Source: a virus. From it: a stretch of DNA of 35,887 nt. The stretch is taken from positions 1 to 35,887 of IMG/VR virus record IMGVR_UViG_3300045999_005601. One strand, given 5' to 3'. The notes below the pieces were generated by a model. That model saw only the letters and a list, made by a program, of their open reading frames with translations, made no database searches and was not told where the DNA came from. Below, piece by piece: positions 1-35,887 of the stretch. Position 1 is the stretch's first letter; each line of letters starts with the position of its first letter. The position numbers were made by a program, and so were the translations under genes.

Positions 1-36
1 CCCATCATAACAGAATTTAAAATTGAAAGGATAAAA

Positions 37-540
37 ATGAAATTAATACAGATAGACGAATATATCGAACAAGAGAAACCGTTATCTGGTCCTCTTCACG
101 TTACCAAAGTTCCAGAAACTCTTGAGTACCAACTAAAGGAAAGATTCCTAGACCTATTCGCGCAATGTGGAATTGTTAACACAGTTGCTGAACAGATGGG
201 TCTATCTCCAGGAACTTTCTATTCATGGAGACGTAAAGACAAAGTCTTTGCTGATGAATGGGATAGAATCCGTAGAGAAGAACTACTAGCCATAGTTGAA
301 GATAAAGCCTTCACCAGAGTTATGTCTGATGAGAAGGCTGACCATCTCATGATGTTCCTAATGAAGTCTTGGAAGAGAGAAATCTATGACGATAAGTTTG
401 TCTCTGACAAGAAAGAGAAGAAGTCTTACAACCTTACCATTACAGATGCTAGAGAACAGAAGCAGCTAGAAAGTAATACAATAGATGCAACCGTCGTATC
501 ACTTCAACCCACGAAAACAGAAAATGATGAAGAGGGATGA
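37..540 (+). CDS. Terminase small subunit (putative), HTH protein
   Basis: This is probably the DNA-recognition subunit of the packaging motor, which selects the phage DNA and delivers it to the large subunit. The 167-residue protein has a helix-turn-helix-like stretch at about residues 45-65 (VNTVAEQMGLSPGTFYSWRR), of the kind that recruits DNA in terminase small subunits. A charged helical middle and a low-complexity tail follow. The start has an SD-like GAAAGG seven bases upstream of the ATG. It sits directly before the terminase large subunit and overlaps it, which is the usual order. The family assignment rests on the HTH and the position. A generic phage DNA-binding protein is the alternative. 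It is the first complete gene of the rightward late block. Confidence 0.75.
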   Translation: MKLIQIDEYIEQEKPLSGPLHVTKVPETLEYQLKERFLDLFAQCGIVNTVAEQMGLSPGTFYSWRRKDKVFADEWDRIRREELLAIVEDKAFTRVMSDEKADHLMMFLMKSWKREIYDDKFVSDKKEKKSYNLTITDAREQKQLESNTIDATVVSLQPTKTENDEEG

Positions 541-1825
541 AGAGGAAGATTCCTTTCGTCTAAACTTCTCATGTTTACCTGCTCAAGCAGACTTCGTTAA
601 ATCAACCGAGCCCTTGGTGGCTTTCGTTGGTGGTCTAGGTTCTGGCAAATCTAGAGCAGCCTGTTACAAAGCTATTCAGCTTTGCCTAATGAATGCTCCA
701 TGTCCGGGTATCTTCATTGAACCTTCTTACTCTCTAATCAGAGACGTAGCCTTTCCTACTTTTAGGGAGGTACTAGAGGAACTAGGGTTAGAGTATAAAG
801 TTCATATTTCAAATTTTGAAATTGAGATAGACGGTAAGGCTAAGATTCTTTTCCGTTCAGGTGAAGAACCTGAACGTCTAGTAGGTATTAACGCTGCTTG
901 GGCTATCATTGACGAACCGGGCGTACAGACAGAACTAGTAGCAAAGAATGCTTTGGCCCGGCTAAGGCATCCCAAGGCTAAACAGAGACAACTGTGTTTT
1001 ACTGGTACTCCTGAAGGTTTGAACTGGTTCTATGAATGGTGCCAGAGAAAAGACGTTAAAGTCATCAAGGCTAAGACAACTGATAACCCATTCTTACCTT
1101 CAACCTATGTAGACGATTTGAAAAAGAATTATACAGATGAAGAAGTCAATGCTTACATCAATGGTGAGTTCGTTAGGTTTGAAGGTGGATGGTATAAAGT
1201 TAAACCTAGAGTTATCAAGCCTGTTGAAGATATTAATGGCTTTCAGATTTATCGTCTACCTAGTCAATGTTCAAATCAACTTGTTATTGGTATCGATACA
1301 GGTGGTGGTCTTCTAAAAGATAGTTCTGCTGTAGTCATTGTAGATAAGAGAGATAAGGCTTTAGTCGCTTGTTGGTCGTCTTCTGCTGCTACAATCGACG
1401 AGATTGCAGATAGAGTAGAATATGCGTTTAATAGATTCCAGACTTCATACCACCACAAATTTGAAGCCTTTGGCGGTAAGAAGTCAAACGACGTTCCATT
1501 TGTAGTTATTGAGACTAACGGTATTGGTGAAGCTACTTGGCAGGCTATCAATATTAAAAAGAGAATTCCTGCTGTAAAGCAAAGAACTACTGAGGCTGTT
1601 AGGTACCAAGGTATGTTGTTAACAAAACGTGCAATAGAAGCTGGTATTATTGAAGGTCCACAAGAACTTGCCGATGAAACAGATAAACTAATTGTTGATA
1701 ACGGTAGGTTCAAAGGACCTAAAGATATCTCTATGGCTATAGGCTTCTGTTTAAGAGAGATAGAAAGAAACCCGTATAAAGCACCAGAACAGTCCAGAGA
1801 TTCAACTTTTAGAATGAAAATCTAA
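485..1825 (+). CDS. terL: Terminase large subunit (packaging ATPase/nuclease)
   Basis: This is the motor that pumps phage DNA into the prohead and cuts it. The ATPase half has a Walker A motif GGLGSGKS (residues 49-56), a Walker B with catalytic acids IIDEP (D143, E144) and a CFTGTPEG coupling motif (about 171-178). The C-terminal RNase H-like nuclease half shows its three acidic positions: D271 in VIGIDTGGG, E343 in VVIETNG and D414 in GPKDISMA. The 446-residue length is normal for the family. The start is uncertain. ATG 485 overlaps the upstream gene by 56 bases, ATG 524 would overlap by only 17 bases, and neither has a good SD, so translation is probably coupled to the small subunit. Confidence 0.96.
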   Translation: MQPSYHFNPRKQKMMKRDEEEDSFRLNFSCLPAQADFVKSTEPLVAFVGGLGSGKSRAACYKAIQLCLMNAPCPGIFIEPSYSLIRDVAFPTFREVLEELGLEYKVHISNFEIEIDGKAKILFRSGEEPERLVGINAAWAIIDEPGVQTELVAKNALARLRHPKAKQRQLCFTGTPEGLNWFYEWCQRKDVKVIKAKTTDNPFLPSTYVDDLKKNYTDEEVNAYINGEFVRFEGGWYKVKPRVIKPVEDINGFQIYRLPSQCSNQLVIGIDTGGGLLKDSSAVVIVDKRDKALVACWSSSAATIDEIADRVEYAFNRFQTSYHHKFEAFGGKKSNDVPFVVIETNGIGEATWQAINIKKRIPAVKQRTTEAVRYQGMLLTKRAIEAGIIEGPQELADETDKLIVDNGRFKGPKDISMAIGFCLREIERNPYKAPEQSRDSTFRMKI

Positions 1826-1905
1826 GGGTTGACCCGCTTGACACTCTGGTGGGAAAGTGCCTCCCCATGAACGTTCCCTTCCCCCCGCGCCCACGGCGCT
1901 CTACA
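1826..1905 (+). other. G+C-rich island between terminase and the next gene
   Basis: These 80 bases contain 52 G or C (65%), while the flanking genes are near 40%. The stretch opens with an imperfect palindrome GGGTTGACCC, has a TTGACA hexamer at 1838-1843 without a matching -10, and ends in a pyrimidine run. It covers the doubtful N-terminus of the next gene. It could be a control site, a packaging-related site next to the terminase genes, or imported DNA. Nothing seen here decides between them. Confidence 0.4.
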
Positions 1906-2253
1906 AACCGATACATGGATATGGCTAAAGATGTTAACTTTGAACAATTCCAAGCCAATCCACAACGTGATGCTCAGAATATTAAAAACGCTAATGATTC
2001 TGCTATGTGGGGCGACATTGCTAATATTGGTCTTACTGGTCTAGGTACTGCTGCTGGTGCTGGTATTGGTACATTAGTAGGTGGTCCGGCTGGTACTATG
2101 GTTGGTGCTACATTAGGCAATGCTGCTGGTCAAGCTGTAGGTGGTATGGCTAAGAGTGCTATATCTACACAAGGTCAGAATGCACTAGCTGAAGATGAAC
2201 TAAGAGCTAGAAAAGAACAAGCCTTAATGCAAGCAATTGCGATGATGAGGTGA
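1849..2253 (+). CDS. Glycine-rich small protein, unknown function
   Basis: I do not recognise a characterised family. Residues 60-105 form a Gly/Ala-rich hydrophobic stretch (GLGTAAGAGIGTLVGG and onward) of the kind that can insert in or cross a membrane. Similar segments occur in phage ejection proteins, including the 667-residue protein at the end of this block. The C-terminus is a charged helix. The start is unclear: GTG 1849, ATG 1867, ATG 1915 and ATG 1921 are in frame and none has a convincing SD. The Pro/Arg-rich N-terminus encoded before 1915 lies in a G+C-rich island unlike the rest of the gene, so translation may really begin at 1915 or 1921. It lies between terminase and portal, so a minor virion or packaging role is possible. 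Confidence 0.6.
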   Translation: MGKCLPMNVPFPPRPRRSTNRYMDMAKDVNFEQFQANPQRDAQNIKNANDSAMWGDIANIGLTGLGTAAGAGIGTLVGGPAGTMVGATLGNAAGQAVGGMAKSAISTQGQNALAEDELRARKEQALMQAIAMMR

Positions 2254-2255
2254 TA

Positions 2256-2435
2256 ATGCCAAAGGTTCCAGCTAAAGTAGAGAAAGAGCTAAAGCTTATT
2301 GCTGTAGATAAAGCTATTGATGCTCTTGAAGATGATGACATGGAAGAAGAGACAGAAAAAACTGATAAGAAACTAGAGACTTGTACCTGCCCTGAATGTG
2401 GATATGAAGGCTCTGAATCCCAATTTAAGAAGTAG
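2256..2435 (+). CDS. Small acidic protein with CxCxxC motif
   Basis: Function unknown. The protein has 59 residues. Its N-terminus is a lysine-rich helix, the middle is highly acidic (EDDDMEEETE), and the C-terminus carries CTCPECGYEG, half of a zinc-ribbon-like knuckle with three cysteines. A fourth ligand is not apparent, so metal binding would need dimerisation or another residue. ATG 2256 is preferred over GTG 2250 because GATGAGG at 2244-2250 gives a well-spaced SD. The gene follows the preceding stop closely and ends eight bases before the portal start, so it belongs to the same transcript. Confidence 0.7.
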   Translation: MPKVPAKVEKELKLIAVDKAIDALEDDDMEEETEKTDKKLETCTCPECGYEGSESQFKK

Positions 2436-2443
2436 GATATGAA

Positions 2444-4285
2444 ATGGAAACCGACATCAAAATTGAAGTTCCTAATTCTACGTCAGGGGAAATTGAAGAG
2501 ATTTCTATTAAAGCGTTTTTTGAAGATACAGAAAAGGAATGGGTAGAGCGGTCTTCAGCTTTTCTATGTCGGGCAGAGTTTAATGAGAAGATGATTGCTG
2601 GTGACCAGTTTCTTGATATCATCAATGAACAGATTGTTGATGATGCGTTCTGGTCTGAATCATCTAAATCTTCTCGTAACTTCCTAGCTAACCTATGCCT
2701 TACTTGGGCTTCAAGAGTTCTAGAAGAAAGACCTTCTATTCACTGTTATCCTAATGAACCAGGCATTGATGTAAAGAAAGCTGAAGCTGCTAACAAGCTT
2801 CTTGAATATGCAAAGCAGAATCAAGATTTTGACGATTTGTGTTTTGAAGCTGCAATGCTTGTTCAGCCTCACAGTGCCGTTGCATTCAAAACAGTATGGG
2901 ACCCATTGTCAGGGCCTTTAGGTAAAGGTGTTCAAGCTTTCTCACCAGAAGGTTTACCATTGTTCAATCCAGACGGTAGTCCGGTTATCGTAGGGAAGAA
3001 CAAACCTTTAGGTGATATTAGCTGGTCAGTCATAAGCATCTTTGATTACTACACAGATGGTTCTGAAGACATAGAAGATTCTGAGTATGTATGTTTTAAA
3101 GATATTATCTCTGTAAATGCTGCTAGAAAATTTCTAGATATGTATCAGAAAGAGAATCAGAATCTTTCTGCTGAAGAGTACACTAACCAATGGGGTGTTA
3201 AAGCTAATGGTGTAATGCTTAAGGAAATGTGGATTAGACCGGGTCACTATCAGTTTCCAGATGGTCTATTCTCAGTAATGGTAGGTGATGTTGTTCTGTT
3301 TGCTACTGCATTTCCTTACGACCACGGTGAACTTCCACTAGCTGTGTGGAAAGTTGGTAAGCGTAGAAATTCTGAGTACGGTACTTCTCACGTTGACAAT
3401 GCTGTCTATATTCAGAAGGTAATCAACCACAACGTAGCTGCTATCGACACTCAGGCTAAGATGGCTAAGGATGTAAAGCTTCTAGGTCATACTTCTATTA
3501 TTGATAAGATGCAGGATGGTGTTCAGCATATTCCATGTGATGACCCTCAACTAGCGCAAGCTACAAGATGGCTTGAACCGCCAGACAGAGCCAAAGTCCT
3601 AGTCAGTTCTTTGGCGGACAATGAACGTGCTTTGTTTGCTGTCTTTGGTCTTAACGAACTATTAAGCGGTGCTGATTCAATGAAGTCAGGTACTGCTGCT
3701 AAGTCTATTGCTTATCTAAATAAGCTAGATTCAATGAAGATGGCAGGTGCTAGTCGTTCTTTGAACAAGGCTATTCTTAGAGTTATGAGACAGACTCTTA
3801 AGCTTTACCAACAATTCGTACAGGCTCCTAGAATTGCTCAAATCCTAGGTAAAGGTAATCTGTACGAACCTCTAGAGTTTATTGGTGCTGATATCGCTGG
3901 TGTTGATGTCAAGCTAGAACCTATCTCTGGTTTCTCTCAGTATAGAGCTAATATTGCTGAAGAGGCTCAGATGGGTATGCAGCAGACAGGGCCTACTCCT
4001 GAAGGTATGTCACAGATGCAAACTGGTCTTAGACAGACTTCTTATGATAAGTCACAACGTGATATTGTATCTGCTCAGATTGATGCTGTCATTAAGGGTA
4101 TGCCTCAAGAAGCTGATAACACTCTAGACCCGATGATTGCTGTAGATGAAATCCTAGGTGTTATTACACAATACTATGGTACACCAATTGGTCAAAATCT
4201 TATGACTCTACTACAGAGTTATAGAACAGCAGCACAGCAGCAACAACAGCAGATGATGCAAGCACAGAACGGAGTTCCACAGTGA
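2444..4285 (+). CDS. Portal protein
   Basis: This is the dodecameric head vertex through which DNA enters and leaves, and the docking site for terminase and the tail adaptor. The identification rests on its position two genes after the terminase large subunit, its length (613 residues), and a portal-like layout. That layout is an N-terminal helical region with WSESSKSSRNFLANLC and RVLEERPSI, a central alpha/beta body, and a long helical C-terminus ending in Gln/Met-rich low complexity (QQQQQQMMQAQ), as in many podovirus portals with barrel extensions. An SD-like TAGGAT lies shortly before the ATG. The stop overlaps the next start by four bases. No diagnostic short motif exists for portals, so the call is mainly by size, context and overall resemblance. 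Confidence 0.88.
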   Translation: METDIKIEVPNSTSGEIEEISIKAFFEDTEKEWVERSSAFLCRAEFNEKMIAGDQFLDIINEQIVDDAFWSESSKSSRNFLANLCLTWASRVLEERPSIHCYPNEPGIDVKKAEAANKLLEYAKQNQDFDDLCFEAAMLVQPHSAVAFKTVWDPLSGPLGKGVQAFSPEGLPLFNPDGSPVIVGKNKPLGDISWSVISIFDYYTDGSEDIEDSEYVCFKDIISVNAARKFLDMYQKENQNLSAEEYTNQWGVKANGVMLKEMWIRPGHYQFPDGLFSVMVGDVVLFATAFPYDHGELPLAVWKVGKRRNSEYGTSHVDNAVYIQKVINHNVAAIDTQAKMAKDVKLLGHTSIIDKMQDGVQHIPCDDPQLAQATRWLEPPDRAKVLVSSLADNERALFAVFGLNELLSGADSMKSGTAAKSIAYLNKLDSMKMAGASRSLNKAILRVMRQTLKLYQQFVQAPRIAQILGKGNLYEPLEFIGADIAGVDVKLEPISGFSQYRANIAEEAQMGMQQTGPTPEGMSQMQTGLRQTSYDKSQRDIVSAQIDAVIKGMPQEADNTLDPMIAVDEILGVITQYYGTPIGQNLMTLLQSYRTAAQQQQQQMMQAQNGVPQ

Positions 4286-4641
4286 AAAATAAAATTCTAC
4301 TAGTAATAGCTATTATTGTAGCAATGGCGATTCCTGCACTAGCAGACCCGGTTCTAGGTTCTTTTAAGGTATATCAAGTAACTTGTAATGGTACTGCTGC
4401 CAAGATGGGTCCATCTAACTATTCAAAGCAAATTGTCTCATTTAGATGGTGGGTTAATAGCGCGACACCTGTATTTGTAGGTGGTAGCGATGTTAATACA
4501 ACTGACAAAGGTTTTCCATATTGCACTGACACAGCTAGCTGTGCCCTAGCTACAGATACAGCAGATGGTCCACCTTCTGAACTATGGTGTAGGACAGCCG
4601 GGTCTTCAGTAATAGTTACAATCTTTGGCGGTCCACGATGA
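4282..4641 (+). CDS. Exported Cys-containing beta-sandwich protein
   Basis: The first 21 residues are a typical Sec signal peptide: positive MKNK, a hydrophobic core, and an ALA-D cleavage site after residue 21. The mature part is about 98 residues and has four cysteines (C35, C81, C87, C103) suited to disulfides in the periplasm. It also shows the pattern R-x-V-N-x-ATPVFVGGSDV followed by G-F-P, which resembles small beta-sandwich modules seen in phage decoration and fibre proteins. A signal peptide on a protein encoded between portal and capsid genes is unusual. It may act outside the cytoplasm, for example in exclusion, at the cell surface, or as a late-added virion part. Translation starts at a GTG with an upstream GGAG and overlaps the portal stop. 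Confidence 0.7.
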   Translation: MKNKILLVIAIIVAMAIPALADPVLGSFKVYQVTCNGTAAKMGPSNYSKQIVSFRWWVNSATPVFVGGSDVNTTDKGFPYCTDTASCALATDTADGPPSELWCRTAGSSVIVTIFGGPR

Positions 4642-5420
4642 AATGGTTACTATCGCTACTACTTGTTACAGGTATAGGTAGCGATACCATATCTGAAAAT
4701 TTTGGAACTATAGGAAAAAGAAATATTCAATCACAATCAGAGGTTATACCTCCTGAACCACCACAAGCTAAATATCAATTTGATTCACAATCTGTAGGAT
4801 TGATTACAACAGCAGGTAGTGATGTTTCTGCTTGGTTTAATGCAGGAACAGTAGCAATGAGTATGGACCAAGCTACTCTATCTAACAGACCTTTGTCTAT
4901 AGTCAGTGGTTCTGATTCAGGAATATGGTTTGATGGTACAAATGATTCTCTAAGTAGAATAAATATGACCAGAAGTGATAACTGGCATATATTTTTAGTT
5001 GCTACTGTTGATTTAGTTGATACAGATTTTTCATGTGGTAACAATGATTTCATATTTGGGGATATAAACTACCATAGTATTCAACTAAGAACATCAGCAG
5101 GTATTATTTATGCTGTTGCATTTAACAATGATGGTACTAACGACTGCGCTGAAGTAGCAATAACTCTAAACATAGATGGAAGAGTTTTAATTGATGCTAA
5201 AAATACAGGTACAGAAGTTAGTATAGCTTTTAATGGAGGAGCATTTACATCAACTGCTAGTGGTAATACTACTAACTTACCTGTAACTATGGGTATGGGA
5301 GGTGTATCAGCTAGATTCTTTGATGGTGCAATTCATGAAGTATATGAATATGATAATGATTTAGATAGTGTTGATAGACAGATTGTATTAGACTACTTAC
5401 AATGGAAATGGAATATCTAA
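4638..5420 (+). CDS. LamG/concanavalin A-like beta-jelly-roll protein
   Basis: This is a probable carbohydrate- or surface-binding protein. Residues 1-15 (MKWLLSLLLVTGIGS) are hydrophobic and may be an export signal. After a Pro-rich linker (residues 38-45) the body shows features of laminin-G/concanavalin A-like folds in phage fibres: SGIWFDGTNDSLS, HIFLVATVD, VSIAFNGGAF, and the C-terminal FFDGAIHEVYEYDNDL with VLDYLQWKWNI. It overlaps the previous signal-peptide gene by four bases, so the pair is probably translated together. Codons are more A+T-rich here (many AAT, ATA and GAT) than in the capsid gene, which fits a recently exchanged appendage gene. The exact ligand cannot be inferred. 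Confidence 0.75.
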   Translation: MKWLLSLLLVTGIGSDTISENFGTIGKRNIQSQSEVIPPEPPQAKYQFDSQSVGLITTAGSDVSAWFNAGTVAMSMDQATLSNRPLSIVSGSDSGIWFDGTNDSLSRINMTRSDNWHIFLVATVDLVDTDFSCGNNDFIFGDINYHSIQLRTSAGIIYAVAFNNDGTNDCAEVAITLNIDGRVLIDAKNTGTEVSIAFNGGAFTSTASGNTTNLPVTMGMGGVSARFFDGAIHEVYEYDNDLDSVDRQIVLDYLQWKWNI

Positions 5421-5421
5421 A

Positions 5422-5784
5422 ATGGAACTAGATAAAGTTGGTCTAAGTGTAGTGTCAGCAGTTCTACCTGCTGGCGTTAGTGTAGGTGAAATCCCAGTGC
5501 CAGAGGGTATTCCTGTATGGATGGCGGCACTAATTGTTGCTCTAGGACCTTCAAGCGTAGCTTTCCTATCTTGGGCTGGTAAGGCTGTTGTTCAAATTGC
5601 AGCGGCTTACTTTAAAAAGAAGTCTGAGTATAAGAAGGCTAAGGCTGAAGCTATGCTAAAGGATTCAAACAAGTCAAATGATTTAGAAGCTATTAAACTA
5701 AAACTAGAAGCTGAAGCTGAATACGCTGCTGCGCATAAGGCTGAAGAAATCGCTTCTAAGATGTCTGCTAAGAAAGGTGAATGA
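5422..5784 (+). CDS. Candidate holin, single-pass membrane protein
   Basis: Holins make holes in the inner membrane that release or time the endolysin. The 120-residue protein has a mildly hydrophobic N-terminus (residues 6-19), a clear membrane segment at about 31-62, and then a lysine- and alanine-rich coiled-coil tail (residues 64-120). This shape, and the CHAP endolysin two genes downstream, make it the best holin candidate in the window. The long charged tail is larger than in most holins, so another membrane-anchored phage protein remains possible. It begins one base after the preceding stop and overlaps the next start region. Confidence 0.55.
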   Translation: MELDKVGLSVVSAVLPAGVSVGEIPVPEGIPVWMAALIVALGPSSVAFLSWAGKAVVQIAAAYFKKKSEYKKAKAEAMLKDSNKSNDLEAIKLKLEAEAEYAAAHKAEEIASKMSAKKGE

Positions 5785-5786
5785 AC

Positions 5787-6311
5787 ATGGATATCAGAGC
5801 TAACGACGATGGTCAAGTAGTAGCCCCTGCTGGCGTTCACAATGCTGCACCTGCTTGTGGTGAACTAGTTTATGGTGGCGGTACTGCATTTACTTCAGCG
5901 TCAAACCCTGCCGCTGAAGTTATTGATGGTACAGGTGTTACTGCTGGTGGTCTATCACTAGGTGTTACTGAGAATGCTACAAATGGTACTCTAACAATTA
6001 CACGAACTGGTGATTATGATGTTGAACTAAATCTAGCTGATTTTTCTAGTGGTACTGCTTCTGGTAACGTTCAGTTTGACGTTCAAAAGAACGGTGCTGC
6101 TTTTTCCGGTACTTCTCGTATGCAGGTTATTCGTGTTGCTGCTACTGCTAAGGCTGGTGTTATTGTTAAGAAGCGTCAACGTCTAAAGAAGGGTGATGTT
6201 CTACGGACAGTTGTAACTTCTGCTGCTGGCGCTGTTCAAACTGTAACTGAAGGTGTCCTACGGGTTACACAAGTTAAGGATATTTCAAGCAAGGTAATTG
6301 TAGAGGAGTGA
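5787..6311 (+). CDS. C1q/TNF-like beta-sandwich virion protein (putative)
   Basis: The 174-residue protein has a beta-strand pattern like C1q/TNF-type jelly rolls used in phage head fibres and decoration proteins. The marks are GTLTITRTGDYDVELNL, VQFDVQKNGAAF, a basic KKRQRLKKGDVLR loop (about residues 132-144) and the closing VTEGVLRVTQV strand. A host-surface or capsid-decoration role is inferred, not shown. ATG 5787 is chosen because AAAGGTGA ends nine bases upstream. An in-frame ATG at 5781 overlaps the previous stop and is the alternative. It lies between the holin candidate and the endolysin, in the accessory cassette that separates portal from scaffold. Confidence 0.65.
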   Translation: MDIRANDDGQVVAPAGVHNAAPACGELVYGGGTAFTSASNPAAEVIDGTGVTAGGLSLGVTENATNGTLTITRTGDYDVELNLADFSSGTASGNVQFDVQKNGAAFSGTSRMQVIRVAATAKAGVIVKKRQRLKKGDVLRTVVTSAAGAVQTVTEGVLRVTQVKDISSKVIVEE

Positions 6312-6314
6312 TAA

Positions 6315-6773
6315 ATGTACGAAGGTGAACTAATCAATTTAGCTAGGTCACAAATTGGTCTTAAGGAATCATCCGGTAACAATGATGGGCCTGAAATTGA
6401 GAAGTTCACCGGAGGCAGAAAAGAACCTTGGTGTGCCCATTTTGTAGCTTGGCTTTTCAGAGAAATTGGAAAGCCTTTACCTACAGATATAAAACCATCA
6501 ATAAGCCAGCATAATCCATTGGCTTCTGTATCACATATGAAGAAAGTGTTTGATAAGAATAAATGGACGGTTGCAGGACCGGTTGTTGGCGGGGTAGTTT
6601 TCTTCACGACTAGGGGGCAGTCAGACTCCGGACCGGGTAGACATGTAGGTGTCATAGAGTCTGTAGAGTCTGACTGTTTCTTTACGATTGAAGGTAATTG
6701 GGGAAATTCTGTTAAAAGAGTAAAAAGAAAGAAATCAGATAAGACCATCTGGTCTTATGGAAAGGTTCCATAA
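6315..6773 (+). CDS. Endolysin, CHAP domain peptidoglycan hydrolase
   Basis: This enzyme cuts cell-wall peptides (amidase or endopeptidase) to release progeny. The 152 residues are essentially one CHAP (NlpC/P60-type) domain. The nucleophile is C40 in EPWCAHFVAW, the histidine is H110 in PGRHVGVIE, and the third polar position is E126 or N128 in IEGNWGNS. There is no signal peptide and no separate wall-binding domain, so it should need a holin to reach its substrate. The membrane protein encoded at 5422 is the obvious partner. Its place between portal and scaffold is unusual, since many phages keep lysis genes at the end of the late block. Confidence 0.9.
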   Translation: MYEGELINLARSQIGLKESSGNNDGPEIEKFTGGRKEPWCAHFVAWLFREIGKPLPTDIKPSISQHNPLASVSHMKKVFDKNKWTVAGPVVGGVVFFTTRGQSDSGPGRHVGVIESVESDCFFTIEGNWGNSVKRVKRKKSDKTIWSYGKVP

Positions 6774-6774
6774 A

Positions 6775-7467
6775 ATGCTACTAACACCAGGTTATATTGA
6801 AGGTGCATTACATGATGTCGTTTTTGAACTACCAATCGCCGCTGATGCTGACTACATTAGTTCAGCTTCAGATGGAGGTTCACCGGGTAACTTCTCGCTG
6901 ACCTCTGCTGAAGGCGGTGATGAAGTCTTTAGGTCCGCTCAAGGTAAACGTCCTTTTCCGGGCTATGGTAGACTTCCACAAGCTACTAAAACCGATGCTT
7001 CAGGTTCAGACCTACAAGTAACTATTACTATTGAAGGTTTCCGTCTAGGTAAGTTTGTTACTCAAGATATTGCTCTTACTGCTGCCGGTACTGAAACAGT
7101 AAAAGGTACTAAGCTTTTAGATGAAGTTAAACGTGTATTCATTAAATCAATTTCAAATCCTGCTGCCAGTGATACACTAGCTGTAGGTCTTGACGATTCT
7201 TGGCTAGGTCTACCGTTTGATATTTCACATAAGTCAGCTATCCGCTCAATTCTAAAGATTGCTGCTGGTACTCCTGACGCTAACGGTCCTAAGATTCAAA
7301 CTGACATAACTGATGCTATGGTCAAGCTTGAAGCTTACGGTTCTGGTATTGATGTTAAGACTCTCTATTCGTCAACAGCTATCGCTGTTACAGATAGATA
7401 CTTTATGAAGGTTATTAACAATGGCTCTACTCGCGTAATGAGTAGAGTAGGTACACTTCTAGGCTGA
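6775..7467 (+). CDS. Probable minor structural protein, unknown family
   Basis: I do not recognise the family. The 230-residue protein is soluble, has no signal or membrane segments, and looks beta-rich with alternating strands (VTITIEGFRLGKFV, SDTLAVGLDDSWLGL, DRYFMKVINNGSTRV). It lies immediately before the scaffold and capsid genes, so a head-associated role such as decoration is the most economical guess. ATG 6775 is preferred because AAAGG ends nine bases before it. An in-frame ATG at 6757 would overlap the endolysin by 17 bases. Codon use matches the neighbouring capsid gene, with many GGT, GCT and CTA codons, which suggests a highly expressed late protein. Confidence 0.6.
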   Translation: MLLTPGYIEGALHDVVFELPIAADADYISSASDGGSPGNFSLTSAEGGDEVFRSAQGKRPFPGYGRLPQATKTDASGSDLQVTITIEGFRLGKFVTQDIALTAAGTETVKGTKLLDEVKRVFIKSISNPAASDTLAVGLDDSWLGLPFDISHKSAIRSILKIAAGTPDANGPKIQTDITDAMVKLEAYGSGIDVKTLYSSTAIAVTDRYFMKVINNGSTRVMSRVGTLLG

Positions 7468-7479
7468 GAGAATAACTAA

Positions 7480-8349
7480 ATGGGTAACGTTAATCCTACT
7501 GAGACACAGGCTACCACAACATCTACTCCTGAGCCTACAACCAGAGAGAAGATGCTTGCTGACCTTGAAACTGACATTCAGTCAGAAGAAAAGGAAGCTA
7601 GCGGTACTGAAACGGAAGCTAAGGAACCTGAAAATAAGGAAGCTTCTGACGACGATTCAACACCTGACGATGATTCATCTTCTGACGAAGATGATGAAAA
7701 GGAAGGTGAAAAGGAAGGTGAAAAGCCTGCCAAGAAGAATCGTTATCAAAAGATGCGAGCAAAGCTTCAAGCATCTGAAGAACTAGTAAAGAAGTATTCT
7801 AGTGAACGGGATGAAGCAGTTAAGTATGCTAATATTTATAGACAACGTCTTCTTGCTCTACAAGAGCGTTATAAGTCTATTACAGAAGCTAACAAGATTG
7901 AACTTAATCCTGTTGAAGAAGAAAACTTCAAGCTTAAGCTGAACAATAAAGAGCAGGAACTAACAAAGAAGCTAGAAGAGGAGCAAATTAAAGAACGGCA
8001 AAAAGAAGAACTAATTGCCATTCAACGTCAACAGACGCATGAATTTGCTCAAGAAGCTATTAACATATCTTCTAAGTTTGTTACTGATAAGTCTCAGCTA
8101 AAGCAATACGCTGCTGAACTGCTTAAGGCTCATGCTGTCGCTCTAAGAGCGGACCCTGACGCTGAAATGTCAGATACCGCTAAAATTTTCTTTGCTATGC
8201 AAAAGAAAAATAATCCAGAAGCTGTTCAACATCAGGTAAATAACGTTCCTCGGCCACTGGTAACTAAACCAACTGGTACTAAACCAACATTCAAAAGTAC
8301 AAGAGATGAAGCTCTAGCGTTCCTAGATGCTGAACTTAAGGGAGAATAA
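7480..8349 (+). CDS. Scaffolding protein (putative)
   Basis: Scaffolds shape the prohead and leave before or during packaging. The 289-residue protein has the expected composition. It opens with a disordered, strongly acidic N-terminus (residues 30-80, with DDDSTPDDDSSSDEDDEKEG and EKEG repeats). A long charged coiled coil follows (about 85-200), then a short C-terminal helical region (FKSTRDEALAFLDAELK) that could bind the capsid shell. It lies immediately upstream of the major capsid gene, the classic position. A near-perfect tandem repeat of GAAAAGGAAGGT encodes the EKEG repeats near 7697-7725. A minor tail-assembly factor is a less likely alternative. Confidence 0.82.
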   Translation: MGNVNPTETQATTTSTPEPTTREKMLADLETDIQSEEKEASGTETEAKEPENKEASDDDSTPDDDSSSDEDDEKEGEKEGEKPAKKNRYQKMRAKLQASEELVKKYSSERDEAVKYANIYRQRLLALQERYKSITEANKIELNPVEEENFKLKLNNKEQELTKKLEEEQIKERQKEELIAIQRQQTHEFAQEAINISSKFVTDKSQLKQYAAELLKAHAVALRADPDAEMSDTAKIFFAMQKKNNPEAVQHQVNNVPRPLVTKPTGTKPTFKSTRDEALAFLDAELKGE

Positions 8350-8353
8350 GTAA

Positions 8354-9571
8354 ATGTCTTCAACAATTCCTGTTACTGCAATCGGGGCTCTGCTTGGTCG
8401 TTACACCAACAGTGTTGTTAACGAACAAGCTGAAGAGAATGCCCCTCTTCTAAAGAACAAGATTATCGAAAAACTAAATAAGAAAGATAAACTAGGTGTT
8501 GTCAACGTTAAGGCTGGCGAACTTGCTTCAATCAAGTTTCTAGCTGACGGTGGTACTCTACCTCAAGGTGCTGATATTCTACCTCAACAGGGTACATATT
8601 TCCCAGTAGCTCTATTTGGTCGTGTTAAGATTCCACGTCTTGCCGCCAATACTGCTACTTCAAAGGAAGATGCCGTTGACATTGTAATGGAGCAGCTAGA
8701 CACCACTGGTAAGACAATGGGTCGTCAGCTAAACCGTTCAGTGTATGGTCACCAAATTGGTTCTCCAGCTTCTACTGTAGCTGCTGCTTCAACCACCTTT
8801 GAAGTTGCTGATTCGTCTGCTTGGCGGGTAGGTATGTCTTTTGAAGTTTGGAACGGTTCTTCAGCTATTGAAGGTACTTCAGAAGCTACTCTATGTAAGG
8901 TTTCAAAGGTTGCTCGCCCTGTTGATGGTGTCGGTAACACCACTATCACCTTCACTACTGCTGGTGGTGCTGGTAACCTTGTTCAATGGGAGACTACCTA
9001 CACCTTCCATATTAGAGGTTCAAAGGCTTCTGGCGCTACTATGGTTAGCCTTGCTGATGCTTACTCTGGTTCAGCTTCTCTATACGGTATTTCTGCTGAC
9101 AGCTTTGAATGGTCTGGTAACAGCGATTCAAGCGGTAAGGCACTAACTGTTGGTAACCTACGGTCATGGCTAACTGAGATTATTCGTCGTCGTGGTGAGG
9201 AGCCTACCGCTATTCTTGCTAACCGTAAGAATATCGAGCGTTACGGAAACCAGATGATTAACCAACGTCGCTTTATGAACGGTACTATGGATGCTGTTGG
9301 TAAGCAGGTTCCAGAGTTTGAAGGTCTACCCTTCCAACGTGATGAGAACCTAAAGGATAGCGAGCTATTCATGTTCAACCGGAATGATATTAAGCTACAT
9401 GTATTCCGGGATATTGCTCCTGACTTCGATGGTAATGCTAAGAAGTCAATGGGTCGCGAAGCTATGCTTATCTCCGACAGTGAATTTGTATATGACCTAC
9501 AAGTTTGGGGCGCTTACAACCTCCGGGTAGAGCGTCGCAACGGTGGTGGTCTATACAACATCACAGGCTGA
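8354..9571 (+). CDS. Major capsid protein (HK97-like fold)
   Basis: This forms the icosahedral head shell. The evidence is its place after the scaffold gene, its 405-residue length and a strong SD (AAGGGAG) before the ATG. Its composition is typical of phage shell proteins: an N-terminal helical arm (NEQAEENAPLLKNKIIEKL), a P-domain-like segment (DIVMEQLDTTGKTMGRQL), and a C-terminal region with GREAMLISDSEFVYDLQVWG. The inserted Ser/Thr/Gly-rich stretch at about residues 138-235 could be a surface domain. Codon choice is strongly biased to GGT, GCT, AAC and CGT, and CGT for Arg is used more than in the neighbours. That fits very high expression. The gene is followed at once by a strong terminator. 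Confidence 0.93.
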   Translation: MSSTIPVTAIGALLGRYTNSVVNEQAEENAPLLKNKIIEKLNKKDKLGVVNVKAGELASIKFLADGGTLPQGADILPQQGTYFPVALFGRVKIPRLAANTATSKEDAVDIVMEQLDTTGKTMGRQLNRSVYGHQIGSPASTVAAASTTFEVADSSAWRVGMSFEVWNGSSAIEGTSEATLCKVSKVARPVDGVGNTTITFTTAGGAGNLVQWETTYTFHIRGSKASGATMVSLADAYSGSASLYGISADSFEWSGNSDSSGKALTVGNLRSWLTEIIRRRGEEPTAILANRKNIERYGNQMINQRRFMNGTMDAVGKQVPEFEGLPFQRDENLKDSELFMFNRNDIKLHVFRDIAPDFDGNAKKSMGREAMLISDSEFVYDLQVWGAYNLRVERRNGGGLYNITG

Positions 9572-9579
9572 TAATTCTT

Positions 9580-9616
9580 AAAAGCCGGGTAGGGGTAAAA
9601 CCTTACCCGGCTTTTT
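9580..9616 (+). terminator. Rho-independent terminator after the capsid gene
   Basis: AAAAGCCGGGT-AGG pairs with CCTTACCCGGCTTTTT across a short loop. The stem is G+C-rich with one bulged A and is followed by a T run. It begins nine bases after the capsid stop, so it would limit readthrough from the capsid operon into the tail genes. Confidence 0.92.
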
Positions 9617-9634
9617 CTCTAACTAGGAGTTAAA

Positions 9635-10009
9635 ATGGAAGTCATCTGTAATGAAACTAAGCGCGAAGTAATTGAAAAGCTAGGTAAGGAATGGGATATT
9701 GTACCTATGGACGGTGTTCTAGGGAATGTTTTAGCTGCTGAAGTAATTCCTACAAAACTACCAGTAATAGACGGTATTTTTATTATTGAGAATATTTCAT
9801 GGGATATTGCTGAAGTATCTGAAGATTATCCATTCTCATCAATTCTTAGAAGTAGAATTGATAGAGAACGTCGCAAGGTAGCTCTTTCTAATGAAATCTA
9901 CCATGCTGAAATGGAAAAGCTTCAAAAAGATAAGAAAGAAGACCTAAGAAAAGATATGCTTGACTTCTATCAATTTGCTTCAGGTGCTAAGAAAATCTAT
10001 GGAGTTTGA
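9635..10009 (+). CDS. Hypothetical protein before the head-tail adaptor
   Basis: I do not recognise the family. The 124-residue protein has a small mixed alpha/beta N-terminal half (residues 1-70, with VIDGIFIIENISWDI) and a basic, highly charged helical C-terminus (about 72-115). A clear SD (AGGAG) lies six bases before the ATG. It is the first gene after the capsid terminator and is followed closely by the adaptor-like gene, so a connector or assembly role is possible but not shown. Confidence 0.6.
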   Translation: MEVICNETKREVIEKLGKEWDIVPMDGVLGNVLAAEVIPTKLPVIDGIFIIENISWDIAEVSEDYPFSSILRSRIDRERRKVALSNEIYHAEMEKLQKDKKEDLRKDMLDFYQFASGAKKIYGV

Positions 10010-10011
10010 TA

Positions 10012-10656
10012 ATGAACGTTACAGAAGCTATATCTGTTGTAAGACAGCATCTAGATGCTGAAGATGATACCGATAGATGGACTGATGCACAAGTTAAATC
10101 TTCATTAGGTTATGCTTTAAACAAAATTCAAGAAGACTATGTTAAGTCAGGAGGGAGAAGGCTAGATGAAATCGTTTCGGTTACGACCGATTCATCTGGC
10201 AGGTACGATATTTCTGCAAGTAATCCTATCTCTATTAAAGGTATATCTATTTTACAAGGGATGAGAAGGTGGCCACTGACACCGTCTCAGTATGAGGAAA
10301 TGAGATATCCTCATCAACAGATATCAGAGATAGAGATTAGATTTGTACCAAAGTTACACTTACCAAGCAACAACTCTAACCCTTTGGTGGGGGATGGTAG
10401 CACGGCTAAGAACACTTGGGAAAGCTTTGAACAACTTATTTGCGTAACTGCTGCGATGTATTGCGCTATAAAAGATGATGAACTTAGACAGACTCTACAA
10501 GAGTTAGAAATGAAGTTAAGAGATACTGTAATGAAAGAGGAAAGAATTCCGTCTTCATACAGACCTCCTGCTAAGGCTATGTGGTTATCTGCTCTTGTAG
10601 GTTATGTCTGGATTCCAGAGTCAAAAGAAATACAACTAATTAGACGGGACTACTAA
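10012..10656 (+). CDS. Head-tail adaptor protein (podovirus gp4/gp11 type)
   Basis: This is probably the ring that binds under the portal and carries the nozzle. The N-terminus (AISVVRQHLDAEDDTDRWTD, then helix VKSSLGYALNKIQEDY) matches the pattern of podovirus adaptor proteins, which open with a short helix and an RWTD-like motif. It is followed by beta-rich segments and a helical C-terminal part. The 214-residue length is typical. ATG 10012 is chosen because GGAG at 10001-10004 gives a proper SD. A TTG at 10006 is less likely. The stop shares a base with the next ATG. The family assignment is from pattern and position. Confidence 0.75.
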   Translation: MNVTEAISVVRQHLDAEDDTDRWTDAQVKSSLGYALNKIQEDYVKSGGRRLDEIVSVTTDSSGRYDISASNPISIKGISILQGMRRWPLTPSQYEEMRYPHQQISEIEIRFVPKLHLPSNNSNPLVGDGSTAKNTWESFEQLICVTAAMYCAIKDDELRQTLQELEMKLRDTVMKEERIPSSYRPPAKAMWLSALVGYVWIPESKEIQLIRRDY

Positions 10657-11450
10657 TGGCTCCTACTTTTCAACCTCCGTTACAAACACAACAGAGACAG
10701 ATTCACGTTAGAAGTTATGACGACCTAGTTAATGCACTAGGAAGAATTATTGCTAATTACTCTAGAAATTCTAATATTGATACTAATATAGGTTATGAGA
10801 TAGTAATAGCGGATTCTTTTTCTCTTCCAAGAGCAATTAAACTTCAAGAGGCTTTGTCAGGTGTAAGATTTACTTCACTAGGTATGATACCTCTTTTTCC
10901 TAAATCTGGAATTGTTGATGCATTATTTGAAGTTAGAGGTGCAAAGAGTGTTGTAATAGACGGTATCTATTGTGCAGATAATCCTGAAACTGGTAACTAT
11001 TTTAGAAATTTCATTAAGACATATTCTATGAATTTTACATCTTCTAAAGATGCGTATTTAGTTTGTAACAATACTGTAATTTCTCAATGTCTATTTAATG
11101 AAGATGTAGAATGCATTGAAGGTATTAGAATTGTTAACAATATTATACAGGTACCTGAAAATGGTATTGTAGGTGATATTCTAGTAAAAAGCGATAGATG
11201 TATAATTCAAGGTAATAGATTCGCTGGTCAAGGTTGCTCATTTCAAGGTGAGTATACTAGAATAGCTGATAACGATTTTAATGACGGTGATGTGTTTACT
11301 ACAGGTTCAGGAAATAACCCGCTATCAGGAAACACACGTTTTGGTGGAGGTAGCTCTACAGGGCTAGACCCAATAGGGCCTTCTACTGGAGGTGGTGGAG
11401 GTGGAGTAGCTGAAGCTGATATATTAGCTTTTGGAACTTGGGAGATATAA
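10656..11450 (+). CDS. Right-handed beta-helix tail appendage protein (putative)
   Basis: The middle of this 264-residue protein has repeating short strands and turns (VISQCLFNEDVECIEG, IRIVNNIIQVPENGI, DRCIIQGNRFAG, TRIADNDFNDGDV). These are the signature of pectate-lyase-like beta-helices used in phage tailspikes and appendages. The C-terminus turns Gly-rich (GGGGGG at about residues 243-248) and looks like a flexible linker. It is shorter than true tailspikes, so it may be an adaptor or a virion decoration instead of a depolymerase, and no catalytic residues can be assigned. It starts with TAATG coupling to the adaptor gene. Confidence 0.68.
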   Translation: MAPTFQPPLQTQQRQIHVRSYDDLVNALGRIIANYSRNSNIDTNIGYEIVIADSFSLPRAIKLQEALSGVRFTSLGMIPLFPKSGIVDALFEVRGAKSVVIDGIYCADNPETGNYFRNFIKTYSMNFTSSKDAYLVCNNTVISQCLFNEDVECIEGIRIVNNIIQVPENGIVGDILVKSDRCIIQGNRFAGQGCSFQGEYTRIADNDFNDGDVFTTGSGNNPLSGNTRFGGGSSTGLDPIGPSTGGGGGGVAEADILAFGTWEI

Positions 11451-12632
11451 ATGCTGCTAAATGCAATAACTCACTCACTTGAACTGGTTACTTCTAGTTC
11501 TACTCCAGTAGATTATTATGTAGAGTTTGTAGATTATACACCTTCTACTTCATTTTCACCATCTACTAATCAAGGCTCAGTAGCGTCTGCTACTACTACT
11601 TCAATACTAGCTGCACCTGCATCTGGTGTTTCAAGAAAAGTAAAACATCTTAGTATTAGAAATACTAGTTCAACAGCATCTATAAACGTTACATTACAAA
11701 AAGATGTATCAGGTACAAATATAGCTTTAACTCCTGTAGTCACCTTACAAGCAGGTGAATGTCTATTCATGAATTCTAACGGTGAATTCTCAGTTATGGA
11801 TACTACAGGTAGAATTAAAACTTCTTTACAATTACTTTCATATATTTCTGGAGTAGCTATACCTTTTAGAAAAGTAGGTACCGCTGCTGAAGCGATAGGT
11901 GTTGGTTATTCTTTTCATAAGGATTCTGGATTTCCGGGTGCATGGTCACCCGGCGCACCCGGTCTTAACGGTAGAAATACTAATGGTACAACAGCAGCAG
12001 ATGCTGGATGCTTACCATTACCACCAATATCTGGTACTACTAACTGGCTAAGTAAAGTAGAAGGTGTAGCTACTGTTGCAGGTTCTTTTCGCTTATTTGA
12101 TATTGTATGGGTAAATACAGGATTAGTTGTTACTACTACAACTGCACAAGCCATAACAACTCCTACTTTCCCTGCTAGGGATATTGATGGTTCTACAAAT
12201 GGTAGAGGTTATAATGTTGGTATACTTGTAACTGCTGCTACTACAAACGCTGGCGCTATTACAAATACTACTATCAGTTATACAAACTCTGATGGTGTTG
12301 CAGGTAGAACAGGTACAATTGCATCATTTCCTGCTACTGCTGTAGTAGGTACTTTTGTACCTTTCCAACTACAAGCAGGTGATACAGGTATAAGAAGTAT
12401 TCAAAGTGTTACACTTGGTACTTCTTATGTAACAGGGTCTATATCACTTATTGTTTATACAACATTAGAAGGTGTTGCATGTCCATTAGCTAATATTCCT
12501 TCAGTTAATTTAATACCTAGCCCTGGTATAAGACTTTATCAAGGTTCATGTTTGATACCTATTAACATAATGCCTTCTGCAACAACAGCTTTAACTATTG
12601 AAGGTTTAATAAATGTAGTTACAAGGTCGTAA
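11451..12632 (+). CDS. Beta-rich virion/appendage protein
   Basis: The 393-residue protein begins with a beta-sandwich-like module (residues 45-120: KVKHLSIRNTSSTASINVTL, then LQAGECLFMNSNGEF). This module pattern is common in phage head and tail accessory proteins. A short collagen-like Gly-x-y stretch at about 161-172 (GFPGAWSPGAPG) follows, and then a long Ser/Thr-rich beta region. This layout suggests a trimeric surface fibre or capsid-associated protein, but the partner is unknown. Codons are A+T-rich compared with the capsid gene. It starts immediately after the stop of the beta-helix protein and is followed one base later by the nozzle-like gene. Confidence 0.62.
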   Translation: MLLNAITHSLELVTSSSTPVDYYVEFVDYTPSTSFSPSTNQGSVASATTTSILAAPASGVSRKVKHLSIRNTSSTASINVTLQKDVSGTNIALTPVVTLQAGECLFMNSNGEFSVMDTTGRIKTSLQLLSYISGVAIPFRKVGTAAEAIGVGYSFHKDSGFPGAWSPGAPGLNGRNTNGTTAADAGCLPLPPISGTTNWLSKVEGVATVAGSFRLFDIVWVNTGLVVTTTTAQAITTPTFPARDIDGSTNGRGYNVGILVTAATTNAGAITNTTISYTNSDGVAGRTGTIASFPATAVVGTFVPFQLQAGDTGIRSIQSVTLGTSYVTGSISLIVYTTLEGVACPLANIPSVNLIPSPGIRLYQGSCLIPINIMPSATTALTIEGLINVVTRS

Positions 12633-12633
12633 A

Positions 12634-14115
12634 ATGACAAGAACTAAATTTTGGGATAAAAGAAATGTAGAAATGTCTAACTCTAAAGAGTTAGTAGTTA
12701 GACAAAAATTCAAGACTATTGATACTGTGACTGGATTAGATGGTACAAAATATGTTGTAGGTTCATTTACAGTTCGTAACGGTAGAACAGATGATATATT
12801 CCATTATGTAATGCTTGCTGGTACAGGCTTAGATGAAGCTTCAGATATTCCATCTATAAATGTATATTCAGAGGATTTTACCCTGCTGTTCACCTTCAGC
12901 TATGGGTCCGAGGGCGTGTCTGGATTTATTCCACCAAAGGTGTCCTTTGCTGTAGTTGAAGATGAGCTACTCATCTGCTGCCCTAACCTACCTCCTGTAT
13001 GGGGTATTGTTGGTGCCGGTCTAAGAATAGCAACGTTAGATACTCCAACTAACCAAAATACTTCATCTGTTGATGTATTTCCTAGAGGACACTGTATATC
13101 ATGGGCTGGTAGAGCGATAATCTGTGATGGTATCGGTCTTTATTTCTCAGATGCTCTTAACCCTAGAGCATATACAGGTGCTAACTTCATCAATCCTCCA
13201 GGTGAGTATGTTTATGATATGCATGTAAATGCAGGTGGCTCTCTAATACTAGTAACTTCTGCCGGTGTCTATTCTCTACCAGAAGATGCCTCATATTCAG
13301 GTATTGGTGGTGTTGTTCTACCTGTATGGAGTAAGTTAACAGATTATGGTTCTGTAGGATATGAGAAATCTGTATCTTACAAAGGTAGAGTATGGGGTCT
13401 TACTCAAAGAGGGGTTGGTTTAATAGATGCTAAAGAACCTTCAGAAGTTTCTCTTTCAGAAAAAGTTGGTTCTAGGTTTAACTATGGTAGAATTGATTTT
13501 CCAGATTACAGGATTGGTAAGCTGTACGCTTATTCTGACGGTCTTATTATCGCTATGGGTAAGTTTGCTTGTTTTTTCGATGTCGTCAACAGTCTGGTTT
13601 CTTGGTACCATATAACTCCTAACAACTATAACAATATGGTTGATATTAGAGGTATTCTAAAAGACCATGACGGTACAGATATATTCGTTCAAAGAGGTGT
13701 TGCAACCTTTAAGAATGGTGATAATGGAGAACCTATTTCTGGTGCTAGCGACCTACTAGCAGTTATTGGTGGAAGAGTAAATCAACCTGCTAAAGCTTCT
13801 CCTGTAGTGAGAGAAGTTACTTTTAAGACTAACTCAACTTTTAAGCCTTATTACATAGCGGTAAACAATAAGCAAAAAACTTCGTCTACAGGTAAAACTG
13901 GTACGCAATCACCTACAATTGGTACAGCTAGCTGGTCTTCAACGGCAGATGCTGATAAGATTTCATCTGAAGCTATGAAAAGTTATCAAGAGAATTTTTC
14001 AATTAGAGGTGATGAGATATTTATTGAAATTGGTATAGCTGGACATCCTGCAATCATACCAGATGAAGTTGATGTAGTGTTCAAAGGCCCCGGTAAAGAA
14101 AGACCTACAAGATGA
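12634..14115 (+). CDS. Tail nozzle/hub protein, beta-propeller type (putative)
   Basis: This 493-residue protein resembles the P22 gp10 and T7 gp12 class that forms the tail nozzle below the adaptor ring. It is almost all beta strand, with repeated blade-like segments such as FPRGHCISWAGRAIICDGIG, GLYFSDALNPRAY, GGSLILVTSAGVYSLPED, SYKGRVWGLTQRGVGLID and GLIIAMGKFACFFD. The SD-[x]-NP pattern in a loop after a strand is common in these nozzle propellers. It follows the adaptor by two genes, as expected for a short tail. It ends by overlapping the next start by four bases. The call is by fold pattern and order. Confidence 0.7.
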   Translation: MTRTKFWDKRNVEMSNSKELVVRQKFKTIDTVTGLDGTKYVVGSFTVRNGRTDDIFHYVMLAGTGLDEASDIPSINVYSEDFTLLFTFSYGSEGVSGFIPPKVSFAVVEDELLICCPNLPPVWGIVGAGLRIATLDTPTNQNTSSVDVFPRGHCISWAGRAIICDGIGLYFSDALNPRAYTGANFINPPGEYVYDMHVNAGGSLILVTSAGVYSLPEDASYSGIGGVVLPVWSKLTDYGSVGYEKSVSYKGRVWGLTQRGVGLIDAKEPSEVSLSEKVGSRFNYGRIDFPDYRIGKLYAYSDGLIIAMGKFACFFDVVNSLVSWYHITPNNYNNMVDIRGILKDHDGTDIFVQRGVATFKNGDNGEPISGASDLLAVIGGRVNQPAKASPVVREVTFKTNSTFKPYYIAVNNKQKTSSTGKTGTQSPTIGTASWSSTADADKISSEAMKSYQENFSIRGDEIFIEIGIAGHPAIIPDEVDVVFKGPGKERPTR

Positions 14116-14627
14116 CATTAACTACTTTAACAGGTACTACATCACATACGGATTTGAACAATAACTTCTCTGACAAGCTAGCAGCTATAAGAGCAGTAAA
14201 TGATATTTCTTCAGTCGGTAAGACGTTTGACAAGATGCTTGATTGTGACGCACTATCAAGCGCCACCTTGGCAGGGCTCAGGCAAATAACCTTCACTCCT
14301 GAAGATGATTATGAGTTAATAGGTGCAATGCTTAGAGTTACTTCAGGTACTGCTAGTATTACTATTACTGCAAGTATTAAAGCAATTCTTCCAGATACAG
14401 AAGAAGAGGTACCTAAGTATTTGTCAGGTGATACATTTTCAATGTCACTTACAACTATTGTAGGTACTAACGAGGCTACAAGAGTTGATAAAACATCAGT
14501 TACTGCTAAGAAACTTTACCTAATTAAAGGTATTACTTACAGACTTATATTGACATCATCTTCTGCTACTGCTGTAACTAGAGCATATGCAAAACTAATA
14601 CTAAGAGTTAGACGGAGAAGAAATTGA
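14112..14627 (+). CDS. Beta-rich tail-region protein, unknown function
   Basis: I do not recognise the family. The 171-residue protein has a helical N-terminus (TSHTDLNNNFSDKLAAIRAV) and a beta-sandwich-like body (ITFTPEDDYELIGAMLRVTS, ASITITASIKAIL, KLYLIKGITYRLILTS). It ends in a basic tail RVRRRRN. The GTTSHTDLNNNF opening resembles the short trimerisation starts seen in some phage fibre proteins. It overlaps the nozzle-like gene by four bases and the next gene by four bases, so it belongs to the tail operon. Confidence 0.6.
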   Translation: MTLTTLTGTTSHTDLNNNFSDKLAAIRAVNDISSVGKTFDKMLDCDALSSATLAGLRQITFTPEDDYELIGAMLRVTSGTASITITASIKAILPDTEEEVPKYLSGDTFSMSLTTIVGTNEATRVDKTSVTAKKLYLIKGITYRLILTSSSATAVTRAYAKLILRVRRRRN

Positions 14628-15565
14628 TACCTAGAATTCCTTTCTCGTTCAGTGCAGGCTTTAAGTTAGACCCTTATAAGCTAATGGCTAACTTTGAGCG
14701 TATGTATAAAGATTTGAAGTATTCAAGGGATAGAAATATTACAAAGTCTAGCTTTATTGTTGATTTTAATGCTATATCTAACACAACTCCTGAAGTTCAA
14801 AGAACTTTTATTTTTGACCCTCCAATAGATTTGATTGTAAATACTATTGAACTTGAAGTAGTAAGTAGCGGTTCAACAGCTACAGTAACTGTATCGTCTA
14901 ACAATCCTCTATTTCAATCAAAATCTGTTTCTGTTACAAACGTAGCTGGTAATAGAGCCTATCTTAAAATTTCAAATCCAATTACAGCCTTATCTTCATC
15001 TTCTACTACATTTATAGTAACGTCTACAGCAGCAGTTTCATCAGTAAAACTTAATATTGGTATTATTTCTCAACGACTAACTAAGAAATCTTTTTTATCT
15101 AGTCTACTATCTATTGAAGCTGGAACAACTCTAGCTAATCTAGTATCAACTTTAAACTCTGCTTTCTCTTCATATGAAACTGAAGTATTAGCTAATACAA
15201 ATAATCAAGATGATATTAGAGTAGAAGTTATTACAATAAGAGAAAATACAGCAGTTGGTATAACTAGAGAGCAAACTAGAATTCCATCTACAGGTAAGAA
15301 ATTTGATAGTATAAAATGCTATCTATGTTGTGCGGTAGGTTCAAATCTTTTTGTTAAATTGTTAGATGAAAACTCTAGCACTATTGCTAGTTCTACTGTA
15401 TCAGGTTCAGGGACTACTTCAACTACTAAACAAGTAATATCAGTTACTGATACTCAAACTCTTGATGACTTAGATACTGCTGCTAGTGATTATGAAATAT
15501 CAGTAAGTAGAGATTCAGGTGTTGGTACAATTAACTGGTTCTACGCTGTAATTTACTATAAGTGA
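14624..15565 (+). CDS. Tail-region beta-rich protein with TTG start
   Basis: Function unknown. The 313-residue protein is rich in Ser, Thr and Val with repeated strand patterns (STATVTVSSNNPLFQSKSVS, STTFIVTSTAAVSSVKLNI) and looks like a virion surface or tail protein. Translation most likely begins at TTG 14624. GGAG at 14614-14617 gives an SD six bases away, and the start overlaps the previous stop as TTGA. The first in-frame ATG is about 20 codons later and has no comparable SD. Codon use is A+T-rich, as in the appendage genes upstream. Confidence 0.62.
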   Translation: MIPRIPFSFSAGFKLDPYKLMANFERMYKDLKYSRDRNITKSSFIVDFNAISNTTPEVQRTFIFDPPIDLIVNTIELEVVSSGSTATVTVSSNNPLFQSKSVSVTNVAGNRAYLKISNPITALSSSSTTFIVTSTAAVSSVKLNIGIISQRLTKKSFLSSLLSIEAGTTLANLVSTLNSAFSSYETEVLANTNNQDDIRVEVITIRENTAVGITREQTRIPSTGKKFDSIKCYLCCAVGSNLFVKLLDENSSTIASSTVSGSGTTSTTKQVISVTDTQTLDDLDTAASDYEISVSRDSGVGTINWFYAVIYYK

Positions 15566-15571
15566 GGTAAC

Positions 15572-16603
15572 ATGTATCCAATGGCTCAAAAGCCTAAGAA
15601 AAGGCTAAATCCTAATATGACTGCTGAAGCTGCTGATATGGCAGCAGAGCAGTTTCAAATGCAACCAGAGAAGCAGGCTCCAATTATTCCAACAACTAAT
15701 ATGCGTATGCCTAGAATGAACTTTGGAGGTCCACAACCTCAAAATAATCCGCAACCGTCTACACCTAGACAGCCCGGTCAACAGAATGTAAATCCTAACG
15801 ACCCAAGAGCAACTAGACCGATTCAGCCTCCACCAATGAACTATTCTGGTGGTAGCGTTACTGCTGGCGCTCCTGTTACTGGTGCTGTAGCTGCACCTAA
15901 GCCTGTAACTACAGTAGGAATGACTACTAAACCCGGTGAACTTCAGGGTGTTGCTCAAGATACTAGAACTACAGATGATATGCTTGAAGATGCTATTGCT
16001 GAATTACTAGGTAATGGTCCAAGAAGCACAGCAGAAGAAGAAGCACAGATTAGAAATCAGATGCAATCTGATGTTTCTGCTGGTCAAGCTGGTCTTAATG
16101 CAAGAATTGCAGCAGGTGGTGGTGGTACTTCTGGTGCTCTAGGTGCTATGTCTACCGATATGCGGTCTAGAGCGGCGCTAGATGCTGCTAACGCTGTTCA
16201 AGGTGTTAAGCAGGATGCTAGAGATGAATACCTAAGAAAGCTACAGCTAGGTCTATCAGGTAAACAATCTGACCGTACACTTGATATGGATGAAGCGCAG
16301 TTTGAAATGTATATGAATATGATTAACGAGATTTTCGGAGGTTCTGGTAACGATTCAAACGCTAACTCAATTCCTGATGATAAAGAACCTGCTAGCTACA
16401 ATGATTCAGGTGTTTCAGGTAGCACTGGTGTTTTTCAAGGTAATACTTCAGGTAACACTATCACTACTGATACCGGTTCTTACCAAATTGAAACTAAGAA
16501 GCGTGGTGAAGATGACGTATTCAGATTCAGAGTTAGTTCAGGCGGTAAGACCTATCAAGTATTCAGGGATGCTAACGGCAACAACTATGCCGTACAGGTG
16601 TGA
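15572..16603 (+). CDS. Internal virion/ejection protein candidate 1
   Basis: The 343-residue protein has a disordered N-terminal half rich in Pro, Gln, Asn and Met (residues 1-120). A helical centre follows (DDMLEDAIAELLGNG, EEAQIRNQM), with an Ala/Gly-rich segment AGLNARIAAGGGG. The C-terminus is a small beta-rich domain (GSYQIETKKR, KTYQVFRDANGNNYAVQV). It is the first of three consecutive genes after the tail-tip region that end the late block, which is where podoviruses encode proteins stored in the head and ejected with the DNA. The role is inferred from position and composition only. Confidence 0.55.
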   Translation: MYPMAQKPKKRLNPNMTAEAADMAAEQFQMQPEKQAPIIPTTNMRMPRMNFGGPQPQNNPQPSTPRQPGQQNVNPNDPRATRPIQPPPMNYSGGSVTAGAPVTGAVAAPKPVTTVGMTTKPGELQGVAQDTRTTDDMLEDAIAELLGNGPRSTAEEEAQIRNQMQSDVSAGQAGLNARIAAGGGGTSGALGAMSTDMRSRAALDAANAVQGVKQDARDEYLRKLQLGLSGKQSDRTLDMDEAQFEMYMNMINEIFGGSGNDSNANSIPDDKEPASYNDSGVSGSTGVFQGNTSGNTITTDTGSYQIETKKRGEDDVFRFRVSSGGKTYQVFRDANGNNYAVQV

Positions 16604-16606
16604 TAA

Positions 16607-17887
16607 ATGGTATACAGAAATTCAATGCTAGATGCTCTAAAAGATGATGAAGCTATGCAGCTTCGTAATGAGGCTAGAACTCAGTCATCTATTGATTTGA
16701 TTTCTAATTTACCTCTTACTCTTGATAATTTAATCAAAGAAGAGGAAGATAGAAGAGAAAAACTCAGAGCTACAAAAGTTAGAGAAGATGTTACTGAGAG
16801 ACAGACTAAGATTTCTGAATCTGCTTCTAAGCGTGCTGAACGTGAAAGTAACGAACGTCGTATTACTGAAGCTATGGAAAATGTTGTAGCTGGTACTGCT
16901 GCTTATGAAGGTACTCCACCACAGCAACAGAATGTGCCAGCACAGGTACAGCCTGAAGCTGCTAAACCTCCTGTAGCTATGCCAGAGCCTAATCTTGCCA
17001 ACGCTGCTGTACCACAACAGCCTATTCTTGGTGGTCAAGAACCTGCTCTATCTCCAACTATTCCAATTTCAGCTACTGAAGCTAAGAAAGAGTATGCTCT
17101 TAATCCTGTAATTCAGGCTAGATTTGAGAAAGCTAAAGCTGTATTCCAAAATGAGCCTAGATTTGCCTCATTCAAAGATGAAGAACTTCTAGGTCTTATT
17201 GTGCTTGATGAGCGTAAGCGACAAGCTGCACAAGAAGCTGCACAGTATAAGCAAGATAGTCTTGACCTTAGAGCTAAAGATATTGATTCAAAGATTAAAG
17301 AGCGTGATGCTAAGATTAGCAAACTTAAACAGCGCGTACCAAAGGGTGTAAAGCCTGATATTAGAGGTCTTACTCAAGGCCAGATTAAAGTAATGACTGA
17401 AGCTAGAATGGATTTTGAAAGAAATTCAGATGTAATTGCAGATATTGTAGAAGGTAGATATGAACCTGGCCTAGTTAATGGTCTTGAAGAGAGAATTAGA
17501 AATTATTTACGTTTTCGCTCAACTGACCAAGCAGGTGCAGCCGCTAAGTTAGCGTTAACAACTAACAAATATGTAAATGATAATTTTGGTGCTACTGTTA
17601 CTACTCATGAATTTGAAAATGCACTAAAAGCTATCGCTACTACTTATGATGACCCTGACGTTTTGATTATGTTTCTAGAGAATCTTAAAGAAGAAGCTGC
17701 AAAGAAGCATGATTACACTCTAGAATACGCTGAAAAAGGTAGAAGAAGCGGTACGCCTTTAACTGATAGAGGTATTGATTTACTAGGAAAAGGTAAAGAT
17801 AAGCCTAGTAATCCTAAGAAAAATGAACCTGAAAAATCTGTTGACCAGAGAATAGATGAAAAACTAAATAAACTTTTCGGAGAGTAA
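16607..17887 (+). CDS. Internal virion/ejection protein candidate 2, coiled coil
   Basis: The 426-residue protein is mostly charged helix. A coiled coil covers roughly residues 40-95 (LIKEEEDRREKLRATKVRED and onward). A Pro/Gln-rich linker (about 100-150) and a second helical region (150-250) follow, then a compact segment with RNYLRFRSTDQAGAAAKLAL and a lysine-rich tail ending DEKLNKLFGE. No enzymatic motif is visible. It lies between two other long helical proteins at the end of the rightward block. An ejected internal protein is the best guess; a tail-fibre chaperone is an alternative. AGGTG precedes the ATG as SD. Confidence 0.58.
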   Translation: MVYRNSMLDALKDDEAMQLRNEARTQSSIDLISNLPLTLDNLIKEEEDRREKLRATKVREDVTERQTKISESASKRAERESNERRITEAMENVVAGTAAYEGTPPQQQNVPAQVQPEAAKPPVAMPEPNLANAAVPQQPILGGQEPALSPTIPISATEAKKEYALNPVIQARFEKAKAVFQNEPRFASFKDEELLGLIVLDERKRQAAQEAAQYKQDSLDLRAKDIDSKIKERDAKISKLKQRVPKGVKPDIRGLTQGQIKVMTEARMDFERNSDVIADIVEGRYEPGLVNGLEERIRNYLRFRSTDQAGAAAKLALTTNKYVNDNFGATVTTHEFENALKAIATTYDDPDVLIMFLENLKEEAAKKHDYTLEYAEKGRRSGTPLTDRGIDLLGKGKDKPSNPKKNEPEKSVDQRIDEKLNKLFGE

Positions 17888-17890
17888 ACA

Positions 17891-19894
17891 ATGGACGATT
17901 TTGAAATGTCTATGGGTAGTCCATCTGTGACTACTAAGTCTGATGAAAAGAAGCTAGAGAAGGTTTATAAAGAGTTAATAGCTGAAGATGAAGAACTAGC
18001 GTCATTTCCTAAAGATAAGGTAATGGCAAAGCTGAAGCAAAAGCTTACCGCCAAGAGGACTAAAGAGCAAACTCCAGATAAGTCTACTGGTAGACGTACA
18101 GCTTCAGGTGTTAATGAATCTACAGCTAGACAAGGTCAAGCTGAACTAGACTCAGAGTTTGATGTAACTGACTCAGGTTATGATAACAAGGTTGAACTAG
18201 AGCCAGTAGTAGTCGGAGCCACACAAGGTCTTCTTGGTGGCGCTATGCCTACTCTTCAAGCTTTGAAGAATATCTCGCCTATCGGTAGACTTGAGAGATT
18301 CGCTCATGAGTTAACTGGTAGTGATATGAACTCTCCTTATGTACCTATGGAAATGGCGAATACTGGTCAAGGTATGTTAGCAGATTTACGCCAGTCATAT
18401 ATTAACGAGCGTGATAGAATGGTTAACCTTGATGCACAAATGCAGCAAGAGCCAGAATATCACATGGCAAATACTGCCGGCGCTGTGGCTCCTATGGTCA
18501 TACCCGGCGGTGGTGCCGCTGTAGCAACGCGCGGTGCGGCTGCTCCAATTGCTGGAAAAGTAGCTGCACAATCAGCTAAACAGGCTGCATTGCTAGGTGG
18601 TGTTACTGGTGCTACTCAAGGTGCGCTATCTTCAGAAGGTGTTATTCAAGGTGAATTGATGTCACTTGAAGATATGGCTACTGATGCAGCCGTTGGAGGT
18701 GTCACAGGTACTATTCTTGGTGGAGGTCTAGGTTATCTAGGTGCAAAAGCTGGTATGCAGTCTAGACAAGGTCCGCTTAAGAAAGCTGGTCTTGATGTAA
18801 GACCTACAGAGAAGCCAGACCTACCACTAGAGAAAGTAGATTTTGACCCTCTTAAAGTTGTTAAAGCTGTTTTACCAGGTGTTAAAGGTAAGGCTGAATT
18901 ACTACAACATGCTGCTGATTTAATTGCAAATCAGAGCGGCGGTAGACCTATTAAAATGCCTAAGAATCAACATCCTATTATTCCAAGACAAGAAGGCGCT
19001 CTAGCTAAAGCTACACCAGACCAAATTGTTAACTATAATTCTGGTAATAAGCTTGACTTTGAAGACCCTACACTGAAGCTAGATGAAGAACTAGAGCTTC
19101 CTAGAACAGTTAGAGGTGGTAAAAAGCCTACTAGTTCACTAGTACCAGAAGTTACAGAATTTATTGTAGATGATTTCACTGGTTCTGGTACAGGTTCTAT
19201 TAGAGTTGATGATAGTGATGTTATTGACCAGCGTGCTATTACAGCTAGTCTAAAACCAGAAGCTTTACTTGATGATGTTGATGATTCTTGGAGCCCAAGG
19301 TCTTTGAAGACTGAGATTGGCAGGAAGACAAAGCAACCTACAGTAGACCCTAATGCTGATACTGTGAGACGTCCTAAGCCTGAAATTAAACCTGAGCAAG
19401 AACCTACAGGTAAGGCTAGACCGTCTGCTATGAAACCTGCTGAAGAGAAACCTGCTGTACCTGAAGAACCTATTATTGAAGACCCTACTGATAAAAATAA
19501 TCTTGTTGCTGACGAAGTTCTTAAATTGAACCAATTCCGTAACGAATTCCGTAAGCAGCTTAAGGGTATGGGTCCAGACACTATGAAGGGTGCTTTTGAC
19601 CCTGAAGAAATTCTAAGAAATGCTGAAGCTGGTAAAGAATTAGGTATGACTGGCAGGAAGTTAGTAGATGCTCTTGGCGGAGACGAAGTAGCTGTAGCCA
19701 AGATTCTTCTAGATGATGGTCACGCTGAATCTATTGATGACCTTGTTAAGCTTCTAGGTCTTAAGGGTGCTGGTGCTATGAGCAAGGCTGAACAGATAGC
19801 TGGTGATTTAGGTTATTCAACTCTTCCTAAGTATGCTGAAGGTTCGTCTAAGGCTAGACGTAAAGCTGCATCAGACAAAGCTAAAAAGAAATAA
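17891..19894 (+). CDS. Internal virion/ejection protein candidate 3, Gly-rich
   Basis: This 667-residue protein has a charged helical N-terminus and a long Gly/Ala-rich hydrophobic section at about residues 110-300 (AVAPMVIPGGGAAVATRGAA, LLGGVTGATQGALS, VGGVTGTILGGGLGYLGAKA). A low-complexity acidic middle and a basic C-terminus ending KARRKAASDKAKKK follow. Such Gly-rich amphipathic stretches are typical of phage ejection proteins that build a channel across the host envelope. The C-terminal region KNNLVADEVLKLNQFRNEFR to LGYSTLPKYA is helical. No lytic transglycosylase motif was seen. It is the last gene of the rightward block, and its stop lies in the bidirectional terminator. Confidence 0.65.
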   Translation: MDDFEMSMGSPSVTTKSDEKKLEKVYKELIAEDEELASFPKDKVMAKLKQKLTAKRTKEQTPDKSTGRRTASGVNESTARQGQAELDSEFDVTDSGYDNKVELEPVVVGATQGLLGGAMPTLQALKNISPIGRLERFAHELTGSDMNSPYVPMEMANTGQGMLADLRQSYINERDRMVNLDAQMQQEPEYHMANTAGAVAPMVIPGGGAAVATRGAAAPIAGKVAAQSAKQAALLGGVTGATQGALSSEGVIQGELMSLEDMATDAAVGGVTGTILGGGLGYLGAKAGMQSRQGPLKKAGLDVRPTEKPDLPLEKVDFDPLKVVKAVLPGVKGKAELLQHAADLIANQSGGRPIKMPKNQHPIIPRQEGALAKATPDQIVNYNSGNKLDFEDPTLKLDEELELPRTVRGGKKPTSSLVPEVTEFIVDDFTGSGTGSIRVDDSDVIDQRAITASLKPEALLDDVDDSWSPRSLKTEIGRKTKQPTVDPNADTVRRPKPEIKPEQEPTGKARPSAMKPAEEKPAVPEEPIIEDPTDKNNLVADEVLKLNQFRNEFRKQLKGMGPDTMKGAFDPEEILRNAEAGKELGMTGRKLVDALGGDEVAVAKILLDDGHAESIDDLVKLLGLKGAGAMSKAEQIAGDLGYSTLPKYAEGSSKARRKAASDKAKKK

Positions 19895-19921
19895 AAAAGG
19901 GGGCCTAATGGCCCCCTTTTT
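19893..19921. terminator. Bidirectional terminator between the convergent blocks
   Basis: AAAAAAGGGGGCC and GGCCCCCTTTTT form a perfect G+C-rich stem with a TAAT loop. A-runs on one side and T-runs on the other make it work in both directions. It overlaps the stop codons of both flanking genes, so the late (rightward) and early (leftward) transcripts end within about 30 bases of each other. Confidence 0.95.
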
Positions 19922-20259
19922 CATAGCCCCTCGTTAATGTGTCCAACAATGAAATCTTCTCTGATAATACCATATGCAGCTACAACCTTATCAGCAGCAG
20001 CAGCGACGTGCATAATCTTCTGACCTACCTGAATCTCATCTGAGACTAGCGGACCCTTGGCAACCACCAAGTAGTAAGCCGCGTTCTTATCTTGGTGGTC
20101 AGAATCACCGGGCGCAACGATGCGGTTTGTATCATCCTTAATATACACTCCACCTGCTGAAAGCACCTTATCTTCTAGAATAGAAACAGTGCGAACAAGC
20201 ACACGGTTACCATGAGGAATAAAACGATTTTCTTCAATTGCCTTCTGAATTGGGCTCAT
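19921..20259 (-). CDS. GroES-like co-chaperonin (Cpn10)
   Basis: This is probably a phage-encoded lid for host GroEL, comparable in role to T4 gp31. The 112-residue protein follows the Cpn10 pattern: strand IPHGNRVLVRTVSILEDK, then SAGGVYI at residues 34-40, which matches the GroES mobile-loop signature SAGG[IV]-. AAYYLVVAKGP, EIQVGQKIMHV and the closing GIIREDFIVGHI correspond to the GroES core strands. An insertion around residues 41-60 (TNRIVAPGDSDHQDKN) is longer than in GroES. The SD GGAGA lies seven bases from the ATG. It is the last gene of the leftward block and abuts the bidirectional terminator. Whether it replaces or only supplements host GroES is unknown. Confidence 0.85.
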   Translation of the reverse strand: MSPIQKAIEENRFIPHGNRVLVRTVSILEDKVLSAGGVYIKDDTNRIVAPGDSDHQDKNAAYYLVVAKGPLVSDEIQVGQKIMHVAAAADKVVAAYGIIREDFIVGHINEGL

Positions 20260-20593
20260 CTGTAAGTCTCCAGTCTTTTGAAAGTAGGACGCTGTTATCG
20301 TCTTTTGAAACGTTAATTCTTGAAGTTAGACCAAACATACTCATAGTATGTTCATCTAAACTATTCTTCAATTGAATAGCTGCAATATCGACATCTGCTA
20401 GAGTAAGCTTGCAGATTTCATCTACTACAGTTATTGGAATTGAATGCTCTGTATTCTCTGTAATAATAAGGCAAAGTAGTAGACATTTAGCTTCCGGTGT
20501 TAGGAAGTTAATATTCATCGCCTTCTTCAATAGAGCGTCTATGCGAGGGTACATAGAGGATTGACTTTCCTCTATCTTTTGTTTTAATCCCAT
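20234..20593 (-). CDS. Hypothetical helical protein
   Basis: Function unknown. The 119-residue protein is mostly helical (FLTPEAKCLLLCLIITENTE, IPITVVDEICKLTLADVDIA, IQLKNSLDEH), a pattern that could be a divergent winged helix like its upstream neighbour. AGAGGA lies about ten bases before ATG 20593, which supports this start even though it overlaps the upstream gene by 86 bases. A shorter form from ATG 20518 would overlap by only 11 bases. The unusually long overlap means the two genes are translated from the same RNA in different frames. Confidence 0.55.
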   Translation of the reverse strand: MGLKQKIEESQSSMYPRIDALLKKAMNINFLTPEAKCLLLCLIITENTEHSIPITVVDEICKLTLADVDIAAIQLKNSLDEHTMSMFGLTSRINVSKDDNSVLLSKDWRLTDEPNSEGN

Positions 20594-20771
20594 ATTCTAT
20601 GATTCCTCTTAAGGAAAGTAGGTAGAGAGTTTTCTCTATCGTGGATTCTGAAATACCTGTATCTTCAATGATGTTGGAAATGGTACAGTCCATAGTTGTT
20701 ACTATTACCCATAGAACAGCTATCTCATATCTATTTAATCGGTAACTCAGGCTGTTCTGAGATTGCACCAT
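20508..20771 (-). CDS. Small winged helix-turn-helix protein
   Basis: This is a probable DNA-binding regulator. The 87-residue protein has a winged-HTH layout: helix LNRYEIAVLWVIVTT, turn, CTISNIIEDTGISESTIEKT (recognition helix at about residues 43-52), helix LYLLSLRGIIEYG, and a beta wing GIKTKDRGKSILYVPS. A clean SD (AAGGA) is six bases from the ATG. It overlaps the nuclease gene upstream and the helical protein downstream. Its target is unknown. A role in switching between the early and late blocks would suit its place near the end of the early operon, but this is only inference. Confidence 0.68.
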   Translation of the reverse strand: MVQSQNSLSYRLNRYEIAVLWVIVTTMDCTISNIIEDTGISESTIEKTLYLLSLRGIIEYGIKTKDRGKSILYVPSHRRSIEEGDEY

Positions 20772-21183
20772 ATTTATTCCTTAGCATTGAGAAGAAGTTA
20801 TCTGGTGGCATACAGACAACAGCTTGAACAGGTAGAACAGTTTCTTCAATCAACTTTAGTTCTTGCAAGTCACAAACTCTAGCCCATACTTGCCAGTCTT
20901 CATTGTTGTTTCTAGTGAAACATACGGCACATTTATACTTTTCAAACTTACCTTTTGACAATGCCTCGTCTGACTGCTCGATGGCTTGGAGCGGGCGAGT
21001 CTGTGCTTGGCGCTTAACCTCTACCCACAAAAAAGGGAGTTTTTCTACAACAACATCCGGCGCTAGGTGGCTAGCCTGAGCCTGCCCCATTCCTCCCCTT
21101 CTTGCCATAAACCCATTTTGCTGGAATAAATGCGCTACCTCACGCTCGCCAGTAGCTCCTTTTACACGTTGCATCATTCCCAT
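20731..21183 (-). CDS. Holliday junction resolvase-like nuclease (PD-(D/E)XK)
   Basis: This probably cuts branched DNA from replication and recombination before packaging. The 150-residue protein matches archaeal Hjc-like and related phage resolvases. The N-terminal helix KGATGEREVAHLFQQNGF carries E13 and E15, the basic loop ARRGG follows, the active-site D43 is in APDVVVEK, and E55-x-K57 is in FLWVEVKRQ. These give the PD-(D/E)XK catalytic set. A short C-terminal part is unassigned. It lies in the leftward replication block with SSB, Sak4-like and Cas4-like genes. A general VRR-type or restriction-like nuclease is the alternative. The SD AAAGGTGG lies upstream of the ATG. Confidence 0.78.
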   Translation of the reverse strand: MGMMQRVKGATGEREVAHLFQQNGFMARRGGMGQAQASHLAPDVVVEKLPFLWVEVKRQAQTRPLQAIEQSDEALSKGKFEKYKCAVCFTRNNNEDWQVWARVCDLQELKLIEETVLPVQAVVCMPPDNFFSMLRNKYGAISEQPELPIK

Positions 21184-21402
21184 TCAATCCACCTTTGCAG
21201 TAATATCTAGTCTAGGCTTTACTAGCACATTAAAGACAAGTGTCTTGATTACACCTGTTTTAATATCAACTGATAAACATGAAGCCATTTCATGTTTAAA
21301 TTCGCTACTAGAGCACTTCATGTATGTTTCACCGTGTAATTGAAAACAGTCACCAGATTTAAGTTCTGAAATAGGGATTAGTGTTATTGATTCAATCCTC
21401 AT
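21184..21402 (-). CDS. Small beta-rich phage protein
   Basis: Function unknown. The 72 residues show the pattern L-K-x-G-D-C-F-x-L-H-G-x-x-Y-M-K, recurrent in small phage proteins of unknown function, followed by strands (CLSVDIKTGVIKTLVFNVLV). The next gene upstream has the same length and the same L-K-V-G-D-x-F opening, so the two look like diverged duplicates. Its ATG overlaps the upstream stop as ATGA, and an AGG lies six bases before it. Confidence 0.62.
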   Translation of the reverse strand: MRIESITLIPISELKSGDCFQLHGETYMKCSSSEFKHEMASCLSVDIKTGVIKTLVFNVLVKPRLDITAKVD

Positions 21403-21617
21403 AGCATACCTACAATCTTTACCTTATCGGTAACAACATCTACAATAGCATCAAGATTGATAAACATTAGTTTACCTCTTGCTAAATCAACAGCGTTGAA
21501 ATCATCGTGTAATGCTTCTACTTTAAGTAGAATACTTCCATCATTATGGATAAAAAAAGCATCACCTACTTTGAGACTATGAAAGTTTTGAACTATCTTC
21601 TTTACTTCAATCTTCAT
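21399..21617 (-). CDS. Small beta-rich phage protein, likely paralogue
   Basis: Function unknown. At 72 residues it matches the length and layout of the gene just downstream. It has FHSLKVGDAFFIHNDGSILL near the N-terminus, then a strand-rich end (GKLMFINLDAIVDVVTDKVK). The shared G-D-x-F motif and hydrophobic spacing suggest a small beta barrel. GGAG lies eight bases before the ATG. The two adjacent copies could act as a pair or have split roles; no enzymatic residue stands out. Confidence 0.62.
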   Translation of the reverse strand: MKIEVKKIVQNFHSLKVGDAFFIHNDGSILLKVEALHDDFNAVDLARGKLMFINLDAIVDVVTDKVKIVGML

Positions 21618-22042
21618 TTCTCTAACTCCACCAAGAAGAGAAGGTTACAAGCGGCGTGCCATAGATGAGGCATTTTAGAATCAGGGTCTACTTTCTCACC
21701 TGATTTCCAAGCTAGAAGATGACGTAGAGCGGCATCATAGTACCGCATTGTATCTTCACACTTACGCCAGTTATCAGGAGCGTACTTCTTTGCTCCAAAT
21801 TCTAGAACTTTAACTATGCATTCTGTAGCATATACAGGTAGCAATCTCCACTGTCTTTTACCTGAATCATCTTTCTTGAAAGAACCTGTTGTAGTACCTG
21901 TCTTATTTGGACAGGTAGGTTTACAGCTATTTACAGGATTATCACACCAGTTACACTTGTAGTAACTTTTCAAAGCTTGTTCAATTCTTTCATTTTGTTT
22001 TAATAGTTCTTCAGATTCTGATTCGTGCTGGTTTGACGACAT
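21614..22042 (-). CDS. dATP/dGTP pyrophosphohydrolase-like protein (DUF5664 type)
   Basis: The C-terminal half matches the DUF5664, or dATP/dGTP diphosphohydrolase N-terminal, pattern: K-D-D-S-G-K-R-Q-W-x-L-L-P, VLEFGAKKYAPDNW, RYYDAALRHLLAWKSGE and PHLWHAACNLLFLVELE. Such proteins are thought to hydrolyse dNTPs and to help shape the phage nucleotide pool. Some relatives accompany adenine-replacing (2-aminoadenine) phages. The N-terminus adds a possible zinc knuckle with cysteines spaced CNWC and C-x3-C (positions 30, 33, 40 and 44 of this start). ATG 22042 is preferred over GTG 22048 because AGGTG lies just upstream. It overlaps ThyX, so the two are coupled. Confidence 0.75.
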   Translation of the reverse strand: MSSNQHESESEELLKQNERIEQALKSYYKCNWCDNPVNSCKPTCPNKTGTTTGSFKKDDSGKRQWRLLPVYATECIVKVLEFGAKKYAPDNWRKCEDTMRYYDAALRHLLAWKSGEKVDPDSKMPHLWHAACNLLFLVELEK

Positions 22043-22793
22043 GTTCACCTACCAACGAGGCTCTACTGATTCTAATATGTTTGAAGTATGCAGGAGCAAC
22101 CTTCTTACAAATTTTAAGAAGATGAATTGCAAACTCTCTAATCTCAGCATCTGCTGTTTTTCTAGCACGTTGGTCTATGATATTTAGAGCAGCGCGTAGG
22201 TTCATAGAGAATACTAGTTCTGTATCCATGCCATTCTCTAGATACCCTCTGGCGGCACCTCTAGCTTGCTTTCTGGCATAAGCACGCTCTAGACCTCTAT
22301 CAACTAGATGAGACTCAATTAAAGTAACAAGCTTGCTGTATAAGTGTCTATTGCTAGACTTTACTACAGCTACATGCTGCATAATTTCAGAGAATTCATT
22401 AGGAGAAATATCATTCATTACATCTTTAAGAATAGGATGCGCATGAACAACTGAACCAGATTCGTCGACAAATCTTGTAGAACGTTGAGAAACTGCTGTA
22501 CCGACGCGATGGCGAATGAGTTCATGTGTAAATCCTCTACTTACGTTTTGAATTAGAAGGTTTATTGTAGCGTGCTCAAGTACGCTACCATGCCCCACCA
22601 TCCTAATATGCTTGTGGTAATCAGAGCTAGGTCTACCAACGCCGAAAGAATCATAGCAGATACGCCCTGCAATTTCTGTAAGTTGCTCCGCATCAGTACC
22701 TTTAAGTTGGTCGTCTCTAGCGTCATTAGGAATTGCCGTTCTCTGTAGATTATCCCAGTTAATTACTGTATGTCCAATCAAGGTTACTATCAT
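22011..22793 (-). CDS. thyX: FAD-dependent thymidylate synthase ThyX
   Basis: ThyX makes dTMP from dUMP with methylenetetrahydrofolate, FAD and NADPH. The 260 residues include the ThyX core: ICYDSFG, GHGSVLEHA (H68, E73, H74), FTHELIRHRVGTAVSQRSTR with the RHR signature at 94-96, and the C-terminal substrate-binding helices (ENGMDTELVFSMNLRAALNI). The serine of the family motif sits at 105, one residue further from RHR than in the usual RHRx7S spacing. The gene is coupled to a 54-residue gene upstream (ATGA) and overlaps the dNTP hydrolase gene downstream. With these and MazG it forms a nucleotide-supply cluster. Confidence 0.96.
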   Translation of the reverse strand: MIVTLIGHTVINWDNLQRTAIPNDARDDQLKGTDAEQLTEIAGRICYDSFGVGRPSSDYHKHIRMVGHGSVLEHATINLLIQNVSRGFTHELIRHRVGTAVSQRSTRFVDESGSVVHAHPILKDVMNDISPNEFSEIMQHVAVVKSSNRHLYSKLVTLIESHLVDRGLERAYARKQARGAARGYLENGMDTELVFSMNLRAALNIIDQRARKTADAEIREFAIHLLKICKKVAPAYFKHIRISRASLVGEHVVKPARIRI

Positions 22794-22954
22794 TCAACCT
22801 TCGCTTTCTTTACGATAAGAAAATGTTGAAATCTTTCATCTTCAGGAATCCTGTCAAACGACCTATCACCTTTAATACGCTTGGCAACTTCCTGTGGAGT
22901 CAGCGATGTACGGACAGTAATCCTGTGCTTTGTTTCAGTTAGAACAATACGCAT
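22790..22954 (-). CDS. Small basic protein of 54 residues
   Basis: This gene is easily missed because of its length. The start codon has a strong SD (AAGGGA, four bases away), and the stop overlaps the ThyX start as ATGA, which is a normal gene junction in this operon. The sequence MRIVLTETKHRITVRTSLTP begins with beta strands and continues as a helix (PQEVAKRIKGDRSF), with a charged end (FLIVKKAKVE). No family is recognised. It exactly fills the gap between MazG and ThyX, so it may be a small accessory of nucleotide metabolism or a general early protein. Confidence 0.75.
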   Translation of the reverse strand: MRIVLTETKHRITVRTSLTPQEVAKRIKGDRSFDRIPEDERFQHFLIVKKAKVE

Positions 22955-22955
22955 G

Positions 22956-23285
22956 TCATCCCTTATTTAGATAGTCAGGTGAGTAACCGTTAGGGTGCCG
23001 TTGTCTTAGCTTTTCAATATTACCCTTCATTACTTCTTCTAGGGAGTATCCGTTAACATGGCAGGCTACAGCTAGACTCCATGCAATATCGCCTAATTCA
23101 TGAAAAATCTTATCTTTTAACTCTTCATATTTCTCAAAAGAAATATTATGATATTTCTGTTTTTTAACAATGTCTACATACTCACCTACTTCACCTGCTA
23201 ATGATAGGGCACTAGGGATTTTATCTCTAGCGTATTCATTTCCTGCTGTTTTTAGTGCAGCTTCTTGATATTCATTAGGTGTCAT
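22956..23285 (-). CDS. MazG-like nucleotide pyrophosphohydrolase
   Basis: MazG-fold enzymes hydrolyse NTPs or dNTPs to the monophosphate and pyrophosphate, and phage versions can change nucleotide or alarmone pools. The 109-residue protein keeps the four-helix metal site: E32 and E35 in LAGEVGEYVD, then E63 and D66 in FHELGDIAWSLA. D38 in the first motif may also contribute. ATG 23285 is chosen because GGAGG lies five bases before it; an in-frame ATG at 23303 has weaker support. The start overlaps the previous stop as TAATG. It sits near a second dNTP hydrolase-like gene and ThyX, and upstream of the resolvase-like gene. Confidence 0.88.
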   Translation of the reverse strand: MTPNEYQEAALKTAGNEYARDKIPSALSLAGEVGEYVDIVKKQKYHNISFEKYEELKDKIFHELGDIAWSLAVACHVNGYSLEEVMKGNIEKLRQRHPNGYSPDYLNKG

Positions 23286-23485
23286 TATACCCTCCATCCC
23301 CAATTTTCAGTTATAAAGTCTTCTAAAAGAATTTCATCTGAACAAGAGCATTTACCTCTATGATTTGAGGTAGAACTAGTGTTATGAACTTCTCTCATTT
23401 GTTTAATAGCTTCTTCTTCAGAAACTTCTTCTACTCTGTTTTTATCAGGCTCATCTTCATCGTAAACGTCATATTGAATTGGCAT
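23285..23485 (-). CDS. Small acidic hypothetical protein
   Basis: Function unknown. The 66 residues are strongly acidic at the N-terminus (VYDEDEPDKNRVEEVSEEEA). A CSCS motif lies in the middle, and the C-terminus ends ENWGWRV. It overlaps DNA polymerase at its start and the MazG gene at its stop, so it is part of the same translationally coupled set. A weak SD-like GAAGAAG precedes the ATG. No motif supports a function. Confidence 0.58.
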   Translation of the reverse strand: MPIQYDVYDEDEPDKNRVEEVSEEEAIKQMREVHNTSSTSNHRGKCSCSDEILLEDFITENWGWRV

Positions 23486-25175
23486 ACTTCTTCATTGCTC
23501 CTAGGTTCTTACCAACTTTAACGTCTACTGTCATAGGTACAGAGAATTGCGGTTGGTCTTCCATTCTAGCTTTAATTTCAGGTACAATAGAATCTACAAT
23601 TGACGTAGGAATATGGAAGTAAACAGCATCATGCAACTGTAGAATCATTCTTGACTCTGGTAATTCTCTGTCGATTCTAACTACAGCACGGTTTACCATC
23701 TGTGCCACACCACCTTGAATTATTTGATTAAATGCTGTGTGAGGCTCCTGTTCTGGTGAAGTGTAGTGACGGCGTCTACCGTTCCAATACTGGACATATC
23801 CACGTTCTCCTGCTACTTTTGTGGCATGTCTAGCAGTAAGCTTATACCCTGGGAATCTATTATCGTACTTAGCTAGGAAGTCTTTAGCTTTAGCTACTGA
23901 GCATTTAAGCTGCTCGCTAAGTCTTTGAGCACCTGCACCGTAGATAGTAGCAAAGTTGATAGTCTTAGCTGTTTGGCGGTCAATACCTGCTTCATCGGCG
24001 ACGAATTGGTGAATATCCTTACCTGCCCAAATAGACTTAATCAATGATTCTTCTTGAGTGTAATGTGCAGCTAGACGAATCTCAGCCTGAGAGTAATCTA
24101 TCTCCACCAAAGAGTAATCTTCATCTGCCTCAATCATTTCCTTAACACGTTGCTCTTTGCTCCAACGTGGCATCTGCTGAAGGTTAGGGTCTTTGCTAGT
24201 CCATCGCCCTGAACGTGCTCCAATAGTATTTAGATTACTTCTAATCTTTGAATCGTCACATACCCATTCTGTACGATATGGGCGATAGTAAGTATTCAAA
24301 GCTTTCTCGTAATCTTTAAAAGTAAGAATCTTGTCAATGATTGGCTTCTTACCTCTAAGTAAATCTAGAGTCTCATACTTGGCATCTGGAGTACCTAGAT
24401 ACTTAGCAATAGATGTAGGGCTAGACGGATTAATTTGTCTGTTAGAATCTTTCTGCAACTCAAGATAAAGCCGCGAATGTTTCATCGCGGCTTCAGACTC
24501 TAGCATCCGTAGAGTATCTAGGTTAATCGGTACGCCACGCTTTTCCATCCTGAAAGCTGCCATAGTCAACAGATTTAATTCATGCCATAGCTCTTTCATT
24601 TTAGGTGAAAGAGTTCTGTTTAGAAATTCATCCATATCCCATGCTAGAATACAATCTTTCTCACAGTATGGAGCAACTACATGTGCAGGAAGACGCCACA
24701 TTTCTCCTTTATCGTAACCCCATCCCTTCAACTTTTCTTCTAGCTCAGCCTCTTCTTTGGCGGAATCATCGCCTAAGAATGCAGAGCCTGCTACCTTCAG
24801 TGATTTTACCTTAGTTTCATCCATAAGGTACAGACCATTCTGTACGTCAATAACGTAAGGCTCTCCGTTGCTACCGTGAACGTATTGAAACCTTAAATCA
24901 AACTTGTAATTAGCACCAATCTGAATTGGTATTCTACCTACAACATCAAGAACCTGAAACTTCTTACCTTCGTCTAGGTTATCTGAATTAGAGTGAGAAA
25001 AAGGAAAGTAAAAAGACTTACCACGTCCATCATATAGACCTAGTCCACAGATAACGTCTCTCTTCTTGACCGTCTTCCAAGGGTTAAACCCTGTGGTTTC
25101 TAGGTCAATAGCAGCCTTATCAAGGCTGGCGATATAGGTAAGCACGTCTGAGAGATTATCGCTATTTACCAGCAT
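23469..25175 (-). CDS. DNA polymerase, family A (with 3'-5' exonuclease)
   Basis: This is the replicative polymerase. The 568-residue protein (from ATG 25175; GAGG five bases upstream) has an exonuclease domain with DxE in AIDLETTG (D24, E26), a second site at N89 and D93, and a third at Y170/D174 (YCEKDCILAW). The polymerase motifs follow: A at D360 (VEIDYSQAEIRLAA), B as RQTAKTINFATIYGAGAQ (R400, K404, F408, Y412), and C as LQLHDAVYF (H515, D516). F408 corresponds to the E. coli Pol I F762 position. Motif C has HDA where Pol I has HDE. No 5'-nuclease domain is present. It follows the SSB and Sak4-like genes in transcription order. A longer in-frame start at 25202 is unlikely. Confidence 0.97.
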   Translation of the reverse strand: MLVNSDNLSDVLTYIASLDKAAIDLETTGFNPWKTVKKRDVICGLGLYDGRGKSFYFPFSHSNSDNLDEGKKFQVLDVVGRIPIQIGANYKFDLRFQYVHGSNGEPYVIDVQNGLYLMDETKVKSLKVAGSAFLGDDSAKEEAELEEKLKGWGYDKGEMWRLPAHVVAPYCEKDCILAWDMDEFLNRTLSPKMKELWHELNLLTMAAFRMEKRGVPINLDTLRMLESEAAMKHSRLYLELQKDSNRQINPSSPTSIAKYLGTPDAKYETLDLLRGKKPIIDKILTFKDYEKALNTYYRPYRTEWVCDDSKIRSNLNTIGARSGRWTSKDPNLQQMPRWSKEQRVKEMIEADEDYSLVEIDYSQAEIRLAAHYTQEESLIKSIWAGKDIHQFVADEAGIDRQTAKTINFATIYGAGAQRLSEQLKCSVAKAKDFLAKYDNRFPGYKLTARHATKVAGERGYVQYWNGRRRHYTSPEQEPHTAFNQIIQGGVAQMVNRAVVRIDRELPESRMILQLHDAVYFHIPTSIVDSIVPEIKARMEDQPQFSVPMTVDVKVGKNLGAMKKYANSI

Positions 25176-25182
25176 TTTTACC

Positions 25183-25626
25183 TCAAAATGGAAGGTCTTC
25201 ACCTGTTACAATTGGACCGTCAGCATGAGGCTTAACAGACTTAATCTTTGCGTTAGTGTATTCGCCAGACTTCTCATGAATAATGTTACCCATTAGGCGA
25301 CGACCAACTAACTTCTCTTTGTTAATCTTAATCTTATCACCCGGCTTAACGTCAGGGTCTAGAGCCATTACAATATTAGCTAGCTTCCACACAGCAGTAG
25401 GAAGCAGGCTATACCAATCTTTGGTGGTTAGCTTACCTTGCCGCCAAGTAGCCTCGTATTGTGGATTACCTGAACTAGAGGTTGTCTTCTCTAGCTTGGC
25501 TAGAACTAGCTCTTGCCAACCCTTCTCAATAATCTTGAATTCACGCTTTCCAGTATCTACTGGAATTTCAATCTCTACTTCGCTGTCGTCATCTGAAAAG
25601 TTATCGTCTTCTGGGTTGATGCTCAT
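25183..25626 (-). CDS. Phage single-stranded DNA-binding protein (putative)
   Basis: The 147-residue protein has an acidic N-terminus (EDDNFSDDDSEVEIEI) and an OB-fold-like core with GWQELVLAKLEKTTSSSGNP, KLTTKDWYSLLPTAVWKLAN and KLVGRRLMGNII. It ends in GEDLPF, which resembles the acidic-hydrophobic tip of bacterial SSB proteins (DDDIPF) used to recruit partner enzymes. It lies between the Sak4-like ATPase and DNA polymerase, where recombination and replication proteins would need such a partner. ATG 25626 is preferred because AAAGG lies nine bases away. The core also matches a common phage pattern of DUF669-like proteins, so the SSB call is probable rather than certain. Confidence 0.75.
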   Translation of the reverse strand: MSINPEDDNFSDDDSEVEIEIPVDTGKREFKIIEKGWQELVLAKLEKTTSSSGNPQYEATWRQGKLTTKDWYSLLPTAVWKLANIVMALDPDVKPGDKIKINKEKLVGRRLMGNIIHEKSGEYTNAKIKSVKPHADGPIVTGEDLPF

Positions 25627-25628
25627 GT

Positions 25629-26405
25629 TCATTGACCTTTCTTTAGGAACGGACGAATCTTGTCGTAAATAGTAGCTAGATTAGGCTTGCCTTTTTCTAG
25701 TGTAATAATCTCGCCGATAGCTTCAGCGATATCTTCTCTACGGGTCTTAGCTCTAATCTTAGAGCGAGGACGGGTTAGAGCCTTAATAACACCCTTATCT
25801 TCGTACAGGTACCATGAGAAGTCAAGGTAAGAAATAAGGGTTTCAGCGACCTTGTCAGATAGGGCAGGTAGTACCTCAATGATATTACCTTCCTTATCCT
25901 TATTTGTCTTACTGATAGCTGTAAGAATTACGTTCTTCTTGCAACCTCTTAGTAGAGACATTAGCCGCTTTTCACGGTTTGTATCCTTACCATAATGCTT
26001 CTGCTCTAGCATATCCTTATCTTTGGCTCTATCGTCATTGATAAGGATGTCTTGCAGAGATTTAGTCTGGAAGTCAGACCATGAATCAATTACAATTGTG
26101 TTTACCTCTTTCCAGTGTGGTAGAGGATTAGGTGCTAGAACTTCATCTAGAAGTTCCTCAAGATGCCTTGCAATATCAGGTACCTTGTTACCCTTACTAT
26201 CTCTACCAATATCAACTACCATAATATTGTCATTGCTAGGTAGTGATAGTAGACCGTCTTCAATATTTACAATAAGCATCTTACCTAGGTCTGGATGCTC
26301 TGCACCAGAAGCAGCAAGTGTAGTCTTACCTATACCCGGTGGGCTCCAAAACAAAGCCTTGAACCATCGTTCTGTGCTATCTAGTTTATACGGTACAAAT
26401 GCCAT
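25629..26405 (-). CDS. Sak4-like RecA-fold ATPase (recombination)
   Basis: This is a probable phage recombinase that pairs or anneals single-stranded DNA together with SSB. The 258-residue protein has the P-loop SPPGIGKTTL (residues 21-30) and Walker B VNTIVIDSWSDF (D107), with a RecA-like core in between. The region RLMSLLRGCKKNVILTAISK fits the following strand, with a sensor-like polar end. The short length and the P-loop just after a WxALFW strand match Sak4-type proteins. Its downstream neighbour is SSB-like and its upstream neighbour is Cas4-like, a common recombination set. A Rad52-like or generic AAA ATPase is less likely. Confidence 0.8.
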   Translation of the reverse strand: MAFVPYKLDSTERWFKALFWSPPGIGKTTLAASGAEHPDLGKMLIVNIEDGLLSLPSNDNIMVVDIGRDSKGNKVPDIARHLEELLDEVLAPNPLPHWKEVNTIVIDSWSDFQTKSLQDILINDDRAKDKDMLEQKHYGKDTNREKRLMSLLRGCKKNVILTAISKTNKDKEGNIIEVLPALSDKVAETLISYLDFSWYLYEDKGVIKALTRPRSKIRAKTRREDIAEAIGEIITLEKGKPNLATIYDKIRPFLKKGQ

Positions 26406-27412
26406 TACTCTTCTGTCCCTTCGATGAATTGAACTTCTACAAAGCTAGCTTCACTCTTACGCTTATAGTTAGTCTTTAGTAGAAACTCAGTATCACCATC
26501 TTTAAGTGATTCTGTGCAGTATTCAAACATTGAGCAATTCTTGCAGTTGCTCCAATTCATACATCGTACAGATTCTTCACCTGATTCCTTAGCCAGAAGA
26601 ATACTCTTAGCAGCAGGAAGAATAATACGATTCCAGCAGTTTGAAATCTCGTCAGTAGTTCTTGAAACTTTTGTTTCATCGATGTCAAACCATACATGTT
26701 TGTTTAACTTATCTTTCATTTCCAGATAATCATCTGGATTTTGACCACAAGACTCTACAAACTTTGCGTAAGTCTCCCAGTCTGTCATGATATCTTTGGT
26801 GGATACCTTGCCAGACTTAATGATTTCAGGTTCTTTTGGTAGAAGAGGTTTAATCTGAAGCTGCCTAGAACCTTGTGTATGAATACCTCTAGAGTTTAGA
26901 ACTAGACCTTGGTAGAAAGCCATCTGAAGATTTACCATTTCAGACTTGAATGGTCTGAATGTCTTACGGAACTTATGGTCAATTACCCAAATACCAGTGT
27001 TATCTTCAGCTACCCAGTCTGGTGTACCTTGGAATAATATATCATCTACTACCATCTGTAGAGTCTCTTCTACTAGATGATTCTTATATCGAAACTTATC
27101 CCTAACTCTAGGCCAGATTCGATTGGCTACAGCTAATGCTTCATAGCCAATAGCAATTACGTCTTTAGTCTCTGACCCGATTACATCATTCTCAAAATGC
27201 TTCTTAATCTCAGCCTTAACCGAGGCTTCAGCATCTTCTGATGAACCGCCAAGAATCAGAGTCTTCATTGCGGCGTGGCCTAGAGTACCAAAAGCAATCT
27301 CTTTGGCGGTACGTCTTGGTACAATCTCTTCAATGTAGTTTAACTGGTGAAGATAGTTACACCGTAACCAAGTAGAAATCTCAGAGAAGTGAATAGGTTC
27401 TGTATTACGCAT
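26405..27412 (-). CDS. Cas4/RecB-like nuclease with Fe-S cluster motif
   Basis: This is a probable DNA exonuclease making single-stranded ends for the adjacent Sak4-like recombinase. The 335-residue protein has a PD-(D/E)XK core: H46 in FGTLGHAAMK, D132 in FQGTPDWVAED, D145 and K147 in IWVIDHKFRK, and the Q-x3-Y motif (Q163, Y167). The cysteines of a Cas4/AddB-type iron-sulfur cluster are visible: one near the N-terminus (C18 in STWLRCNYLH), and C290, C293 and C299 near the C-terminus (NCKNCSMFEYC). C284 is an additional cysteine. GGAG lies just before the ATG. No CRISPR array was seen in the window. Confidence 0.85.
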   Translation of the reverse strand: MRNTEPIHFSEISTWLRCNYLHQLNYIEEIVPRRTAKEIAFGTLGHAAMKTLILGGSSEDAEASVKAEIKKHFENDVIGSETKDVIAIGYEALAVANRIWPRVRDKFRYKNHLVEETLQMVVDDILFQGTPDWVAEDNTGIWVIDHKFRKTFRPFKSEMVNLQMAFYQGLVLNSRGIHTQGSRQLQIKPLLPKEPEIIKSGKVSTKDIMTDWETYAKFVESCGQNPDDYLEMKDKLNKHVWFDIDETKVSRTTDEISNCWNRIILPAAKSILLAKESGEESVRCMNWSNCKNCSMFEYCTESLKDGDTEFLLKTNYKRKSEASFVEVQFIEGTEE

Positions 27413-27413
27413 A

Positions 27414-29582
27414 CTACTCCATTGGAATTATTTCTTCAAGTTTGATTGTTGAAAGAGCCTTGTAAGCTACTCTCTTAGTCTGGTTAATCTCTACTTCATA
27501 CTTCTCAAGTACGCCGATATCATACAAATCTCTTAGATACTGTGTGCATGTTTGGATACCTCTACCAGTAATCATTGCTAACTGGTCTGGACACACACCA
27601 ATATCTGACTTGTATATAATCTTGAAGATTTCAAACTTAGACCAAGGCTTAGTTACATCATGCCTCTTCGGATTATCCTTAAGAAGTTCAACCTGCCATT
27701 CCTTAATAGGACTACCACCTTCAACAAAAGGAATCTTAGTGATTCTGTAATCTAACAACTCAGTATCAGGTGCAATGACTAGGTCTTGCAACCATCGCTG
27801 AATCCTTAGATTCTTCTGTGTCTCTGGATGGAACGTTCTATTAAGAATCTTCTTGAATGGATTCTTAGGTAGACTCTTTACTTGTTTTGGTTCTGGAACA
27901 TCAATATCACTCTCTGTAAGGATAATTGATTTAGGTGGACGACCCGGACCGCGTTTCGGTTTGTCGTCATTCTTTCTACTGACTTTATCTTCTGACTCTT
28001 CTTTGTCGGTAGAATCAACCAGACCTTCAGACACTTCATATGTCCATGTCTCCTTATCATCAATGTTGAATGATAGTGGAATAGCAGCTATATTATCTGA
28101 AGACTTGAAGTGTCTCCTGATTTTAATTGACTTGTCACCTTTAGGTTCAATCTGCCAGCCAGTCTCTAGGAACGCATTTAGGAATTGGCTACCCCATGCT
28201 CGTGTACGGTCTTGTGCTTGACCTTTATTAGTATGGTGGGCAATTACGAAACTAACACCATACTTATCGCGAAAGTCTTTGAAGATGAACATATCTTCAA
28301 CAAGCTTTGCCATGAAGTCTTCAGTACCGCCAAGAGAGTAAAGCGGGTCTAGGATAATTAGCCTAGGCTTTAGCTTCTTGATGGCTTCTTCAAGGTCGCG
28401 AATAGAATCTTTGTCTTCTAGATTAAGACGTCTATCAGGGTGAATGTATAACGGAATCTTTTCTGGTACTGAAATACATACATCGCCGTTATCATCTACT
28501 TTAGGTAGTTCTTCATCTTGATACTTTGAACGTCTTACAAGAGTAATACGTTGTGCTGTTTGACCAGCGTAATCCTCTTGCTGAACTAGGAAGACAGGCC
28601 CTTTCTTTTCTGGATTAACAGAATACATTCCTAGAAATGGCTTACCTGTAGCAACAGACAAAGCTAGGTCAATCAAGGTCCACGTCTTGTAGCTACCCGG
28701 AGGAGACACTACCATTGCAATAGTGTTATCAGGTAGCCAATCTTTGATAATCCAATCAACAGGCTTGTCTCCCCATTGGTACATGAAATCATCAAGACCC
28801 ATGAGAGAGAAATCCTTTCCACCAAAACCTGCCTCTGTAGCATTTCTGGTGGTCTTATTGTTAGCTTGTTTTCTATTTGTAGTCTTGTAGACTGACTTGA
28901 TTGTAGTTTCTAACTCTGTCAGAGGAAGACGTTCTTCGTTCTTCTGATTCCAGTTCTTCAGTAGCTGGATAGTAATGTCTTGTGGTAGTTCTTTGCTGGC
29001 AAAAAACCCTGCCAACTTGGACAGGGTTTGATTTCTTTCGCCAGATTTTGCACCATACTCAAGAGTATTACTTACCCAGTCTTCAGGGTTAGTACGTTCA
29101 TGTTCTACTGTACCTGATTCTGAATATAGAATCTTAGGACATTCAGCCGGTTCACCTAGTTCAAGCCATTCATAACTACCCTTTGGTGTGACTGATGGTG
29201 CAGCATGGCAGAATCCACCATCACCTCTAACGTCAACTCCTGGGAATAAACCTACTCTATTTGATACAGGCTTACCCGGATGCTTGAAGTAGATATGACA
29301 ACCGCCTGACGGTGTCATTGCTACCATACCAGATGGGAATCTCTGCATCATTTCAGAGACTGAACCACCGTGCTTAGGGTCAACGTCAATAGCAACCAAC
29401 CCTGAGATAGCACCAGTAATAATCGCTACGTTGACGTCTTTGCTGAACCATTCCTTTACGAAGTCTACGCTTTGTCTTTCAGACTGATACTTAGTCCATG
29501 CTGTAGCAGGAGTTTTAGTATCCTTACGAATCGGAATCACATTCCATCCGTAATCATTGTAGGCTAAGACTTCTTTTAGCAT
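27414..29582 (-). CDS. Primase-polymerase with RepA-like helicase domain
   Basis: This probably primes and unwinds replication. Residues 1-150 are a PF09250-type bifunctional DNA primase/polymerase domain: GWNVIPIRKDTKTPATAW, D66 and D68 in VAIDVDPKHGG, H96 in SGGCHIYFKH, D117 in VDVRGDGGF. A helical linker leads to a RecA/RepA-like ATPase with Walker A SPPGSYKTWTL (293-303), Walker B RLIILDPLYSL (D412) and HHTNKG (449-454). An AT-hook-like KPKRGPGRPPK (541-551) follows, and then a C-terminal winged helix (GVCPDQLAMITGRGIQTCTQ). The 722 residues therefore combine priming, ATPase and DNA-binding parts. GAGG gives the SD. Confidence 0.9.
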   Translation of the reverse strand: MLKEVLAYNDYGWNVIPIRKDTKTPATAWTKYQSERQSVDFVKEWFSKDVNVAIITGAISGLVAIDVDPKHGGSVSEMMQRFPSGMVAMTPSGGCHIYFKHPGKPVSNRVGLFPGVDVRGDGGFCHAAPSVTPKGSYEWLELGEPAECPKILYSESGTVEHERTNPEDWVSNTLEYGAKSGERNQTLSKLAGFFASKELPQDITIQLLKNWNQKNEERLPLTELETTIKSVYKTTNRKQANNKTTRNATEAGFGGKDFSLMGLDDFMYQWGDKPVDWIIKDWLPDNTIAMVVSPPGSYKTWTLIDLALSVATGKPFLGMYSVNPEKKGPVFLVQQEDYAGQTAQRITLVRRSKYQDEELPKVDDNGDVCISVPEKIPLYIHPDRRLNLEDKDSIRDLEEAIKKLKPRLIILDPLYSLGGTEDFMAKLVEDMFIFKDFRDKYGVSFVIAHHTNKGQAQDRTRAWGSQFLNAFLETGWQIEPKGDKSIKIRRHFKSSDNIAAIPLSFNIDDKETWTYEVSEGLVDSTDKEESEDKVSRKNDDKPKRGPGRPPKSIILTESDIDVPEPKQVKSLPKNPFKKILNRTFHPETQKNLRIQRWLQDLVIAPDTELLDYRITKIPFVEGGSPIKEWQVELLKDNPKRHDVTKPWSKFEIFKIIYKSDIGVCPDQLAMITGRGIQTCTQYLRDLYDIGVLEKYEVEINQTKRVAYKALSTIKLEEIIPME

Positions 29583-29600
29583 TATTTCCTCTATCTAATG

Positions 29601-29677
29601 TGGCGCGCGGTACTGGATTTGAACCAGTGACCCCCTGCTTAGAAGGCAGATGCTCTATCCGACTGAGCTAACCGCGC
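29601..29677 (-). tRNA. tRNA-Arg (anticodon UCU)
   Basis: On the minus strand the acceptor GCGCGGU pairs with ACCGCGC, followed by G and an encoded CCA. The anticodon stem and loop CUGC-CUUCUAA-GCAG gives the anticodon UCU, which reads AGA and AGG. The T-arm CUGG-UUCAAAU-CCAG is normal. AGA is the favoured arginine codon in most window genes, so the tRNA probably helps late translation. A small inverted repeat GGGAG/CTCCC lies just upstream at about 29680-29702. Confidence 0.97.
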
Positions 29678-29710
29678 ACAAGGGGAGCCAAGGGCACTCC
29701 CTATGCTAAA

Positions 29711-29983
29711 TCACTCAGCTACCATCGTGACTTCTACAACATTCTTGAATTCCTTTGGAAGAGGTAGCTTCTTCTGACGGAACCGTCCCTTAATCAAGGT
29801 ATTGTAAGTCTTACCTAGAGACTTGGAATTTAGTAGAGAGACAACCTTAGTGTAAGGTACTCGATAATATCGGTATCTAGCATCCTTAAATACTAGGTCG
29901 ACGTCACAGAAGAAGCCATCAACTTTCTTAATACCGAAAGCCTTAACTAGAGAACTTGTCTTGTTTGGTGTGTAGTAGTTCAT
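29711..29983 (-). CDS. KTSC-domain-like small protein
   Basis: The 90-residue protein contains ARYRYYRVPYTKVVSLLNSK followed by SLGKTYNTLIKGRF. This resembles the KTSC domain, a small fold often found near lysyl-tRNA synthetase-like and nucleic-acid proteins but of unknown function. The N-terminus is short and basic and the C-terminus ends in a strand (NVVEVTMVAE). ATG 29983 is chosen over TTG 29989 because AAAGG lies six bases before it. It lies just upstream of the tRNA-Arg gene in transcription order. The KTSC call is by pattern and is moderate in strength. Confidence 0.6.
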   Translation of the reverse strand: MNYYTPNKTSSLVKAFGIKKVDGFFCDVDLVFKDARYRYYRVPYTKVVSLLNSKSLGKTYNTLIKGRFRQKKLPLPKEFKNVVEVTMVAE

Positions 29984-29985
29984 CT

Positions 29986-30318
29986 TCAACCTTTACTATA
30001 ACCGTAGATTTCTTTTCGTACTAGGCACATTTTACCAGTTGCAATTAACCATAGATTAAGGAACTGCATTAGTTCATTCTTACCCTTCTTGCTAATTGAA
30101 TGCTTGAAGAATTCACGATGAACAGTAGCAATATGCTTAGATTCAAGAGCATACTTACGTCCATCAGAACGTGTTGGTCGCTTTGCCTTTGGGCTAATCT
30201 TGGTAATGCTGTAGGTAACTTGGTTGTCAACCTCTACATATGCTAGAGTACCAATTAGCTGACCGTTTAGACCATGGAAATGTGAGAACTTAGGTGTCAT
30301 AGCTGTATCAATCGGCAT
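29986..30318 (-). CDS. Hypothetical basic protein
   Basis: Function unknown. The 110-residue protein is basic. It has a beta-rich start (LIGTLAYVEVDNQVTYSITK), a lysine/arginine patch (PKAKRPTRSDGRK) and a helical end (KGKNELMQFLNLWLIATGKM). Nucleic acid binding is plausible from the charge only. AAGGA lies eight bases before the ATG, and the start overlaps the previous gene by 11 bases. Confidence 0.58.
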   Translation of the reverse strand: MPIDTAMTPKFSHFHGLNGQLIGTLAYVEVDNQVTYSITKISPKAKRPTRSDGRKYALESKHIATVHREFFKHSISKKGKNELMQFLNLWLIATGKMCLVRKEIYGYSKG

Positions 30319-30496
30319 TACTTTTTTCCTTAATGAACAGTGGAGTATTCTTTACAATGTCAGCAGAGACTTCATATGCCCTAGCTTCAGAGATATTACA
30401 ATTCTTAAAGCTAGCCCTAGCATACTCCATTAGAGCATCGTGAAGTTCCTGCTTATGTTGCATCACTTCTTCAAGACTTAGACCGCTTACCTTCAC
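30308..30496 (-). CDS. Small helical hypothetical protein (GTG start)
   Basis: Function unknown. The 62-residue protein is almost all helix (LSLEEVMQHKQELHDALMEY, ISEARAYEVSADIVKN). It starts with GTG 30496, supported by AAGGTGA about six bases upstream, and overlaps the previous gene's end by 26 bases. A shorter form from ATG 30463 is possible. It may be a small regulatory or structural partner, but nothing indicates which. Confidence 0.55.
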   Translation of the reverse strand: MKVSGLSLEEVMQHKQELHDALMEYARASFKNCNISEARAYEVSADIVKNTPLFIKEKSNAD

Positions 30497-30698
30497 AAAT
30501 AGTCACCTTCATAGTTTGTGTACCGTCATCGTTCTCTTGAGGGAAAACGAATACCACTACATCCTTTAGATTGATAGTCTTGTCTTCACGAGCGCCACCA
30601 GAGAAGTAGTAAACCTTACGTTCGCGGTCAATCTTTTCGCGGGCCATGAACTTGTGTAGTGGCTTGGCATTCTTTTCAGTCTTTGTTTCTTCTGACAT
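30471..30698 (-). CDS. Small hypothetical protein downstream of the helicase
   Basis: Function unknown. The 75-residue protein has a Lys/Glu-rich N-terminus and a compact beta-rich body (KVYYFSGGAREDKTINLKD, VVFVFPQENDDGTQTMKVTI). ATG 30698 is preferred because AAGG lies about seven bases before it; ATG 30704 would sit directly on the SD. It follows the SNF2-like helicase gene with overlapping codons. No catalytic motif is seen. Confidence 0.6.
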   Translation of the reverse strand: MSEETKTEKNAKPLHKFMAREKIDRERKVYYFSGGAREDKTINLKDVVVFVFPQENDDGTQTMKVTICEGKRSKS

Positions 30699-30700
30699 AT

Positions 30701-31948
30701 TCATACCTTCAGTGTGTCTACGGTCTGGTTAATTAGCTTAGACTTTCGGATTAGTACGTTAGAGATAATCTGGTCTAGCTTACTAGACGAGATAATATCT
30801 GTAATAATAACCTTACGGTCTTGGCCTAGTCGACAAACACGGTCTTCTGCCTGTCGATTCATTGATGGATTCCAGTCTCTATCAATCATGAATAGTCGGT
30901 TACTCTTTGTTAGAGTTAAGCCTACTCCCATTGCTCCGATAGTACCAGCAATACCCTTAAGTTTTCCCTGTTGAAAATCATACACTAAAGCATTACGTCG
31001 CTCCTGTGGTACATCACCCGTAATGATTCCCCATCCGGGTTTATTGAACTTTTCAATAGCTGACTTATGAGCAGAGAAGACTACCACTGGTTCAGACTCA
31101 GCTACAGTTTCAATGTAATCTAGAGCCTCTTCAGCCTTCTGCATTGCAAGCATAGCCCGCCAAGTAGATAGATGTAGCATCGGTTGACCTTTGTCAATAG
31201 CTTCCTCTACCTGTTCTTCAGAGATATTAATATTGTCAACTAGCTTCTGGTTGACCTCTACAACGTACCGCTCCCAAGTCTTTGGTGGGATATCCTTAGC
31301 TACGTTCTCACGCTTACGTCCAAACATGAACGGACGTAGAGGATTCATTGATAGAGGATGAGGTTGACCCCATTTGATTCCGATAGGTGTCATTACACCA
31401 CGGAACATTTTCATGAAGTTATTCCATGAACCGTATGTTTCTGGGATTAGGTTTAGTGCAAACAGAATACCCCATAGGTCTGAAGGGTTAGACGTAATTG
31501 GAGTACCTGTTAGGAAGCTTGTGCTACCACCAAGAGCGTGAATCGCTAGCGTTAGCTTGTTCATTTTCTTGGTGCGTTCAGCCTTGGTAGACTTGAACAT
31601 GTGCGCTTCGTCAACTAGTAGTCGCATTTCCCTAGGAACATTCCATGTTGAAATGTTCTGAGGTAGAATGTCAGGGTTGATGATTACTAGTTCACCCGGT
31701 TCAGGGTACTTGAATGAAAGCTTACCTGATAGCACAACCGGCTTTAGGTCTGGACGTACATTAGCACACTCTGTAGCCCATACCTGCTTTACTGACTTAG
31801 GGCAGACAACCATTGCTGGCTGGTCTACGCCGATTGACATTAGCCCTTGAAGAGTCTTACCTAGCCCTGGGTCATCAGTAAGAATGTTACGACGTGATGA
31901 CTTAAGAAAGTTAATACCTTCAATCTGGTATTGGCGAGGCTGAATCAT
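30701..31948 (-). CDS. SNF2-family DNA helicase/translocase
   Basis: This is a superfamily 2 ATPase that translocates on DNA and may remodel forks or branched structures. The 415-residue protein has the SNF2 motifs: Q-motif-like PRQYQIEG, Walker A DDPGLGKT (residues 25-32), DEAH-type box LLVDEAHMFKS, motif III LTGTPITSNP, then motif V GAMGVGLTLTKS and motif VI NRQAEDRVCRLGQ. It is short, with no accessory domains, like the minimal phage and SMARCAL1-like enzymes. ATG 31948 is preferred because GGAG lies six bases before it; an in-frame ATG at 31960 has no SD. It is upstream of the replication cluster in transcription order. Confidence 0.95.
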   Translation of the reverse strand: MIQPRQYQIEGINFLKSSRRNILTDDPGLGKTLQGLMSIGVDQPAMVVCPKSVKQVWATECANVRPDLKPVVLSGKLSFKYPEPGELVIINPDILPQNISTWNVPREMRLLVDEAHMFKSTKAERTKKMNKLTLAIHALGGSTSFLTGTPITSNPSDLWGILFALNLIPETYGSWNNFMKMFRGVMTPIGIKWGQPHPLSMNPLRPFMFGRKRENVAKDIPPKTWERYVVEVNQKLVDNINISEEQVEEAIDKGQPMLHLSTWRAMLAMQKAEEALDYIETVAESEPVVVFSAHKSAIEKFNKPGWGIITGDVPQERRNALVYDFQQGKLKGIAGTIGAMGVGLTLTKSNRLFMIDRDWNPSMNRQAEDRVCRLGQDRKVIITDIISSSKLDQIISNVLIRKSKLINQTVDTLKV

Positions 31949-32174
31949 ACTCTTCTCCATTGTTATACAATAACTTGAACAATATTGATGAATCTCTTTC
32001 GTTCCGTATCAGAGATTCAAAGGAGTTAACAGTCCGTCTTAAGTCTGGTAGCGGTGTTGAGTTTCTTATGTCATCATGCCATGTGAATTGATGACGGTAT
32101 GTATGGTTAGGGTCATACCTGTGTGTAACTCTAGCAAAGGTAATACTACCGTTCTGTATCTTTGCTATTATCAT
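31920..32174 (-). CDS. Hypothetical protein before the SNF2 helicase
   Basis: Function unknown. From ATG 32174 the product is 84 residues, with a beta hairpin-like start (IIAKIQNGSITFARVTHRYD), an aromatic/His patch (HTYRHQFTWHDD) and a helical end. Longer in-frame starts reach 32246, but they would overlap the previous gene by about 100 bases. AAAGG about ten bases before 32174 supports the shorter form. Its end overlaps the helicase start by 29 bases. Confidence 0.5.
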   Translation of the reverse strand: MIIAKIQNGSITFARVTHRYDPNHTYRHQFTWHDDIRNSTPLPDLRRTVNSFESLIRNERDSSILFKLLYNNGEEYDSASPIPD

Positions 32175-32436
32175 TACTATTTGACCTTTCATATCTACAT
32201 TCATCGCACATGCAAAGGTCTGTAACCTTGTGCCCTGTCTTAACATCCCTCATGTTTAACTTACCTTTACCTAGAGGTACTGCCCTTAGAGTAATAGTGT
32301 ATGAACCATCTTTGTTTTCAAAGGCATCACCTACCCTAGTCCACATTGACTTACCACTGTCTAGTTCCTCAACAAACCAGACTTCTTTAAACCTCTTACG
32401 TTCAATAGTGGTACGCTTATCTGTGTCAAATGACAT
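32146..32436 (-). CDS. Small phage protein with CxCxxC tail
   Basis: Function unknown. The 96-residue protein contains SMWTRVGDAFENKDGSYTIT and LRAVPLGKGKLNMRD, a pattern (W-x-R-x-G-x-A-F-x-N-K-D-G) seen in small early phage proteins that look like compact beta barrels. After it come CMCDEC, three cysteines that could bind metal, and a disordered, charged end. A clear SD (AGGAG, eight bases) supports the ATG. Confidence 0.65.
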   Translation of the reverse strand: MSFDTDKRTTIERKRFKEVWFVEELDSGKSMWTRVGDAFENKDGSYTITLRAVPLGKGKLNMRDVKTGHKVTDLCMCDECRYERSNSNDNSKDTER

Positions 32437-32437
32437 A

Positions 32438-32602
32438 TCAAAATCTCCTAATTTTTAGGTATGTTTCATCCATTCTTTTTAGATTATGCCACCAAATATC
32501 ATCATCAGGAACGTACAATGTAGACCCTCCTGTCTCTGAACTTCTTACAATATTGTAAGCTTTCTTCCATCGTCTCCATTGCTTACGTTCTTTATTCATC
32601 AT
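32438..32602 (-). CDS. Small basic aromatic protein
   Basis: Function unknown. The 54-residue form starting at ATG 32602 has a very basic start (MMNKERKQWRRWKKAYNIV) and an aromatic end (DDDIWWHNLKRMDETYLKI). A 90-residue version from TTG 32710 in the same frame is possible and has a GGTGG about eight bases upstream, but it overlaps another small frame. The SD for 32602 is weak. It probably binds nucleic acid or membrane, but this is a guess from composition. Confidence 0.45.
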   Translation of the reverse strand: MMNKERKQWRRWKKAYNIVRSSETGGSTLYVPDDDIWWHNLKRMDETYLKIRRF

Positions 32603-32621
32603 AGTAAGTAACCCATTTACC

Positions 32622-32714
32622 TTATATTTCAAGCATACTTTTAAATGGTTGAATGGACCAATAGTCGTATCTATTCCAGAATGACATTGATATTCCTGCT
32701 GATGTAACAAACAT
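32622..32714 (-). CDS. Possible 30-residue protein
   Basis: A short open frame begins where the preceding 25-residue gene ends (TAATG), with GGTGG upstream as a possible SD. It encodes an aromatic-rich peptide (SFWNRYDYWSIQPF). It overlaps the longer TTG form of the downstream gene, and only one of the two can be the main product. The support is the coupling alone. Confidence 0.3.
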   Translation of the reverse strand: MFVTSAGISMSFWNRYDYWSIQPFKSMLEI

Positions 32715-32791
32715 TAATCCACCATCTTTCCCATGAACCAAAAGAAACCTGCTGAAAATCCTACTAAGACAAATGCTTCTGGCCAAGACAT
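32714..32791 (-). CDS. Tiny single-pass membrane protein, 25 residues
   Basis: The sequence MSWPEAFVLVGFSAGFFWFM, followed by GKMVD, is one hydrophobic helix with a short polar end. It has one of the best SD sites in the window (GGAGG, six bases from the ATG). It lies between the tRNA-Ile gene and small early genes. Small phage membrane peptides can inhibit host envelope functions or block superinfection, but nothing here shows which. It is too short for ordinary gene finders. Confidence 0.55.
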   Translation of the reverse strand: MSWPEAFVLVGFSAGFFWFMGKMVD

Positions 32792-32806
32792 TAGGTACCT
32801 CCTGTA

Positions 32807-32882
32807 TGGTCCGCCAAGATGGATTTGAACCATCGACCTTAGGCTTATAAGGCCCACGCTCTAACCACTGAGCTATTGGCGG
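32807..32882 (-). tRNA. tRNA-Ile (anticodon UAU)
   Basis: On the minus strand the acceptor CCGCCAA pairs with TTGGCGG, then A and an encoded CCA. The anticodon arm UGGGC-CUUAUAA-GCCUA gives the anticodon UAU, reading AUA directly without a lysidine-modified CAU. The T-arm GAUGG-UUCAAAU-CCAUC is normal. AUA codons are frequent in the window's A+T-rich genes. Confidence 0.95.
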
Positions 32883-32885
32883 TTA

Positions 32886-32929
32886 AAAGAAAAGGGACAT
32901 AAGGATATTTTAACTTCCTTATGTCCCTT
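32886..32929 (-). terminator. Strong hairpin upstream of tRNA-Ile, terminator-like
   Basis: AAGGGACATAAGGA (32892-32905) and TCCTTATGTCCCTT (32916-32929) form a perfect 14-bp stem with a 10-base loop. On the leftward transcript a TTTTCTTTT tract follows the stem, as in an intrinsic terminator. It ends only a few bases before the tRNA-Ile 5' end. Termination or a processing cut that frees the tRNA are both possible. Confidence 0.7.
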
Positions 32930-33048
32930 CCAGCCTCGATTGTTTGTTGCCGCCTATGACTAGGAGAACAATCATGCTGATAGTTGATTAATTCAACTAC
33001 TCACTAATACCTACGCTAGCTTCTACTGCTTAATCGCACTAACGTATC
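32930..33048 (-). other. Noncoding spacer with nested inverted repeats
   Basis: No supported gene lies between the tRNA-Ile hairpin and tRNA-Asp. GATTGTT (32938-32944) pairs with AACAATC (32967-32973) around a small CCTA-TGAC-TAGG hairpin, and TAGTTGA/TCAACTA form a 7-bp hairpin at 32981-32999. This could be a processed RNA or only a tRNA spacer. Confidence 0.4.
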
Positions 33049-33124
33049 TGGCGAAACGGACAGGATTTGAACCTGCAATCTCCATCGTGACAGGATGGTG
33101 TTATACCAGTTTAACTACCGTTCC
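33049..33124 (-). tRNA. tRNA-Asp (anticodon GUC)
   Basis: On the minus strand the acceptor GGAACGG pairs with CCGTTTC (one G-U pair), then G and an encoded CCA. The anticodon arm CCAUC-CUGUCAC-GAUGG gives the anticodon GUC. The T-arm GCAGG-UUCAAAU-CCUGU is normal. It reads GAC and GAU. Confidence 0.95.
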
Positions 33125-33335
33125 GTAAGAATGCACGACTAAGACCCTAGTGCAATCGGGGGAGTCTTACCTACTTAGTCTTAAGTTCCCTAATGCTCAC
33201 AACATTAGGTGATGGGATATGTACGCTACCATCATCGCGGTTACAGACCCTGACATCGGGAGTATTTCTACTAGTGATTAGGTAATCTAATCTCTCTGTA
33301 ACTATACGTTCAACACATACCTGTTAAAGCGTAGG
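33125..33335 (-). other. Noncoding region upstream of tRNA-Asp with hairpins
   Basis: No convincing gene is seen in these 211 bases. A hairpin CCTAATG-CTCACAA-CATTAGG lies near 33190-33210, and TGCA-CG-ACTA/TAGT-GCA plus a distant GACTAAG/CTTAGTC pair lie at 33132-33182. On the leftward strand TTAACA, 15 bases and TATAGT (33301-33327) make a weak promoter candidate with short spacing. This could be a leader, a small RNA or a tRNA-processing region. Confidence 0.4.
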
Positions 33336-33716
33336 TCAAACCTTGCGGAGTGTTACGCTGGTACCATCACTCTCAATTGAGAGTACGTCACCCGGTTCAA
33401 AACCAAAGCCGGCTAGACCGAGGATAACGCAACGCTTATCATTGACCTTGCACTGAGTCTTGGGAAGAACCTTGAAGCCTAGCTGTTCAGCAAGTTCAGG
33501 ATTGACCTTGGCTAGACCAGCAAGAGCCTTCTCTTGCATCTCAGCAGGATGCTCTGACATAGCCTCTTGAACAGCGGCAATGTTACCCTTCATTAGACGG
33601 TAAGCCTGTTGAATTACACCAGCAGTTAGCGGGGCACGAGGGCCACGGGTACGCTTGGCGGGCGCTTCAGCAGCAGTTGACTCAGTTGAAGTTTCGACGA
33701 CGGTTGTATCTGACAT
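33336..33716 (-). CDS. AbrB/SpoVT-like C-terminal domain protein
   Basis: The 126-residue protein has an Ala/Thr/Ser-rich disordered N-terminus with a basic patch KRTRGPRAPLT and a helical middle (VIQQAYRLMKGNIAAVQEAM). The C-terminal segment (residues 95-126) reads CVILGLAGFGFEPGDVLSIE and ends VTLRKV, close to the swapped-hairpin pattern of AbrB/MazE-type DNA-binding domains. A clean SD (GGAG, six bases) supports the ATG. A transcription regulator of the early region is plausible. The AbrB resemblance is to a short motif and may be chance. It is more G+C-rich and CGT-using than the middle of the window, like its right-end neighbours. Confidence 0.6.
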   Translation of the reverse strand: MSDTTVVETSTESTAAEAPAKRTRGPRAPLTAGVIQQAYRLMKGNIAAVQEAMSEHPAEMQEKALAGLAKVNPELAEQLGFKVLPKTQCKVNDKRCVILGLAGFGFEPGDVLSIESDGTSVTLRKV

Positions 33717-33762
33717 GACTATCTCCTATATCTATCTGTTTATTTCTCTAAGCCTGAACCAT

Positions 33763-34153
33763 TCAAGCTAGAAGTTCTACGTTACCTGACCAGTTAGTGT
33801 ACCAGACCTCCCTGGGTCTTTTCTGGCGGATACACTCACTACATCCCTGACATGGTTTAGCGCACAGCGGGTTGAAGATTCCTTTCTTCAAGTCTGGTAC
33901 ATTGAAGCGCGCTACAAGTACCATATCCTCATCCCCTGTCAAGAGCCTTACTTCAGCATGACTGCCTCCCATTCCAGACGCTTTGCGATGCGCGCTAGGC
34001 CACATGCGATTGACCCTAGCCTTGAGGATTGCACCGTTTTTATTCACCTGTGCGGCGATGACGACTACACGTTCATGAGAATCGTGGCGCCATGACTCAC
34101 GGGCTAGTCGCCATAGGCGATAGAAGTACCCTCCGTTGCTTCGCTTCGTTCAT
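33763..34153 (-). CDS. CDA-fold zinc deaminase, split by a +1 frameshift
   Basis: This is a probable cytidine/dCMP-type deaminase-family protein. The catalytic body is in the frame ending at 33763: a Zn site with SHAEVRLL (H65, E67 of the joined product) and KPCQGCSEC (C101, C104), plus VVVIAAQVNKNGAILKARVN and EVWYTNWSG as in this fold. That frame has no ATG, GTG or TTG before GTG 34047, and GTG 34047 has no SD. Recognisable N-terminal helix sequence (RLWRLARESWRHDSHERV) continues upstream of it. A good SD (AAGG) and ATG 34153 lie in another frame (MNEAKQRRVL, then stop at 34097). Shifting +1 at CUU-C (34126-34123), just after GGAGGG, joins them into 129 residues. A sequence error or an inactivated gene is possible. 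It overlaps the upstream gene by 50 bases. Confidence 0.72.
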
Positions 34154-34349
34154 ATTCTTTCACCTTAAGGTATGCACGATTGATTGTCAATAGGTCATAC
34201 AGGTTAGATGGCGCGCCCTTGCCCGATGCTGACTTGACGGTCCCTACCTTTTCAATCTTAAAAAGGAGTAGCAGCGCGTCAACCTCTTTCCTGCTTAGAC
34301 CCTTTTCCTGCATAACCTGTGCCACTGTGACACAGACTGTTTCAGACAT
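34104..34349 (-). CDS. Small helical hypothetical protein
   Basis: Function unknown. From ATG 34349 the 81-residue protein is mostly helical and reads like a small HTH or a regulator of nucleic acids: VCVTVAQVMQEKGLSRKEVD (residues 5-24), DALLLLFKIEKVGTV, then NLYDLLTINRAYLKVKEYER. The SD AGGAG lies eight bases before the ATG. A longer frame to 34403 lacks an SD and overlaps more. Its 3' end carries the start of the frameshifted deaminase gene. Confidence 0.58.
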   Translation of the reverse strand: MSETVCVTVAQVMQEKGLSRKEVDALLLLFKIEKVGTVKSASGKGAPSNLYDLLTINRAYLKVKEYERSEATEGTSIAYGD

Positions 34350-34650
34350 TAAGCACGCTCCTATTCTGTTCAATGTAGCTAATGAGTAGCTGTGTATCCT
34401 CACTAGACATATATGATGGATTGTTAATCATCCAATTAACTACTGCCTTGAACACTTCCCTTGATGTAGGTGCATGACCGACCCATTCAAAGGAGCCTAG
34501 CCTATCTCTAGTGCAGACTGTAAGCCTGAACCTCCACAGTGATTCTGTGTCTCTGTCTTTGTAGACTATAAGCCTAATCTTTTCAGAGTTAGGATGCACG
34601 CTCCCTTCTACTGCCAAGTATGGCATGGGTTTAATGTCATGCGTCATCAT
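34342..34650 (-). CDS. Hypothetical early protein
   Basis: Function unknown. From ATG 34650 the 102-residue protein has a mixed fold: strands KIRLIVYKDRDTESLWRFRL and SFEWVGHAPTSREV, then helices FKAVVNWMINN and DTQLLISYIEQN. No motif is recognised. TAGG lies just before the start. It begins in the last codons of the ParB-like gene and overlaps the next gene by eight bases, so the three are translated together. Confidence 0.55.
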   Translation of the reverse strand: MMTHDIKPMPYLAVEGSVHPNSEKIRLIVYKDRDTESLWRFRLTVCTRDRLGSFEWVGHAPTSREVFKAVVNWMINNPSYMSSEDTQLLISYIEQNRSVLNV

Positions 34651-35590
34651 CGTACCTACGGTTCTTCCGTTCCATAGAAGTCTCGCCAGACTCAGCACGT
34701 TCAATCAAATCCTGCAACCCAGTCACAGACTCAGGGCTAATCATTCCAAGTACCCACATTACACCATCGGCAAAGCCATCCGGAATCTCACCGTAAGACA
34801 TATTGCGGGCCTTTGCATCCATCTCAATAAGGAACAGAATATCCTTAGTGAGTTTCTGTGATGGCTTAGTGTTCTCAGCCCTGGGTCGACCAGGACCTTT
34901 CTTTGGCTTCTCTCCCTTTGCTTCAGTAACCTGCTTACGAATTTCCTTAGCGCGGACTACATCACCGCCAAGGGATTCAGATTCAAGCTTGGCGGCAACC
35001 TCACGTTGCGTCTCAACACTATCAGCCGACAGTGTAACAGCCGCCGCAAATCCAAGTGTACCAGATTCAACCTTAGCGTGAATCTCCGGGTCCATTTTGG
35101 CGAACCTAAGCAGGCTACGGATATGCGCTTCGCTACAGTTTGCAGCTACAGCCGCGCGACGCACCTTGGATTCATCGGAGTCTGGCAGCATTTCAACAAA
35201 CTTGCACACTTTCTTAGACAGAGTCACGATAGACTCAGCCTTGCGATTTGTGTTCAAGCTAATCTGAAGTTCCAGTGCCTTTACATCATCGGCTGCAATG
35301 ATGCTAACAGGAATCTTAAGAGGTTCTTCACCTGTCTTAACGCGATTCTTATTGACCTCACGGGAGTGAAGCACACGGCGTCGGCCGTCGATAACTTCTA
35401 GACCGGCATCCGTCTTACGACAGGTAACAGCCTGAATAACCCCCTTATCGTTGATGTCTCGGACAAGATTGTCGTCCAAGTCGCCAAAGATACGGTCATC
35501 AAGTAGGTCCATCATAGGACCATCGTGAACGTCAACGCCGATGACAATCAAGTCTTCAGGAAGGTACTTATCGGTATTACGGTGCGCCAT
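34637..35590 (-). CDS. ParB-like nuclease/DNA-binding protein with AT-hook
   Basis: ParB-family proteins bind DNA and are used for partition, regulation or as nucleases. The 317-residue protein has the ParB N-terminal core: VRDINDKGVIQAVTCRK, EVIDGRRRVLH (D68 and RRR at 70-72), KIPVSII and LELQISLNTNRKAES. An HTH follows (about residues 147-163, AVAANCSEAHIRSLLRF), and then an AT-hook-like KPKKGPGRPRAEN (228-240). ATG 35590 is chosen because AGAGGG lies six bases upstream; a longer frame to 35668 has a Ser/Thr-rich, unlikely N-terminus. No ParA gene was seen, so plasmid-like partition is not supported. A role as an early regulator or DNA-maintenance factor is more likely. Confidence 0.85.
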   Translation of the reverse strand: MAHRNTDKYLPEDLIVIGVDVHDGPMMDLLDDRIFGDLDDNLVRDINDKGVIQAVTCRKTDAGLEVIDGRRRVLHSREVNKNRVKTGEEPLKIPVSIIAADDVKALELQISLNTNRKAESIVTLSKKVCKFVEMLPDSDESKVRRAAVAANCSEAHIRSLLRFAKMDPEIHAKVESGTLGFAAAVTLSADSVETQREVAAKLESESLGGDVVRAKEIRKQVTEAKGEKPKKGPGRPRAENTKPSQKLTKDILFLIEMDAKARNMSYGEIPDGFADGVMWVLGMISPESVTGLQDLIERAESGETSMERKNRRYDDDA

Positions 35591-35591
35591 G

Positions 35592-35786
35592 TTAGACCCT
35601 CTTAGGTTCAGAGAAAGAGTCAGTGTCAGGGTTGAAGTCAATGACACCTGTGATGTAGTGAATCGCAATGACCGGACTAGTGGTCACAGTCTGAAAGATA
35701 TTCCTTTCATCAAATAGCAGGTAATCGTTTTGGTTTTCTTCGTGCTTGTACGCACGTCCAGTGAGACTGTGTCGTGTCATTGACAT
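35592..35786 (-). CDS. Small hypothetical protein upstream of ParB-like gene
   Basis: Function unknown. The 64-residue protein has a basic start (SMTRHSLTGRAYKHEENQND) and strand segments (YLLFDERNIFQTVTTSPVI, then AIHYITGVIDFNPD). ATG 35786 overlaps the preceding stop as TAATG, with AAAGGG about ten bases upstream; ATG 35780 is the alternative. It is followed after one base by the ParB-like gene. Confidence 0.58.
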   Translation of the reverse strand: MSMTRHSLTGRAYKHEENQNDYLLFDERNIFQTVTTSPVIAIHYITGVIDFNPDTDSFSEPKRV

Positions 35787-35884
35787 TAGAGACTAACCCT
35801 TTCTTGAATGAGGCGGGAGTAATCCTGATTAATCTTGGCTTGCATAGCCCTTACAGCCTTGATGATATCGGCATCATCGGCCAT
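35786..35884 (-). CDS. Short helical protein at the window edge
   Basis: The frame from ATG 35884 gives a 32-residue helical peptide (MADDADIIKAVRAMQAKINQ, then DYSRLIQERVSL) that ends in a TAATG overlap with the next gene. The SD region lies outside the window. The start could also be further right, so the gene may be cut by the window end. Confidence 0.45.
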   Translation of the reverse strand: MADDADIIKAVRAMQAKINQDYSRLIQERVSL

Positions 35885-35887
35885 CCT

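Follow-up and report, generated by a model that had tools for sequence, protein, structure and literature searches.

Absence of GATC from a podovirus-like phage contig and its probable origin in host restriction

The window, that is the whole stretch of 35,887 bases analyzed here, is a linear IMG/VR virus record without any N, and its sequence does not contain a single GATC. This absence is real and was confirmed in every detail that we checked. Most of the sites were lost through synonymous codon swaps, and the most probable explanation is that a virulent podovirus-like phage shed all of its GATC sites under restriction by hosts that cut at this word. Elimination of recognition sites is already well described: it is complete or nearly complete in about a tenth of viral genomes, mostly at orthodox Type II sites and in non-temperate phages (PMC6286503). 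The case presented here is total and lineage-specific, a strong example of a phenomenon already known.

A podovirus-like contig

The contig, which may be incomplete, is that of a podovirus-like phage. No terminal repeat was found in it, and a comparison of its first 24 kb with 50,697 phage records gave no long DNA match. The features used below are as follows.

1..35887, both strands: GATC-free stretch, the whole contig
37..14627, plus strand: packaging/virion module (tblastn of window proteins; gene order shared with the sister contigs L174 and L175)
485..1825, plus strand: terminase large subunit, TerL (PHROG 2, 7.6e-36), the basis of the TerL tree
2444..4285, plus strand: portal protein (PHROG 156, 6.2e-21)
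8354..9571, plus strand: major capsid protein, MCP (PHROG 14242, 1.3e-5; 61% identical to that of L172)
20731..21183, minus strand: phage nuclease, Holliday-junction-resolvase-like (PHROG 244, 4.3e-12)
23469..25202, minus strand: family A DNA polymerase (PF00476, 2.4e-66)
26405..27412, minus strand: PD-(D/E)XK exonuclease of the replication cluster (PF12705, 1e-14; PHROG 1218, 3.2e-20)
27414..29582, minus strand: primase-polymerase/helicase fusion (PF09250, PF13481, PF08708)
29601..29677, minus strand: tRNA-Arg(TCT) (ARAGORN)
32807-32882, minus strand: tRNA-Ile(TAT) (ARAGORN), free of GATC
33049-33124, minus strand: tRNA-Asp(GTC) (ARAGORN), free of GATC

These three are all the tRNAs that ARAGORN finds in the window. 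An internal-virion-like protein and an endolysin are also encoded on the plus strand, and an AAA protein, a SNF2 helicase, ThyX, MazG and a dATP/dGTP diphosphohydrolase on the minus strand. The last of these (21614-22048, minus strand) belongs to an N-terminal family, PF18909, and adjoins ThyX and MazG; this family is reminiscent of MazZ of 2-aminoadenine phages, although no PurZ was noticed. A small protein at 19921-20259 (minus strand) has no Pfam or PHROG match; by eye, its N-terminal sequence (GNRVLVRTV...SAGGVYI) resembles GroES.

The Phage_integrase profile for tyrosine integrases has no match in this possibly incomplete contig, and terminase, portal and capsid genes are present, as in a non-temperate dsDNA phage. 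Profiles for DpnII (PF04556) and MutH/Sau3AI (PF02976) have no match in the contig either, nor has that for Dam-type methylases (PF02086), by which the phage could have protected GATC sites of its own.

GATC is missing as a word

Base composition predicts 130.5 GATCs in the window and a maximal-order Markov model 131.6, against a count of zero (z -14.7). This z-score is the lowest among all 256 tetranucleotides, and GATC is the only one of them significantly depleted below 0.15 of its expectation. It also falls within the published definition of site elimination, which asks for an observed/expected ratio under 0.1 and an expectation of over 15 sites (PMC6286503). The first-pass annotation, made by reading the letters, had claimed that GATC is absent from 35.9 kb, that about 130 copies would be expected and that other palindromes are present. 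The counts bear out all of this, including the comparison with a Markov expectation that it had proposed; CTAG occurs 253 times, AGCT 245, GTAC 139 and CCGG 51 times.

The codons tell the same story. When codons are shuffled synonymously, with every protein and its codon counts left intact (500 runs over 52 predicted CDS, 35,304 nt), GATC appears on average 98.1 times (sd 6.6) and never fewer than 81 times, where the real genes have none. The shuffled mean divides into 55.6, 19.2 and 23.3 among the three codon registers, and the real count is zero in each. Together with the Markov result this identifies the depleted unit as the word itself rather than its parts or the codons. For aspartate followed by a C, GAC is used 69 times and GAT not once, exactly as the first-pass annotation had stated; GAT prevails over GAC before A (199/53), G (206/68) and T (98/37). 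No comparable shift before C is seen for Asn, His, Tyr, Cys or Phe. For isoleucine after a G, ATC is never used and other Ile codons are found 133 times, and the register xGA|TC likewise has no occurrence.

Sister phages keep their sites

Single-protein scans of IMG/VR found no close relatives. A degenerate TerL motif pattern led to L172, whose capsid and terminase alignments in turn led to L174, L176 and L177. The nearest relatives overall share 46-51% of TerL and 49-61% of MCP residues with the window, in the same gene order; L172/L175 are 51% identical to it in TerL and 61% in the capsid, and the capsid of L174 is 49% identical. The order of genes in the packaging/virion module is conserved in L174 and L175, while L176 and L177 span part of it. 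The G+C content of these sisters lies between 43 and 62%, a hint that their hosts may differ.

All of them carry GATC, with 59 of 70.7 expected copies in L175, 53 of 92.9 in L174, 27 of 38.8 in L176 and 16 of 28.8 in L177. At aligned codons there are 41 sister GATCs in L175, 30 in L174 and 20 in L176, and none of these is kept in the window. The amino-acid pair is unchanged at nine, six and three of the lost sites, respectively, with changed codons, as where GATCCT of a sister corresponds to GACCCA in the window, or AAGATC to AAGATT. Taken alone, this non-retention is weak evidence because many synonymous positions have turned over at around 50% identity: of the control words, AGCT is kept at 14 of 64 aligned sister sites and TCGA at 0 of 33. 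The argument is carried by the zero count in the window. As a separate observation, L174 (1-16508) lacks AATT (0 of 19.6 expected), an avoided word different from that of the window.

On a larger scale, we collected 239 contigs by TerL, polymerase or primase similarity, each with at least 10 expected sites; since they are fragments, the fractions are not population estimates. GATC is absent from 17 of them and below one tenth of expectation in 20, which makes it the palindrome most often eliminated, followed by CATG (absent in 10, below one tenth in 11). About half of the GATC avoiders also avoid CATG, CCGG, GGCC, CTAG, CGCG or ACGT. When avoidance (observed/expected below 0.2) is mapped onto a TerL tree of 153 rows, built with FastTree and unsure in its details owing to long branches, at least 12 changes are required, nine of them forced by well-supported branches. 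The window is the sole avoider in its group of six rows.

A few individual contigs have conspicuous profiles of their own. The distant TerL relatives L025 and L191 lack GATC, CATG, CCGG and GGCC, and L025 is also nearly without CTAG and CGCG, so that many palindromes have gone together. Manatee Spring phage (L171, MW202867.1), whose record annotates an adenine methyltransferase, has two GGACC/GGTCC where 81.7 are expected and is devoid of several hexamers, among them GACGGC, AAGCTT and GCCGGC. We also asked whether relatives that bear GATC rely on Dam-type methylases instead; no pattern emerged, with PF02086 matched in two of 50 records, one of them above cut-off (L012, itself GATC-poor).

Other words are missing too

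GATC is not the only word affected. Applying the same Markov test to 1802 hexamers, we found five to be absent: CAGGTC (17.6 expected), CAAGGA (13.8), GGTCTC (GAGACC; 13.3), CAGCTG (11.2) and GAACCC (10.7). GAAGGA has a single copy where 15.3 are expected. In 60 synonymously shuffled versions of the window, not a single hexamer was missing in this way. Among sites of the REBASE type, low counts are seen for WGTACW (2 of 24.9 expected), YACGTR (0 of 10.3), CAGCTG (0 of 10.9), CTGCAG (0 of 8.4), SAGCTS (0 of 15.9) and CCWGG (13 of 51.0). The first-pass annotation was right in naming GATC avoidance; the missing hexamers and the near-absence of WGTACW had escaped it. YTCGAR/TTCGAA, which seemed to be missing when judged by codon shuffles, was set aside, as TCGA is generally rare (Markov expectation 1.3).

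By the same test no eliminated hexamers were found in L174, L175 and L176, which as shorter contigs offer less power. Each lineage seems to have its own set of avoided words. The EcoRII/Dcm word CCWGG is also low in L175 (2 of 16.8 expected; counted as CCAGG/CCTGG, 2 of 17.6) and is not low in L174 or L176.

Restriction escape and its alternatives

How, then, did the sites disappear? Two answers are already refuted. Mutational or codon bias acting without selection on GATC could appeal to the other compositional biases of the window, such as a CpG-context and a TATA depletion, but GAT and ATC are each common, the codon-preserving shuffles never approach zero, GAC replaces GAT solely before C, and sister phages retain their sites. 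An artefact of library preparation or assembly, such as a GATC-cutting enzyme used in sampling, might come to mind for a contig from an assembled metagenome-type record; fragment selection, however, cannot produce some 98 synonymous choices across 52 genes, and sister contigs of the same collection carry GATC. The first-pass annotation had proposed selection against a GATC-cutting or GATC-sensing system of the hosts. Selection on this lineage is established because sisters keep the sites, the losses are synonymous and avoidance recurs independently; as to the agent, such a host system is our best explanation.

Restriction escape would work in a simple way. The hosts would carry, widely enough, a restriction system cutting at GATC, either of the DpnII/Sau3AI/MboI type, which acts on unmethylated sites, or of the DpnI type, which acts on methylated ones; the phage sequence cannot tell these apart. 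Phages with fewer sites would survive entry better, so that site-destroying mutations, mostly synonymous ones (GATC to GACC, xGATT and so on), would become fixed. Once no site is left, that system would no longer cut and a phage methylase would be unneeded. Several hexanucleotide sites may have been removed likewise, through other enzymes. We infer the host enzyme and its cutting as the agent behind what is directly observed, namely total absence, synonymous replacement, lineage specificity, a multi-site pattern and no detected phage methylase.

Precedents are at hand. The survey by Rusinov et al. (2018, PMC6286503) of site elimination by non-temperate dsDNA phages counts GATC among the sites often avoided, and all 46 of its phages with a host that has the corresponding Type IIM enzymes are short of this word. 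The window, a virulent-type dsDNA phage with no integrase detected, resembles these cases and differs from them in that its cognate enzyme is inferred and in its missing non-palindromic hexamers, which are rare in that survey. The lytic staphylococcal podovirus phiAGO1.3 is another GATC-poor example, with two GATC and no GGNCC in 17.6 kb, read as escape from Sau3A/Sau96I (PMC6346686). Its host is known and its host range was tested (PMC6346686), and its likeness to the window is one of description, with no sequence relationship seen.

Two observations speak against restriction escape. Four of the five absent hexamers (CAGGTC, GGTCTC, CAAGGA, GAACCC) are non-palindromic, CAGCTG being the palindromic one, and avoidance of Type I/IIG sites is unreported and that of Type III sites rare (PMC6286503). 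Moreover, DpnII and DpnI families are uncommon, at about 1-3% of the genomes sampled in two classes, neither shown as that of the host.

An alternative that we regard as unlikely is counter-selection by Dam methylation and its readers, through MutH nicking of unmethylated phage GATC in mismatch repair or through SeqA/Dam effects on phage replication. It would fit the elimination of no tetranucleotide other than GATC, and it has a parallel in phiX174 and the GATC-poor enterobacteriophages, which also lack GATC despite many expected sites (about 20 in the 5.4 kb of phiX174; PMC5014478), compared with 131 in 36 kb for the window. For these phages the explanation has centred on mismatch repair, and MutH-dependent counterselection was proposed in work cited there (Deschavanne and Radman 1991, McClelland 1984, as cited in PMC5014478). 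Yet 20 GATCs added to phiX174 had no clear short-term growth cost (PMC5014478). In the window, GATC is not affected alone: six hexamers are missing or nearly so, and neither CAGCTG, CAGGTC, GGTCTC, CAAGGA and GAACCC nor the near-absent WGTACW is recognised by Dam or MutH. Many related avoiders, too, co-avoid other restriction palindromes. Cutting is thus better supported than sensing by Dam, SeqA or MutH because other hexamers, including a palindrome, are missing, and both pressures could have acted together.

Very unlikely, in our view, is a GATC-specific nuclease of the phage itself, degrading host or competitor DNA while its own genome is kept site-free. The window does encode two nucleases of the PD-(D/E)XK or resolvase type, and several small ORFs are without assignment, but both nucleases match ordinary replication and recombination families. 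We set aside each of them as a GATC cutter, the one at 20731..21183 as Holliday-junction-resolvase-like without a DpnII or MutH match, and the one at 26405..27412 as a member of a replication-cluster family.

The search for a host

A strict pattern of the tRNA-Arg gave no match, and a loose one mostly matched Flavobacteriia, then Clostridia and others, several phyla with no clear best. The best full-length identity, to Moraxella (66 of 77 bases), is not decisive. Relatives of the capsid protein were found neither in 369 genomes of the class of the Moraxella match nor in 289 genomes of the class of an alphaproteobacterial match. Sampled genomes with a DpnII-family gene number 3-4 of 274 and 9 of 295, and those with a DpnI-family gene 3-4 of 274, in classes not tied to the phage. 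Enzymes that cut GATC exist in such groups and are not linked to the phage of the window. A cyanobacterial host, considered from the mix of avoided sites, was dropped when a literature search gave nothing specific.

The genes themselves add an observation on translation. AGGA/TCCT is found 233 times inside genes compared with 323 under synonymous shuffle, AAGGA/TCCTT 60 times compared with 113, and an SD-like motif precedes 29 of 52 genes. This avoidance of Shine-Dalgarno-like words within genes, along with the upstream motifs, suggests an SD-using host.

What the missing words may record

It is conceivable, though rather unlikely, that the lineage faced an unusually broad restriction repertoire, including the non-palindromic six-base sites CAGGTC, GGTCTC, CAAGGA and GAACCC, of which GATC is merely the most visible target. 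If true, its hosts would possess systems, for example Type III, IIS-like or other word-reading defences, with sites that phages are thought rarely to shed.

The loss of GATC itself is a very clean case: 131 sites expected, none left, and sister phages that kept theirs. Uncultured phage genomes therefore hold a readable record of host restriction systems. A comparison of all the words that a phage lacks with host methylomes could serve to assign hosts to orphan phages.

Follow-up and report, generated by a model that had tools for sequence, protein, structure and literature searches.

The noncoding stretch between positions 32883 and 33335 of the window, i.e. of the whole stretch of viral DNA analysed (35,887 bases, classed as linear), is most likely an ordinary transcription-control spacer comprising a leader, a tRNA gene and a stop-signal hairpin before the next tRNA gene. 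Probably it forms a junction of transcription units in the leftward gene block, where leader, tRNA-Asp and spacer are followed by a terminator directly before tRNA-Ile. Strand, order, stem, U-tract and distance can be read directly from the sequence. We infer the termination itself, a site in segment A starting or boosting the transcript, and either read-through or an unrecognised promoter further downstream. The arrangement is tidy, not unusual. It had been predicted that so much noncoding DNA in a tightly packed genome has a function. This holds for the 14-bp stem, for which a role in transcription as an intrinsic terminator is indicated, while the proposed attenuation and origin functions found no support.

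Gene setting of the noncoding stretch

The main ORFs on the + strand extend up to position 19894 and include the terminase, portal and head protein genes. The - strand block runs from 35786 to 19921 and encodes a polymerase, a primase, an exonuclease, a Sak4-like protein, an SNF2-type helicase, a Thy1 protein and a ParB-like protein. All three tRNA genes (tRNA-Asp, tRNA-Ile and tRNA-Arg) are located on the - strand. Since the genes and tRNAs around the noncoding stretch lie on this strand, the stretch is best read on it, too. In this direction the 126-aa gene (33716-33336) is followed by segment A (33335-33125), tRNA-Asp, segment B (33048-32883) and tRNA-Ile, and beyond the latter by a probable gene of 25 aa, more small ORFs and then the helicase. 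The features are:

33336..33716, - strand: 126-aa gene upstream of the noncoding stretch (ORF call)
33125..33335, - strand: segment A, 211-base noncoding leader ahead of tRNA-Asp (no ORF >30 aa)
33284..33313, - strand: putative, weak promoter-like site TTGAAC-18-TAGATT (pattern scan)
33273..33295, no strand assigned: imperfect palindrome AGTGATTAG/CTAATCTCT over the -10-like hexamer (repeat I6, 89% complementary)
33049..33124, - strand: tRNA-Asp (GTC) (ARAGORN; Rfam RF00005, 65.1 bits)
32931..33048, - strand: spacer of segment B from tRNA-Asp to the terminator, with three weaker predicted hairpins (predicted fold)
32892..32929, - strand: predicted intrinsic terminator hairpin, 14 bp perfect stem and 10-base loop
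32883..32891, - strand: U-tract of the predicted terminator, TTCTTTTAA, filling the whole interval from stem to tRNA-Ile (sequence)
32807..32882, - strand: tRNA-Ile (TAT) (ARAGORN; Rfam RF00005, 75.9 bits)
32714..32791, - strand: likely small gene of 25 aa with GGAGG in front, between tRNA-Ile and the small ORFs (sequence)
30701..31960, - strand: SNF2-type helicase, downstream; anchor for the comparison with relatives (phrog_62, Pfam SNF2-rel_dom)

No ORF of more than 30 aa with an ATG, GTG or TTG start lies wholly within 32883-33335 on either strand, and 32858-33335 is the sole stretch of at least 60 bases lacking a - strand ORF of 30 or more aa within 3.9 kb on the upstream side of the helicase. 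The predicted gene-free region is real apart from tRNA-Asp, with a size of 377 bases (453 minus 76) instead of the about 330 originally given. The 126-aa gene had no PHROG match, and its sole Pfam match, YkoP, remained below the cut-off (17.8 of 27 bits). Its end contains a perfect 16-base palindrome, ACTCTCAATTGAGAGT, at 33369-33384, of a type for which we estimated by hand a chance expectation of about 0.5 per window of such size. The 25-aa product looks by eye like a membrane peptide; the PHROG search with its gene gave no match. In the 48 ORFs counted, ATA, AGA and GAT plus GAC occur at 11.2, 23.2 and 62 per thousand codons, respectively, and the tRNA set matches the codon use of the phage in a general way.

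The 14-bp stem and the proposed junction

The inverted repeats named in the original prediction were all recovered by an inverted-repeat search: the perfect 14-bp stem at 32892-32905/32916-32929, 9 bases from tRNA-Ile, GATTGTT/AACAATC at 32938-32944/32967-32973, and CCTAATG/CATTAGG at 33189-33195/33203-33209. Among these, only the 14-bp stem is exceptional. No other perfect stem in the window is as long (loops of 3-15 bases). The maximum in 20 shuffles of the whole window was 11 bp, and none of 300 shuffles of the 453-base segment reached 14 bp. The interval 32883-32929 folds at -21.1 kcal/mol, a value not equalled in 200 shuffles, and among 265 intervals of 120 bases on the - strand between 19900 and 35887 the one covering it ranks first in structure (z -6.0). 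In five fragments the hairpin had a predicted mean pair probability of 0.98-0.99.

Read on the - strand, AAGGGACATAAGGA, the 10-base loop and TCCTTATGTCCCTT are followed by TTCTTTTAA and then by the first base of tRNA-Ile. Only on this strand does TTCTTTT stand directly 3' of the stem; the + strand reads on as CCAGCC. The 14-bp stem is therefore most likely an intrinsic terminator, as judged from its sequence. A standard terminator scan, which covers loops of 3-8 bases only, missed it because its loop of 10 exceeds this limit. The second and third longest perfect stems in the window, at 9580-9615 and 19891-19924, are likewise terminator-shaped, carry T-runs and are located at gene ends. The former (+ strand) directly follows the gene for the major head protein, and 20 bases further on the next ORF begins; the latter lies between the two converging gene blocks. 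Hence, the phage seems to use terminator-shaped signals at the ends of transcripts. A further terminator-shaped hairpin with a T-run (AAACCCTG...CAGGGTTTTTTG, - strand) was seen at 29004-29029 within the primase gene; the 120-base interval over it ranks second in structure among the 265 on this strand.

Intrinsic terminators are common in phages. The element described here resembles them in having a perfect stem with a T-run immediately behind it on the strand that is transcribed, and in the two more such signals at gene ends. It differs from them in the 10-base loop compared with the 3-8 bases of the standard scan, in the A+T-rich middle of the stem and in its location, which is 9 bases ahead of a tRNA and not behind a last gene. 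Nothing but this placement is unusual about the proposed terminator. In the Kayvirus vB_SauM-515A1, 42 intrinsic terminators were mapped (PMC7698491).

In the proposed course of events, RNA polymerase on the - strand would transcribe the leader, tRNA-Asp and the spacer and would then meet a strong intrinsic terminator, the U-tract of which ends right at tRNA-Ile. The promoter-like site in segment A may start or boost this transcript. If transcripts end here, tRNA-Asp would carry a structured 3' trailer until it is processed, and tRNA-Ile and the genes after it would be expressed at a lower level than tRNA-Asp. With a terminator 9 bases ahead of a tRNA and within a single gene block, whatever lies downstream would depend on read-through or a hidden promoter; tRNA-Ile and the replication genes beyond may be fed through incomplete termination or by a promoter that escaped recognition. 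The expression of tRNA-Asp and tRNA-Ile is thus probably unequal, and for annotators a probable transcript end is located in a phage without close relative in the collections searched.

The pattern of the promoter-like site in segment A was defined after looking at the sequence. The same pattern was matched 12 times on the - strand across the whole window and in 4% of the segment A shuffles; it is absent from segment B and from the region between tRNA-Ile and 32707. A stricter scan gave no - strand site in segment A, and over 19000-35887 it gave 28 sites, fewer than the 34.3 found in shuffles. Because the pattern was chosen post hoc and appears in 4% of the shuffles, the site is only a hint of a promoter. 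The palindrome at 33273..33295 may be regarded as a possible candidate operator.

Remaining hairpins and alternative explanations

Segment B as a whole (32883-33048) folds at z -6.2 to -7.3, and none of the 200 shuffles was as good in the run giving z -6.2. Without the terminator the value is -2.7, with 2 of 200 shuffles as good. Among the other 264 120-base intervals on the - strand, 14 score -2.81 or lower, and the nine others starting between 32800 and 33340 rank 36th or lower of 265. Segment A is not exceptional (z -1.7 and -1.2); a sub-domain at 33236-33306, chosen after the fold was seen, reaches z -3.3. The folding of the remaining repeats is within the range of nearby coding sequence. 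With the stem excluded, six perfect inverted repeats of at least 7 bp within 150 bases were counted compared with 2.5 expected, a number reached by 10 of 300 shuffles (7 of 300 for the part 32931-33048 and 14 of 300 for 33125-33335). This is a mild excess over chance, which leaves weak room for further structure. The remaining hairpins require no special function.

These values also bear on a possible, though rather doubtful, alternative in which the terminated transcript is cut at the 3' end of tRNA-Asp and yields a stable RNA of about 160 bases (33048 to about 32885). Such a released structured RNA would accumulate and regulate RNAs of the phage or the host. The strong folding of the whole of segment B is consistent with this, as are the terminator at its 3' end, where bacterial small RNAs usually have one, and the fact that even without the terminator it folds better than 198 of 200 shuffles. 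The signal derives mostly from the terminator, however, and the remaining z is within reach of other - strand intervals. Furthermore, Rfam 15 at gathering score detected no family but tRNA, the matches in phage records all fell on tRNA-Ile among the matches listed (20 of 28), and blastn of the segment against 127 fetched loci gave nothing convincing (best E 0.2). A relaxed Rfam search returned, below gathering score, Plastid-ycf2 on the + strand across tRNA-Ile (E 8.1e-7, 40.5 of 65.7 bits), mir-1252 on the stem (E 0.45), DapZ (E 3.5) and sucA (E 4.9). Decayed tRNA genes in the spacers were considered as well; up to E 5 Rfam gave no tRNA match beyond the two tRNAs.

A precedent for such an RNA is found in the Staphylococcus phage vB_SauM-515A1, in which two strongly transcribed noncoding regions are reported beside tRNA genes, one of them directly following tRNA-Met (PMC7698491). 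As noncoding RNAs beside phage tRNA genes are thus documented there by RNA-seq, a small RNA in the present phage would be of a known kind. Like lncRNA1 and lncRNA2 of that phage, the segments described here are long noncoding stretches flanking tRNA genes in a packed genome; those comprise 570 and 525 bases with measured transcription, whereas ours comprise 211 and 166 bases and are known from sequence (PMC7698491). If stable, the spacer RNA would join the small number of noncoding RNAs described from phages next to tRNA genes.

It is unlikely that the stem is a processing element which marks or protects the 5' leader of tRNA-Ile within a long precursor, as a nuclease site or barrier, with an incidental T-run. 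Its location 9 bases from the mature 5' end of tRNA-Ile, with the predicted cloverleaf forming beside it, would suit such a role. However, the T-run behind the strong stem is confined to the transcribed strand, an arrangement that a terminator requires and a processing site does not, and no further perfect stem of 9 or more bp was found beside tRNA-Asp or tRNA-Arg.

Transcription attenuation had been among the predicted functions. It would mean that an alternative fold with upstream sequence blocks the terminator under some condition, as in a riboswitch, and this we consider very improbable. The leader ahead of the terminator is long, and when nascent RNA was folded up to a point short of the 3' arm, the 5' arm showed partial pairing with upstream bases (mean probabilities of 0.18, 0.52 and 0.24 with three different starts), which may slightly delay the hairpin in this model. 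However, forbidding the 14 native pairs made the fold 18.3 kcal/mol worse in all five fragments, and with other partners allowed both arms paired mutually or with adjoining bases, never upstream. No inverted repeat of 7 or more bp within 150 bases joins a terminator arm to upstream sequence, and no Rfam riboswitch was matched in the gathering-score or the relaxed search. Inverted repeats and constrained folding gave no mutually exclusive antiterminator in the full transcript.

Phage HK022 forms put RNA, in which hairpins lie upstream of a terminator in the phage transcript. The hairpins of segment B share this placement, by analogy only, and might in the same way act in cis on the polymerase, so that a modified fraction reads through into tRNA-Ile and the replication genes. 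This would work like put without any common sequence and is, if anything, even less probable than attenuation. Least probable of all is the predicted origin of replication, or a partition site: a ParB-like gene (PHROG, 34637-35668) lies 1.3 kb off and there are palindromes in the noncoding DNA, but the direct repeats in 32700-33750 are three two-copy sets outside the spacers (one in the two tRNAs, two within the 126-aa gene), two DnaA-box patterns have no exact match anywhere in the window, and the GC skew (1-kb steps) keeps its sign over 32-35 kb and tracks gene direction.

The corresponding position in distant relatives

The collections scanned contained no close relatives of the phage, and searches with the ORF 12634-14115, the 126-aa gene, the primase and the polymerase each found none. 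The helicase search led to four distant loci, the head protein and a primase alignment to no relatives in genomes, and a polymerase alignment to at least 80 loci with 24-30% identity among the matches listed. A 49-aa piece of the polymerase (18 loci) and the primase alignment (22 loci) revealed a group that has these genes in matching order, helicase - primase - exonuclease - Sak4 - polymerase, and is too distant for covariation.

Nine contigs with the helicase and at least 2.2 kb before it were used (L112, L114, L115, L116, L118, L119, L120, L124 and L130); their replication genes show 28-41% protein identity to the window. Five of them are the same as L099, L096, L093, L102 and L101, L099 being the contig of L112 and L101 that of L120. 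Excluded were L092 (no upstream DNA), L128 (1.6 kb) and L110, L117, L121, L127 and L129 (no helicase match); L111, L113, L122, L123, L125 and L126 were outside the helicase comparison. Since several of the nine are near-identical, they represent few independent cases.

ARAGORN detected no tRNA in the relatives' sets of 4, 28 and 21 loci, and a comparable terminator was absent from all nine contigs, L120 offering no more than a weak candidate of 8 pairs. In eight of these contigs there is just one gap of at least 60 bases without an ORF of 30 or more aa. This gap measures 69-123 bases and is located upstream of the helicase at a distance of about 1 kb. It sits near the position of the tRNA stretch in the window and is tied to the window segment by position only. 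By the same rule L120 has no gap, though its contig, as L101, carries a promoter-like site there. Such sites were present in all four relatives scanned (TTGACC-18-TATAAC in L112, TTGACC-17-TATAAC in L114, TTAACC-18-TATAAT in L119 and TTGACT-18-TATACA in L101), with palindromes seen by eye near them; compared with these, the candidate in the window is the weaker one. The gene after the gap encodes a Cro/YdaS-like regulator in all three cases scanned (L099, L101 and L119); PHROG and Pfam recognised no such gene in this part of the window. Taken together, gap, promoter-like sites and regulator genes suggest that the spot is probably a transcription start region across the wider group.

In L101 (2531-2656) and L119 (7563-7685) there seems, by eye, to be a leader before the Cro/YdaS-like gene with long hairpins of differing sequence. 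The L112 group, judged likewise by eye, has shorter gaps without these long hairpins.
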